From positions 7,263,501-7,327,500 of the forward strand of contig NC_070558.1 in NCBI RefSeq assembly GCF_026914185.1: 64,000 nucleotides of DNA, written 5' to 3'. Below, piece after piece: positions 1-64,000 of the stretch (positions are counted from its first letter, which is position 1; each line of letters begins with the position of its first letter). The position numbers were made by a program, and so were the translations under genes. The stretch is from Puccinia triticina (Eukaryota > Basidiomycota > Pucciniomycetes > Pucciniales > Pucciniaceae). Under the pieces are notes generated by a model. The model worked only from the letters and a program-made list of their open reading frames with translations, did no database searches and had not been told where the DNA came from.

Positions 1-786
1 TAGAGGAGCGCTGAAGGCTAGCGGAAAGTAGCAGTGCGGAGCCGAGTTACCAACAATCACACAGCCCGGACATCAATATTCTTGAAGAAGGCGGTCAGCG
101 GACATTCTTCACCAGTTGTACCAGCTTTCTTTCTCACACCGTGCACGCGCAACACAACAAACACAAAGAAAATCATAAAAGAAAACAGACCAGCAACACT
201 CAACAGAAGAAAGACAAGAAAAGAAACCAGCCACAGAACAATGAAATAATAGAGAACAATCACAAAATGAGAAACAGAAAACCAGAACAGAGAGAGGAGG
301 AGAAGGCACCAAACCAGAAAGAAGCAGAGAGAGAAGGAAAGGAATCAGAACCAAACAAATAAACCCACAGTACAAACTGTGTTAGGACCAAGAAAATAAA
401 AGAGTCTTGAGGGGGGGGGGGAAAGGAAATAAGAAGGAAGTGAGAAATCAGGAAAAGAAAGGGGAAGGGGAAATAGCCTGAGGACCTTGAGCGCTGAGAG
501 TCTTGATCTTGAGTTTTGAGGCTTGAGGCTGAGTCTTGGACCTTGAGAGAAGCGCCAGTGAGATTGAAGACTGAAACCAAATTTGACTACAGTTTTGTCC
601 ACCACATCCCACCACCACTTACAGTCTGTCCCTAGACTGTGCGGTCTCCGCCGAAGATCCCATTGAACCAAGCTGAAGAAAAGAAGCAAAAGGGGACTCG
701 CGGGTGGCTCACGAGAGTGGCGAATGTAGAGCTTACAACAAACTTTTGGTAGTAGATACCCAAGGTGCATACCGAGGAGGGGGAAC
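1..786 (-). repeat. 3' flank / LTR-like part of the gypsy element
   Basis: No credible gene. The plus strand is A/purine-rich, with a run of ten G near 411. The segment lies directly downstream (minus strand) of the integrase stop codon. It is related to 5340-6330: both hold TCTGTCCCTAGA followed by TG, and both hold a GCATACC...AGGAGGGGGAACTT block. I read it as the 3' untranslated/LTR part of the gypsy element. The LTR edge is not resolved, because the similarity runs slightly into the end of the integrase frame. Confidence 0.5.
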
Positions 787-1310
787 TTACTTTTGGTCTC
801 CAATGCCCCCACGAGGAAAATATTGCTTGACCTGGTCCGCCGCAAACCGGCGTTTGAGCTCCGTGCCGTCAAGCTCGGCAAGAACATAAGAACCGCCTGA
901 AACTTGCTCAACAATCCGATAAGGTCCGTTCCATTTGTGGGCGAAAAGCTGCCCCCACTGGACTTCCAAAGACCGGTTATACGCCAACACCAGGTCTCCA
1001 GGAGCAAGGGGTCTGCGAAGTTGACTAGAGTGCTTGTCCTCCCAATAGCGGATGGACTTGGCCCGTGATTTCATCATTCTCTTGTACGCCACTGCCCGCG
1101 CCTCTTTGCTGCGCTCGAGCTGCCGGGAGCGCGCCACTAGTAAATCAGAAGTACTGCGCACCTCCTCCCAATCGACCCCAAGAAAAGATTCTATGTCCAA
1201 ATCTATCGGAAGAGCGGCACACTGACCAAACACCAACTCGTAAGGGGAGTAGCCCGTCGTGCGCTTGGTTGAGATACGGTCGGCAAACAAAACCAACGGC
1301 AGGAACTTCC
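787..1310 (-). pseudogene. Gypsy integrase C-terminal part
   Basis: About 170 codons resemble the end of Ty3/gypsy integrases. They include a conserved TGYSPYELVFGQ block, a helical basic stretch, then GDLVLAYNRSLE and KWNGPYRIVEQV, typical of the SH3-like C-terminal region. The frame ends at 787. At 1311 it is cut by a solo LTR. The integrase core continues beyond that LTR at 1853 after the 5-bp duplication CTTCC. Confidence 0.88.
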
Positions 1311-1852
1311 TGTTGAATTTCAGTCTTGTTCCTCCTCATCCCCAAAATCCCTACACTATTTCCTCACACCATTCCATCCTTTTTTATCCTCCTCTATGGG
1401 CTTGTTTTCAGATCAAAGTTATCCAACACTTATGTTGCCCCCTCTCTATGTGGTCTGTCTTTTATCCTTGGTCATGCTTCTCTCTTACTATCTTGTAGAC
1501 ATTGATCCCTGATTAGAATAGAGTATGTATTAGCTTTCCAGGTTACTGCTTATCCTCTAGATTGCGCGCTTCTCTGATGGGGATAATAATGTACCTTTTG
1601 ACATGTCACAATGAGTTTGAGAAGTTTCTTATTCAATATTCCTTTTTATTCATTATTATTCTCACCCACATTTTGACCACATGTACATAGACTACTTATA
1701 TGGTGCTAGATACATGTGAATCAAAACCATTGGTTCTCTCCCTCTTTTTCCGCCCTTGAGCCGATCCAGTGAGAAAACCCTCCTCTCACTGTCCAGAATA
1801 TTCTTGCCGCATCTCCGCCCCCTTTTTGGGTTCTCCGGTCGAAATCTCAACA
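1311..1852. mobile_element. Solo LTR, family 1, inside gypsy integrase
   Basis: The 542-bp segment starts TGTTGAATTTC and ends CTCAACA, the TG...CA pattern of LTRs. It is flanked by the perfect 5-bp repeat CTTCC (1306-1310 and 1853-1857). Ignoring the LTR and one CTTCC reconnects the integrase frame of the host element. A related copy lies at 51457-51952 and a partial one near 50823-51120. All share GAGCCGATCC-GTGAG near the 3' end and an ACATTGATCCCTGA-like block in the middle. No internal coding region is present. Confidence 0.9.
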
Positions 1853-2330
1853 CTTCCGACAGTTCTTACCTGACTCTCCCGCTAACTTGACCAGCGCGGA
1901 CTTAAGGGGTGCATGCCCGCGCTCGACCATACCTTGAGCTTCGGGATAGTACGGTGTCGAGACCCGATGCTGGCCCGGTAAAGCTCTGAGCATCTCTGCC
2001 AGAGCCCCGCCAAACTCTGAGCCCCCGTCAGTCGAATAGGAGCGCGCTAGACCGTACCGCATGGTCCAGTGCTCTTGCAGAAAAGCCGCAACCGCCTCCG
2101 AGGTGATGTTGTTGAGGAATTTGGCCTCAACCCAACCCGAGAAGTCGTCGCGGGCCACGATTAGATACTTGGCTGCGCTGGCTTTGATGTGAACAACATC
2201 CATAGAAACTCTTCCAAACAAAGTGTCCTCGCCCATCGGGTAGCGCACTTCCGTCGGCCGGCGCAGGTCGCGCTTCTGACAGGCTTCGCAGCTGCGGCAC
2301 CAGAGCTGGACCGCTTTCTTGAGACTTGGC
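1853..2330 (-). pseudogene. Gypsy integrase core (DDE) fragment
   Basis: The minus-strand frame 2248-1853 holds the retroviral-type integrase core. GRVSMDVVHI carries the first Asp, STDGGSEF the second acidic position, and PYYPEAQGMVERGHAPL the region of the catalytic Glu. The upstream CEAC...C zinc-binding tail is present in another frame near 2270-2330, so at least one frameshift separates it. The sequence then runs into the solo LTR at 1852. Confidence 0.85.
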
Positions 2331-3108
2331 CACCAGAACCGATCGGGCGATATGTTTCTGCGGTGCCTCGATGACCGAGGTCTTCGTGCAAGCGCTGAAG
2401 AATTTCCTCCTGCTTGCTCGGAGTAGTGATCACGATCCGTGGCAGCGGGCTTCCCCTTCGCAGGAGACGACCCCCTTGAACAAAGAAGTCCGCTGCCTTC
2501 CTTCTTAAAGCCTGAAACGAAGCTGAATCCATGTCTGTGGGTCGGGCGAATGTCTTGAGGTACTCCTCCAGTTGTCGCCAGAAACCTTCCTGATAGCCCG
2601 TGTACGCCGGAGCTGCCTCGGCTGAGAAAGAGGTCAGCGGCCTAATGAGCGGCGCCTCCTCGTCAAATTCTGACGCGGGTGGATCCGACTCGTCGTCTCC
2701 CTGCGGCCGACGGGAAAGCCCATCCAGCATCGTGAACGATTTGCCGGGGCGGTGAGAGATGTTGAAAGAGAACAAATGGATGAAAGCGACCCATCGCGTC
2801 ATCGGGGCGTTGGGTAGGCTTGGCGCGTTGATCATCTGAATGAGAGACTGGGCGTCGACGAGGAGCTCGAAATGTTGCCCCCACAGAACATTTTGAAGCT
2901 TCTTGAGAATGCGGGCTACACTGCACAGCTCAAGTTTGGGTTGTGAATATCAAGACTCGACGTTAGAAAATAACAAGGACTCGTATAACACGGGCCTATC
3001 TAACCCGTTGGCATCCTCCTGCGTAAGGACGGCTCCCACCGCATGAAAGCTGGAATCCACAGCAAGCGTGAGACATCCCGCTGCTGGACCGTAATTCACC
3101 TTCACCAG
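2331..3108 (-). pseudogene. Gypsy RNase H and H2C2 linker fragment
   Basis: Around 2950-3108 the minus strand reads an RNase H start: LTLAVDSSFHAVGAVLTQED, with its first catalytic Asp. After a frame change, 2835-2331 gives a segment with ISHRPGKSFTMLDGLSRRP, the usual end of the RNase H domain (HxPGxxxxxADxLSR, here altered). It then gives LHEDLGHRGTAETYR, the His half of the integrase zinc finger. Several indels show decay. Confidence 0.85.
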
Positions 3109-3116
3109 CACTATGT

Positions 3117-4346
3117 AAAAGAATCCAAGCAACTGAAAGGTTTTATTGCTTGTTAGAATACTATTTACAAAGGTATAGTTCTGAGATGAGTAGAAAAAGT
3201 CTGCACGAGTATGCACCTGAAAGCAGGGCAGAATGTGCCTGGGATCTGTGTCTGAAAGAATGTTTAAAGGGGCAATGCGCTTGGCGCGGTGCTGTCACGT
3301 CGACGGTTATACGCGCGGGAAAAAGGTCCTGTACGCCAAGCAGTTTGCAACGCAAGATACGCATGATGCCGGCTTCAGTTTATTTTTCTGTTTTGTTCTT
3401 TCTTTTCTGTCTTGTTTTCTACTCACGGGTATAAGTTGAGTTATCGCAATAACTTTGTCTTATCCTGTCTGAACGCTTCCGATGCGTCTGTTTCTAGTGG
3501 ATGAATGAATCAATGTCTGCGTTAGATTCAGGGTCTTTTCTTTTTGTGCTTGGTCTGGTATGTGCTGTACTGATGGATAGCTGTCGCTTCCAATAGTCTG
3601 CCTAGTAGTTCTGGTTGGTTCTTGGGACCAAGTCGTTCCTCAAGAGTTCTGCATAAGAACACGGCAAAGTTAGTCTTAAGGTTTTAAGTCTACTTTCCGC
3701 TTGATCTCGGGACGTACAAGGTTCTCCGTCTGGGCTGAGTTTGGCTTTGGGCGTTGACCGATAAGGTTCTAGCCTGGGTTGCTTCTGTAATTGACAAGCA
3801 ATACTTTCACGTCAGCTTCTGTGGTTAGGGCTGGGGTCTGGGACTGGACTGCAAAAGGCTTTACCTTTCATTGCAGCTGGGCTTGGGCTTGTGCCTTGAG
3901 CCAACGGTGGGCCGCTACGCTGCGCTAGAAATCAGCTAACTGCCAATTACAGCAGCGCGGCTGGCAACAGGATTTTCCAAACTCCCTGAATTTTGCAGTC
4001 CTAATTGACTGATCCCTCAGGGAGGCTTATAGTTCAATCCACGCAAGGCAAGCAGTTGAATGCTGCAAAACAGACCATGTTAGCTGCACTGTACTCCAAA
4101 TGGAATTTTGGCTCTGCATCTGGTAACCAGGATGTCCTGACTCCCTGATGCAATGGTCCTGCTGGACCATTTTGATCAGGGAGGCTCCTAGAATATTCTC
4201 ACCAGTTTAAGTGGTTTAATGCTGCGGAAAGGGCCGCGTAATCCGCTGTTAGCTCATTTTTTGTCGTAGCGTAGCGGCCCACCGTTGCTTGAGCTACCCG
4301 GGCATGCTTCCTGGAAGGTTGCTGCGGGGCTTGGTCTGTATTCCTA
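3117..4346. mobile_element. 1.23-kb insertion in gypsy RNase H, flanked by CACTATGT
   Basis: The direct repeat CACTATGT stands at 3109-3116 and at 4347-4354. If one copy and the interior are ignored, the RT/RNase H protein reads on across the junction, with a one-base slip nearby. Its type is unclear. An 8-bp duplication would suit a hAT element with ends AAAAGAATCC...TATTCCTA. A TG...CA reading (3114-4348) would suit a solo LTR with a shorter duplication. No convincing ORF is inside. The hAT-like element at 3902-4287 is nested in it. Confidence 0.75.
3902..4287. mobile_element. hAT-like nonautonomous element, copy A
   Basis: The 386-bp element starts CAACGGTGGGCCGCTACG and ends with the near-perfect inverse, CGTAGCGGCCCACCGTTG. 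It is flanked by the perfect 7-bp repeat CTTGAGC (3895-3901 and 4288-4294). There is no coding region. The ends match those of the hAT element at 17937-20204 and of six further copies in this window. Confidence 0.9.
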
Positions 4347-4351
4347 CACTA

Positions 4352-5240
4352 TGTCCCGACCCACTAACGACTTAAGCCGCGCAATCCTCCGACCAGACAA
4401 ACTCGACATCCTTTCGCGTCAGCCACCGTAGGGGGAGGCAGATTTGAGATAACAATGGGATGAAAAGCCAAACGTACACTACCACGCCTAGAAATCCGCG
4501 AACCTTGGTGGCGTCCTTTGGGGTCGGCCACGAGATGATCTTATTTACCTTGTGTTTTGACATCCGTCAGCCCTCCTTGCATACCACATGGCCAACGATC
4601 TCCAAAGCCGGGACACACGCTGCCAGTTTAGATGCTGACACCGTCAAACCCGCTTCCTCAATCCAAAAAAGGACTCGCTCCAGAATCTTGGTGTATTCCC
4701 AAACAAACCTTTGCACACCAGCATGCCAAGACAGCGCTTCGTTGTCGTAATCCGAAACCGGGCCTTTAATGCCCCCATTGTCAATGAAAACGTCCGCATG
4801 GTCCGGGATTTCCTCCTTCAGAACCCACATCATCTGCGCCTGGTAGACGGCGACAGAATTAGTGGCACCCTGCGGGAGATGGGTCAACTGAAATCGGCCC
4901 AAGGGGGTGTCAAAAGTAGTCAGGGGTCAAGAAATAGGATCTAAGGCATGTTCGTCGTATCCGCCAAGAATGTTGCCTAGCCCATAGCAGGCGCGGCCCA
5001 AAAATGATTCAACAAATTCTTCAGTAGCTGTAGGAACGCCAGCATCCTTGACTGTCACCCGGTTCAACGGCTGAAGATCATGAACAATCCGGAGCTTCCC
5101 ATTGCTCTTCAGCACGCAAAAAACCAGGGAAGAATACGAGGAGGTCGACTGCTTGTAAAGGCCGTTCCGCACTCGCTCGCGGAGAATTCGATTATATTTG
5201 TCTAACTTGGCGGCAGGTATCAGAATCTTCTTCTTTTGCC
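4352..5240 (-). pseudogene. Gypsy reverse transcriptase fragment
   Basis: Minus-strand pieces 5172-4927, 4902-4567 and 4563-4372 give the RT palm and thumb: SNGKLRIVHDLQPLNRVTVKD, FQLTHLPQGATNS, HADVFIDNGGIKGP and the tail MSKHKVNKIISWPTPKDATK...RGFLG. The catalytic YxDD-type box reads FIDNG, so its second Asp has become Asn. Frame breaks near 4905 and 4565 also show that it is inactive. Confidence 0.9.
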
Positions 5241-5339
5241 ACGGTTCATGCTTGACAACCGGGATGATTTAGGGCATCCCGTACAACTCCTTCAAGAGAC
5301 CCCACATTGACTGCTTTGATACTGACACCTGTAATGTGA

Positions 5340-6330
5340 GCCCTAGATTTGCTGGAGGAGAGGAGCAGCATTGGAGCAGTGTTGGAGCTGAAAACAAAGC
5401 TGCATCATGTCACTTCCCATCAAGTGACTACTTTTTTGTCCTGGTGCTTGATGTCTGAGAAGGTTCTGACAAAGTCCCATGCCGTCCCATCATCTGAGTT
5501 TGAGCTGAACTCAGACTCTGGGGTTGTGACATCCTGCGGGACAGGTCATCATACACCTGCACACCTCTGCACGCACAACAACAACAACAGAGAAAAAACC
5601 AAAGCCACAACCAAGAAAACACAAACAAACAACACATCAAAAAACCAACCCTCCACTCTGAGCCATACCGACACACACCATAAGAAATGCAAAAGGCCAA
5701 GAGACAAACAATGAAAGAAATCCAACAAAAACAAAGAAACAGTGAGCACAACAACAACAGGTACTGATTTCTTGAGACTGGGAGGATGTGAGCTGAATAT
5801 CTTGAGGACTGGATACACTCCCCGCACTTCTGATTTGATCTGAATCACCGCCTGTACCATTTGGCGCACCACATCTCCACCACGCTTGCAGTCTGTCCCT
5901 AGATTGCGTGCAAGCCATTGCCATAAATTTAAAACGGAGAAGAGGGGAAGAAACCCTCACCAGGGAAAATGTGATGACAGCTGGTGGCAGGTGACATTGA
6001 GTAAAAAATGTTCAGGCGCCTGAGCTACTGTGGCAAGACTCCACTATCAAAACAATGGCCCCTTTGTGGTCATTGGGGAGTCCCACTCAATGGGTTTTGG
6101 AGTATGATTGGAGACTGAACAAGAGTCTTCTTCACATCACCTGCCCTCAGGTGACCTCAATTTTTCCCTGGTGCCTACAGAACAAAAGCAGAAAGAGCCA
6201 GACACCACCGCAATTCTCACACGTGTGGCTGAAGTAGGGTCTTGATGACAAACAGTAGTCTGGGTAGTGCATACCAGGAGGGGGAACTTGCTTTTGGTGA
6301 GAAATGTCCCCGCAGGAATAACCCAACCTC
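5340..6330 (-). repeat. Second gypsy 3'-end/LTR-like copy
   Basis: This stretch has no gene. It shares blocks with 1-830: an A-rich CACGCACAACAACAAC-type stretch, the CACCACATC...CAGTCTGTCCCTAGA block at about 5867-5904, and GCATACC-AGGAGGGGGAACTT near 6268. The order is the same as at 1-830, so this is either the other LTR of an internally deleted element or a second element in tandem. The gag and protease region expected between it and the RT is missing. Confidence 0.5.
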
Positions 6331-6520
6331 TCCTCGAACCAAATGAAAAGACCTCAAGGTGGTAACACTCAACTCCCCCTCTACGGCTGTGATACACAAA
6401 AAGAAAGAAGAAACAAAACATCTTGATTGCATTACAAAAAAGTGAACATGAAGAAATGGAATGATGTTGGTGCCGAACAGCAGGAGTAGAAAAGATAATA
6501 ACATTCATAAATATTTGTAT

Positions 6521-8435
6521 TTATCGGTCGACCTGCGAAAAAAAACACAAGTGATTCAATCAGCTGCCCGTGCCTCCAGTAAACCAGGGATTGTTGGCGA
6601 CAAAAGAAAGAGCGAGTACTTCTCCGAACACCAAATCCATGGTCCCGATGATCGCGACCATACTACAAAAAAAGAGCCAACGCGGTCAGAGACAGTGCGC
6701 AAATGGGGCGCAAGAAACGGGGGGGGGATTACTCTGGCAGGAAGTGGTGTCGGGACATGAAGTCGGCGCCTGCGAGATGGGCGAAGCCAGGGGCGCGGAT
6801 GCCTAACGCAGGGCGCAAAAGCAAGGCGTCAGCAGAGCGGGACCGAGAATGGAGAGAGGGGGGCGGGGACGGACGGCAACGGTAGGGACGGTTGGAGCCG
6901 TCGCTGACGAGATAGACGCCCATCTCGCCCTTGGGAGCCTCGATGGCTGAGTAAGTCTCGCCCGGGGGGACATTGTAGCCTTCCGAGAAGAGCTTGAAGT
7001 GGTGGATCAGGGCCTCCATCGACTCTTTCATCGTCGCTCGGGGCGGCGGTGTTAGCTTATAATCGTCTACTTTGATCTGGCCTGCTGGCATTTTGTTCAG
7101 ACATTGACTATCCAAAAAAAAAAACCCCCGGATTAGGGTGTTTGTATGTGTTCTTGATTGGGAGGCGGGGGACTTTACTGGATGATCCGTAGAGATTGAC
7201 GGAATTCTTCGGTTCGACATAAGTAGCGATCGTAACAATCGCCGTTTTTTCCGACAGGCACGTCGAATTCGACTTGATCGTAGGCGTCGTAGGGCTGGCT
7301 CTTACGGATATCCCACGGGACGCCGGAGCCGCGGAGCATGACGCCGGAGAAGCCGTAGTTGAGCGCGTCGGTCACCGACACCTTCCCGATCCCGATCGTC
7401 CGCTCCTTCCAGATCCGGTTCTCCGTCAACACTTCCTCAAACTCGTCCACCCGGTCCGAAAACGCCGTCGCCCACGTAAAGATGTCGTCGAGCAATCCGT
7501 GCGGTAAGTCGAAGGCTACTCCCCCCGGGCGGACATACGCCGCATGGAGGCGGGCACCCGAGACTCGCTCGTAAAACTCCATCAGCTTCTCTCGCTCCTC
7601 AAATCCCCATAAGAATGGCGTCAAAGCTCCGACATCTACAATCAAATTCAGCAAAAAAAAAAAAAAAAAAAACACCTCAATTGAGTGGTTTACAAGCTTG
7701 GATGTGATAGCAAAACCCAGCTTTACCCATGGCGTGAGTGAGGATGGCCATGAGATGGTTGAGGATTCGGGTGATTTCGCCAAACATCGTTCGGATCCAT
7801 TTGGCTCGATCAGGCACCTCGATGTTCAACAATTTTTCGACGGCTCTAGAGTAGCACAGCTCGTTGGTCATCATGGACACGTAATCCAACCTGTCGAAGT
7901 AGGGCAAGGCTTGGGTGTAATTCTATCAAGATGACAAGATCAGTATACAGAGGATGCGGGTGGGGGCAGCAGAGACTCGCCTTGTATTCGATCAGCTTTT
8001 CGGTGCCTCGATGGAGCAGCCCGATGTGTGGATCTGCGCGCAGGATTTCTTCGCCATTCATCTCGAGGATCATCCTCAAGACGCCATGAGCGGCGGGATG
8101 CTGGGGTCCGAAGTTAACTGGAGGAAAGCAGTGAGTGATGAGGATGGGAAGATTGGGGAGAGCGAGGGGGGCGGACCGGTGAAGTGTCTCATTGTGCCAT
8201 GTTTCTTGCCCTGGCCTTCGGCGAGGATGGCTTCGGCGGATTGGCCGTGCAAGTCCTCGACGACGTTGGGGAGGCTCGCGGGCGGGGTTGAGGCTGAGGC
8301 GGCAGGCGGGGTGGATGAGCTGGAGAGGGGGCGGTGCGGGTGGCTTGGGCCTGGCCGGAGGAGCGGGGCGGTGCTGGGCGGGGCGAGTCTGGCGAGGGCG
8401 GAGAGCAGGGGTCGCTTGAAGGCCGTCGAGAGCAT
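6521..8435 (-). CDS. NDUFS2: NADH:ubiquinone oxidoreductase 49-kDa subunit (complex I, NDUFS2 type)
   Basis: Nuclear gene for the NuoD-like core subunit of mitochondrial complex I, which helps form the quinone site. I place eight exons: 8435-8177, 8117-7981, 7922-7727, 7635-7179, 7107-6875, 6802-6733, 6662-6620 and 6532-6521. They sum to 1407 nt, or 468 aa, near the usual fungal length. Family blocks seen are [88 protein letters not shown] and the end GEVDR. The first ~70 residues are Ser/Pro/Ala/Arg-rich, as expected for a mitochondrial presequence. The start was chosen at 8435 because [10 protein letters not shown] begins such a presequence. Intron 2 (7923-7980) opens with GC (GCGAGT...TAG), a GC-AG intron; the others are GT-AG, 52-91 bp. 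The last exon carries four codons including the stop. It is head to head with ATG10. Confidence 0.96.
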
Positions 8436-8572
8436 GGTGGCGTGGGGTGGGGGGTGGTGGTGGCTTCCCGGCTGGGGGATGTCGGCGTCCCTCCGAGGGG
8501 GGCTGCGGCTGACATCGCCCCGGGGGGGCTTCTTCCGCCAGGGGCCCCCGGGAGACATCCACCCCCCACGAG
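8436..8572. promoter_or_regulatory. Shared promoter region between NDUFS2 and ATG10
   Basis: Only 137 bp separate the start codons of NDUFS2 (-) and ATG10 (+). The stretch is very GC-rich, with long G and C runs and no TATA-like box. Both 5' UTRs and core promoters must lie here or overlap the coding starts. A bidirectional promoter is inferred from the geometry alone. Confidence 0.5.
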
Positions 8573-9400
8573 ATGCTCACGCGGGACGAGTTCAACGAGG
8601 GATGCCAGGAATTCATCAGCCATGCCGGCAGACACGCCCGGGGCTGGAAGTGGGAGACCCATCGCCCAACAGTTGAGTCGATCGGAGAGGAAAAGAAGAC
8701 TTGCTGACCCTCTCTCTCTTATTCTGAACAGGCGATACTAGTAAATCAAGATCTGGGGTGTCTGCACAACGAGCCAATCGACCGAACGCTGTTCTTCGAT
8801 CAAGCACCGGATGGGCGCCTCCGAGCAGAGAGCGACGTGAACGGGGGCACCGTTGACGAGCACGAGGACGAGGCCGGCCTGCCCCCAGTCGCGGCACCAG
8901 ACCACGCCGACCATGGGCCCCACGAGCGGATCAAATACCAGGCGTCGGTCGTCTATTCGGACACCTATGGCGTGCCCCAGCTCCTCTTTCAGGCGTACAA
9001 GCCAGGTCCGTCTGCGCCTCCCGGGCCCCACGAACATGCGGCTGAGATTGGCTATGTGGTAGATGGGACGCATCTAGACTTGCAGGAGCTCGTCGCCACC
9101 GATATCTTCTATCGCCTAGACGCCCCGGCTGTCTACCCGCGCATCCTGATCGGCCAGCCCGCCGAGAGGCCCGCACACCAACAGCCCGACCAACACGAGC
9201 CGGCCGTCCGGCTCCCGATCCTCACCAGGACCATCCATCCGCTCGACAACCTGCCCTACTGGGGCCTCCATCCCTGTAACACCCAGGCCGCGTTGAAGGA
9301 CATCTTGGATAACAACCACCCTCGACCCGCTCAGCACCACCATCCTCGCCTGGTCATCGAGTGCTTCTTCGCTCTCGTCTCTAGTCTTATCAGAGTTTAA
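8573..9400 (+). CDS. ATG10: Atg10-like E2-type autophagy enzyme
   Basis: Likely the E2-like enzyme that transfers Atg12 to Atg5 in autophagosome formation. There are three exons, 8573-8671, 8732-9005 and 9063-9400, giving 711 nt or 236 aa. Introns are 60 and 57 bp with GT...AG ends. The N-terminus [18 protein letters not shown] and the aromatic GWKWETHRP fit Atg10 starts. A middle acidic linker ([11 protein letters not shown]) is followed by the core strands [20 protein letters not shown], then [11 protein letters not shown]. The C-terminal [20 protein letters not shown] holds the expected active-site Cys at about residue 196 (HPCNT). Intron 2 is a multiple of three, so the frame stays open if it is retained. 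Identity rests on these motifs; Atg3 is larger and is less likely. Confidence 0.85.
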
Positions 9401-10525
9401 TCCTCTTCTGCGCTTCTGTTCCTCCGGCCATACCTTAATGGTCATATGCTCTCAGAAACGCAGAGACTTCATCTTGTTTGTCAATTCTAACCATCATCCG
9501 CTAACGCCACCTTTTTGTTGCGAAAATGGGTCGTGCTAACACCCCAAATTAGAAATCCGAAATGAAAAAAATACTCACTGAATGCACAAGCCATTGGAGA
9601 AATTTGACTATAATGTACATGCAGGGACATGTAGAAAGAATCATTGCATATCATGGAATCGGAAATTTGTAGGAATGATCAAAGAGCTGGGAAACCTTGA
9701 CAAAACACCAGAAGACTTAGCTATTTTTGTCTACCCAAACCAAATCTTCTAAAAACTAGCTTGACTATCAGGCAGTAATGAGCCAACCATAAAATACAAC
9801 TCCACAGAATCAATAAACCTGATGGAAGAAGATACCAATTTTTGGATACATAGCCTGCTGTTGACACTTATATCCTCCAAGTGTGTTGAAGAAGATGGTT
9901 TCCCTCCAGCAGGCCACAGAAAATCATGGGCAGGGAGCTTCAACATAAGTTCATCAGACACTCCGGAATCAGGAAGTGGCTGGGAGGCTGGGTATTTTGG
10001 CCCACCAGCACGGGAGATCTGTGTTATGTATATCTGGATGAGATTGCAGAGGCTCAAATATCTGGAGCAGTTGCCCCAATGCCGGGAGCTCAACTGTTAC
10101 TCCTGCTTGGCTGGTAGTGGTTGGCATTCAGAGGCCTCTAGATGCCACCCCAGATCTGACATTAGCACAGTTCCCACCCAGTCCCACACACATGACAGCC
10201 ACTTTAACATGGTTCTTTTTGCAAAAAAACAAGCTCCAGGGTGTGTGAATTTAACCCCAGCAGCTTGCTTGAGCTCAGCCGACGCATGTTTTGGAGGTGC
10301 CATCTCAACGAACTTTGGCCCTGTGGCAGAAGAAATGAATGTGTGGCGGGTGGTTGTTGGCAAGGTTTCGGGATTTTTATGTACATAGCTGTGGACAGGA
10401 TTGATGGGCTGTCAGGACGAGGAGGACGGCTCGTATACAACTGAACTGTGGATGAAACTGGAAGCTGGCGCGGCGCTGGGCGAGAAAGTCCACAGCACCA
10501 ACAGCCACCCTCCCCCACCGCAAGC
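9401..10525. other. Intergenic region between ATG10 and the MPV17-type gene
   Basis: No gene recognised. Open frames around 9750-10390 show no family motif and overlap on both strands. A block near 10110-10160 (GGCATTCAGAGGCCTCTAGATGCC) resembles one near 40960-40985, so part of it may be an old repeat. The first ~100 bases after ATG10 are probably its 3' UTR. Confidence 0.4.
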
Positions 10526-12219
10526 ATGCCTGCGCTCTCCCGGCTGACGCGGAGCTACGAACGGGCCTTCAAGCACCACCCCTCGCTCACCCTCGCCATC
10601 ACCAACGGCTGTCTCAAAGTAAGCTCGACAATCCTCCACACACCCATCGGCCCAAGCTGACATCTGTTGCTGCAGTGTCTCGGCGACTTCCTGGCCCAGT
10701 ATCTGCCGGCCTTCGTGAGTCCGCTCGGCCCGATCTGTGCCCCGCACAGAGCCCGCTTAACCCTCGTCCTTCGCTCGCAGTCCTCCGGACTGCCGTTCGT
10801 CCTCGACGGCCACCGCTCCTTGCGCTTCTTCCTCTTCGGCTTCATGCACGGTACGCACGCCTCCCCCATTCGTGCACTCTCTCCGCCTAACAAGATGCTC
10901 CCCCCCCCCCCGGATGTTTTGCAGGGCCGTGTGTCGGGAAATGGCATGAGGTAAGTCATCTCTCAGCGAATATTCGAAGGGGCTGGAGAGGAGAAGGAGA
11001 GATTGACGAGCCGTGCGACATTAAGTTTCTAGAGCGCCGGATCCCGCTGACGGCGCCGAGGGGCGGGGGCGGGCCGACGGACGCCGAGCAGGATCTGCAG
11101 CTGGCAGAGACGGAGAAGTCGCTGACGAGCCTCCGGCCGGTGTCCATGCGGAGCCGGTCGACGGCGGCCGACCATGTGCCCACGCTGCGCGCGCTGTCCA
11201 CCTCGGAGGCCCAGCTCCTGCCGCCGCCCGGCGACCATGCCGCCTCCAAACACAAGTCCGCCGCCGGGTTCCGCCTCCTCGGCCTCCTCAAGCGCATCCT
11301 GCTCGACCAGCTGCTCATGTCCGTCCCCCGCTCTCCCCTCATCGCCGCTCGCCCCTGTTGACCCCCTCCTGTCTTCTTCTCGCTCTCTCTTCCGCACACA
11401 GGGCCCCTATCTATACCTTCCGTAAGCCGCTCCCAACAAGAGCCCGTCGAGAATAACTGCACCATGTCAGGCTGACGCCTGTCCGCCCCGTCTGCAGTCT
11501 TCATCTCCCTCACCGGATGGTTCGAAGGCTTGACGATCCCGGAAATCCAGGAACGATTGCACCAGCTGTATTGGTACCTGTTGACCGCAAACTGGAAGGT
11601 CATCCCCTCCATCCCTCCCTTGCATCCAAAGCTTAGAAACTCATGTGTCGCTGGTGGTCTTGTTTTGAAACCCTCGGGAATAGATTTGGCCGCTTATCCA
11701 GATCTTCAACTTCAGCTTCATGCCTCTCCAGTCAGTGTCCTGTTTCTCGGCAATTTCAACACAGGCTGGATGAACTGACGTCGGATTGTTCCGGATCTGA
11801 TTGTGGGTATCCAGATACCGAGTGTAAGCAGGCTCCTCCTCCCAGTCCGGCGAAGCAACCGGCCCAAAAAACGAGAAGCGAGAGATTTTTGGAGTGATGA
11901 AGTTCGAGGTGCACGCTGCCGACGATGCTGACGAGCGTATTTTTGTTGATGTAGGCCATGGCAAGGCTCCTGCGGGGTGCTGTGGACGGTCTTCTTGAGT
12001 CTGAGCACCCACTCCTCGACCCACCACAGTCCCAGCACAGCCGACCCATCCGGCCCAACACTCGTCGCCTCCACCCTCGCCCGATTCTTCAACGCCGCCC
12101 CCGCAAACGCCTCCGCAAACGGCCTCGCCCCCGCCCCTCCCGCCCCCGATCTGGCGAACTCCTCAGCATCCGACCCTGCCGCCGCTATCAAACGCAAAAA
12201 CAACCGCGTCATCGGTTGA
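10526..12219 (+). CDS. Mpv17/PMP22 family membrane protein
   Basis: Family members (Mpv17, Sym1, PMP22) are small multi-span proteins of the mitochondrial inner or peroxisomal membrane. Exons: 10526-10618, 10676-10714, 10781-10850, 10925-10950, 11026-11318, 11402-11421, 11498-11598, 11702-11730 and probably 11955-12219. The model totals 936 nt, 311 aa. Seen in order: LTRSYERAFKHHPSLTLAIT, GCLKCLGDFLAQ, RFFLFGFMHGPCVGKWHEFL, the family signature LLDQLLMAPIYTF, then LTANWK, IFNFSFMPLQ and PWQGSCGVLWTVFLS. A ~75-residue insert of low complexity sits between the W-H-E-F block and the LLDQ block, longer than in typical Mpv17. The last junction is uncertain: it would need a 224-bp intron against 57-103 bp elsewhere, and it joins PLQ straight to PWQ without the usual Y-R-V residues. 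The C-terminal ~70 residues are Ala/Pro-rich. Confidence 0.85.
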
Positions 12220-13193
12220 TTTTCCTTCCTCGTCTTCTTTCGATCCCCCCCCCCCCCCTTTCCCTCGTTCTTCATCTCTTTCTCAGCCTGCTTCTCACCT
12301 TCACCTTCTTGGATCATCTTCTCCCACCACATTCATCTTTCATATGTGAATAAGGAATTCATTTCTCTCGATAGACTGCAGAAACATAAAATTCTCTCGT
12401 AATCTTTATCTTTGTCTTCGTTCAATGCATGTGAATAGGCTCATCAATCATCATTTCTATTCTTCTACTTTTCCCCCTTTTTTCCCTTTTTTTGTCAGAA
12501 ATCTGCGAGCAACTGTGATGCGAGAAACTGAAGACACATTTCCCACTTTCCCTGGTCTATCAATGCAGAACACATCTCCCTTCTCCCAACAATCTCGTTC
12601 TTTTATGTTTGCTTATACTTGAATCTTCTTGAGCAATAATTAGGTCACAAAAAAAAAAAACAGTTTATTTTTTTGGCATTTTAGACAGAAAGTGAAAGCT
12701 GTGGCCAGCTTGCACAGTTGCAGCCCCTAGTTTCACTTCGAGGCTCAAAACTGCGCTCTGCTGATCGCCATTTTCGGCCCTATGTCTGAATGTTCTGCAA
12801 AACTGAATTTGACATGGCACATACACTCTGGGAATGCGCAGTAATGCACTCCATTCTTTTGGAGCAGAATCCAATCCAAATATACATAGTGTGAGCTCTC
12901 TATGATGAATCGCATGAAGTTTTCACTCCATCAGTTTTCGAGCAACAATGCTGCATATTGAGAGTGTTCAAACTTTCTTTGAGCATGATACACATTTTCA
13001 TGAATCTTTTTCAGTGGGATTAGATTACTTGCAACATCTGTAAAGAGAAAATATGATTATGCATGCATAAACCAACTTGTAACACCCTACACAAATGCAT
13101 GTGGTAAATTGTTGGAGTCCATAAAGGCTTCCCTTGTAGAAATAGATTAACTGGCAGGAAACTAACGAGTATATAGAGTACGTCTTGATGACA
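12220..13193. other. Intergenic region, convergent between MPV17-type gene and RING-H2 gene
   Basis: Contains a C-run near 12247, T-rich 3' UTR-like sequence after 12230, an A-run at 12648-12660 and AT-rich DNA after 12870. The two neighbouring genes converge, so both terminators should lie here. No RNA gene or repeat recognised. Confidence 0.4.
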
Positions 13194-14115
13194 CTATCTG
13201 GTGGGTAAATAACGGCTTACTGTCATCACGACAACAATAAAAAACGCAAAAGCAGATACAATTGCAACCTGTGGTCCAGTTAGAGACCTGATCATGCGGA
13301 TTATCTTGCGGAAAGGTTCATCGAAATGCAACTTTGGCACGGAGAGCTTAGCTGCCAGCTCCTTTGTCCATTGGACCGGCAGTCGACATACTGGACATGT
13401 TGCCTTTTCTCGCTGTTGGTCCAGCCAAGGTTGAATGCACTTTTCGTGGAATTTGTGGTCGCATTCTTTCCCGAAATAAGACGCGGAAGGCTTTTCCGAC
13501 TGGATGTATTCGCAGCAAATCGGACATTCTGTCATGGGTTTGCTTGGGTCTCCCGATGATTCCACATCAGTCGGCACAGCTTGACCTTCTGGGTTGAACG
13601 TGAGGTGGGGAGGAGAGATTCCCACGTTACTGATCGCTTTTGAGGCTTCCCTAGTGCCCTGGCTTGGTCCTACTCCGCCATCCTGGATCACGATTTCTTG
13701 AAGTTTTGGCAAAGGCGTTTCTCCCTAAGCCCGCAAATTTGTGGATCAGGATGATGATCAATGACTTCAAATTAGTTTAGAATCAGTAAATAACACACAA
13801 CACACTTGATCATCCAAAGGGCCAGCTAATGTGTGTGCTCTTGACTCATCTGAGCCACAATTGCTCTCACAAACTGATTTTGTGCTGATTGAATGTAGTG
13901 ACGCCGAGAAGCCGGTAGTTCCTTCCCGAGACTCGACCAATGATGGGCGATCTGGCAATTCCATTGCAACACGTGTGCCGATAAGCTGTTCCAAAACACA
14001 GATAGGTTTTCAGCTTAAAGACACCCGGACAGTAAACTTGGTACCAACAAAAACCTACTAGGATGAGGAATAAGAACAACATGATCAGGGGTTTAAGCAC
14101 TAGATGGAAACTCAT
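13194..14115 (-). CDS. RING-H2 membrane protein, putative E3 ubiquitin ligase
   Basis: Three exons, 14115-14038, 13985-13806 and 13724-13194, each a multiple of three, give 262 aa. Introns are 52 and 81 bp. An N-terminal hydrophobic segment (residues ~9-24, rich in Leu/Phe/Ile) may be a signal anchor. The RING-H2 finger is complete: C153-x2-C156, C174-x-H176-x2-H179-x2-C182 and C196-x2-C199, the C3H2C3 order needed to bind two zinc ions. A second hydrophobic span lies near the C-terminus (about residues 236-256), so the finger probably sits on the cytosolic side between two anchors. This fits a membrane E3 ligase. The substrate cannot be told from sequence. Confidence 0.88.
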
Positions 14116-15562
14116 TGCCGAGGACGCAAAAATCGAGCAATATTGTTTCTTTGATGTTGGTTCACAGAGCTTCTGTCTGACTCTTGAGATCACACAACGG
14201 ACGAAAGTTCACCAACAATGGTGGGGCACATTTTTGCGTTTCACGTTGCAGATCGACTACAATGTTTACCCGCTGCTCCATGTCACGCTTTGAAGATCGC
14301 TATGAAGTCACAAAGCATGTCAAAGTAGGTTCATCTACTGCGGCCAATGCAAAAAGCAATATTTCCCCACCGAGCATGTTCCGGCGGGAAGTCCCGTGCT
14401 CCTGGAACGGTGAAAAGGATAGAGAGACGTATTTAGCTCAGCTGTCTTGTCTCGATCCAAACACCCAACATGCCAATCAGAAGTGATTAAGCTTTATTTC
14501 CGGGCTTGTAAAGTATGTACATGTCGGAAATGGATCTATTAAAATGAATAAAACAAACCTGGAGAATCTCAAAAATGGTTGTTTAGAATTCAAACTGTAC
14601 TGTTACAATAATAATCAATTGGTTCTTGATAAGAGATGTGTTTTGAATTTTCTCTTGACAGGTTTACTGACAGATCATGGATCAACTCTGTCTACAACAA
14701 AGTCTGGGTCAAATTCTGGGAGTCGATGATGTGCAAATCCGAAGAGACTGTTATGATATGTAGTGTCATCTGAAGGGGATTCATGAAGATTTCCTTCCAC
14801 ACTAACTTAACACCAGTCCCCCTGGTGAGAGGCTTGCTGTGGCTGGCCGCAAAGCGGCCCCTCTCGCACTGCGCAGGGAGGAACTTGCCTATTATCCCCC
14901 AATTTCACAGGGGACCAGAAAGTACCAAATGGCTGTAAGGTTTTTTCACTTTTTAATAGCACCGCCCCCAGCACCCCCACAGTTCTGATCAACAGCTTTC
15001 TGGCCCTTTGGAATCTCCTCTACGTCGATTCTGTCTCCTCAGAATTTTCTTATCTACATTGATGTATTTTTAATACATTTTTGAAACATGACCTCTCAAG
15101 AAATGGATCTGCACAAAGATTCACAAGGCTGAAATTCTTGTAGATCCTGTGGATCCACAAAACTGCATGCTTTCTAGGCTGTATGTAGATTCTTGACAGA
15201 TTTTATGCACATGGGCTAAGATCACCATCCCGCTTCTCTCTGGCCAAATGTGGATCCACAGATGGATCTTCCAAACTTAAGACATGGTTTGGAATTCTTT
15301 TTGCTGCCTCTACCTAGATTCCTGTAAATTTTTGCCACTAGAGATTGCAGTCTTTTGATTGGGAGGCTGGAGCATGCGTCAAAAGTTGCGCGTTCATCAA
15401 GGCTACAATACTGTCTATTCAGTTTTTTTGTTGTTGTTTTTATTGCACTTTATAGGGTTGTTTTTGTATTTTTTGCATTGAATATCACTTCTGCTCCCGC
15501 CAAAATTGAGGGATAGCAAGTAAGCCTCCCCTACGCAGAGCACTCCGCCCGGGTCCCCCAGA
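14116..15562. other. Gene-poor intergenic stretch
   Basis: No coding frame with family features. The first few hundred bases should hold the promoter of the RING-H2 gene on the minus strand. From about 14480 the DNA is AT-rich with ordinary T-runs. Nothing else recognised. Confidence 0.4.
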
Positions 15563-15770
15563 CTGTTGAGTTGTCTGTTAGTCTGCTACCATGATGTATC
15601 ACCGCAGTATGGAGGGCTGTTGGATTGACCCATGAGCACTACAAACCAACCACCCAGCAGGAAGCCAAAAGTGTCTGTAGCCCAGTTGCTAAAGGCAGCA
15701 CTCTAGTATGTGTCTCAGCATAGCTGAGGTCGTGAGTTTGACTCTCACTAGACACATCTTCATTTTACAG
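15563..15770 (+). repeat. tRNA-derived SINE, copy 1
   Basis: The segment holds an A-box-like TAGCCCAGTTGCTAAAGG at about 15679 and a B-box-like GTGAGTTTGACTCTCAC about 50 bases later, spaced as in a tRNA. It is followed by AGACACATCTTCATTTTACAG. A 5' part of about 110 bp (TGTTGAGTTGTCTG...) is not tRNA-like. A second, inverted copy at 35495-35835 shares the whole segment, which supports a mobile SINE rather than a tRNA gene. The tRNA acceptor stem is not intact. Confidence 0.75.
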
Positions 15771-17936
15771 TCTCTACATAGAACTTTACTTGAGTGGCTT
15801 TGTTAAGCTAGCCTTCCACAAATATTGGATATTTTATCTTTTAGTGATGTGTGAATGGCAAGCCATGAAATGCCACCAGAAACACATTCCAGATTGTGTA
15901 GATTTTCAGTTGTGGCCAACACTGGGTAGTTACAATATGCTACAATAACCGCAGTTATATGCATAGAATAATACCTGCCGTTAATATTATTTGGTGTTAT
16001 TGCTAAAATTAACAAGCATTTTGTGACCTGACCTGTATTTTATTGGGGCCAGTTTTTTATTGTTTTACTAGTACAATAACACACTATGAGTGAGATAAAA
16101 GTGTAGCAAGCAGTAAACAAACCTGTCTGGCCAAACATTTGTCAAATATCTGCTCTTTCACCCAGTGGATATTGTATACAGCTGTGGAAATGCAAAGTTC
16201 CATGATGGGTGATATTTTATTGCATCTTTGTTACTACCAACAGTAACAATAACTGAGCAAAAATTGCTACAGTACTGTTAGAGCATCTTTACCAGTGGCT
16301 AGTTTAGCTTGTAGCTAGCTACACACTGGGGGTACTCCTTACCGCCTCGGATTGTGGATACAACAGGCAACACCTGCTCTGTGAAAACTGTGTGGAAATC
16401 ACTGTGCCCCGGGGTGGATACAACGGGATACTCAGTTGGCTCCACCCTCCTGGGGTCTCCTTGTTATAAATTCAGGGTGGAGCCAATAAATGAGATGAAT
16501 GAGGAATACTTGTGGCTCCCACACACAAGGAATCCAAGAATTTTGCTGAATTCCCTGTGGAGTCAATGGGAGGAAACCCATGTGGTTTGCGGGTTCCACG
16601 TCAGCTGTGAGGGTTCCATATCACTTTGAGGTGAGAGGTGTCTTGTGATCCTCGCAAGTCCCTCCCAAGTCCCACAAGCACTGAACAAGTCCCACTTTAC
16701 CCTTCAACTTCATTCCAGAGTCCACTCCCCATCCGACTCTCCCTCACACCCCTCAATCTCACACAGATCAATGGCAGCAGATATAAGGGAGATTTTTCAG
16801 TTGATTTTGTAAGCTGAAAGAACAGAAAACAACTTGGCAAGAAAAACCAGTGCATCCGTTGGGTGATCAAGACGCGGACACAGAGGTCAGAGGATGGACT
16901 ACATGGGCAGACTGATGGAGCAGAGCAGATGGCCAATGACAATTGTTGCTAGCATGTTTGGAGGGGGATATCTGGCTTTCTTCTATACTCAAACTTCAAA
17001 GCAAAAAAAGTAAGCCCGCAACCCTTCATCCCACCTTTTTTTCTTGAAGAAGAAGAAAATGATGGCTGAAATGGTTGGGGGACAGTAGTGGTGGTGTGTG
17101 TAGTTTAAAACACAGGTTCAAGAAAAAACAGAAGGACAATAGCAAGTGAGAAATAGAGGTCACATAAAACTCTTCTAATACTCAAGTACCATCCGCAAGT
17201 GTAAGTACAATCATGAGTTGTAAGTAAGATGATGAAAAAGAAAAGAGAAGAGAAACCGTGAACCCATTCTCCCCCCTCCCCTCCACATTTTTTGGCTTTT
17301 TTTCCCCACACAAATCCGCATTAGTCCTCCATCTCTGCATGATTCACTCCCAGGCTCTGTGTCAGCCTTAGAGCCAACATAGTTAGCCTAAAGTCTGCCT
17401 TTTATACTCTTTTACACCTAATTCCCTTTGTATATTTTTCATATTGAGAGTTATCTTTAAAAGAATTCAGATAAATAAAATGTAATTTCTTGTTAGACTT
17501 CTAAACAACTTTTAATTAAAAGAAAGAAAACAATAATCATTTTCTGAGGGGATTTACCTAAGAGCAGGCGATAGGCCTCTCTTCACTAAGATGAACAAAG
17601 GAAAAAGAAATAATGGGGTCTTGTTCACAACTGTTAGCTCTGAGGCATTCTGCAAACAAGTCAGGCGCATTAGTTCTGACTCAATAGCTCTCTTGATTTT
17701 TTTCAAGACAAATTGTCTCTTACGCTCTTTGAGCTTGTGGCCCTTAGGATCCTTTTGTTTTGGTTTTGGCAAAACAGCAAAGGAGTTGTGCAATGTTATC
17801 TGTAGTAAGATTGCACTCCTCATGAGCCTTTTGTTTCCCTAGCCTTGTTTGGATGCAGCCACTCACCAATTTTATTCCCTTCTCTTTGAGAGGAATTGGT
17901 TCGGGTGATCTTCTCCTGGTTGACTTTGTCTACAGG
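15771..17936. other. AT-rich repeat debris
   Basis: No gene seen. At 15917 a one-sided end CAACACTGGGTAGTTAC matches the start of the hAT-like family, but no matching other end was found. Around 16430-16490 GGCTCCACCCT and AGGGTGGAGCC form a small inverted pair. A fragment at about 17350-17470 (TGTCAGCCTTAGAGCC...) matches the start of the LTR at 18174-19144. Purine-rich and T-rich runs fill much of the rest. Confidence 0.45.
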
Positions 17937-18105
17937 CAACAATGGGTGACTACGCTACCCATAGCGGTAGTGTAATGGTAAAGTAGCTATTTTAAGGTCG
18001 CTACTGCTACCTTACTACATTATCTGTGCATAATTTTAAAGATTTTTCATTGAAACTACACTATTGGAAGGTTTTTTTTTTTGCATTACATTACAGAATG
18101 GAAAT

Positions 18106-19850
18106 TCATTTCTTTTTGGATGACAGAATTGCCTTCAAAACCTTCCCAGCCTCGGAGAAATCCCCTGTCAGAGTGTCAGCCTTAGAGTCATCACAGCTGA
18201 CCTAAAAAGCTGCCTGTTCTACCTTTGTTACATATAAATTACTTTATATCTTTTTCATCTTAAGAGATATCCCTGTTTTGACTTCATATTCTGTTTCCTC
18301 ATGCAATTTTAACCCTAGTTACAACTTACCAATTCATTGTAACTATACTCCTTCCCTGAGTTACTGAGTTGTAGCGCCCTTGCGCAGTTGTGACGTGTCA
18401 GCGCTACTAGGCGCGCCAAACCACATGTACATATGTAAATTACATAAGCAAACTGTGAAAATTTTCGTAGTCAGGATCCCCCTTGCCTGAGGCGGATCCA
18501 CAGACTTCAGCACACCAGAACCACCACCCAGATAACTCTAGGATCACCACCAAAGAGCCTACTATACTCCCAGTATACCTACCGTCACAGGCGCCTAGGA
18601 TATTGACAGTAAGTAACCTCTTTCACTGAACCTTGTTTATCTCAGAGGTACAACTCTGTGTCTTGCTGGATCTGCCTTTTCTTCTTGCTTTGCTTCCTCC
18701 TTGATCACAGGGCTGTCCCTCCAAATCTATAGGCCTTTGCCTCCATCTTGATCACAGGGCTGTCCCTTCTTATCATCAGGCCTTTGCCTCAAAATCTAGG
18801 TTCAGGGCTGTCCCTCAGGTTTCCCTTTAAGAACCTTGACTGTCCAGAGAGAAGTCTAAAAAACTGTGGCTGGATTAAGACTTATCTAATCCAGATACCC
18901 TCCTGAGAGGAAGCTGTAGCACTTCTTGCACAGATTAGCAGCACTCTTCTGAAGAGTAGCATTGCCAGTGGACGTGCATTCCCACTAGAATAACCTAGTA
19001 CTTCTCTTCCTTCTTATCCTGCTTGGTTTCTCTCTCTCTTTCTCTTTTTTTCTTTTATAGTTGTAATTTCTTTATCCCAAGAAATCCAACTATTGCCCCC
19101 CCATTTCTTGTGTCCTGCTGTCACTATAGAGACTCAGGCTCACACAGAGGGATGTCCTCCCAACGCCACATAAGGCTTGAGACACAGTGAGACATTGTTG
19201 AAGGGAGCAGCCTTCCTTGGTTGCTTCTACATACATCCAAAGCTGCAGAGAATAGTCTCTCAACAGCACAGGAGCTTCCAGTTGCTCCAAGGTATGAACA
19301 GGCCAAGATGGCCAGCGTGGGTTAGGTTTTCTGGTTGGCCTGTTTGGAAAAGTTGCCAAGTTAGTGACATTCTTTGATATAATCTGACCTTTTGGGGAAA
19401 GGAACATACCTTCCACCACTTCAATGGAGTGCTTTTGCAATCTAAATCCTTGGGGCTGAATGGTGTGGCTTTGTGATTTCTAGAACATCGGTATCACTAG
19501 TGTTTGGCGCTGTTTTTTTTATCCTTTGCTAGTCTGAAGAAGTGCTGAAGCAATTGAAGGCCTTCAGCAACCTCTGAGCTTTCAATTCCAAAGCCAATCT
19601 CAAAAAAAGTCATCCGGTAACATGGATGCAAAATAGTGGCCATGAAGAGGGTTTTGCATTGCATTGCTTCGCTGAGGTACTTCTCCACTCGCTTCAAAAT
19701 TGCATGGTACATCGGGTACAGCAAGGCTGATTACGAAGAGGCTGCAATCTTGCTGATGAGCCCCTCTTTCAATTCGAGATACTTTGGAATGACATGTGTT
19801 CCTGTGGCCAAGTTGCCTTCCATTTCAGAAGTAAGATTAACAAACACCTA
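18106..19850 (-). pseudogene. hAT transposase remnant
   Basis: Read on the minus strand. 19724-19497 gives a segment with KRVEKYLSEAMQCKTLFMAT and LHPCYRMTFFE, typical of the distal part of the hAT RNase-H-like domain. 19306-19150 gives CAVERLFSAALDVCR and GRLLPSTMSHCVSSLMW, the hAT dimerisation motif. The solo LTR then interrupts. Beyond it, 18168-18106 restores the tail after one CAGAG duplication and ends at a TGA at 18106-18108. Stops and frame changes lie between the blocks (near 19310-19500), and the N-terminal BED finger and first catalytic Asp region are not visible. Confidence 0.88.
18174..19144. mobile_element. Solo LTR, family 2, inside hAT transposase
   Basis: A 971-bp segment starting TGTCAGCCTTAGAG and ending GACTCAGGCTCACA, flanked by CAGAG (18169-18173 and 19145-19149). 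The duplication lies inside the transposase frame, which reads through if the LTR and one CAGAG are ignored. Fragments of the same LTR occur at about 17350-17470, 20528-20700 and 24346-24887. Shared blocks include CTTCAGCACACCAGAACCAC and TTTCTTTATCCCAAGAAAT. Confidence 0.92.
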
Positions 19851-20211
19851 AGTATATCAAAGTATGCCAGTCAGTTTGCATGGCAACAGCCTGGATTGAA
19901 GACAAAAATCTCACCTCAAGCTCTTGATTGAGATTGTCAATCTCTTTCTAATTGCGCGGTAAGAAGAACACATTGTTGAATTCTCCAGGGCTGTTTTCCT
20001 CTTGATCTTCTTTCTTTCTTAGGTCGATATATGCTACGCTATCTGTTTCCTAGGGGTAAAAATGACCCCTGTCCTGAAATCACGCTACGGCTTAAGGTGA
20101 AAATTCACCGCTACGGTTAGCGGTCATGTAGCGGGGCAGTCATTCAAATCATTACGCTACTGGGAGATCCAGATAATGTAGTGTAATGTAGCGACCCATT
20201 GTTGCTACAGG

Positions 20212-20900
20212 AGTTTGGATAAAGTGTTAGCTCTTATCTGAACACTCTGGAGTTTAAACATCAGCAACTTACCTTTGGTAGGTGCTGATATTCTAGCTCT
20301 GAGTGACAGGGGGCCGGGATTCTCCACAAGCCTGAGTTTTCTGGTTGTTGGAGTTGAGTCTGCATACACCAGAGATTGATGTGTCAGTTTTTTTTGACCC
20401 TGCGGAACCATTTTTGGACTGCGGAACAGGTTTGCTTTGCTTATCTGTTTCCGCAGCTAATGTGGATCCCGGTTGCTTACTCAATTTATGAGGGTGCGGC
20501 CTTTCACCTGGGTCTGTAATCTCACAATCTTTGTTTTGACTTCAGATTCTTTTTCCTCATGAAATTTTAACCCTAGTTACAACTCACCACTTCCTTGTAA
20601 CTCTACCCCTTCCCTAAGTTCTTGAGTTATGGCACACATGCGCAGTTGTGATGTGGCAGCGCTACCAGGCGCGCCAACCACTTGTACATACGTAATCCAA
20701 GTTTATTAAAGACACAGTTTTTCCAAAATTAAATAAAATAAGATCAAGGGTTCCCCCTTACAATTATACAAAATGAGAAAAAAAACATCATGGGTTTCCC
20801 CATCAACAAAAGTTCAAAAAAAAAACAGGTGGGGTTTTCCCACTACAAAAACCAGGATACAAAAAAAGGGGAATTTTACATAAGAAAAATCTAAATCTCT
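20212..20900. repeat. LTR family 2 fragment and flanks
   Basis: From about 20528 to 20700 the sequence matches the inner part of LTR family 2 (TTTTAACCCTAGTTACAACT, then GTGGCAGCGCTACCAGGCGCG). It is truncated on both sides. The remaining bases hold short minus-strand frames rich in Ser/Lys/Gln that I do not recognise. An A-rich stretch with GGG-TTCCC words follows at 20700-20900. Confidence 0.6.
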
Positions 20901-20919
20901 ACCAGCCTTCCAACATCGG

Positions 20920-22290
20920 CAAAGCCGTGCCCCCAGGCTCACCACCCAGCCCGCATCAAGCGCACGAGTCAAAAGTGATGGACATGAAGGCCCCCGGCCC
21001 GCAGCTAAGGCTGCAGACCCGTGGGGGGCCCACTCTTCAGCCCCTCAGACTGCGCACGTGCAACAGCGGAGGAGCGCGAGGATGTACTGCCAGCTGGAAT
21101 TACAGCAAAAACAGAAACACCTGGGGGGACAAACAGAGTGGCCAGATGGCCTCTTTATATATCCGTCCAAGATCTGGCCACCACCCGCCATTACCAACAG
21201 CTGTCCTGCCTCAAATTCAGTCCACCCAGCCATTGTCTGACACCAAGCCACTCAACTGTTGTTGGAAGCTGGTTCGGACACTCCACAAATTTCAACTGTT
21301 GCTCACGGCCAGCTCCCCGCCAATCGTTGGTATGGCAATAAGTTTGCCTCCGCCACGCCCTTGGTCTCCAGCCAGCCCTTCAAGCATCTGTTCAGGCCTC
21401 ACCACGTCTGTCTTTGCTGCTGCATTCACTGGGAATACTACACAGCTGGCCCAGCCTCCCTCGTTACAGCCGATCCGGGGGCAGAGAAATATACGAGCGG
21501 TCTTCTGTAGCAGGACGGAGCGAGGCCTTGTGCAGGACGACACTGTTGATATCCGTCTACCCCTTCCGCCCGCCGTTCCACCGCTCCCGGATCCCCGCGC
21601 CGCTGTGAGACCCCAGCCTGGAGAGCCAGCGGGTGCAGAGCAAGGGCTCCATCCTGCTCGCCGACCTTGTCTGGTCCCATTCCCGCACTGGCGCCACAGC
21701 CCATCTCCGCCGCCAGTTCTGCTGCTGGAACACATGGCCGCGACCGCGCTGTCGACGCTCAGCTCGGCCTAACTGAGTAACGGACTGCTCAGTCCTACGG
21801 AGTCTGATCTAGCGGCGATGCCCAGACGGCCTCCGAAGACACTATCCCTCTCCCGGCGCCCGTCCGACCGCGTCTTGCTCACCCCCGCTCCCGACCACCT
21901 TCCTCCTCATCCACAGCCACACTTAGCTGAGCCGGAGGAGCCCAACCCTGCCGACCCGCTCAAATGACTCATCCACGCCCAATGTCTCGCCTGCCACTCT
22001 CGGATTGTCCCCCGCAGACTCGACTCCCCGCTCTCCAGAAGCCGCGAGAGCCCGGCTGGCCGTCGCCGGCGTCGGCGATCAGGCCCGCTACGCCTTCTGG
22101 TGCCGCGGCTCCGGTAGCCCCGCCAAGGAGAGGTCGGTCATGTGTAAGCTCGTCGAGGTCAAGCGCCCCGCGGCGGCCTCCCCTTCAAAGCCTTCCCCGC
22201 CGGCCGGAGAGCTCATGGTTCTGGTGAGGACGTGCAGCGGGTGGATGGACCTCAACGGCTATTTGCGCAATTTTCTCAACGCTTCCTGAC
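20920..22290 (+). CDS. GC-rich candidate coding region, unrecognised and probably broken
   Basis: Base composition rises sharply here against the AT-rich surroundings, as it does in the exons of NDUFS2 and ATG10. Open frames on the plus strand are 20927-21772, 21964-22227 and 22005-22289. The last one reads like real protein (GDQARYAFWCRGSGSP, SVMCKLVEVKR, GELMVLVRTCSGWMDL) and ends in a TGA at 22287-22289. I see no family motif, no clear start and no consistent exon chain, so this may be a decayed gene or a captured fragment. The strand is uncertain for the first part. Confidence 0.3.
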
Positions 22291-24345
22291 CCTCTCTCCC
22301 GCCCATTCGCGTGTTCCTTTTCTGCTGCACCTCCCCCTCTCTTTTGCTTGCTGTGTCTTCTCCCGCTCCATCTTTTTTTTCTCTTCTTTGTAAGTTCAGC
22401 AAGTAAGATACATTCATACATGGACTAACTTTGTTTCTGTGCATTTCATATCTCCTGAAGCCTGAGATTTGGCTCCAACTGTTCCCTCGAGTGGCTAGAA
22501 TCTATTTCCAATCGCTCTGCCCTAAAGCTTATCTAAGTTAAGGCAAACAAAGATCACACACTGACATTCCCACAGCTGATTCAAAACTTGATGATTTAGC
22601 CGCCAATTCATTAGACTGACTATTGAAGCTTGATCTTTCCCTGCGCTTGTTGTGTGAAAATGTCAGTCACCAGTATTTTCAGTCAGCACCTGTGCAAAAT
22701 CAACCAGCAGCTCAACTGTGGCAGCAATCCAATCATGTAAAAATCTCTGGTCAAGTGTCAAGTGTTACATCAACAGTAGCAGGAACAGAAACATCAGCAA
22801 GAGCAACACTCCATAAATGCTATCCAAGTGCAGCAATACAATGCTGAATTTCAGGTTAATGGAGCCTCTTACAGTAATCATTAAGATTCAGCATGAATAT
22901 CACTTGACTTGACTACTGCATAGCATGTACCAATTTCTAAAACACCCAATCAAGTCAAGAATTTGATCACTTTCCACTTCAATTGTGACCATGTTTTCCT
23001 GACCACTGTAGCCTAAATTGTTCTTCTCTCTGTTCATCATGTTTTTTCATAAGCATGGTTGAGCTGTCCTATTTCTTGTTGCACTGGATTTTGATCATAT
23101 TTGCAATAAGTATTTCATGCTTGCTTCAACTGTGCTCATCCAGAAAATTTCTTGAATGAGATGTCAATACATGAAACTTGGCCCAAAAATTTGTTACTGC
23201 ATTTAGCTCTGATCAACAGTCAGGTCCCCTAACCTTATCATCCACAAGATATTCCTATCATTACCAGATTCTTCACCAAATTCCATTGTGATTATCACAT
23301 GGGGGACTTGCCTTGTCCTATTGTTAATCTCAGAGATGCAATAACTGTTGTTGTATCTACTATCATACATACACTAACTCTTAGTGCATCTATTTTCAGA
23401 GATAAGACAAGATGGTCAACCACAATAAAATATGGATTTAGTTATTCTTAACTTGCTATCTTTTATCTAAACTCACTGCAAAAGAATAAAACCAAGAAAG
23501 TATTGTTATTTGCAAAAAATTCAAGGATAAAAGTATTATTGATGTAGTGCAGTGAAAAAATAACAATATGCTACACTAACAACAAATTTAGCATATCAGT
23601 CCACTCATAAACAATTATCTCCACCTGGAACAGAAACTAATCCACCTGAAACTTCTGCAAGATCAACCTCTTCTGCTTTCTGCTCAATCAGCTTGGGGGT
23701 GTGTCCATAGGCCTGTTGATCCCAAGCTGGATAACTGAGTCTGTGAATATTTCTAAGTTCTTCCACCAATTGTTTTTCATGCTCCCACAGAAATTAATGG
23801 GGCCACTTGCATCAGAAAAGCTCATCAATTTAGCATTTGAATCTTAATCAAGGGATGATGCACACAAGGCCTATGTACTTGAAGATTTATATAAACATGG
23901 GATTGAAGAAATTTGAAGCAATTATGTGGGGATTAAGCTTTAGCAAGTAACAAGTACATGTTTCAAGCTGCAGTCATTCAAAATTCTAATTCTTCTATAG
24001 AGTGAATTGCGACACTTCTTAAATTAGCAATACTATCACAATTTTCTTCAAATGAATATGAACTGCAGTGCAATGATTCAGGTCCCAATTGATTGATGAA
24101 AATGGGAGTCAGAGGGAACAACTGATTTTCTCATGTTTAGTCACCAAAATTTAATCTAGCTGAAACAACTGGCAACAAGTGAATTTCATCAGCTAGAGAG
24201 ACCTGCGAGAATTGAGAGCCATGGAGTTGGCTTGTAAGTGTGGTCTCTTAATCTTCCTAGACTCATTGAATTCAGTCAGACAAGGCACCTGAAGATTTAG
24301 ACCTGGGATTTACAGCGGCGAAGCCGCCTTGGACTCTAGTTATGT
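22291..24345. other. AT-rich intergenic stretch
   Basis: No ORF of note and no element ends recognised. The first 150 bases are pyrimidine-rich and could be a 3' UTR of the preceding GC-rich segment. A short palindrome GGCGAAGCCGCC lies near 24318, just before the LTR fragment. Confidence 0.4.
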
Positions 24346-24887
24346 ATGAAAACTCTGAAATTTTTGAAGTCAGGATCCCCCATGCCTCAGGAGGATCCAC
24401 AGACTTCAGCACACCAGAACCACACCCCAGAGACACCCAGGATCACTAACCAGAGGCCACTTCACTCCCAGTATAACCACAGACTATTGAAAGTAAGCAC
24501 CCTCTTTCACTGACCTTGTTTATCTCAGAGGAAAATCTGTTGCTCTTGACTGCTCTCTCCCTGTTTCCCTTCCTCTCTTAAACATCAAAAGATATATAGG
24601 TTATCTCTTGTTAAGACCTTAAAAACCAGAGCAGAGTATAAGTAACCCTACTTCTGATTCCCACCACCGTTTCCTTGGTGTGAGTGGAGACTATTGCACC
24701 TTTTCAGCACAGTTGGCAGTCTACTTTTCCAGGTAGAGATTGGACCATATTAAATCATAACATTAAAAGATCTACTTCTCTCCCTCTATTTCTCTCTACT
24801 GCTTGTATTTCTTTATCCCAAGAAATACAATCAGTGTCCCCCAAATTCTTGTGTCCTGCCGTCACATAAGAGACACAGGCTCAGACT
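24346..24887. mobile_element. Truncated LTR, family 2
   Basis: Matches 18455-19140 of the solo LTR: GGATCCACAGACTTCAGCAC, then CTCCCAGTATA, CTTTCACTGA-CTTGTTTATC, TTTATCCCAAGAAAT and GTGTCCTGC-GTCAC. The 5' portion is missing, and the middle is shortened. No flanking duplication found. Confidence 0.75.
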
Positions 24888-27020
24888 CTGCTCCCTCTGA
24901 TGATTGAACTCCCATTCTAGCCCCCGTCAGTCAGTATATCACCAGCTCCACCTGCTGGTGGAGCCCGCTTCAGCTGCCCTGGCTCACCTGCTGCCGCGCT
25001 GCTGCTATCCAGTCCACACCTTTTATTGGCCACATTCCAGCTCTTGCCCTTTGCTCCAGTCCGGAATCCGTGAGTTTTCCCACTTCATGCTTTCTGTGTG
25101 TGCAACTTTCTGTATGCTTTTTTTGTTGTGCTTTCTGAAATCACCCTCAGTGATTATTTCACTGAATGCACAGTGAGCTCAGCCGTGTGTGCATTCCCAC
25201 CTGCGCTATTGCCCAGTGGAAATTCCGTAACACTTGCTCATATAAATCACAACACCAGTCATTGAGAGGATTGAGACCTCCTGACAACCAGTCTGTACCG
25301 TTCATTTGGAGGTTTGCATATGTATGTTCTACATTGGACATCAAGGGGAGTGCTTTCTTTCCTCAATTCCCAGTGGCTATGGGATATATTGGAGTGTACA
25401 GCAGGGCCCTCCCTTATCAGCCAACCAAATCCTCAAAAAAGGAGTGCATATTTGTGCACTCCAAAACCAGCCCTTTTTTGGAGTGCACATGGTAATTTTA
25501 AATCTTTAGGTATTGCAAAAATGATGTCCCTTTGAAGTTTTTCTGGTTGCCACTGAAGACCCTAACTTAACAAAGTCCCTCTCAATGTGGAGGGGGGACG
25601 CTGTCCCGCAAGGACCCTCCAAAGGAGGGACTTATGCGCTATGTTGCCCCTCTTTCCTGAGAGCATCAAGAAAATCAGGATTTTTTTTAATCCGCTGTAC
25701 AGCCGCCATCTCTTATTGGGTGACTAAAAAGTCACCCAACAAAATGAGGGGCTTGTCCAGGAGAATTTCTTTGTCTCCTCCTTGAACTTATGAGGGCCTT
25801 CAATGTCTGGTTAATTGTGTGTTTTCCAATTTTGTCCCTCCAAAGAGACTGAAACAACAAATCCTGTATCAATTGCCACTCTCATGGAACAAAGATTCCA
25901 CATTAAATACAGCAGTTGAAATAACAAGCATAAGAGCCCTTGCTACATAAATGTCTATACGCACTCATGGGCTACAGTTATTGAAACAGCATAGTATGTT
26001 TCAGAACTGAATACAGTTTTAATGTGTGGAAGTGCCTGGAATTCAAGTGCAATGCCCAAGAGGAAATAAAAATTTTACACAGCAGGATAGTGAAGGCAGC
26101 TGATGGGATGGAGACAAAAAAAATAATAGGTACATGGGGACCGTTTGCGTGGTCCCAGAAATGAAAACTAGAATGAAAAGTGTCCGGAGACAAGTGCGTG
26201 AGGTTGATTATGAAAAACTGCCCACCAAAAGCTGAAATGCTCTCAGGCCACGGAGTCGACTTAGCACGTACATTCCTCCTTCGGAGGTTGCTGCGCTCCC
26301 CCAAGGAGGGAAAAATAGCGAAGTTAGCAAAAGCCCTCAATGAGTACAGCTTCACAAAACTTGAAACATTTGTTCATAAAGGCCTTGAAATGGGCTCAAT
26401 TTTTTTTTGAAATTCTATTTTGAACCCCCCTCATTCCACTAACTTAACTAAGTCCCTCCCTTTGTGGAGGGGGGGGGGGGGGCGCCGTCCCGCAGGGACC
26501 CTCTGAAGGAGGTCGGAGGTCGCTTCGCTCCCCCGAGGAGGAGGGAATTAGCTAAGTTAGCTCATTCCAGCCCCAAGTACTTCAGGAGCTGGAATTTAAA
26601 GCATAGCCATAAGGCGGGTGACAAAAACTGGAAAGATTCTTGGGCTTGGAAGCTTTCTCTTGTGTTCAATCAAAACAATTCCAGGTTTCCTTATTTGTGT
26701 TTGCAGCCCATTATGATGACCAAAGAACAAAACTGACAACAAGCCAAGAAAATAAAGAAACTACTCATAGAAAAACAGAGTACACATTAAGCCCATCAAA
26801 CGGATGTGAGTGACTTTGAGACTGGATTGAGCAGACATTCTGAACATCTAGCAACAAACCACAAGAACACTTTTGCTTCTTTCCAAATATTACAGATAAA
26901 TCTCAGGACGTGTTTGTACATTTGGGTGAGTACTAGATACGAGGAGGGACAGCAGATGTTTTGACGGATGAATACAAGTAACAGATATTGTTAGATGGGG
27001 CTGAAAACGGTGGGCTTGAT
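24888..27020. repeat. Repeat-rich intergenic stretch with two TTAAC/GGGA palindromic elements
   Basis: No gene. Near 25436-25497 GGAGTGCA/TGCACTCC words form an inverted set, also seen around 42790 and 46000-46740. About 25563-25660 and 26443-26560 are two copies of a short GC-rich palindromic element. Their ends are CTAACTTAAC-AAGTCCCTC and GAGGGAATTAGCTAAGTTAG. A run of fourteen G sits at about 26468. The last 200 bases precede the stop of the HSF gene. Confidence 0.6.
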
Positions 27021-27024
27021 TTGA

Positions 27025-28349
27025 TTAGATTTTACCCGGGAATGTGTTCTTTCGACCGCATTTTCCTCCCTTATCTTCGGTACTCGTGGCGCATTTGATC
27101 GCCTTTCTTGCCACTTTATTCTTGTTTGGTTTTGGTTTGATCAATGACAATGAGTTTTCGTCTCCTCGGCGGAAATGGGGGTGCGAAAATCCTGAAAATG
27201 AGGAGGTGGAAGAGTTTGTTTGGACATTATCAACTTGATCGAGTAGTTTGATCGTATTTAAACGCGTGAAGTTGTAGAGCTGAAACATTTTTTACAACGC
27301 CAGTCAGCCATTCTTTCGGTGGAACTAGGGGAGTTCATAGGCCAACATACGTTTAGCTGCCGAATGAAAGAAGAGACATTACTGTGCCGAAAGAATTTAG
27401 GCAAGATCATCGTCGCAAATTCGGTGTTCGCTGCATGAAAAAAGGTTTAGATTAGTTTGTCACACGGGATTTTAGATACAACCGCACGCACCATGTGCCA
27501 GAACAAAGGCGTCCCCCGGACCATTCCAACGCTGATTGGGCAAAGAGATCAAGCAATCAGTAAACAGAAATGCACCTCATCGCTTTCGTTGCTAGTTACA
27601 CTTACAATGTATGGTCTGTATTCTTCATGGCCGCAAAGATGGTAGAGTTTGCTTATGAAAGCCTACATGAGGACAAAGTCAGTAATGAGCAGTGATGGAT
27701 CGACGTAATAAATGATTCCAACTTACAGTACACTGGGGTGTTGCACTTGGCTCCGGCTTCGGCGGGCGCGATATGTCAAGGGCGTCGGGAGAGTCACTCT
27801 TGATTAGTGTCATTTGTCCGTATCTGGTAGAAAGACCCGGAGACTCGAGCCGAGAGCGACTGGCGATGGGCAATAGCTCATGGGAAGACACGGGAAGATT
27901 GTGCCTGCGGGACGTAGGTGGCATCTGCGACATTTTTGAAATGTAAGGTAGCCCAGAGCTTAGAGGCATCGGTTGGGCATTGGGACTAGTGATATAGTCG
28001 GCATTGTCCTGGCGATGGTAGTATTGCGTGGATTGATTGTGGACATGATGTGAGTACGGAGAGTGCGATACAGGTACGGTTGAGTGGAAGGGGTAATGAG
28101 GGGGGTGGTCACCACTTTCCGCGGGATTTGGGGATTGAATCACTGATTGATGGCTGTTGACATTTCTAGGTATAGACAGACTAGGTGAGCGAGTTTGAGG
28201 AGAGTGTTGACTATGTTGGGAAGGGGCGTTGTTTTCAAGGTTCACCGAATGGTGATGGCTATAGCTTTGATTACTCTCGACTCCATCGTTGTATTCATAA
28301 GAATGCTGTGGTGGGGAAAAACCCAAGGTTGGGAATGGAGCCGGGTCAG
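27025..28349 (-). CDS. HSF-domain transcription factor (5' end not resolved)
   Basis: Exons on the minus strand: 28349-27727, 27662-27606, 27531-27492, 27430-27351 and 27279-27025. All junctions are GT-AG and keep frame. The first exon encodes over 200 residues rich in Ser, His, Pro, Gln and Asn, an activation-type low-complexity region. Exons 2-5 encode an HSF-type DNA-binding domain: AFISKLYHLCGHEEYRPYI, RWNGPGDAFVLAH, then FATMILPKFFRHSNVSSFI and RQLN, then FSHPHFRRGDENSL. The order matches the HSF fold (helix 1, W-x-G-AF strand, recognition helix SSFIRQLN). The domain is C-terminal, unlike classic HSF where it is near the start. Upstream exons probably exist, since 28349 follows an AG acceptor with a 2-nt phase; none could be fixed. 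Confidence 0.87.
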
Positions 28350-30540
28350 CTATGTCGCTGATTTCAAATCATGATATGGTCAAGTAGTTCTTTGTTCACG
28401 CACAGACAACACAGGTACACCTCTATGTGGTTTCAGAAATCATCAGATAAAAAAGGTAGGCAAGATTCTCTGATCAGTGACCGTCTCAGCTTTCCGCGAG
28501 ATCCACGTTAAGGGGTAATGCTGGTGTTCGCCCATGCATGCGAAGTTTTAGTGAGGTGGTATGTGAAGACTTACGCTGGCGTCTATAAGCATGGCCCAGG
28601 AAGGTATGAATGACGGGAGTTAGCGCTAAGTGGAACAAGGAATAGAATGGCAGAGAAGACTGACGTAGGCTGGCCACATCAGCAGAGAAAAACTAGAGCA
28701 ATCAGCCTAGGCCACACGCGGAAGGGTATTGAAGCCAGTACTAACCGCAGTGCAACATCATCAATTTTAGGAAATGTCCTGGATTTCAATTACGCAATTG
28801 ACTAGAAGGACGCGGACGGGTTATGAAGAACCTAGGGGGAGCCGTTGTGAACCAGGAAGGTAGGAAGCAGTAGCGTTGAAAATGGAATTCAGAGGAAACT
28901 TCGGATTGAGACAGGACCTGTGAGATGATAGTCGGAGTGGAGCAAAGAAGAGGCAAGCAAAAAGGGTACAAAGGTACTGGCAAATGGAAGACCTTCGAAG
29001 CCGACTCGGATGCGGAGCATGCAGGACCCTCGGGTCTTCGTTTTCTTAAGGCAGTGTCTGACTGGTGGCGTCAGTTAGTATGAACAACAGGGCTCGTCGT
29101 GTCAGCAACGGTACATGGTATCATGGTACAAGCAAGTCTTTGGGTCACAAACACCTAAACCTTCCAGATCAGATTTCCGCCTTGATGTTCTTGCCTGTTC
29201 ATTATGTATTGTAAAACCCACCAAACAGGAGGAGACTGATGTACAGCTCCTTGAAAAGACGCCATCAATAGATCCGGTTACCAAAGCCATGTGGTTTGGG
29301 CCTAAATTACAGCAGACATACATGTTGCACCCCTTCTTTGTAGGAAAAGAAGATCCAGGAAGAAGTGACATGTTCACTTGCCAGGCCTCGCCTCAGACTT
29401 TCTACAGCCAAACGTGTATGAATGTACTAGGCCTTGTAGAGCTCCTTGCAAAATCAGCATGGAAACACCGTGGGCCTTCAGAATTCTCGACTGTGGAGTC
29501 GTGGACCCGCCCGGTAAGCTAGCCGCTTGGGTAACGTACGCGAAAAGGGAGTTTCTGATAAGGGCGCGGAATTCTGGAATCCCGCTGAGACCGGAAGGGC
29601 GCCGGTCGAAATGTGCAGTGGACCGACCGGCGCCTTTCCCTGAAATTTTCACAGCCAATGCGAGAACAGCGCTATGCGCGCGGCTAGTACTCAGGAACGC
29701 GAATGCCTCCTAGAGCGAATCTGCGAGGGCAACTTCATTGTGAAGTGCATATAATATATGCCACTTATTCACCTTAGGCCGTCTTCTTACATCATTGAGG
29801 TCTTTCTCCGCCCAAAGCCCGGCGGACCGGTCTGACCCAGCAGTAAGCCAAGTCATGTGTACATGGCCGAAAGCAGGGCTTGCAGACACTCGAGTAGCTG
29901 CTTCTAAATTAGGGGGGCTCATGATGATAAGTCTACATATATTTATTGCAGAAGCGCTCATACGCTCAGAGATGAACAGCAAATCATGGCTACTTGAGCA
30001 CTTGGCCACCAACTCGACACCTAAGTCACTTCTCCAGCAACCTTTTAGAGCCTTCAGCATTAGATTGCAATGGTTCGCTATGGAATCCCTGGTAAAAGGT
30101 GTCCCTTCTCACATTGGATATCAAATTTTAACCAGACTTTCTACACCCGAAACTTCAACAGATAATAGCAGATACAAGTACTATTTGGGTGTACGAATCA
30201 GAAGCGAGTGCATGTTCAAGCGGGCAAGATTCGGCAACAAAGAGTAGCTGCTATGAGAAGCAGTCCAAGTTGGATTTGAACGGTGTATGCTGGTTGAATT
30301 TTGGTTTAGAGCATTCACATTTGTGGGGCTAAGTTGACAATTTTGGGAAACTTAACCCAGCCAGCAATCACATTGGTTGGGGCTAACCCCGGGTCAAAAA
30401 ACCGGCTTGCACAGGAATTAGGCTTGCTAAATTTAGGTAGCCTAAACCTGAAATTTATTCTCAGGCTACAGGGCCCAAAATTGGTCGGGGATTTGTTGGG
30501 GAGTTGGAATAGAAATTCTGACATATTTTTTGGGAGTCAG
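28350..30540. other. Region upstream of the HSF gene; no gene recognised
   Basis: Probably holds the missing 5' exon(s) and promoter of the HSF gene. The minus-strand frame at 28677-28486, with a GTAAGT donor near 28570, is a possible exon. Frames on the plus strand at 29115-29522 and 29795-30247 show no motif. A hairpin GGGCGCCGGTC/GACCGGCGCC lies at about 29596-29636. After 30300 the DNA becomes AT-rich repeat. Confidence 0.35.
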
Positions 30541-31855
30541 AATTTTACGTCCAACGAGCTTAACAAAGCCTGCCAGTGTGAGAGCCCCGAAGACAAGCTT
30601 ACAAAGCCTCCCAGTGCGAGAGCCCCGAAAAGCAACCCCGCAGGGTCTCTGTCTCACAGAGAGGCTTACCTGCGAAAGCCTGTACCTGGCCTGAGAGCCC
30701 CAGGAAGATCTGCCTGTATCAGGCTTTTTTCTTCTATTTTCCTCTTTTAAAGACAAATTTTGAATGGTTTGAGAACCCCACCAGGATGAGAGAAGTTCTT
30801 GTCAGTGCGCTTCTCCTCATATTTTTTGGCCTCCTAGCTCCATATCCAAGTCCTGATCCTACCGTCCAGGGGCGGGACTCATGTCTTTTGGGGAGTGGGG
30901 GGTTTGGGGGCACAAAGTTGGCCACCTGCAAAAAAAAATGACTGTATGTGAGGCTCTCATGCCAGGAATCAGGGATTGCATGGCATTGGAAGTCCCTCCC
31001 TGACAGTAGGTCACATGTGTGAGGCGCTTTGCGTCGTGCCCCCGGCAGGCCAGGGACTTGTGCTAAGTTCAGTCCAAACAGGGCCTATAATAATAAATTC
31101 CCTGAGCTTGCACAGGCTCATAGGGGGCAGATTGGTTACAGAAATCCACCATGTTTATTTAGCAACATTTACAAGACAGTTCTTCCCAGGGGGAATGGAT
31201 GTTGAGGATTTTGAAGTGGGGGAAAATAAGCTGAGAAGCTTTTGATTCCAATGTGCAAAAGGCACAGCAATTATGGTATTCAAAATTGCATAAGAATTTT
31301 TGACATAAAATCATAAACTGCAATTTTGGCTGGGAGATGTCACCTTAAGTTTTATGCACACTGACATCTCCCAGCCAAAATTTGCTTTATGATATTATGT
31401 AAACAGTGACATATGCAATTTTGAGTGTACAGAGTTTTTGGGGGGAATAGGCAAGTGTGACATCTTCCCTGCCATTTTCTTGATCCTTTGGGGCCAGACA
31501 TGACAATTTAGAGGCAAGTCCTTCCTTTGGAGGTTGCTACGCTTCCCCAAGGAGAAACTTGTGTTCAGTTTGGGCCAGCTTGGCCCATTCACATCCTTGG
31601 ATCTTGACAAGCTTAACAAAGTCTCCCTGTGAGAGCCCCAGGAAGATCAGCCTGTATCAAGATTTTTTTGCCTTTTTTGATTTTTCAAAGATCAATCATT
31701 GGCCTGTTGAGCTTGCCCCTCTGTAATTAATAAATCCCCTGGAGTGTGCTTCTTTTCATGTAATTTGGGCCTTGTAGCTACCAATATAAGGCCTGACCCT
31801 ACAGTCTGAAGTTTCCAAAAGCAGAGAAAAGCAAACCATATATAGAGAGATCTTT
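30540..31855 (+). repeat. Cluster of dispersed repeats (families R2, R3, R4)
   Basis: R2 (about 30555-30900 and 31608-31850) opens with GAGCTTAACAAAGCCTC and continues to a T-rich stretch and a CAGGCC-type tail. An inverted R2 copy lies at 37850-38140. R3 (about 30898-31065) matches 34484-34636 and, inverted, 36680-36858. R4 (about 31088-31570) matches 39180-39740. Inside R4, the inverted pair TTTTGGCTGGGAGATGTCA/TGACATCTCCCAGCCAAAA at 31323-31381 marks a palindromic insertion absent from the other R4 copy. None codes for protein. Confidence 0.65.
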
Positions 31856-32990
31856 TGATAAAGCCCCCTGGATAACACTGCATGAATATGAGACATTCTG
31901 ACTGCACAATTCTAACAACTGCTCTAGTTATGCATACAAGATAACATTATTAATATTACAGAATATCCTGTTTGAATGGCGGCAGAATATTGGATTTGGT
32001 GCTTATCTTCAACAGTGATTTCCCATTCCCTGGGAAAAAATTCCATAATCCCCCCCTAGGCAGATAATGAGTCTGAAACTCTGCAACCTGGGAGGAATCA
32101 GATGCAATAGCAGGTCTATTTATAGCCATACTGCATTCCTCAAGCACTTTTGTTTGCTTAAATTCCCCATTCCCTGTACTGTGCTTTGTTCCCATTGCTA
32201 GTCAGCAATGCTCAATTTCCTTTGTTTTACTATTCCCTTATCCAAAACCAACACTTTGCCCCAATTCCATGCTGATTCTTCTTATCAGGCAATTCCACCA
32301 ATCCACTTCAACACAATTCAGTCAGCGGCAACATTCCTTCTTCATCAGTAGCTTCAATTACACATCACATTCACATTTACTGTGGCGTGTTCCCTATCTT
32401 TGACATCCAATTGTTATTCCATTAACCAAATCCACACATAACTGTGCAGCATGCTACCTTTCCAAAATTTTTGACCATTAAAATCTAACCCTATCTGGAC
32501 CTGGCATTATTATTCTGATTGTACTTCAAAATTGGCAGATACAGAACTGTGACCTGCCATTATTATCCTGACTGTCCCCTCTTCTTCCCTACTTTACAAG
32601 TTGCACATCAAACAGTGTCACAGTTACATATATCCAAGACCAACACACTTGGCTCACCTTCAGCGGACGACTCATTGCTGATACTGTAACATCTCATCAT
32701 CTATGTATCACCATTGAAATTGACTCCCACAAGTGGGACATGTTTTCTCATATCCTGCCGCCCTTCAACCCTCACCTTAACTTTCAGCTGGTTATGTCTG
32801 TGACTAAATTTTTTCCTTGCCTCCATGGCATCGACCTCGACAACAGAATAGTAGGTTAACAGCTCTTCAGCCAATCATATTTACACTGTGTTGAAATCTA
32901 CATTTCCAGAAATACCATATTTGTGTGACAGACAGTGATCACTTGTCAGTCTCATCTGGTTGTCAGCTTAATGATTTAGTTCTGGTTACA
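31856..32990. other. AT-rich stretch, nothing recognised
   Basis: C/A/T-rich sequence without long frames, element ends or RNA genes. It precedes the Helitron helicase remnant and may be diverged Helitron sequence, but I see no protein similarity in it. Confidence 0.35.
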
Positions 32991-32999
32991 GGGACCATT

Positions 33000-33590
33000 G
33001 TTGGCCAAATCAGAAGAGGGGATATGATTTTGCAAGGGAAGATTTGTATGCTGAATTCACCGCTAAAGCCCTGCCGGAGTAGTCCTTGAATAAGGTTGAT
33101 GTGCCTAATTTTCCCAAACATAGACTAGAATTGAAAGTTGGGCAACCATTGGTTTTGCTGCAAAATACCTGCTTGCAGGACGGTCTAGCCAATGGAACCA
33201 AACTATTACTGCTTGAAGTTCAAAAGACGGTTCTCCGGGTAAAATTCCTGACAGGAAAAGTTGTTGGTACCACCAAAGCTCTCCCTTGAATAACACTCAA
33301 TCATGAACCGGATCTCAAATTTGTGTCCCCCTTTTCCTGATTTCAGTTCCCGGTTGCGAGTGCATTTGAAATGAAAATTAACAAATGCCAAGGCCAATCA
33401 CTGGATACTGTAGTTGTGTTTCTCCCGAGGCCAGTTTTTGCGCATGGGCAGCTTTATTTTGCCGCATCTAGATCCACTTTTGTGGGAAGCCTAGGGATAG
33501 CATTTGTATCAGATTCAACGAAGGATGAAACTGTCAACATGGTTAACAAGCCCCTCTTTACAAAACCTTTGAAGATGACCTTATTGTAAT
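33000..33590 (+). pseudogene. Helitron Pif1-type helicase C-terminal remnant
   Basis: Plus-strand 33086-33289 reads FPKHRLELKVGQPLVLLQN and GLANGTKLLLLEVQKTVLRV, which match the region before motif V in Pif1-like helicases of Helitrons. 33371-33589 reads MKINKCQGQSLDTVVVFLPR and PVFAHGQLYFAASRSTFVG, matching the M-x-I-N-K-x-Q-G-Q-S/T motif and the HGQLYVA-SR motif (here FAASR). Stop codons separate the two pieces, and no Rep domain was found. The usual Helitron 3' hairpin-CTRR end was not identified. Confidence 0.85.
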
Positions 33591-33677
33591 AGTACTTGTA
33601 TTTCAGGGCGTTGAGTTGTGCACAATGTAATCTTGACTCTGTGCATTCAAAGCTCGCGGTCCAGCCGCATGTTCTCT

Positions 33678-33990
33678 CAATGGTGGGCCGCTAAGCTAAA
33701 CTATCCGTAGCGTGCGCTATCCACTAGTTTAGTGTTGCGTAGTTCCTGACACAGTGCTTTTAGCTGTAGCGCCCGCTACGGGCCGCTAATAGCACTATCA
33801 GCATTTTTAGTGGTTGAATAGCACTGCTAGCGCTGATAGCGGCGATAGAGGCCCTGTAGTTTCAAGGGGTGCCTGTTAGCAGTAGCGGGCAATCACTGTC
33901 CGCTATCAGAAAACCCCGTCATTTGTAGTTTAGATCCGCTACGCTGCGCTGAACTACGGACTAAATGTGTCGTAGCAGACCACCGTTGGA
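33678..33990. mobile_element. hAT-like element, copy C
   Basis: Starts CAATGGTGGGCCGCTAAG and ends GTAGCAGACCACCGTTG. The interior is rich in GTAGCG/CGCTAT words that pair with each other. No perfect 7-bp duplication is visible; the flanks GTTCTCT and CTTCTCT are similar but offset by three bases. It begins about 90 bp after the Helitron helicase frame ends. Confidence 0.75.
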
Positions 33991-34054
33991 ACTTCTCTAG
34001 TATAAGTAGAAATGTGTTTCAAAAAAATTGACCTTTTTAAAACCACTCTGCAGG

Positions 34055-34382
34055 CAACGGTGGGCCAATGCGTTACGTTACGATGTTTAGGCCTAAACGT
34101 GTAACGCATCAAGCGTTATTTTTAAGAAAAAGGTGTTAATTGTATCAAAAAAATATTGAATTTTTGATACTTTACAATAAACTACAATATGTTTTTGGCT
34201 GTATCTATGAAAAATGGCCAATATTTGCTGTTATTTAGCGTATTTTTGCGTATTTTTGCACCCGTGGGTGTTATAGTTAACTTATTTTATACACTCGATA
34301 ATCTTAATTTTCTGTATTGTAACTTATTTTTCAATACTTTACAATACTTTACGGTTACGTTTAACTGTAACGCCCACCGTTG
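34055..34382. mobile_element. hAT-like element, copy D
   Basis: The 328-bp element starts CAACGGTGGGCCAATGCG and ends GTAACGCCCACCGTTG. It is flanked by the perfect 7-bp repeat CTGCAGG (34048-34054 and 34383-34389). The body is AT-rich with GTTACGTTACG words at the edges, unlike the GTAGCG-rich copies, but the outer ten bases are the same. Confidence 0.9.
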
Positions 34383-34483
34383 CTGCAGGACATGGACCAT
34401 CAGGCTGTGACTGTCACCATTGAGTAGAGGTGCACCTGTCAATGATTGCAAGGGTGGGAGCCATTCTCTGTGGGAATTGGGGC

Positions 34484-34636
34484 CTTTTTGGGCACAAAGC
34501 TGGCCAGCCGCACAAATCTGAAACCGTATGTGGGGATTTCACACCAAATATCAGGGATTGCATGCAGTCCCTCCCTGATGTAAGGTCACACTTTGTGCGA
34601 GGCGGTGCGCACCGCGCCCCTGGCAGGCAAGGGACT
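34484..34636 (+). repeat. Dispersed repeat R3
   Basis: About 150 bp with GGCACAAAGCTGGCCA, ATCAGGGATTGCATG, CAGTCCCTCCCTGA and GCAAGGGACTT. It matches 30898-31065 and, inverted, 36680-36858. Not coding. Confidence 0.6.
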
Positions 34637-34907
34637 TTGGAAGTGTTGAGCAGTATCAAGTAATATTTAGCTGTACAAACCCTGCATAGAAGTTTATGGA
34701 AATTTGTAGTACATTCTACTTGTCATGTATTGTTTTTTCCAAGAAGTTTGGACCATTTCATTTTTTGCCTGTTTTATTGTATGGATTTATTTTTGTTTTC
34801 CGGATACACTTTGGGATCAAATATCCCACAGCTCTCATTTAATTGTAGCTTGTGTAGCAGTCTGGTGCTTTGTTGGACCCGCCTTTTGGGAAGAGGGCAG
34901 CACTGCC

Positions 34908-35280
34908 AGGCGGTGGGCAGATACGTTATCCAGAATTCCGCATTTTTTGTTGTAAATTCAAATTTTGCACACAACAGTTCAAGGTTAGGGTTAGGGTTAG
35001 TATTCCATTTTTACTGAGTAATTTTCTTCTAATCATCAATTACACAACAAATTTTCTGTTATCTGTAACTAAGTTACAGATAACTGAAAATTTGGGGTAT
35101 AATCAGTGATTAAAACAAAATTACTCAACAAACATGGAATTTTTTTTGTGCAAATTAAAAATACTGGGAATGCACAGCCCTGATGTTTAAATCTTGCTGA
35201 TAAGTTGAATCATTGTGTGCAAAATTTGAATTTACAACAAAAAAATGTGGAATTCTGGATAACGTATCTGCCCACCGCTG
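34908..35280. mobile_element. Long-TIR MITE containing telomere-like repeats
   Basis: The two ends are inverted copies of about 65 bp. Left begins CAGGCGGTGGGCAGATACG; the inverse of the right begins CAGCGGTGGGCAGATACG. Both continue TTATCCAGAATTCC and ACAACAAAAAA-like A-runs. The CAG-GGTGGGC start resembles hAT termini, but the family differs from the CAAC...GTTG group. Inside, near 34983-35000, GGTTAGGGTTAGGGTTAG gives three telomere-type units, and near 35055-35090 there is a second palindrome around GTTATCTGTAACTAAGTTAC. No clear target duplication. Confidence 0.75.
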
Positions 35281-35494
35281 AGCAGCCAATTGACACAATC
35301 TGCGGCAGGAAGGGTAAAAAAGCATCTCCAGTTACGAATATGAGGTTTTTTTTACAGAAGTCTACTCCCTGACTATCATCTAGAGCATAATGGCACAGGG
35401 ATTTGATTTAGCCTTGGGTCTCATCTGTCACTTATCAACACTAAGCATGGAGTGAACAAGGACCCGGGAAATAACCCATGGAACACAGTAACTG

Positions 35495-35835
35495 TAGAGA
35501 CTGTAAAATAGCACTGTTCACGTAAGAAATCTATGACCATGTGAGAGATATACATCAGCATACTTTCCCAGCCAAATTGGCTGGCACAATGGGATAAACT
35601 TTATTTCAATCTTGCTGATGTTTAGCTTACGTGAACAGTGCTAATGAAGATGTGTCTGGTGAGAGTCAAACTAACAGCCTCAGCTATGCTGAGACACATA
35701 CTAGAGTGCTGCCTTTACCAACTAGGCTACAGACGCTTGTGGCTGCCAGCTGGGTGGTTGGTTGGTAGTGCTCATGGGTTGATCCAACAGCCCTCCATCC
35801 TGTGGTGATACATCATGGTAGCAGACAACTCAACA
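35495..35835 (-). repeat. tRNA-derived SINE, copy 2, interrupted by a MITE
   Basis: Inverse of 15563-15770: the B-box-like and A-box-like blocks are both present near 35655 and 35720. The 3' portion is split by a 133-bp element at 35510-35642. The uninterrupted copy 1 shows the empty site. Confidence 0.78.
35510..35642. mobile_element. 133-bp MITE with 3-bp duplication in the SINE
   Basis: Starts AGCACTGTTCACGTAAG and ends CTTACGTGAACAGTGCT, a perfect 17-bp terminal inverted repeat. It is flanked by AAT (35507-35509 and 35643-35645). SINE copy 1 has one AAT (read ATT on its strand) at the same place, so the insertion and the 3-bp duplication are read directly. A 3-bp duplication fits CACTA or Harbinger type elements; no transposase is present. 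Confidence 0.88.
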
Positions 35836-37209
35836 GGAACTAAATCTCCTGCATTGTTGAAAAATTCATACATTTTTGGAGCTTATCCATACATATTTTG
35901 TGTGAAAGTTCAGAGCTAGGCCAGAAAATTCATACAATTGTTGTGAGTAACTTTCAAAGAGAATCTGCCCAGTGGACGGTTGGCTGAGGGGGGGGGGGGG
36001 GGGAGGACCCTGGCAAACCTCTGCTAAACTGGCTCATGTAACTGGTAGTAATACACCTTCTCTCCAAGATGCTGCTTATCAAAAATGCTTCAGTTCAGGG
36101 AAAAATGTACTCAGCAGGCCAAATAAAGTTGTAAAAAGTAGTAAAGCAATGGCAGAAAGGCATGTGGTTTGGTAGGCCCAACTTTTAGGCTGCTTGTTTC
36201 AGTCACAAAGCCTTTATGGCTCCTGCATGTTGGGTATTCCATTAGAAGAAAAACTCCAGTTTCTTTGTGTTTAAGTTTGGGACCTCAAAGGTTGCACCAT
36301 TGGAATCCTGGACTGATTTTATGCCAATCCAACCCTTTGCCACACATCCCTTGCCACCATGGCCAGCCTGGCACCCTCCTTGAGCTGACCCAGCCCCCCA
36401 AAGGGGTTTCAACTTCCTGTAAAGTGAAGCTGTACAGGCCTGTGGCTGAAATTCAGAAATCATTTTCAGACACACAAATTGGCAAGCTTTTCTGCCATTG
36501 CTGTAAATGGCTTAAAATTAAACATCTCATGGAGGGGGTGAAGGTTAAATTTGTGAGCATCCTCATGTAAATGGTATCAAAAATCAATTTTCAAGCACAA
36601 AACCCAATTTCTCCCCATAGCAAAAGTGCATTTTGGCCCATATTTACATTATCCAGCTCAATAGAGGCTTGCTAGGGTCCTGGGGTGGGCAAACTTAGCA
36701 CAAGTCTCCTGCCTGCCGGGGGGCGCAGAGCAAAGCACCTTGCACAAAGTGCAACCTCCCGTCAGGGAGGGACTTGCATGGAATCCTTGATTCCTGGTGT
36801 GAGAGCCCCGCGTCCAGCTCTTTTTTTTGCAGGTGGCCAACTTGATGCCCCCAAAATAACTGATTCCCGCCCTGGATACCAAAGAAAGGCTTGCTTCTCC
36901 GCTTTAATTTGGCGGCAGTCACAGGCTGATAGCACTTGGTGCATAGCCTGGAGAGCAGTTTGAAAAAGGCCTATTTTTGAGACACATTCCTGCTAATGTA
37001 AGCAAGAATTCAGTATTCCACTGCCTTTCAATAGGGGGATTCAAAGTTGGCCATGCACTTTTGCAAGTTAGTGTTCAAGACTTTTATTGAACACCAAATT
37101 TCAAAAAAACATTCAAACAGGCTTGGGGGTGTAGTACAGTGTGGCTTGCATGCACTTTTGCAACTTGGTGTAATGAACTTGAACACCAACTTGTAAAAGT
37201 GCATGCAAG
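35836..37209. other. Repeat-rich intergenic stretch
   Basis: A run of about fifteen G stands near 35988. The inverted R3 repeat spans about 36680-36858. Around 37040-37205 GTGCATGCAAGC and its partners form further inverted words. Frames such as 36169-36570 show no motif. No gene supported. Confidence 0.45.
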
Positions 37210-37749
37210 CAAGGGTGTAACAGCTACGCTACAAAAAGCATAGCGTAGTGTCTTTCTTAAATCACTGTGCTGTGCTGAAGGTAGCGGCCCAACTGCTGCA
37301 CTACCGCTTTTTGGGTTGGAGAAATAGCGGGGACCCGCTATCTGCAGCAGTAGAGCAACACTGGACCCGCTACGCTACCGCTTTTTGGGCTTTCTGTGTA
37401 GCGGTCCCCCGCTGCGCTGCGCTGAATGAACGCTTTTTTCAGAAAAGTGCAGCGGTTACATCATTTCTGGCGCAAAACTCCATAAAAAGTAAGCAGAGGT
37501 GTAGCTAATTTGCTGCAAAAAGCGTAGCGTAGCGTTTTTTGGATCGCTGTGCTGTGCTGAAAGTAGCGTACCCGCCCACTGCGCTACCACTTTTTGCGTT
37601 AAAGAAAGAGAGGGGACCCGCTACTTTCAGTGGTAGCGCAGCAATGGAGACGCTGCGCTACCGCTTTTGGGGCTGGATGCGCAGCAGTCTTCCGCTGCAA
37701 TACGCTAAAAGGGTGCTTTTTGTAGCGTAGCGTAGCGTTTACACCCTTG
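37210..37749. mobile_element. hAT-like element, copy E (540 bp)
   Basis: Starts CAAGGGTGTAACAGCTACG and ends GCGTTTACACCCTTG. The interior repeats GTAGCG, GCTACCGC and CGCTTTTTG words in both orientations and can fold on itself along most of its length. No perfect 7-bp duplication remains. Confidence 0.75.
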
Positions 37750-37849
37750 ACAAGTCGCATCTGGCTATCTTTGAAACCCCGTAATAGATTGAAACAGATT
37801 TTGATACAAAGCCACATGGATTTACAAAAGATTTCTCTCTCAATATGGT

Positions 37850-39179
37850 CTGCTTTTCTCAGTGTTTGAAAACTTCAAACGCAAGGATCAGGCCTTATAT
37901 TGGCAGCTACAAGGTCTAAATTGCATCAGAAGAAGCACACTCCCAAGCACTTCTCAAGTCCAGAGGGGCAGCCTCAGCAGGCTGACGGTTGATTTAAAAA
38001 AAGGAAAAAAATGAAAAATATTGATACATGTTGATATTCCTGGGGCTCTCGAGCCAGATACAGGTTTTTGCAGGTAAGCCTCTCTGTGGAACAGAGACCC
38101 TGCGTGGCTGCCTCACTGGGAGGCTTTGTTAAGCTTTTGCGGGGGCAGTGCAAACAAAAACAAATGTGGATGACTTGCTGTCAAGATCTGAGGGTCATCC
38201 AGAAGTGATTCAGAGCCCCAAAAGCTAAAGCTAGATTTTGCTGAAAACATCTTGACTTCTTTGGTTCTAATGGAGCACTTGCCATCAATCTTCAGCTCTC
38301 TAAAGAGTCAGATCTGCAGCCAGAAAACCTTAAATTTTGCGGGGAAATGCTATCCCAGTGGCTGCAGATCTGGTCCTGCAGGGTCTGTAGATCTCAACGG
38401 GAAGTCCTCCAATCAGATTCTGCAAGGGTCCCATATTTGAGGGGAAGTTGTCTACTGAACAGGGGACTGCTGATGGGGGAGGATTGAGCCACCACTCCAT
38501 CATTCCCAGATTCCCATACATTTTTGGTTACTACCTCCTTCCCCTCAAAAAAACTTGATACATATGGGACAAGTACCTTTACTGGCCAAAATGACCATTC
38601 ATACATCTGGGGTAAGTACCTTTTATAGTTTTTGACCAAAAATTCATTCACTTTGGTTACTGTGTTCCATAGGGGCTTTCCTGGGTCCTAGTAAACATGA
38701 AATATATGTGATTTGCAAGGATCTACGAAAACAAATTTTTTTAAAAGTGTCCAAGCTTCTTGGAAAACACAACATATCTTTAGTTTTCATGTATGCTATG
38801 AGATCAAGGGTTTTTGTCTTTGTCTCTTACAACATGAAGTTTTGGATCATGAAGGAAGTAACTTCATCGCAAGCTTAACAAAAGCTCTCTGAGGAGGTGC
38901 AAAGCGTCTCCAAAGGAGAGGCTTACCTCTAATGTCACATCATTGGCCCTACAGACTTGAGTTTTTCTTGTAAAAAACAGTATACTTGTTTTGAAAATAA
39001 TTTAAAAAGTGTAGTTTGTGGTTTAAAAAATAGCTGAGTAGAAAGACTTGTAGCCTGCTATCTCAGCTTTCATCCCTTGTTTTTTTAGCTTACTGCCCCT
39101 CAGAATTACTAGCCCAATCCACCTACTGTGGACTGGTTCTGAAGGGGTCTTGCAGGCATTTTTGAGCTCAAAATTTGAA
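37850..39179 (-). repeat. Inverted R2 repeat (to 38140) and unassigned sequence
   Basis: 37850-38140 is the inverse of 31608-31850: GGCCTTATATTGG-AGCTACAAGG, AGAAGCACACTCC and GAGGGGCAGCCTCA all recur, and it ends GAGGCTTTGTTAAGCTT. Another AGCTTAACAAAAGCTCTCTG end is at 38874. Between 38150 and 38870 no gene or named repeat was recognised. Confidence 0.6.
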
Positions 39180-39740
39180 ATTCCCTGAGCTTGCGCGGGC
39201 TCAAAGAGGGGGGGATTGGTTACAGAAATCCACCATGTAACAACATTAACAGGACATTTTTTACCTGGCACTGCCAGCATAATTGGCTGGGTTGAGGTTA
39301 TCCCAGTTAAACTGGGATGAACTCAACCAATTTAAACTTGGTTGATCTCAACTCATGAAATATAAATCCAAGGTGCCCCCCTTGGGTTTATATTTCATTG
39401 GATGAAATCAACCCATTTTAAATTGGTTGAGTGCATCCCAGTTAAACTGGGATGACTTCAACCCATCCAAATATGCTGGCAGTGTGGGGGGATGGATAGT
39501 GAGGAGTTTGAAATGGGGGAAAATAAGCAAGCACCTGGTGATTTTAATGGTGCAAAAGGCACAGTGAAAATCAGAATTCTAGAGGGAGGTATTGGGGAAA
39601 ATATGACAGGGTGACATCTCCCCTGCCATTTGGCTCGTTCCTGTAGGGCAAGACATGCCATGATGCCACTTTGGAGGCAAATCCCTCGTTCGGAGGTCGC
39701 TACGCTCCCCCGAGGAGGGTATGCTTGTGTTAAGTTCGAA
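39180..39740 (+). repeat. Dispersed repeat R4, with nested CACTA-like MITE
   Basis: Matches 31088-31570: CCCTGAGCTTGC-C-GGCTCA, TTGGTTACAGAAATCCACC, GGGGGAAAATAAGC and GCAAAAGGCACAG recur in order. It ends in a GGAGGTCGCTACGCTCCCCC palindrome. It is split by the MITE at 39269-39484. Its right edge is only ~125 bp from the start codon of the HIT gene. Confidence 0.7.
39269..39484. mobile_element. 216-bp CACTA-like MITE
   Basis: Starts CACTGCCAGCATA and ends TATGCTGGCAGTG, flanked by TGG (39266-39268 and 39485-39487). The interior is a near-complete palindrome with ATCCCAGTTAAACTGGGAT on both arms. The CACT start with a 3-bp duplication is the CACTA pattern. The R4 paralogue at 31190-31200 lacks it. 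Confidence 0.82.
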
Positions 39741-39866
39741 TTCATCGCCGGTTTTCCGCGGCCGGAAACCCCCCGGGGAGTTACAACAGCACTTCGGAGA
39801 AAACGCTGACAAGAAGTTTCCGTCCTTGTCTATCGCACAAAGGTTATCGAAGGCGCACGAATCACG

Positions 39867-40878
39867 ATGACTATCCAGAACCAGGACGAACCTCGAGAGC
39901 TTGGAAAGCAAGAAGAGCTGATCAAATCCAAGTTGGACAACGACTGCATATTTTGTAAAATTATCAAGGGATCAATTCCTTGTTTCAAGGTCTTCGAAAA
40001 TCCGACTACCTTAGCGTTCTTTGACATCAATCCAATTAGTTTTGGCCATGCCTTAGTTATTCCTAAATGTAAGTTCCTTCCTCTCTATATTCCCTGAAGA
40101 TTCACTGGGTCCGTTAGTGGCCCTTCGATTGATCACTCTTCGTCTATATTTCGTTGGCAGACCATGGTCCAAAATTGCATCATTTGCCGGACTTGTGAGT
40201 ACAAGTTATATCGGCCTCCATATTTCCGCAACCCTGAAACCGGCTAAGTTTTTTTATATCGACGCATGTAACTCTTAGAATCCTGTTCGTCTAAGTATTG
40301 TTAAACTAACGAAATAAAACCATCGCTCCAATTCATAAACCAGTGCGCTCCAGGATATTTTACCGATTGCCAAGAAAATTGCGGTAGAGCTAGGACTGAC
40401 TGATTATAATATTTTACAGAACAAGTTGAGTGATTTATGAATAGTTTCTTCAACCAATATATCATCATTTTGGTCAGTGTTACATTTACTGAGTTCATTG
40501 GTCTTGTTTGTTGACACGGTCATTGTCATCACGCCATCATGAAATTCCTCAGTGGTCGAATTGCTCACCAAGAGGTTGATCACGTCCATTTCCACAGTAA
40601 GTAGGAAGAAGTTGAATGATTTAAACATGAAAATAAAATGTCTTTTGAAAAATGTATGACCGATGAGCCTGACTGTAACGATTGGATTCCTGTGCTCTGA
40701 ATTTTCCCTTTGAAACTGGCAATCAAAAGTTATACCGAAGCCGTCTGCGACAGATTCAGAAGGATTGGTGATCGGCTGGCCTTCAAAAAAAGCAGACATG
40801 AAACTTTTGGAACAGAAAGCTCAGGAGGTCAAATCGAAATTGGACAGTCAATCTGCCTCTAGTACTAGCAATCTTTGA
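39867..40878 (+). CDS. HIT-family nucleotide hydrolase/transferase (HINT type)
   Basis: Five exons, 39867-40068, 40161-40194, 40344-40424, 40553-40596 and 40730-40878, sum to 510 nt, 169 aa. All introns are GT-AG. The N-terminal half carries CIFCKIIKGSIPCFKVFEN (Cys27, Cys30), as in Zn-binding HINT proteins, then LAFFDINPISFGHALVIPK. The His triad H116-V-H118-F-H120 follows EVD. These proteins cleave nucleoside phosphoramidates or similar bonds on purine nucleotides. A C-terminal extension of ~45 residues (EQKAQEVKSKLDSQSASSTS) is helical and Ser-rich. The residue at the exon 2/3 joint (Phe) is unusual and is the least certain join. Start chosen as the only in-frame ATG before the Cys motif. 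Confidence 0.93.
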
Positions 40879-42470
40879 AGTTAGAAAAAAAAAAACCGTT
40901 CTTGAGCAACAAATCTACCCATGTTGTGGTCTGTCATGTGTAGTTGGATGGTTTCCCATTGGCATTTAGAGAGCTCTAGATGCCCCTCTAACTCCTAAAT
41001 TAAGATACCAGCCAAAACAACAAACAGTGTACATGAAATCAATAAACTACAGGCTTGGGAAAACATTTCCCTTTTTACTAAAAATTAAGAGTTTGGGTGT
41101 GTAATCCGGCACTACCTGATCAGATGTTTGGTCGGGTCGGATGTCAGCAGGGCTCTGTGTACATCTGGCATCTGGCCGGGTGGAAAGTAGGCCCCCGCTG
41201 GGCCTCAAAGTGAGCAAAATTCTTTGTTTTAAACTACAATCACATAACTGCAACCTGCTATCTGGACCAGATTTGCCGGGTTCTGATGTCGGACAAGCTC
41301 TACCCAAGCCCTATGGGCACTGTAGCATGCTAATTCTAACACAATTTGGGACAGTTGGAAAGTTTCTGAGTTGGTACTCCAATTTCCAAAGGTCCAAGGT
41401 TCAATTTTGCGCGCAGGACACAATGGACCCAGCACAAGTTGAAAAGCTAAGATCTGGCGGGTACCTGGTGCCAAGACCAGATTTGCCGGGTTTGGAGGTT
41501 GGACAAGGTCTACCCAAGCCCAATTCTCTGGGTGGCATCCTTACCCAGACATGACCAGAATTCATCCACTGAGGCATCCACATTGGTTGCTTTAAATCTG
41601 GCACTAAGCCAAATTTAGCAATGGAAACACCACGCAAGTGTTGTTAAGTCCCCTGATATTGTTAAAAAAATTGGCTTTTGTTGACAAAGGTTGGCAAATA
41701 TAGCAAGGGTGATCAATGATGCTATAAGCTCTCCCCCAGCCAGCTCCGCATTGCTCCAACTGAGTGCAACCCAAGAAGGACATACAGCCCCTCAATTACC
41801 ATTCATTGAGAGGACTCAATGCTGCATACTCAAGCCTCTCAGTGAAATGTACAAACTGTTAACTCGTCATTGAGAGGTAAACCCTTGCGATTAGGGATGG
41901 CATTTTGTACCCAGGTACCCGCCATGGGTGCGGGTACTACCCTAAAATTCCACTCAAATTGGATACCCGCACCCGCTAAAGCAGGTCAAAGCAGGTAAAA
42001 AAATAATGGATAATCAGAATCAATTAATAGATTGACATGTGAAATGAATGATAAGAAATGAAAAAAATGAAGTCCAAAATCCATTCTGAAATTTTGTGGG
42101 CAGTGAAAACACATCAAAAAGTACAAAACTGCACTCAGCCAACAAAAAACCAGTGTTTGATGTGTTTTCACTGCCCATGAAATTTCAGAATGGATTTTGG
42201 ACTTCCTTTCTTCATTTATTATCATTCATTTCACATGTCAATCTATTGATTCTAATTATCCATTATTTTTTTGGAATGGTATTGAAGATTTTCCAAAATT
42301 GTCATTTAATGCAAGCAATTCTGTAAATTTTGTGATGTTCCAAATACTTTTTATTTTGTTATATTCATTCTTCTGAATTCATTTTAAACACTTTTCTTGA
42401 ATGCTCATGACTTCAAGTTTATGGGTTGGCCTTCTAGAATGAGCTTTTGGGGGTATGTATCTGTCCAGTG
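40879..42470. other. Repeat-rich intergenic stretch
   Basis: 41263-41320 and 41475-41535 are imperfect direct copies (CCAGATTTGCCGGGTT, then GGACAAG-TCTACCCAAGCCC), spaced about 210 bp. At 41893 a one-sided hAT-type end TAGGGATGGCATTTTG occurs, followed by TACCCGC/GCGGGTA words. From 41997 to 42273 two ~122-bp inverted arms (ATAATGGATAATCAGAATC... and its inverse) form a long hairpin around a ~30-bp loop. No gene. Confidence 0.55.
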
Positions 42471-43027
42471 ACTGTACATAGTCAAGCCTCACTCAACCCT
42501 CTTGATGACCGGTATAAATCAATCATTGAGAGGACCCAAGCTGTTCAATGACTGGTCTGGTCATCAAGAGGTTGTATGTTCTCTTGATGACTGGTTAGAC
42601 CGTTCATCAAGAGGACAACCGGTCTAACTTAGCTAATTCCCTCCTCGGGGGAGCAAAGCAACCTCCAAAGGAGGGACTTACAGGCTATGTCAACCCTGCA
42701 GCAGTAGAGAATTAGCACTTTTGGCAGAGACTTTTTTTAAAATCAAGCTGCCGTCTTTGTTTCTGAACCTCTTTTTCTCGGGTCAGCCTAAATGCACTCC
42801 AAACTTTTACTTCATGCACTCCACATTTTTGGCTTTGGGGGGCCAGCACTCCAAAATTGACCAAAATAGGGGAGTGCAGCTAGATGCACTCCAAAAAAAA
42901 TGGAGTGCAAGTCCAAGCACTCCACCTTTTCAGTAAAGGATTTTGGCTTTGCACTCCAGCTGGCAAATACCAAATGGAGTGCATTGGGATGCACTCCAAG
43001 TCTTTTTTTTTTTGGTGTGCCCACAGC

Positions 43028-44103
43028 AATCACACCTCTCAATGACCGGTCTGGACCGGTCATCAAGGGGCACACAACCGGTCATCCAGAGGACTCATAC
43101 CTCTCGATGAACGGCGCGGACCGGTCATCAGTCACACCTCTCGATGACCGGTGTGTACCAGTCATCAAGGGGAGGTGCTACTCTTGATGACCGGTAAAGA
43201 CCGGTCATCAAGGGGACTCCCACCTCTTGATGACCAGCGCGGACCGGTCATCAGTCACACCTCCCAATGAACGGCACAGACCAGTCATCAAGAGGACTCA
43301 CACCTCTCGATGATTGGTCAGACTGGTCATTGAGGGGACTCACACCCCTCAATGACCAGTCATCACCGGTCATCGAGGTGAGTCACATCTCTTGATGACC
43401 GGTCAGACCAATCATCAAGGGGACTCACACCTCTCAATGACCGGTCATCACCGGTCATCAAGGTGAGTCACATTTCTTGATGACCGGTCTGACCGGTCAT
43501 CAAGGGTAATAACACCTCTCAATGACTGGTGTGTACCAGTCATCAAGGGGAGGTGCTACTTTCAATGACCGGCTGGTCTGACCGGTCAGCAAGAGGAGAT
43601 GTTACTCCCCTTGATGAACGGCACAGACCGGTCATCAAGAGATGGGACTCACCTCAATGACCGGTGATGACTGGTCATCAAGTGTTATTACCCTTGATGA
43701 CTGGTGATGACCAGTCATCAAGTGTTATTACCCTTGATGACCGGTCTGACCGGTCTGACCGGTCATTGAGAGGTGTCAGCTGGTGTGAGTCCTCTCAATT
43801 ACCGGTCTGTGCCGGTCATTGAGAGGTGTGAGTCCCCTCAATGACCGGTCTGTGCCGGTCACCGAGGGGAGTAGCACCTCCTCTCAATGACCGGTCAGAC
43901 CAACCGGTCATCAAGAGTAGCACCTCCCCTCAATGACTGGTACACACCGGTCATCCAGAGGAGGTGTTATTCCCCTTGATGACCGGTCTGACCGGTCATT
44001 GAGAGATGTGACTCACCTCAATGACCGGTGATGACCGGTCATTGAGAGGTGTTATTACCCTTGATGACCGGACTGACCAATCATCAAGAGGTGTGAGCCC
44101 TCT
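43028..44103. repeat. Satellite of palindromic TGACCGGTCA units, part 1
   Basis: About 25-30 units of CCTCTCAATGACCGGTC followed by GACCGGTCATTGAGAGG or variants (TTGATGACCGG...CCGGTCATCAAG). Each unit is itself an inverted repeat, so every monomer could form a hairpin. Spacers are GGTGTGAGTC or GAGGTGTTATTACC. Three looser units precede it at 42490-42620. It stops at the LTR at 44104 and continues at 45591. Confidence 0.92.
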
Positions 44104-45590
44104 TGTCAGCTGGCTACTATGTCAGAGCCACCAGGACATAATATCAAAAGCAAACATGAAATATCATTACATAAGAAAGAGACATTATTACTACCATTAC
44201 TTATACTTACACATATAAAACCCGGAATATTATTCCATATTCTTAATCTAAGCCTAATTTAACCTAGGGTACCTCACTTCAAGGTACCCTTAATTGTTAT
44301 TCCTTCCTTGTGTAAATTGACTTCAAAGTTTAACAGGTGCACCACGTCCTGTGTGAATGCATCTGTATGCTTACATACATATGTACATATGCTTATAACA
44401 CTTCAATAACCGCGAAACTGAAGTGTTATGTTTAGTTTAGAAGATAGCCCAACTCAGGTTGAGTTAACTCTAAACCCGCAGGCTGCGCGCTACGTCTAAA
44501 GACGGCGCAGAGCCCTAAAAATGAATGAAACCCTAAGAGGGGCTACCTGTACATTACAGCACGCCCACCAGGGAAATAATGACATCAATTCTGCCCCTCC
44601 ACGTGAAACACTACACACATTACATAAGCTGTACACATGTAATGATGTCACATGGATGCAAACAGAATATTCCTGACGCACTAAAACAATTCAATACCTA
44701 ATGCATACACAGTACAGACCAATTGGGAAGCACTGTGGCCCATTTGAATAAATATGAGACACGTAACAGCTCATCTGCCTGGATGAGGGAATCCTGAACT
44801 GTAGGCGCCCACAAATGGCCAGTACATATTCCAAAAAGAAGACTAGCTTCTATGGCGCCATCAGCCAGGCTGGAAATCCGCCTGAGGGCGCCCCAAATAG
44901 GCTAGTACATCTTCCCAAAGAAGAATTAGCCCTTGTAGCGTCAACAGCCTGGCCAAAAAGCGCCCACAAGTTGGCCAGTGGCCCTGTAGCTCCCCCAGGC
45001 GCCCCAGAGAGCTGCCACGGGTATTTAAAGGGCCCTCTGGCCGCCCCAAAAGGCCTTTCCTCACGCTTTTACATACCTACTTGAATTTACCCGCCTTCAA
45101 CACGTGCTCAATAGCCTGTTTCTAGCCTGTTAAGTCCCTTAGTAGTTGTTTTTAGCCTCATTTTGTCGCCAGAAACTGCCCAGTGTCCACCAAGCCTTCA
45201 GAATCAACCTCTTCAAGCGCTTTCAACTGCCCAGTTTCTACCCAGAAGAACCTCAAGACTTTAAGGGCTTTTTACTAGTAAGTTCAAACCCCTTTCTCTT
45301 GAGATTCTTTGCCATTCCTTGCTGGGATTTAAACCACACCTGTTTACAGGCCCCAGTGTTTGCTTTTGAGGGATTAAAAACCCCTGATTTTATCAGGCCC
45401 CTCTTTATTTAATTATATTAATTTTATTAATATAATTACGCCATTTTTTCATATATTTTACGCCATAATTACCAATATATCCATTGGAATTATCCCTTAT
45501 ACTTTTGTCTTAGAGTTTTATACTCTTTTATCTTATTCTTGCACCACGTGTAGCTAGAAGGGTTTGTCCTTGGCATCACGTAGGCTGACA
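44104..45590 (+). mobile_element. Solo LTR, family 3, inside the satellite
   Basis: A 1487-bp segment starting TGTCAGCTGGC and ending GTAGGCTGACA, flanked by the perfect 5-bp repeat CCTCT (44099-44103 and 45591-45595). The flanks belong to the satellite, which resumes in register. A TATTTAAAGG box at about 45021, followed by a C-rich stretch, looks like an LTR promoter, so the plus strand is the likely sense strand. No gag or pol inside. Confidence 0.9.
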
Positions 45591-45905
45591 CCTCTCAATG
45601 ACCAGTGGTGACTGGTCATTGAGAGGAGGTGTTATTAGCCTTGATGACCGGTGTGACCAATCATCGAGGTGTGAGTCCCCTCAATGACCGGTCTGTGCCG
45701 GTCATCAGGAGGTGTGACCGGTCCGCGCCGGTCATCAAGAGGTGTGAGTCCCCTTGGTGACCGGCACAGACGGGTCATCAAGAGGAGATGTTAATGCCCT
45801 CGATGACCGGTCTGTGGTGATTTCCCTCAATGACCAGCGGTCCTGTACAGACCGGTCATTGAGAGGAGATGTTAATCCGCTCAATGCCGGTCTGTACCGG
45901 TCATG
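45591..45905. repeat. Satellite of palindromic TGACCGGTCA units, part 2
   Basis: Continuation of the array at 43028-44103 beyond the solo LTR, about seven units with the same GACCGG core and CCTCTCAATGACC edges. A stray unit is at about 47190-47210. After 45905 the GGAGTGCA/TGCACTCC word set begins. Confidence 0.88.
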
Positions 45906-46210
45906 GATATCAGGAGGATAGAGTGGGGTGTGTTTGTACATAGCCCGGTTGAAGTTGTAGGCACTCCAGCCAGAGCCAGAGTGCACAGTACTGCACTCCC
46001 CTTTTGAGGAGGAGAAATATCAGGAATGGAGTGCTGGGGGAATGCACTCCAATCTGATGGAGTGAGACTCATGGGCACTCATTAGATTTCCTGGCCACTG
46101 GAGTTCTTTGTGGTGCACTCCAAAAAGTCTTGAGTCCCCAGTTCTGCACTCCAATTGACTTGGAGTACTCTAGTCTGTAATCCAACAATCATTGGAGTGC
46201 ACACTCCATA

Positions 46211-46698
46211 CAATGGTGTATCCGCTGCGCTGCATATAGCATAGCGAAGCGGTTAGCGCAGCAATTTTTTGGGTCGCTGCGCTACGCGCTACGCGCAGCG
46301 GGCAGATCGCTGCGCTACGCGCTTTTTGATTTTTCTGGAAAAAAAAATCAAAAAATAGCGCGCTAAAGAAGCAATCACGTAGCGGTCAGCGCCGCTTTTC
46401 TCCATGCCATGTGGGATCCAAAAAAAAAAAGGAAAAAGGGTTTAACATACATAAAAACATGTTTAGAACATAAAACTGTTCCGCTATCCGCTAATTTAGG
46501 CTAATTTAGCGGGTAGCGTAGCAAATTTTCGCTTTTGCTAATGGCCCTGGGAGGGTAGCGGACAATCGCTGCGCATAGCGAGTAGCGCAGCAGTGTTCTT
46601 GCTGCGCTATTGCTTTTTGGTCTGGTCACGTAGCGGTCAACCACTGCGCTACGCTAAAAGGCCGCTTTTTTTAGCGTAGCGCAGCGGATACACCGTTG
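46211..46698. mobile_element. hAT-like element, copy F
   Basis: The 488-bp element starts CAATGGTGTATCCGCTGCG and ends CGCAGCGGATACACCGTTG. Perfect 7-bp repeats CTCCATA (46204-46210 and 46699-46705) flank it. It lies between two GGAGTGCA-type blocks. The interior is dense in GTAGCG, GCGCTACGCG and AGCGCAGC words. Confidence 0.92.
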
Positions 46699-47195
46699 CT
46701 CCATACACTCACTTTTGGAGTGCTTTTGGGATTTTTTTGGAGTGCATTTAGGCTGACCCTTTTTTCTCTAATTTACATTTCTGGGATGGCTTAAGCTGTC
46801 CCCTTCTTTCGACTATTTTTTCTCATCCTCAACTCCTCTGGTGGAGCTGCAATCATAGCTGTAACATTATCAATTTCAGATTCTGTACAGTGCAAAATGT
46901 GGAATGCACAATGAAGTGGGCACTTGTCAGTCACAAAAAAGGACTTCATGGGGCACCCAAGGCCCCAAAAAGTTTGTAAAATATGTACAAAGAAACTCCA
47001 TGATGTTGTGCACATTTTGCTCCCCCAAAATTATATTACGTGGTGACAAATGACGCGTCCAGAGAGGATTGAAAAACATCATTTTTCTAATTCTCTACTG
47101 CCACGGGGTTGACATAGCGAAGTCCCTCTTTTGCAGGGTCCCTGCGGGACGGTGTCCCCCCTCCAATAAAGGGACTCAGTTAAGTTAGACAACCG

Positions 47196-48319
47196 GTCAT
47201 CGAGAGGACCCTCCGAGAGAAGGCATGGGTGGTCTGGTCTACCAAAACCCGTCGGTTGAAGAGCCTGAACTGGCGAGCTTAACCAAGCCTCTCTGGAGGA
47301 GAGCCCTGCAGGGTATCTGTCTAACAGAGAGGCTTGCCCCCAAGAGGCAAATTCTGGCGTGAGAGCTGACAGACCGTAGTCCTCGCCAACACCCAAATTC
47401 CACTAAATCAATGCCTACACATTTTTCACGCAACATACGGGGTCATGAGTAGCACGGCCTTGTAGCCTGGCTGCTTGCGCAGCCAGCCATCCATCCATCA
47501 TCTATCCATCCCCCCAGAGCAGTGCTAGACATCCTTTCAAAAAACACAATGAGCTGTTTTCCAAAAGTCAAACTCTTGTTTTTTTTCACTCCTGTACACT
47601 CCACTATCCAATAAACTTGCTGTATCCTACCTGTACTGTGACAAAAACATAGTACAGAAGCCACCATAACTGTACACTTTGGCATGTGTATTTAGCTCTT
47701 ATGTACTTGCCTTGCATGTACAAAGGTACGGACAATCCAAGAATCTTGGTAAGATGATGTTACAAGCTTTGTAACTTCAAGACTGTTTGAGCTAATGACA
47801 TGTGATCTATGTAGGATTGAAGGCAAGATGCAGGCCTTCAATCTGGCACCAGGGCGGCCTGATTGGCCCGCAGGAGGCAAATTTAGTGTTGTGTTGAAGT
47901 TTGACACCAGCCAAATGGTTGGAGGTGGTCCGCAGCGCTCACGCCAAATTTCCCCGCTTACATACTCCCAAGTCCCTCCTTCGGAGGCTCGCGCTTCGCG
48001 CGAGGGGCGCCAGCCTGCCAACTCAGAAGGGAGGACTAAGTTCGCTGAACTGGATGCATTGGCAAGCTCAACGGCCCCTTGGCCAATGCATCCGCGATAC
48101 TCCTTGCTGTCGGCACTGAAGCATATCCCAACGCCGGCGGCTTCGTTCTTGCCGGGTTCTCAAGCGAGCCTAACAGGGTCTTCTGCGCCAAATCCATCTC
48201 ATTCATGAAACAGACCGGGGACAGTCCCTCTCAGCCAGCAAGGCTGCATTCTTCCGGTTGACAAGACCTAGGTGTGCAGCATAGGGGACCCCGGGTGTGA
48301 GTCCCTGTTGTACATACAA
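47196..48319. other. Repeat-rich intergenic stretch
   Basis: An R2-like end GAGCTTAACCAAGCCTCTCTG is at about 47276, and a GGGA palindrome (CCTTCGGAGGCTCGCGCTTCG) at about 47970. A GGCTGCTTGCGCAGCC palindrome is near 47467. The frame 47795-48208 has no recognisable motif. No gene supported. Confidence 0.4.
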
Positions 48320-48552
48320 AATGCGTTACCATTAACGAGTAACGGGCCTTTTTCCCGTTACCATTAAGCTCCGTTACTGCCACGAGGGAAAAGTTGATTT
48401 AGAGACTCCAATAAACAACGTATCAAAACAAAGAAACAAAAAGAGGAAAAAAACGACTATCGGTAACGCGCTGCCGTTACTGGTAACGGTAACGGTAACG
48501 CGCAAAAATCGATAAGTTGCCGTTACTGGTATCGTATCTACCCAGTGTTGCT
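48320..48552. mobile_element. hAT-like element, copy J (one end lost)
   Basis: The right end reads GATACGATACCAGTAACGG on the inverse strand after CAACACTGGGTA, matching the family. The body is made of GTTACC, GGTAACGG and CCGTTAC words. The left end lacks the CAAC-GGG box, and no target duplication was found, so it is truncated or decayed. Confidence 0.6.
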
Positions 48553-49577
48553 GCGCGTCGTCTGGACGGGCAGGATCTTCATCGATTGCTCCCGCCGTGT
48601 ATGTTGTTTGAAAGATGAGAGAGAGAACAATCAAGCCCTGTTCTTTGCAAAATCAGTTGAAATCAGTTGTGGTGTGAAAGGCGGACAAGGGGACGAGGCT
48701 TGGAAAGAAGGGAGTTGGGAGCGATTGGATCAGAGTAGATAAGGTTTTAAAATAGATTTGTCGTCTAATTCAATGAATTTTACGATCAGGTCTGTGAATA
48801 AATTTGGTTTCATCTTGTGTAATGGTCCGTAGGATCTGGGAGGAGAAAACGATAGGGAAGAAGTGATGGAAGGAAAGGCTTACGGTTGAGCAGAAGTGAG
48901 GACTGCCACCATGGATGAGACTACCATGGATGAGACTGCCAGGTTGCGGGAGTCGAGCGGCGATCGGCTGGGGACAACTGACGAGCTTTTATCTTGGCGG
49001 TGTCGCCCCCACAAAAGCAAAACGGCGGCCTGCTTGTGGTTTCCAAGCGCAGACGAGATTGCATTTTTTACAGCGTCCGCAGCCGCAAGGAAGCCGATGG
49101 GCCGCAGAGTCGGTGAACCGCGCACACTTGAAACCTTGAGCCGTGCGGGATATCCGGTAGACAATCCGGGATAGCTGGTAGATGACCGCGGATCACACCA
49201 GATATCTAAGATCCGAGGTATCCAAGCCCGCGGCTGTGGACGGATATTCCTCAACCCCACATTATCATAACTTTGGCACACTCCTATGTATAGGGATGGC
49301 AATTGGGCGGGCCCAGCAACAGGCCAGGTTTGGGTTGGCTGTTGGGGGAAATTTGCAATGTCAGCCCAACCCAACAGACCCACAACCTCAAGCTTAACTA
49401 AGCCTGTACAGGCTGGAAGCAGTATCAAGCAGCAGAGCTGTCCACACCAGGGGAGGCCTATGCCTTGAATGTCATAATTCCCACATGATGATTTTTTTTA
49501 TTTGGGCTGAAAACCCTTTATTTTGCCTTTCTCAGCCTGTAGCTGCTTTGCTGTTCACATCATGATCCACCCAAAAG
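48553..49577. other. Intergenic stretch, no gene recognised
   Basis: GC content is moderate around 48900-49250, with short frames on both strands but no motif. At 49291 TAGGGATGGCAATTGGGCGGG is a hAT-type end of a second family (compare 41893); its partner end was not found. Confidence 0.35.
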
Positions 49578-49966
49578 CAACAAAGGGTAGTTACGTTACG
49601 TTGTGTTATCCGCGCAATTTTGGTAACGTAACTACCCCCGTTATCCGGGGCCCCCTGTTACTTTACTAGTAACGGGGTCATTTCAGGCCCCGCGCGTAAT
49701 GTAACGGGCCTGATTTTTGAGGCCCGTTATCGCGTTATCCCCCGGATAACGCGATAACGGACCATTTAAGGCTTTTTAGCCTCATTTTTTGCCTGTTCTC
49801 AAGGGCTCTGCGCGCCCGGATAACGCAACAAGTATAAAAAAAACCAGCTCAACGTGTTGCAATAACGTAATCGCACTGCCGTTACGCGTAACGCGTAGAT
49901 AACGACGAAAATTTTGTTACGTTACCGTTTCCTACGCGTTACGCGTAGCGTAACTACCCTTCGTTG
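49578..49966 (+). mobile_element. hAT-like element, copy G
   Basis: The 389-bp element starts CAACAAAGGGTAGTTACG and ends GTAACTACCCTTCGTTG, flanked by the perfect 7-bp repeat CCAAAAG (49571-49577 and 49967-49973). The body uses GTTACG, TTATCC and GGATAACGCG words, which form several internal palindromes. Copy H is its inverted, near-identical relative 500 bp downstream. Confidence 0.93.
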
Positions 49967-50481
49967 CCAAAAGTCAATTCTAAGGCCTTTTTCAAGATTT
50001 TTTCAAGTCTGGCAAGTTGTACAGGACTCATGGGTATCCCCTGAGAATCAGAGCAAATTCTTCATTTTTTAAAAAATGGATCATAAAGGCCTTGAAATTA
50101 GCTCTAAATTTATACTTTTATCCTATTGTGAACCCCCCTAATAAAGACATACTTCTTGTTATTTTTTTTTGATCACTGCTCATTATTTTTATAATGATTT
50201 TTGAAAACCATCAGTTTTGTGTCCTGATATGACTTGTTTTGGTGTGCCTGGGCTGCTTGATCCACTTGTCTCAGTGTAAAAAAGTTCAAACTGTGATTTT
50301 ATAAGGACTAGAATTCATGGCGGCTGTGCCGCACTTTCAAGTGTCCAGCTCACCACCAGTGTGGCAGTGATTATCTCTCCTACATCTTCTACAACTAAGG
50401 CTGCGGAGTCAATCCAATTGTCTGCCCAAATTTACAACACATCTTCACCCTCCCTATAGAACCTTTGTTATCATACACTAA

Positions 50482-50811
50482 TAATGATCTACGTGTTACG
50501 CGCAGCAGCGGTGCAATTAACTTATTGCACCACATTAAGCCGTTTTTTTCATGCTCATTGCGTTATCCTGGCGCGCAGAGCCCCTGAGAATGGGCAAAAA
50601 ATGCGGCTAAAAAGCCTTAAACGGTCTGTTATTGCGTTATCCCCCGGATAACGCAATAACGGGCCTCAAAAATGAGGCCCGTTACGTTACGCGCGGGGCC
50701 TAAAATGGCCCCGTTACTAGTAAAGTAACAGGGGGCCCCGGATAACGGGGATAGTTACGTTACCAAAATTGCGCGGATAATGCAACGTAACGTAACTACC
50801 CTTTGTTGCCT
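50482..50811 (-). mobile_element. hAT-like element, copy H (inverted relative of G)
   Basis: Read on the minus strand from 50811, it starts CAACAAAGGGTAGTTACG and follows copy G closely through the GGGGCCCCCTGTTAC and GGATAACGC-ATAACG blocks. The last ~55 bp including the far end are missing, so no target duplication can be read. G and H together form a 1.2-kb inverted repeat with a ~515-bp spacer. Confidence 0.85.
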
Positions 50812-50822
50812 TGTCCCTACCT

Positions 50823-51120
50823 AGATTAGATTGTCAAACTTTCCCAATGCCCCTTATCCTCTGATTTGTGCGCGCTCTGCTGCAACAGATTTTCATTTGT
50901 GATATCTTTGTTGAGATTCCAGATCCTTCTATTCATTTTCATATCATATTCATTACTGCCCTCACCCACAAGTTGTTGACATGTACATAGCCTAGTCCAT
51001 TTCAATCAACTCATTGGTTCTTTTCTCATCTTCTCCGCGCCATCATCTGAGCCGCATCCGGTGAGCACTCCCATCTCAAGCTCTTGAGGTCATCTTTGAG
51101 TATCCTCTGAGATTGTGTTA
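50823..51120. repeat. LTR family 1 fragment
   Basis: Shares CGCGCTCTGC, TCACCCACAA, GACATGTACATAG, CAATCAACTCATTGGTTC and GAGCCGCATCCGGTGAG with the LTRs at 1311-1852 and 51457-51952, in the same order. The 5' part is missing. It begins a few bases after copy H ends. Confidence 0.75.
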
Positions 51121-51414
51121 ATCAATAATTATTTTAACAAGTTCAGTCACCAACAAAACCTCATGATAATAGGGGGTTTCACAATAAGGAAACCTGGGAA
51201 AGTTTTTGAGCGCTTGCGAGTATTGTTATGAGGATGCTCAGGGCAATTTCTTGCGGGACTTCACACCAAATTTTTAAGCGAGTATGTCACCTGCGAGTAA
51301 AGAAATTTAGTGCTGTGGAAAGCAAAAATGCTTATTGCAAAACCCCCTAATTGTTCTCAGGCCAATTCAGTGCCTTCACTGATTGGAGACAAACTCATAT
51401 TGTACAACTTCAGG

Positions 51415-52333
51415 CAACAATGGGAAGTTACTTATGTTATGTTATCCAGAGGGATTTGTTGGATTTCCATTTCTTCCTTCTGCCTCTTCTCCTCTCAACA
51501 GTCCTTGTGTGCCATTCCATCTTGTCTTATGCTTGTCTCCACCTGTGTTGTCCCATAAGTTGTGGTCATACTAGCTTGTCTTAACAGCCTTGTGACATCA
51601 ATCCCTGACTGTACTTGCCTGATTAGTTTTCCATTTATGTTTGACACTCTTCTGCGCGCGCTCTGCCTTTGATTGCCCGAATGTCACCAATCTCTCCCAG
51701 AGCTCCATATGTTTCCATTCCCTTCTATGAATATTCATTTTCACTCACACCCACAAACTGATACATTGTACTTAGTCTATATATACATAGCTTAGCACAT
51801 AACAATCAACTCATTGTTTCTTCTTCTTCATTATCCGCGCCTCCTATCAGAGCCGATCCGGTGAGCTCTTATCCCCTCACTGTCCCTTCTTGAGCCCAAA
51901 GGCTCATCTCAGTGCTTTCTTTGTGCGGCGGTCTTCACTTGAAATCCCTTCAGGATTTTCATAATGTAACTTACCACGTTTACCAGATAACACATTATTT
52001 TGATCTGGTAAAATGTGCCTGTGAATGTTTGGATAACATAATGGAGGGGGCTTTCCCCCTCAATACCACAAAAAATAATGCCAGTAACGCGCTAACAGTG
52101 TTATCTGGCGCAAAAATACTGGGAAATGGGCAAAAACCCCGTGTTATCTGCATTTTATCCTCCTAAGATTGTGGTCCTAAGATTGCAGTGGATAATGTGA
52201 TGGGTCTAATCAGGAAAAAAATAGAAAATTAATGTAACTGAAATATTGTTGCCATTAGCGCAACAATAACCATACCAATTAAGTTATGTCATCCGTTACT
52301 TTTTGTTACATATAATGTAACTTCCCATTGTTG
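51415..52333. mobile_element. hAT-like element, copy I, with nested solo LTR
   Basis: The element starts CAACAATGGGAAGTTAC and ends GTAACTTCCCATTGTTG, flanked by the perfect 7-bp repeat CTTCAGG (51408-51414 and 52334-52340). The nested LTR at 51457-51952 accounts for about 500 of the 919 bp, so the element itself is about 420 bp. The body is AT-rich with GTTATC words. Confidence 0.93.
51457..51952. mobile_element. Solo LTR, family 1, inside hAT copy I
   Basis: A 496-bp segment, TGTTGGATTTCC...AAATCCCTTCA, flanked by GGATT (51452-51456 and 51953-51957). It is colinear with the LTR at 1311-1852 in its middle and 3' portions. It is younger than the hAT insertion it sits in. Confidence 0.88.
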
Positions 52334-52340
52334 CTTCAGG

Positions 52341-53163
52341 TTGGATTGGTTTGTTGAAAGATTTTTCAGGAACTCACAAACCGGCAAGCAGTGGACCTTG
52401 GAGGAAAGGGACTGTGCTTATTGGAGTTAGCTAGTAGAAGGGAGTTGCTTAGAAGCACTGGCATGGTGTTGGCTACAGCAGGGTCTGTGGGGGTGAGCGG
52501 GTTTCAAGGAGGCCAAGGTTCTTCTGGTCCCCCCACTGCTTCTGCTGCTGTTGGAATACAGTTTTGAGTGCATTCTGGGCCTAGCCAAAGGCATTAAAGG
52601 CCTCAAAGATGAGCTGTGTCTCTGCCACCCAGCACCGCGGGAGCTTCCTGTGGTGCTAAAATTTTGCCATGTTTAGCAATATCCTGAGAGCTAAACTTGG
52701 CTTTCACCAAGCACGGCCGAGTGCTCCTACTTGAGTTAGTGGCTGGGTGTCTGGGGGTGTGCATTTGGAGCAGTGAGATGTCACCAAAAAATGAGGTGTC
52801 ACAGTAGCTATTGGGGAGCTCAGAGCCAGGTGTTGCTATGTTTGGCACTGCCTGAGCTCCCAAGGCTCCTAACACCCTGGATAGCGACCCGGGTGATTCA
52901 GCCATCTTCAGCACCATAATACCATTATATCACTTTTGACCAATATGAAGTGATATAATGGTATTATGGTGCTGAAGATGGCTGGATAAGTTGATTCTGG
53001 GTTCACAGTTGAAGAGACCAGCACTATAGGTTGCCTACAAAAAAAATTTGGAGGCTTTATGTTGAATTTTGTATTTTTTATTGATTTAACCGGTGATTAT
53101 ATCACCTATATTTATATCAGTGCCAAACGGGGCCTGTTCTGCCAAAAAAGGCGAGAATTTCTT
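52341..53163. other. Intergenic stretch with a 37-bp-arm hairpin
   Basis: 52900-52984 is a near-perfect inverted repeat: CAGCCATCTTCAGCACCATA... and its inverse, with arms of ~37 bp and a loop of ~11. The left arm overlaps the start of a minus-strand frame (52917-52603) that has no known motif. Nothing else recognised. Confidence 0.6.
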
Positions 53164-53493
53164 CTAATTTGTCAAAACCCCGAGCTGTTTTGATTTCTGG
53201 ATCACTTCATGCATGTCTGTGTTGCTGCCGAGCGCCCTGACAAAGAGATTATTGTTGACCCACCGGAAAACAGCTACCAGATCAGAATACGCCTTCATTA
53301 TCGATTTCCAAGCGTCTGCTGGCCGGCCAAAAGACCCGCAGCCGGCGCCCCCCCCCCCCCCCCCCCCAAAATATATCCGTGTGTCTAGCAAGAAATTCCC
53401 CTCAAAATCCTTTACCAATAGGTATCTCCATTGGTCCATTCTGGTGGGAATTTGCCGGTAGGCTTTTTCCCAATCAAAAAGGTCAGATAGCAC
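53164..53493 (-). pseudogene. Reverse transcriptase fragment (DIRS/gypsy-like)
   Basis: Minus-strand frame with FDWEKAYRQIPTRMDQWRYL, FEGNFLLDTRIYFGG, CGSFGRPADAWK and VAVFRWVNNNLFV, the RT palm of a retroelement group that has AYRQIP and W-V-D-D-N-L boxes. The catalytic Asp pair is replaced by Asn residues in WVNNN. A ~20-base C run (plus strand 53347-53367) creates a poly-Gly stretch within a conserved block. It is truncated on both sides. Confidence 0.8.
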
Positions 53494-53587
53494 CGCAGAA
53501 TAGCACCCGCGGATGTTTCAGCTGGCGCACGAGTTGCAAAATGAATATAACTGAATTCATGTAGCCCAATTGCAATGGGTTTTCACA

Positions 53588-53711
53588 GACAACGTGGCCG
53601 AGCGGCTAAGGCGATTGACTAGAACTTCGCTTCTAAGACTTTATGCTCTGTATTCACCTGTCTAACATCAATTGGGATATTCTCGCATAGGTTCTAATCC
53701 TGCCGTTGTCG
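53588..53711 (+). tRNA. tRNA-Ser (AGA anticodon) with a 42-nt intron
   Basis: Acceptor stem GACAACG (53588-53594) pairs with CGTTGTC (53704-53710), followed by discriminator G. The D-arm region is TGGCCGAGCGGCTAAGG, typical of serine tRNA. The anticodon loop C-T-AGA-A is at 53619-53624, with AGA at 53621-53623, and the stem ATTGA pairs with TCAAT (53668-53672). The intron takes 53625-53666, one base 3' of the anticodon. A long variable arm (GGGATATTCTC) follows, as in class II tRNAs. The T-loop reads TTCTAAT rather than TTCGAAT and the T-stem has weak pairs, so the gene may be degenerating. Confidence 0.82.
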
Positions 53712-53794
53712 AATTAGTTTTGGCCCTGCCGCGTAAATTTTGCTGTTCCTCAATTTCATTTAGTGAATCTATAGATCTATCGAGATTATTTGAG

Positions 53795-53940
53795 TAGATG
53801 AGTTTGACAATATGCCAGTTGGCATGACATTTTTTACTTGGAGGAAGCAGCAGCACACGACCGAAAGTAGATGAGTTTGACGATATGCCAGTTGGCATGG
53901 CATTTTTTACTTGGAGGAAGCAGCAGCACACGACCGAACA
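53795..53940 (+). repeat. Tandem duplication, 73-bp period
   Basis: 53795-53867 and 53868-53940 are nearly identical, each starting TAGATGAGTTTGAC and ending CAGCACACGACCGAA. Only a few substitutions separate them, so the duplication is recent. It sits between the tRNA-Ser and the secreted protein gene. Confidence 0.93.
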
Positions 53941-54375
53941 AAGACATTCACCACTGATGAATGGCATTCCAAAAGATGATTGCAGAAATCGTAATTATCA
54001 GCTACCAGCCGGTCAGGAGTTCACGGGGAAATGTAGCACAATTTATCCAGCCGGAACGAGGATGCATCCCTTATTTCTCTCTTTCAGCGTGTTAGATCAC
54101 TGGTTTGAACCAGAAGCCACAAACATACACACCAATATTACCATGGTAACTACCAAAGGAGGTCGGGTGTGTCAGAACGAAGAATTCTTGTCCAGAATGC
54201 CTGAGTATTGATGCGGCGACGAATGTTGCCACGGTAAACTCACTTGACCTGTTTCCTCGAGCAGAGGGACAACAGCTGGAGTAACTCAAGAGTGGCACCG
54301 AGGTGGGTTGCTATAATCTTGAGACTTGGCTACCTCGATGAGGGTTGACAATCCAGCGCGTCAAGTTATTGGACC

Positions 54376-54648
54376 AGCAGCTTATAAAGGCTACAAGGAG
54401 ACCACTTTGTGGGACATTTTTCCATCACACACGACTGCTTCTAAAGTCATTCCAATCTTTCAAAATTAACCTTCATTCACCAAAGTAAACTGTTGAAGAT
54501 CAAACTTCTGTCCTTCTTTCCCAGATAACTTTAATCTGGTATCTATTTCATCAGGAAAACCTCTCGACTATCCTCCCCATCAACTCGGGTGGATTGCATA
54601 CCCTCATTTCTTTCTTCAAAATAATATCTATCATAGGATCTATCGAAA
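54376..54648 (+). promoter_or_regulatory. Promoter and leader of the secreted repeat protein gene
   Basis: A TATA-like CTTATAAAGG lies at 54381-54390, about 265 bp upstream of the ATG. It is followed by CATCACACACGACTGC and a pyrimidine/A-rich leader typical of fungal 5' UTRs. Inferred from position and composition. Confidence 0.5.
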
Positions 54649-55404
54649 ATGTTCGCAAATTATACGTCCTGGTACCTTTTTCTTTGCTCATTCGGTAGTC
54701 TCTTGCAAATCACTACCGGGAATCCTGTTGATCCCCACTTGATCGACCAAAACAAACACAACCATGTACCGCTTACTAAAGTCCTGAAACATAAAAAGCG
54801 CTCTTTGGACCATAATATCCCAACCCAACGCGTCATAGCATGGGAAAGAAATCTTGGTGAAACGGCGAAGGTAGCGGGCGAGTCTTCGAGTGCGAAGGAG
54901 GTGAAGAATTCTGAGTACACTTTCATTGAACAAACCAAAAGAGAAAATCTGTCGGTCACCAAATTTCCGGATCCCGAAGGACGTCCATTGAACGATGCTA
55001 TTCCTAGTCAACAACTCAGACTATCGCGAAGAAGTGTTGGCGATACGGTGGAGGGATCAGGCGAGTCTGGGAATGAGGAGAACGGACAGCCTCTGGAGTA
55101 CATGTTCACTGACCAAAGCCAACGAGAAAGACTACCGGTCACCAAATTTCTGGATCAAGGAACGAGCTCTTTAAGTTCCATTTCGCGGGAGAAGCTCAGA
55201 TTATGGCAAAGAAGTTTCGGCGATACCGCCAAATTCGCTGGAGTATCTGAGAATGCGAAGGATGCTGGTAAAAGACTTAGACAGCATCGCAGAATCACGA
55301 AGGCTCAGAAGCACTGGCGCGAAACACACAAACATGGATGTACTGCTACGGACGAAAGCTGCGTCGAGATCACAAATGAAGGCACTGTCACATATTCCAA
55401 ATAG
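54649..55404 (+). CDS. Small secreted protein with internal repeats, candidate effector
   Basis: An intronless 251-aa frame. Residues 1-24 form a typical signal peptide (hydrophobic LFLCSFGSLLQ, small residues before GNPVDP). The mature part has three to four imperfect repeats of ~58-60 residues. Each has a basic R/K-R-S/N step, then L/V/F-G/D-E/D-T, a Gly-Glu-Ser stretch, an EYTFIEQTKRENL or EYMFTDQSQRERL segment and VTKF-D. Basic steps at HKKRSLDH, WERNLGE, SRRSVGD and WQRSFGD fall at the same place in each unit. KKR and SRR look like Kex2-type sites. The C-terminus is Arg/Lys-rich and ends with two Cys (HGCTATDESC). No enzymatic domain recognised. A role in host interaction is inferred only from secretion and architecture. 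Confidence 0.75.
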   Translation: MFANYTSWYLFLCSFGSLLQITTGNPVDPHLIDQNKHNHVPLTKVLKHKKRSLDHNIPTQRVIAWERNLGETAKVAGESSSAKEVKNSEYTFIEQTKRENLSVTKFPDPEGRPLNDAIPSQQLRLSRRSVGDTVEGSGESGNEENGQPLEYMFTDQSQRERLPVTKFLDQGTSSLSSISREKLRLWQRSFGDTAKFAGVSENAKDAGKRLRQHRRITKAQKHWRETHKHGCTATDESCVEITNEGTVTYSK

Positions 55405-57514
55405 CAGATTTTATGAAAATTAAAATCATGCAGTAAAAAATTTGAGTGTGGGCGAGATGTATTCCACATATAGTGGCATTTGTAGATAGAATTATGTAGG
55501 CAAAACAGCCTTGTAAAGCAACCAAACTAGGAATCAGATGGTTTAGCATGCAGCATCAAGGATTTGAGATGTCTAAAGTTGTTGCAAGATAGCGCGTTAT
55601 AGTTGAACAAATTTTTAATCAAATCACAAAAAATTCAACCGCAGGCTGATTCAAGTCAGACCACAATCTTGGTTGAGATGAAAAGTTAGAGGGTCCAAGT
55701 TTGTGGACAAGTTATTCAGCTCTCTCTACATGAGTCTAGGAACCTCGCACTCTAGTTTCTCTCCTAACCAAACGGAAAAACATTATACATAGAGCTCGTG
55801 ACAAAAGAAACACCATTGTGATCATCATTTGCGGCAGTAGGGTTTTCTTTTGATTGCACAATTGTACTGCAGCTTGCAAACTAGTTGGACTCGCAAACAC
55901 ATTTTTTTGCAGGGCTCATGCAACTTTCCATCATAGCAACCCCATCAGAACATAAGACAGACTTATTATGGAAAAAAACCCTATGTCACATGTGCTGTTG
56001 AATCAATGAGGCCTGATCAGCATTATTATTATTCATTTCATCAATTTTTAAAAGTCTAGTCCGCTCACATAACACACCCTCAACATTATTGCAAGAGAGC
56101 CCATTTCCCCTCTCATAGGTCATATTATGTACCACAAATACTTGTATATTTGCCTTGACTAAGTCATGACAAGGCACTCTTTTCTCGTATGTCCTGCAAA
56201 TCTTCGTACTGAAATACCAAAGGATTCGACAGGAAAGGGCATCCATGGCATATATTCAATTATTCAAGATTAAAATGAGCTAAAGAAATAAAACATGCTG
56301 ATTATATTTTGTGTTTTCTTCCTACTACTACTAGTACTGATGAACAATTTTTCCATTTGATCAAAATCAAAATAGAACACCACGGCACCTACAGCACCAC
56401 TTTATTTACTAAACTGAGCGCTTCCTCAGTCGACCTCTATGCTTCGTTATTGGTGGTCTGTTTTGAGCGGTTGAGGCTGAGCAGGACTGAGCGTCCGTTA
56501 ACATCGTTCTCCCAAAGTACCCATCGGATTCCCATCTACTTCATCCTCGTCTGTCGAGACTCGAAGCCATAAGCAATGATCCACTCTTTGGTTGGGTCGC
56601 CTTAGCCTAGCTTAAAAGCACGCCTACGAAAGAAAGAAAGTGGACATGGTGAAATGATCGAACTCTGCTGACTCTACACCGACCCACAGCCCCTGATTAT
56701 CTAATCTTCATTGCCCCATCGACTACATATGTATGTATCTCTTGTGCTGGTTGTGCTGACAGAATGAGATGTTGAACCTCTCAACGAGCCATCTCTTTGG
56801 GCGTATATGTAGCCAAATCATCTTTACTTCCGCACCCAAACTCACGCGTGCTTAGCCAAAATGAGAACACGTTTATTTCCTTGGCAGCTGATTGAAGGCG
56901 GCTAGGGCCCTTTCCATCCCGAGAAGCGGTTGGAACGAAAGACTGACGTCGGTCGAGCGATCCTTGCGTAGTTGGGACACTGTACTGTAGAAGATAGATA
57001 CTGTTAGCCTTGTTCACGGATCAGAGTGTCCGGCGATCGGGCGATGCCTGCTAGACTACTATGCCAACAGGATATGAAATTGACCAATGACGAAAGAAAC
57101 GTTCCGTCACCCTTTGGGCGCAAATCGGTTGGGGTTTGGGAGTTCGATGAGGGGCGATTACCTGGAACTGGACTCTAAATTGTCAATCGGAATCAGTTAA
57201 TCGCGATACCGCATCGAGAAATATAAAATCTTTGAAGGAAACCGGGTCTTGCCATTCCAATGATAAATCACCATTGCCGCAAACATGTCGCGGTTCAGCA
57301 CAAGCTGGTCATATGTAATGCTATTTGGTTATTATGTATCAGGGGCTTGCCCCAAGTAACTCGAAGACAACTGAAAAAAAAAAACGAGTAGACAGTTTGC
57401 GTCAGCGGAAGGTTAAACAGTGAGTAGACCCAAGTAGAATGCTATGAGCAAACAATCTCTTCTTTGTTTAGCCCAGGTAGACTAGCACGCTATGTAGGCT
57501 TGGTCGGCTGATTC
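55405..57514. other. Intergenic stretch, no gene recognised
   Basis: The first ~150 bases are probably the 3' UTR of the secreted protein gene. The rest is AT-rich until about 56550, then of mixed composition. Frames at 56246-55986 and 57017-56781 (minus) have no motif. No TE ends recognised. Confidence 0.35.
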
Positions 57515-60170
57515 ATGTCCACGGCTACAGGTGGGGACCAGATATTGTATTTGCCCTCGATTTCGTCTATAAAAGGAGGACTCCCCCCGCCTGTTCGATT
57601 TTTATCCCCATCAGCTCCTAGAAGGATCCCAGGTCACTCTCTTTTTCCTCCCACATTCGTTTACCGTTCTTTCTGCTTGCTTAGGCTTGCTCTTTTCTTC
57701 CAATTCTCTTCGCCTCTCACATTCCTTCATCGAGGCTTGAGTTTGGACCGGCTAGACTCCACAGACATTCATTCTTTCGCGTCTTTTCGAGTCAGGTCTT
57801 CTTTCTATTGTCGTCAGAACTGCTCCTTCCTCCATCATCCCTGGGCATCGTTGTTGCTCCTAGTGAGCCTTACCTTGCTCGAAGATATGGCGGACGCGAT
57901 CCAAGGTACTTATCTTTCGCCACTCTTCATCTTCATCATCACCATCCCCTTGACCCAGATGGGATTCCTTGTCCACGGCTTCATCGAACCCTGGTGGTGA
58001 AGCGCTAGCAGAACTTGACTACAGATTATCCATCTATGTAGCACGTTATAATGGCTTGACCTTGATGCAGTACATTTCCTTTCATCAATTGCTGCCCGTT
58101 CCTTTTTCATTCTTCGAGACACTTCATCCAATCCACCGTGGTGAATGTCCTAGTCGTGATAGGCCGTATTTTGCGCGGAATGCTGCTATATCGTTCTCAA
58201 CCCATCACCTTCAACGTGATCAATCGATTTTTTATCTCGGGCAGCAAGGTCCAGCGTTGATATGCTCAGTTTACTTAAATATTTCCTCCCGATCAAAGCA
58301 GGTCGCATCCTGGCTCATCTTGAATTTTCTTCCATTTGATCATCGCTCCCAATATGTGATCAAGCATCGATGTTCAGTTCTGATCCATGGATTCATACTC
58401 TTCCTCTTGACAGCCTTTTGATTTGATCGGCCCCCGATCTCACGTTTGGACTAGCAGAATATGTCTGCACTACCCCTGCAACATTTTTGCGCTATCGCGG
58501 ATGATTCTTCGACAACACCATTCCTTCTCCGCCGAAACGTTTCGCAGTGCGACGTTAAGCATCTGGACTTGAAGTCCATGAAAAGAACACGCTCTTTAAA
58601 TATGTATTAGTATTACCAGCCGTTGGGCATGCTGGATTGTTTATGTGAGTCATGGCTTTCTTTGGTTCTCATCTGGAGAAACAAGCTTAATTCTAACTCT
58701 CACTCCACAGAAGCGGTCGACAGGGCGACAGAGAATGCGCCCGGACTACGGGTCCCGAAGATTAATCCAATCTTCATGTATATTGAGTGTCATGTGAGTC
58801 ATAGTTTTCTCTTCTTATCCGAAGCAAAACACTAAATTCTAGCTCTTACTCCTCAGGCGGGGTGGAAAGGATGACTGAAAGTTCCCGGACTTGAAGTCAG
58901 GAATACTATGACCAACTGTTGCCCTCGTTGGTTTATAGGGTCAGTTTTTTTTTATCTTCTCCTTCTCGGCACAAGCGAACTAAAGTCTGCCTCTTCCTCT
59001 TCAGCTGCCCTTCACAGGGTAGACCAAAGCGCCTGGACTTGGAGACCGATGTCAAGACCAGTATTTTTGACCGTTATTAGTCGCTTTGAAGCAATGTCGT
59101 GAGTCTTTATTTCATCTGCTTATAATCGACACCAACTGATTTCCGGCTCTTACTCCTCAGATGTGCCTCGTGGGGCCGATGTACCGCAAGAGCTAAATCG
59201 TTCGCATATGTGTGGGCATATCCACGTTGCTTAACGAGATACAGCTGTTATGCCTCTTTGTCCGGGTCGATCGGTTTTTCTTCTTGGGAACGGAGCAACT
59301 TTCTCCGGAGAACCCTTTTCTCGCCGAATCACCACTCCGACAAAGTGGACCACTTCGTTGCAGAAGCGCAACGAAGACGTCTGACCCGATGAGCTATGTC
59401 AGCCCGAAATTTCCTCTTCTCTTACCTTAGAAGCATGCAGCTTTTGGAACTCAGGCATGCTAACATGGTTCCAATGTCTTTCGTTTAGCATCGGACTTCA
59501 TTATACCGGGATAGGTGCAAGCGGGCGTATCCGCGGGGGCACCCCGAAGAACTGCGTGTTGCATTGATATCCCATGATGCATCCCAGTTAGAATTCCAGG
59601 AAAGAGTTGGCAAGCTTTCCCTAAGGGTGTGTAATCTCATTTCAATATCAAACGGACCAAAGGATCAATAGTTATCCTGACAATCCATTCTGTTTGCACC
59701 TAGGTCTTATTTTGCTTTCCTTTTTTCTTCTTTTTTTTCCACACCGGTTCCTTCGCTCCGGCCCCTTCACTCCGGCCCCTCCACGGAGTCCTTCACAAGC
59801 ATCACCGCTTCCGCCGAGGTACTGGGATCCTAGCGATAGGACCCAGCTCGCGCCCATCGTTCAGTCGGACCGCCTTGTTCTTGGCGCTGATCGGGCTTTC
59901 ATATCAAGCCCCTCCGACGACGACTTCGTGCATTTTCGGTCAAGACTTATTGACCGGTCGAGGGAGAATATATCCCGGAAGGGTTCCTCGATTCATAGCA
60001 CTCGGCGCTCGGAAGCGTGTTTTTGGTGGTAAGCAACACTTTTTGTCGACAAGTAGTCGCAGCAGGATGGCAGCTAACTTCAACATTGTTCTTTCTACTT
60101 CCATCGGCCCGTCTCATGCACATTTAACGAGAAGATGAGGCAAGCTCATACGCGATTGGTCGCCTCCGAA
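57515..60170 (+). other. Transcript-like locus with tandem exon-intron modules, coding status unclear
   Basis: A TATA-like TATAAAAGG at 57568 is followed by a pyrimidine-rich leader and a first possible ATG at 57887 (MADAIQ, then GGTACTT). Between 58530 and 59160 four intron-like pieces of 62-66 bp (GTGAGTCAT...CTCCACAG and relatives) alternate with exon-like pieces of ~83-95 bp. The exon-like pieces share a GGACT-GAAGTC-like core, at about 58566, 58739, 58886 and 59033; the last three are exactly 147 bp apart. Stop codons occur in every frame of the second piece, so a protein is unlikely. A further possible intron GTGTGTAATC...CACCTAG is at 59627-59702. Could be a noncoding RNA or a decayed gene. 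Confidence 0.45.
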
Positions 60171-61387
60171 CTTCCCGATACCCACGACCAAGTGGAGCGA
60201 CGATTGGAGTTGGACAAAAGCCATCGGATGTACTTGGCAGATGTGAACTGTCCTACACCTGCAGAACCGACCAATCGCGAACAACAAACCAGTCTTGTGA
60301 GATGATGATATAGACTGTGATTTGTTCGCTTGCCTCCTTTGCTTGTTAATATCCCGCTCTCTGGTTCTCGGATATGACCGTTAAGGGTTGAAAATCAAAG
60401 ATATTTCCTTCTTAGAGGAGATATTTTTTCCTTTTCTTTTATCTCATTCTTCTATATTTCAATGAAATCCCCACTCAGTGTTTGAACCAAAGTGACAGTT
60501 GATTCTATCGATTGCGAGAGATGTGATTCTTGATTTGGGAGAGATAATCCAAAAGCGAACTATCTGGCAGGCAGTATGTGGGGGGGGAGAAAAAAGACCA
60601 ACCAGGAATAAAGAGGCCGATGCGTTTAGCCCACGGCTCCCACCTCGCCATCTTCTTTCGTTCCTGCTAGGTATCCTTGGGAATTAGATTGTGAAGAAAT
60701 GAGAGAACGCGACAGCTCGATATGGTTCCGCCGGCGCCCTAGAGCAATCCTTACGTAAGGCTCTCCAACTTAATGAGACCCTACCTGACCTTACATAATC
60801 AGACTCCAGATTCTCCTGCGGGACGGCGTCCCCTCTCGGCTCCAATAGAGGGAATCAGTTAAGCAGCCCGTTGGGGTGCCGAAGCTCTCCCCATTGCCCT
60901 GCCCATTATGATTGGCGAAGTATTTTGGAATTTGCAGCCGACCAGGGCAAGCTTTTTCGAAATTACACGATACATACATTTCGAACCATCCAGAAGGCTA
61001 CTTCCCAACCTCTTACATTTTAGGGGTTTGTGATGTGTATTGACTCCGCTCAACAAGCTATTCAACAAATGTTACCAAACCTTTGGGTGGACTCTTACGC
61101 ATGATCACAGTTCAGAGGAACCGTGATTAATGAGATGAGACGACATATGTGTACCAGTTTGGGCAGACTCCAAAGCCATGCTCAACTCATAGCTGCGGGT
61201 TGTAAAATTACCGCTTAGCAAACTTTGCAGGAACCTGTCTGGATAAAGAAGGCCAAGCTTTTGTATTACGTATGCGAATCTCTAATCAATCTTCGAGAAA
61301 CAACGAGAACACCACAAGATAGATATACACATGTGCACTCGGGTTCGAGAATGGAAAAAGACTGAAGCCGCCTCGAAAGCGAGATTC
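60171..61387. other. Intergenic stretch upstream of the ALG11 stop
   Basis: No gene recognised. A GGGA palindromic repeat (TCCTGCGGGACGGCGTCCC, then GAGGGAATCAGTTAAG) is at 60815-60862, the last member of that family in the window. The final few hundred bases should hold the 3' UTR of ALG11. Confidence 0.4.
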
Positions 61388-63564
61388 TTATCGGCGAATT
61401 TGGCGGAACGAGGTGATCCAAGCGAGCTCGAACTGAGCGACGCCGAACTTACGGAGTGCAAGTTGGCGGGCGGCGGCTTGGATCTTGGCGCGCTCGACAG
61501 CGTTGAGGGATAGGAAGATGTGGTTGAGCTGTTTCGCGTATTCAGCGACGCCATCGGCATGGAATCCGGTGCATGTTTCTCCCTCTTGGCTCGAGTCTTG
61601 AGCCAGCGGAACGACAATGTCGAGTAATGGACCGGCTGAGCGATGGACTAATGGAATCATACCAGATGCCTACATAATATGTTTTTTTTTTTTCGGAAAG
61701 AACATGTCAGACTCTCGACTGCAACCAGTCTAACAAACCGTGCATGGGTTTCTTTTTACAAAAGAGAAAAGAAACGGACCATGAATTCGACGATACTGAT
61801 CCCAAAATGTTCGTCGACCATGGTACTAATACCAACCAAGGAGTTCCTCAAGAGATCCTTCAACTGATCCCAGCTGATGTTGACTCTAAATTCTACAGCC
61901 CCAGCGAGGCCGAGTTGTTGGGCCAACTGTTTCAACTGATCGACCCGTTTTTGGTCCGCATCGTCTCTGCAACTGCCTGCCAGGACCAATTTGATCTCTG
62001 TTCGTCGAGGATCATCGGCTTCCAAAGACGAGAAAAATCGTGCAAATGCTGCGATCTGTGTTGCCTGATCTTTCTCTGGTCGGAACTGGGAGATTGAAAG
62101 GATTGTTGACGTGCGTGGGGAGATCGGGAAATCAACAAAGCTTTGAACATCACACGGAGGATAAACCACAGTCGCCTGGTCGAATTTCCTCTTTTTGGTC
62201 GGAATGTTGATCGTTTTATTCTGGCCATTTTCAGCTGAAGGATCGGAAGCAGGGATCCGTAAACGAAGGCCATCAAGTTTCTGGGACTCGCAGGATTGAG
62301 GTGGATTCGAAGATCTAGTCCAATCTTTGGCAGTTTCTTCAGTTTCCTCTGCGTCTTCCTCATGTCGATATATCCATGGCTTGAGTAGCCGGTCGATGTG
62401 ATTTTTTGTCCAACTCGAGTTGACCATGAGGTGATGAGCCTGTCTGAGGCAAAGTGAGTAAAGCTCTGCGAAGATAATATAATAGCTGAAAATCACCCAG
62501 ATCAATTGCGGGTGAGCATTTACACCCCCAAAGAAAAAAGAATGTGATGAGACAATGGTGGGAATAGTTTGGATACTGACACTAATTTGGCATAGCTTAG
62601 GGCCAGGCTATTACTGATGGTGGAACTGTTGTTATGGGCCGAATTCCTGCTCGAGACTCGTTTGAGCATGTCATTACTGATCGTGGGGTAGTGAATGTAG
62701 GCACCTATTGGTACGTCGGTGAGCAGCCGAAAGACAGGAAAGGTGAACGCATAGCCCATCGTATCTGAGGATTGGATGTTGATAATTCAGCTTGGATTGA
62801 TGATTTTAATTATCTTATGAGGAAGTCAATGAGCTTACCGATGTAAATGTCTGGTGTGAGAGCAGAAAGAGCTTCATGACCCAAGACGAGACTTCCGAGA
62901 GACTGGCCTAATAAGGTGAATCGAGGCCATGTAGATGCTTCGACGAGATAGCGGGTTTTCAAGGGGACCAATAGCAACGCAGCGGGATCAAGAATGATTC
63001 CAAAGCGACTCTGGATATATCGTAAATTTGGGTTATTTTATTCTGAACGATCCAAGAGAGCAAGACGGGTGGTACCTGATAGAATAGCGGCTGTGGTCTT
63101 TGCTGACCTTGACTTTTTCGATTATGTCGTGCTTGGAGACGCCCAGATCACCAGTGTAGATGGCACATATCGTATCAGGTTCAGTTCGTTGATGGAGGGC
63201 GACCGCTGTCCAGAGTACCCTCTCGCCTCCACCGCCAGCATTACTAAGCGCTTGGAAGAAATGAATAAGCCCCAGTCAGTTCTACATAAAGTAATATATT
63301 ATGGTTTTTCGAGTGGAAGGAGACTTACCAATAGGGATGTAGGAATCCGACAATTAGTTTCTTAGTTGAGTTCTTATCATCCTTAATTCCGATCAGCGCG
63401 AGCAATCGTGCACGATTTTTCAGATTTCGTCTTCGGAGCAAGCCGGAATAGCTCTGGAGGATGAATCTGGATAGAAAGAGGTTGATGTAGACAGCCGTGG
63501 ATATTGATGAGATGATGAGGATGAGTGAGACGGGTAGGGGTAGCTGGTGGTAGAGTGAGGTCAT
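61388..63564 (-). CDS. ALG11: Alg11-type GDP-Man:Man3GlcNAc2-PP-dolichol alpha-1,2-mannosyltransferase
   Basis: ER enzyme that adds the fourth and fifth mannose to the dolichol-linked N-glycan precursor on the cytosolic face. Six exons, 63564-63329, 63243-63108, 63010-62839, 62764-62581, 62485-61780 and 61669-61388, sum to 1716 nt, 571 aa; introns are 74-110 bp, GT-AG. An N-terminal membrane anchor ([17 protein letters not shown]) is followed by the family block [17 protein letters not shown], which spans the first intron. Next come [17 protein letters not shown] and [20 protein letters not shown] with IHYPTIS. The GT-B C-domain shows [40 protein letters not shown] and the E-x7-E motif [10 protein letters not shown] (Glu468, Glu476), then GPLLDIV. 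A low-complexity insert lies between the two halves. Head to head with MSP1, 164 bp between starts. Confidence 0.96.
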
Positions 63565-63728
63565 CGTTGTTGACCGTTTCCACCGAAGTTGCGGGTAGAA
63601 GCCAGCGCAGACCGGGTCACCCGCAGCCACCCCTCGGGCACCCTCGGGGCAAACACAAGCTTCAACGCTCAACCACACCGACAACCACACGAGCAGAAAG
63701 ACCATCACCAACACTTCAGAACACAAGG
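63565..63728. promoter_or_regulatory. Shared promoter region between ALG11 and MSP1
   Basis: The divergent start codons are 164 bp apart. The stretch is C/A-rich on the plus strand (CCGCAGCCACCCCTCGGGCACC and CACACCGACAACC words) and lacks a TATA box. A shared promoter is inferred from spacing. Confidence 0.5.
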
Positions 63729-64000
63729 ATGTCGTTCCTCAGCCAATTCAAACTGTCCAACTTCTCACCGACAACCAAGAAAGCATTCTCGGATCTCACC
63801 CTGCTTGCCATCTCCCAGATCTTCCTGTTCTATGGCGTCAAATATATCCTGGCTAGGGCCGACCCATCCCGACAATCAAAGGACCATCTGCTCAAGAAGT
63901 CTAAGAAAGTGATGAAGAGTATGGGCCTGGACAAGAAGACCTTGGAGCTGGATGATCATGAGGCCATGCTAATTGGAGAAGTCGTCCAGCCTGATGAAAT
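63729..64000 (+). CDS. MSP1: Msp1/ATAD1-type AAA ATPase, N-terminal part (runs off window)
   Basis: Open from ATG 63729 to the window end: 90 codons, no intron. Msp1 is an outer mitochondrial membrane and peroxisomal ATPase that extracts mislocalised tail-anchored proteins. The visible part has a short Ser/Lys-rich start, a hydrophobic anchor at residues ~23-42 (LTLLAISQIFLFYGVKYIL) and a basic linker (HLLKKSKKVMKSMG). It then has LELDDHEAMLIGEVVQPDE, the conserved stretch just before the AAA domain in this family. Walker motifs lie outside the window, so the call rests on the N-terminal pattern. Confidence 0.85.
   Translation, partial: MSFLSQFKLSNFSPTTKKAFSDLTLLAISQIFLFYGVKYILARADPSRQSKDHLLKKSKKVMKSMGLDKKTLELDDHEAMLIGEVVQPDE

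What the first reader, a model, noticed from the sequence alone, without database searches (positions are those of the whole stretch)
3902..52333. A hAT-like family with constant CAAC...GTTG ends, 7-bp target duplications and self-pairing bodies
Copies A (3902-4287), B (17937-20204), D (34055-34382), F (46211-46698), G (49578-49966) and I (51415-52333) all start close to CAACRRTGGG. All are flanked by perfect 7-bp repeats: CTTGAGC, CTACAGG, CTGCAGG, CTCCATA, CCAAAAG and CTTCAGG. hAT elements are known for 8-bp duplications, so seven is unusual. Five of six sites begin CT and three fit CTNCAGG. The bodies share little linear sequence but use the same kind of word (GTAGCG or GTTACG and inverses), as if the interior were replaced or re-amplified while the ends were kept. 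Copies C, E, H and J extend the family.
Basis: partly seen in the sequence, partly recalled or inferred. Interest (0 to 1): 0.88.

Follow-up and report, generated by a model that had tools for sequence, protein, structure and literature searches.

The report
hAT transposons leaving 7-base target repeats
The six sequences belong to a large family of jumping genes, in a genome that looks like a rust fungus, that duplicates seven bases of target DNA where most of its relatives duplicate eight; such a lineage was named hAT7 in 2025, and the differing interiors are mostly ordinary, separately amplified subfamilies.

Summary
All six copies have CAAC/CAAT...GTTG ends and perfect 7-bp target duplications. 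Of the 24 end pairs I picked from the first 100 places, 14 are perfect at 7 bp and 21 match at 5 or more of 7; none of the 23 profiled exceeds 4 of 8 at 8 bp. Coding copies with these ends carry a hAT-type transposase; five such end pairs outside the window have perfect 7-bp duplications. Window copy B is a decayed coding copy. One nested insertion has uninterrupted relatives with the 7-mer once. Other hATs of this genome, with TAGGG/TAAGG ends, give 8 bp. Interiors were not replaced: F and D are subfamilies with 39 other scored places each, A has a 97% full-length sister, and I is a 400-bp-type element split by a 495-bp insert. The lineage fits hAT7, named in December 2025 from Puccinia and Melampsora (PMC12730594, passages). 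Possibly new: the non-coding swarm, the symmetric nTnnnAn target, the 7-versus-8 contrast inside one genome.

The parts
3902..4287 (.). Copy A, 386-bp non-coding element; target repeat CTTGAGC at 3895-3901 and 4288-4294
   Evidence: 97% full-length sister of 386 bp at L070:151-536, which has its own 7-bp repeat
17937..20204 (-). Copy B, 2268-bp decayed coding element with hAT transposase remnants on the minus strand; target repeat CTACAGG; also holds stretches repeated elsewhere in the window
   Evidence: (C1:7283030-7283347:-)
19124..19321 (-). hAT C-terminal dimerisation remnant inside copy B
   Evidence: Pfam Dimer_Tnp_hAT 23.8 bits, cut-off 21.4; 44 of 59 residues identical to L069 transposase
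19497..19730 (-). hAT RNase-H-fold remnant inside copy B (weak, below cut-off)
   Evidence: Pfam hAT-like_RNase-H 16 bits, cut-off 27; overlaps the protein match
34055..34382 (.). Copy D, 328-bp non-coding element; target repeat CTGCAGG
   Evidence: 40 scored places of 73 candidates, itself included
46211..46698 (.). Copy F, 488-bp non-coding element; target repeat CTCCATA
   Evidence: 40 scored places of 244 candidates, itself included, mostly near full length; fold z -11.2
49578..49966 (.). Copy G, 389-bp non-coding element; target repeat CCAAAAG
   Evidence: 79% over 176 bp to the L077 element
51415..52333 (.). Copy I, 919-bp element; target repeat CTTCAGG; positions 1-43 and 539-919 match 400-bp-type elements
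51458..51952 (.). Insert inside copy I (its positions 44-538); the matches on both sides overlap by 6 bases on the partner elements, so a 6-bp duplication is possible
   Evidence: L081 and L006 elements; part of it repeats at 50981-51069
50487..50808 (-). Truncated second copy of G (G positions 1-323, 89%), inverted as judged from its CAAC end
33678..33988 (.). Probable older family member (CAATGGTGGG...CCACCGTTG), no clear target repeat
37633..37749 (.). Fragment of the F subfamily (F positions 372-488, 77%)

Best explanation
The six copies belong to a hAT-superfamily cut-and-paste DNA transposon lineage that makes 7-bp target duplications, most likely the lineage published as hAT7 in rust fungi. 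Coding copies of about 3.8-4.0 kb encode a hAT transposase. Short non-coding copies keep the CAAC...GTTG ends and are rich in TAGCG/GTTAC/GATAAC-type words like those in the coding copies' outer 400 bp. Most likely the transposase binds the ends and those words, cuts the element out and joins it across a 7-bp stagger at sites of weak symmetric consensus nTnnnAn; gap repair leaves the duplication. Shown: ends, 7-bp duplications, single-copy 7-mer in uninterrupted relatives of one insertion site, transposase remnants inside such ends, word distribution. Inferred: binding of the words, mobilisation of the short copies in trans, and that the stagger is set by this transposase.
For: Six of six window copies perfect at 7. 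24 end pairs picked from the first 100 places, all on contig 1: 14 perfect, 21 with at least 5 of 7; none of the 23 profiled above 4 of 8. 21 pairs read from the first 100 places: 18 fit 7 bp alone, the other 3 miss one base at 7 (7 of the 21 are also in the 24; two near-duplicate pairs dropped). Coding copies: L069, C13, C8, L099, L100 and window B have 7-bp duplications, 6 of 7 looked at; for the C7 copy the second end was not in the piece fetched. Dimer_Tnp_hAT 43.9 bits in L069 and 23.8 bits in window B; Hermes transposase is the best solved-structure relative, weakly (E 0.0023). Empty site: the C8 copy's flanks joined with one GCGCTAA match 40 scored places of 123 candidates at 88-97%; of ten read, the five of 129 bases align without a gap, junction included. 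Target: T at -6 with A at -2 precedes 793 of 3510 ends, T at -7 with A at -2 only 331 of 3510; reversed-pattern background 28 and 35 of 535. Words: 10 and 10 in the two outer 400-bp bins of L069 against 0-3 inside, 13 and 10 in L100 against 0-1; L099 weaker, 8 and 3 against 0-1. Subfamilies.
Against: 3 of 24 pairs do not fit 7 bp in register (L003 2/7, L072 2/7, L084 4/7). L003 and L084 match better at 10 (8 of 10 and 7 of 10), as if three bases lay between repeat and left end; unexplained. In the empty-site test the five 130-base relatives read carry one extra base just outside the left 7-mer; I take it for a subfamily variant, since gapless 129-base relatives exist and the right flank has no eighth base. 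L100's dimer domain is below Pfam's cut-off (15.9 of 21.4); the L099 pieces given to one search did not include its dimer domain, which tblastn finds at 73%. Ends of the 33-39% relatives L107-L110 were not found, so the edge of the 7-bp clade is unknown. No published hAT7 sequence could be compared. No transposition was observed. The link from most short copies to coding copies rests on ends, words and duplication length; L071 (950 bp) is the one short copy whose listed matches lie in the transposase stretch.
Confidence: 0.92

Rival explanations
1. Ordinary 8-bp hAT elements whose eighth base was miscounted or lost by mutation.
For: hAT elements usually make 8-bp duplications (PMC12730594 passage), and TAGGG/TAAGG-end hATs of this genome do so. 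Five of ten uninterrupted relatives read have one extra base beside the 7-mer.
Against: The eighth base matches on neither side in the six window copies; no profiled pair exceeds 4 of 8; five uninterrupted relatives fit without a gap; target preference is stronger in the 7-bp frame than in the 8-bp frame.
Confidence: 0.02
2. Element interiors grow by local palindrome formation or are swapped while the ends stay.
For: Five bodies fold far better than shuffles and bodies differ between copies.
Against: Bodies recur with their ends in subfamilies; I is an ordinary body with an insert; similar words crowd into the coding copies' outer 400 bp.
Confidence: 0.06
3. A non-hAT superfamily with 7-bp duplications (P element/Galileo, Kyakuja) mobilises them.
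For: Galileo appears with 7-bp target sites in a search listing (PMC2775673) and Kyakuja makes 7 bp (PMC12730594 passage); KDZ transposases are abundant here, 185 matches.
Against: Coding copies inside these ends carry hAT domains; the two Kyakuja families described have no terminal inverted repeats. No P-element model was searched in the genome.
Confidence: 0.03

Closest known systems
hAT7 (hAT families with 7-bp target duplications, Pucciniales; PMC12730594, 2025, passages read)
   Same: hAT-type transposase and 7-bp duplications; reported from seven Puccinia species and Melampsora, some families without a TET/JBP gene
   Different: The main text has no occurrence of 'MITE', 'subterminal', 'target site preference' or 'CAAC'; its Figure 1 shows termini, but figures are not held. 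Here most copies seen are short and non-coding. Sequence comparison with the published families was not possible.
hAT5 and hAT6 (5-bp and 6-bp hATs; named in the same paper's passages)
   Same: hAT elements with a duplication length other than 8
   Different: Other lengths, and placed by that paper in a lineage with Blackjack and other animal hATs, while hAT7 clusters with fungal and Ac/Tam3-type hATs
Ac-like hATs with nTnnnnAn 8-bp sites and subterminal repeats (recalled, no call)
   Same: CA...TG ends, symmetric T/A target letters, word-rich subterminal regions
   Different: One base shorter between the T and the A here
TAGGG/TAAGG-end hATs of this same genome
   Same: Same Pfam dimerisation domain, same genome
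   Different: 8-bp duplications and a different-looking dimer domain; tblastn with the L069 domain gave nothing better than E 0.3 in L039-L068

Membership tests
hAT superfamily | hAT transposase (RNase-H fold, C-terminal dimerisation region) | tested here: met
   L069 43.9 bits, window B 23.8 bits, cut-off 21.4; L100 below cut-off; L099 25.9 bits to the RNase-H fold, cut-off 27
hAT superfamily | 8-bp target duplication (usual, not universal: hAT5, hAT6 and hAT7 are accepted) | tested here: not met
   7 bp in window, sample and coding copies
hAT superfamily | Short terminal inverted repeats | tested here: met
hAT7 | 7-bp target duplication | tested here: met
hAT7 | Transposase clusters with published hAT7 families | not testable with these tools
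   Published sequences are in a supplement I had no look-ups for; the protein database was off
hAT7 | Host in Pucciniales | tested here: inconclusive
hAT7 | TET/JBP gene (some families only, not required) | tested here: inconclusive
   0 matches, but the tool states that nothing rang in any control genome either
Non-autonomous (MITE-like) hAT derivatives | Short, many copies, ends and duplication length shared with coding copies | tested here: met
Kyakuja (KDZ) | KDZ transposase, 7-bp duplication, no terminal inverted repeats | tested here: not met
   Inverted repeats present; transposase in coding copies is hAT
P element / Galileo | P-type transposase | not tested
   No P-element model was searched in the genome; Pfam scans of pieces of L069, L099 and L100 showed none

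The most novel reading that the evidence does not exclude
In one genome two hAT lineages differ by exactly one base in the strand-transfer stagger while a symmetric T...A target contact is kept (nTnnnAn against the 8-bp frame), which would make this a natural one-base change in transpososome geometry that could be traced to specific transposase residues.
Probability: 0.45. Interest if true: 0.5.

Novelty: new member of a known kind. Interest (0 to 1): 0.3.

Why it matters
Duplication length is used to sort transposons. This is further evidence, with within-genome controls, that hAT elements can hold a 7-bp rule across many subfamilies, and it gives annotators of rust-like genomes a simple key (CAAC...GTTG, 7 bp) for a large class of short repeats. 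A matched 7-bp and 8-bp pair in one genome makes the question of what sets the stagger testable.

Tried and rejected
Rejected: 8-bp miscount; CTNCAGG as the target rule (4 of 24); interior replacement. Led nowhere: ends of L101/L102 and of the distant relatives L107-L110; TET/JBP search (uninformative); pairing of C, E and J. The T/A target test on TAGGG-end hATs gave no sharp contrast (45 against 38), which does not help the geometry reading. Structure prediction was available and not used. Paper searches failed and readings. Only passages of PMC12730594, PMC4455052 and PMC6679389 were read; PMC2775673 is known from a search listing only.
Full report
What is there. A scan of the window for such end pairs found these six and no other 7-bp pair; displaced flanks gave about 0.9 per displacement. 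The window is G000:C1:7263501-7327500 of a 122.8-Mb genome in 18 contigs.

Beyond the window. CAACRRTGGG occurs 1777 and 1733 times on the two strands against 265 and 270 for the reversed pattern. From the first 100 places, all on contig 1, I picked 24 end pairs: those under 1 kb and two of about 4 kb, one of which (L070) proved to be a 386-bp element with a variant second end. Fourteen are perfect at 7 bp, six have 6 of 7, one has 5 of 7, and three (L003, L072, L084) do not fit in register; among the 23 profiled, none exceeds 4 of 8 at 8 bp. L003 and L084 match better at 10 (8 and 7 of 10), as if three bases lay between the repeat and the left end; I cannot explain this. From the first 100 places, which selects ends with T at -6 and A at -2, 21 pairs were tested, 7 of them also among the 24: 18 fit 7 bp alone and 3 miss one base at 7 (two pairs repeating the C1:4145246 site were dropped).

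Coding copies. L069 holds a 4015-bp element with CAAC ends, repeat GCAAAGC, and an ORF with Dimer_Tnp_hAT (43.9 bits) and a weak RNase-H fold match. A search with that ORF gave 178 matches from 130 scored of 1127 candidates, one of them inside copy B of the window. Further coding copies show CATGAGG (C13) and GCGCTAA (C8), read from the ends printed, CCGGGGA (L100, 3857 bp) and CTCCAGG (L099, 3798 bp). A seventh copy (C7) could not be closed because its second end was not in the piece fetched. In the window, copy B carries the hAT dimerisation remnant at 19124-19321 (23.8 bits, cut-off 21.4; 44 of 59 residues identical to L069) and a weak RNase-H remnant at 19497-19730. It also holds stretches repeated elsewhere in the window.

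Empty site. The C8 copy sits in another repeat. Its flanks, joined with one copy of GCGCTAA, match 40 scored places of 123 candidates at 88-97%, most of them over bases 1-129. I read ten: the five of 129 bases align without any gap across the junction; the five of 130 bases carry one extra base just outside the left 7-mer. The latter could look like an eighth target base, but the right flank of the insertion has none, and gapless relatives exist; I read it as a subfamily variant. Several matched places lie within about 400 bp of CAAC ends listed (for example C1:563517, 2709312, 7615221), so the host repeat is probably a member of the same family.

Controls in the same genome. Of six other hAT copies whose ends I tried to close, four closed, all at 8 bp, with TAGGGGTG or TAAGGATG ends (CTGGGTAC, CAATAGAT, CTTGAGGC, CTTCGAGA; two families); two did not. 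Seven of seven TAGGG end pairs read from the listing fit 8 bp alone; one of them is the CTGGGTAC copy again. These pairs were selected for T and A letters in the 8-bp frame.

Target. Among 3510 CAAC ends, T at -6 with A at -2 precedes 793 and T at -7 with A at -2 precedes 331; the reversed-pattern background gives 28 and 35 of 535. The 24 perfect duplications (6 window, 14 sample, 4 further coding), read on both strands, favour C or G first, T or C second, and by construction the mirror image at the other side. So the site is a weak palindrome nTnnnAn; CTNCAGG is one case of it (4 of 24). The same test on TAGGG hATs gave 45 against 38 and does not discriminate.

Interiors. F has 40 scored places of 244 candidates, itself included, mostly near full length, the others at 81-93%; D has 40 of 73, itself included, the others at 75-96%, some partial. 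A has a 97% full-length sister; G matches the L077 element at 79% over 176 bp. Copy I matches 400-bp-type elements at its positions 1-43 and 539-919 and not between, among the 30 other elements compared; the two matches overlap by 6 bases on the partners, so 44-538 is an insert, perhaps with a 6-bp duplication. Enriched words in 27 short elements (CGCTAA, ACGCTA, CTACGC, CGCTAC and the like) resemble the six words that I counted along the coding copies (GTAGCG, GTTACG, GTAACG, GTAAAG, GATAAC, CGATAA), which crowd into the outer 400 bp of L069 and L100 and, more weakly, of L099; I chose those six by eye. Self-pairing is real and follows, I infer, from such words lying in both orientations. That they bind transposase is inferred from recalled knowledge of Ac-like hATs.

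Known or new. PMC12730594 (December 2025; passages read) describes twenty TET/JBP-bearing hAT families with 7-bp duplications from six Puccinia species, and others without that gene from P. striiformis and Melampsora larici-populina, and names them hAT7. The features that I could test here fit. Its main text has no hit for MITE, subterminal, target site preference or CAAC; figures and supplements were not seen. A search for miniature inverted, Puccinia, hAT and target site duplication listed two papers, neither on this to judge by title and abstract. I therefore file the finding as a new member of a known kind, with the short-copy swarm and the target symmetry as possible additions. The 2015 Repbase paper already used hAT families annotated '7-bp TSD' as an example of a text query (PMC4455052, passage), so such entries may have existed earlier.

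Noticed in passing
window 1847-2949, minus strand: Retroelement pol pieces: integrase core and zinc-binding domain, and RNase H of a reverse transcriptase.
   Followed up: no
window 7175-7825 and 61756-62607, minus strand: Exons of the NADH dehydrogenase 49-kDa subunit and of an ALG11-type mannosyltransferase.
   Followed up: no
window 43077-44103 and 53793-53938: Tandem array with period near 43 bp rich in GACCGGTCATC, and a 73-bp unit twice in a row at 97%.
   Followed up: no
L003 and L084: Two CAAC elements whose flanking repeats match best with three extra bases beside the left end.
   Followed up: no
window 51458-51952: A 495-bp insert inside copy I, possibly with a 6-bp duplication; part of it repeats at 50981-51069.
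   Followed up: partly
L070:1-4271: A 386-bp CAAC element, 97% like copy A, sits near a dimerisation-domain ORF of another hAT.
   Followed up: partly
L108, L111, L112: A group of near-identical 37% relatives has TAGCG/GTAAC-type words beyond its coding end; its ends were not found.
   Followed up: partly
whole genome G000: KDZ transposases are abundant: 185 matches from 150 scored of 350 candidates.
   Followed up: no
window 39266-39486: 90% match to the interior of the 950-bp element L071 (its positions 227-447), outside the CAAC pairs found.
   Followed up: no
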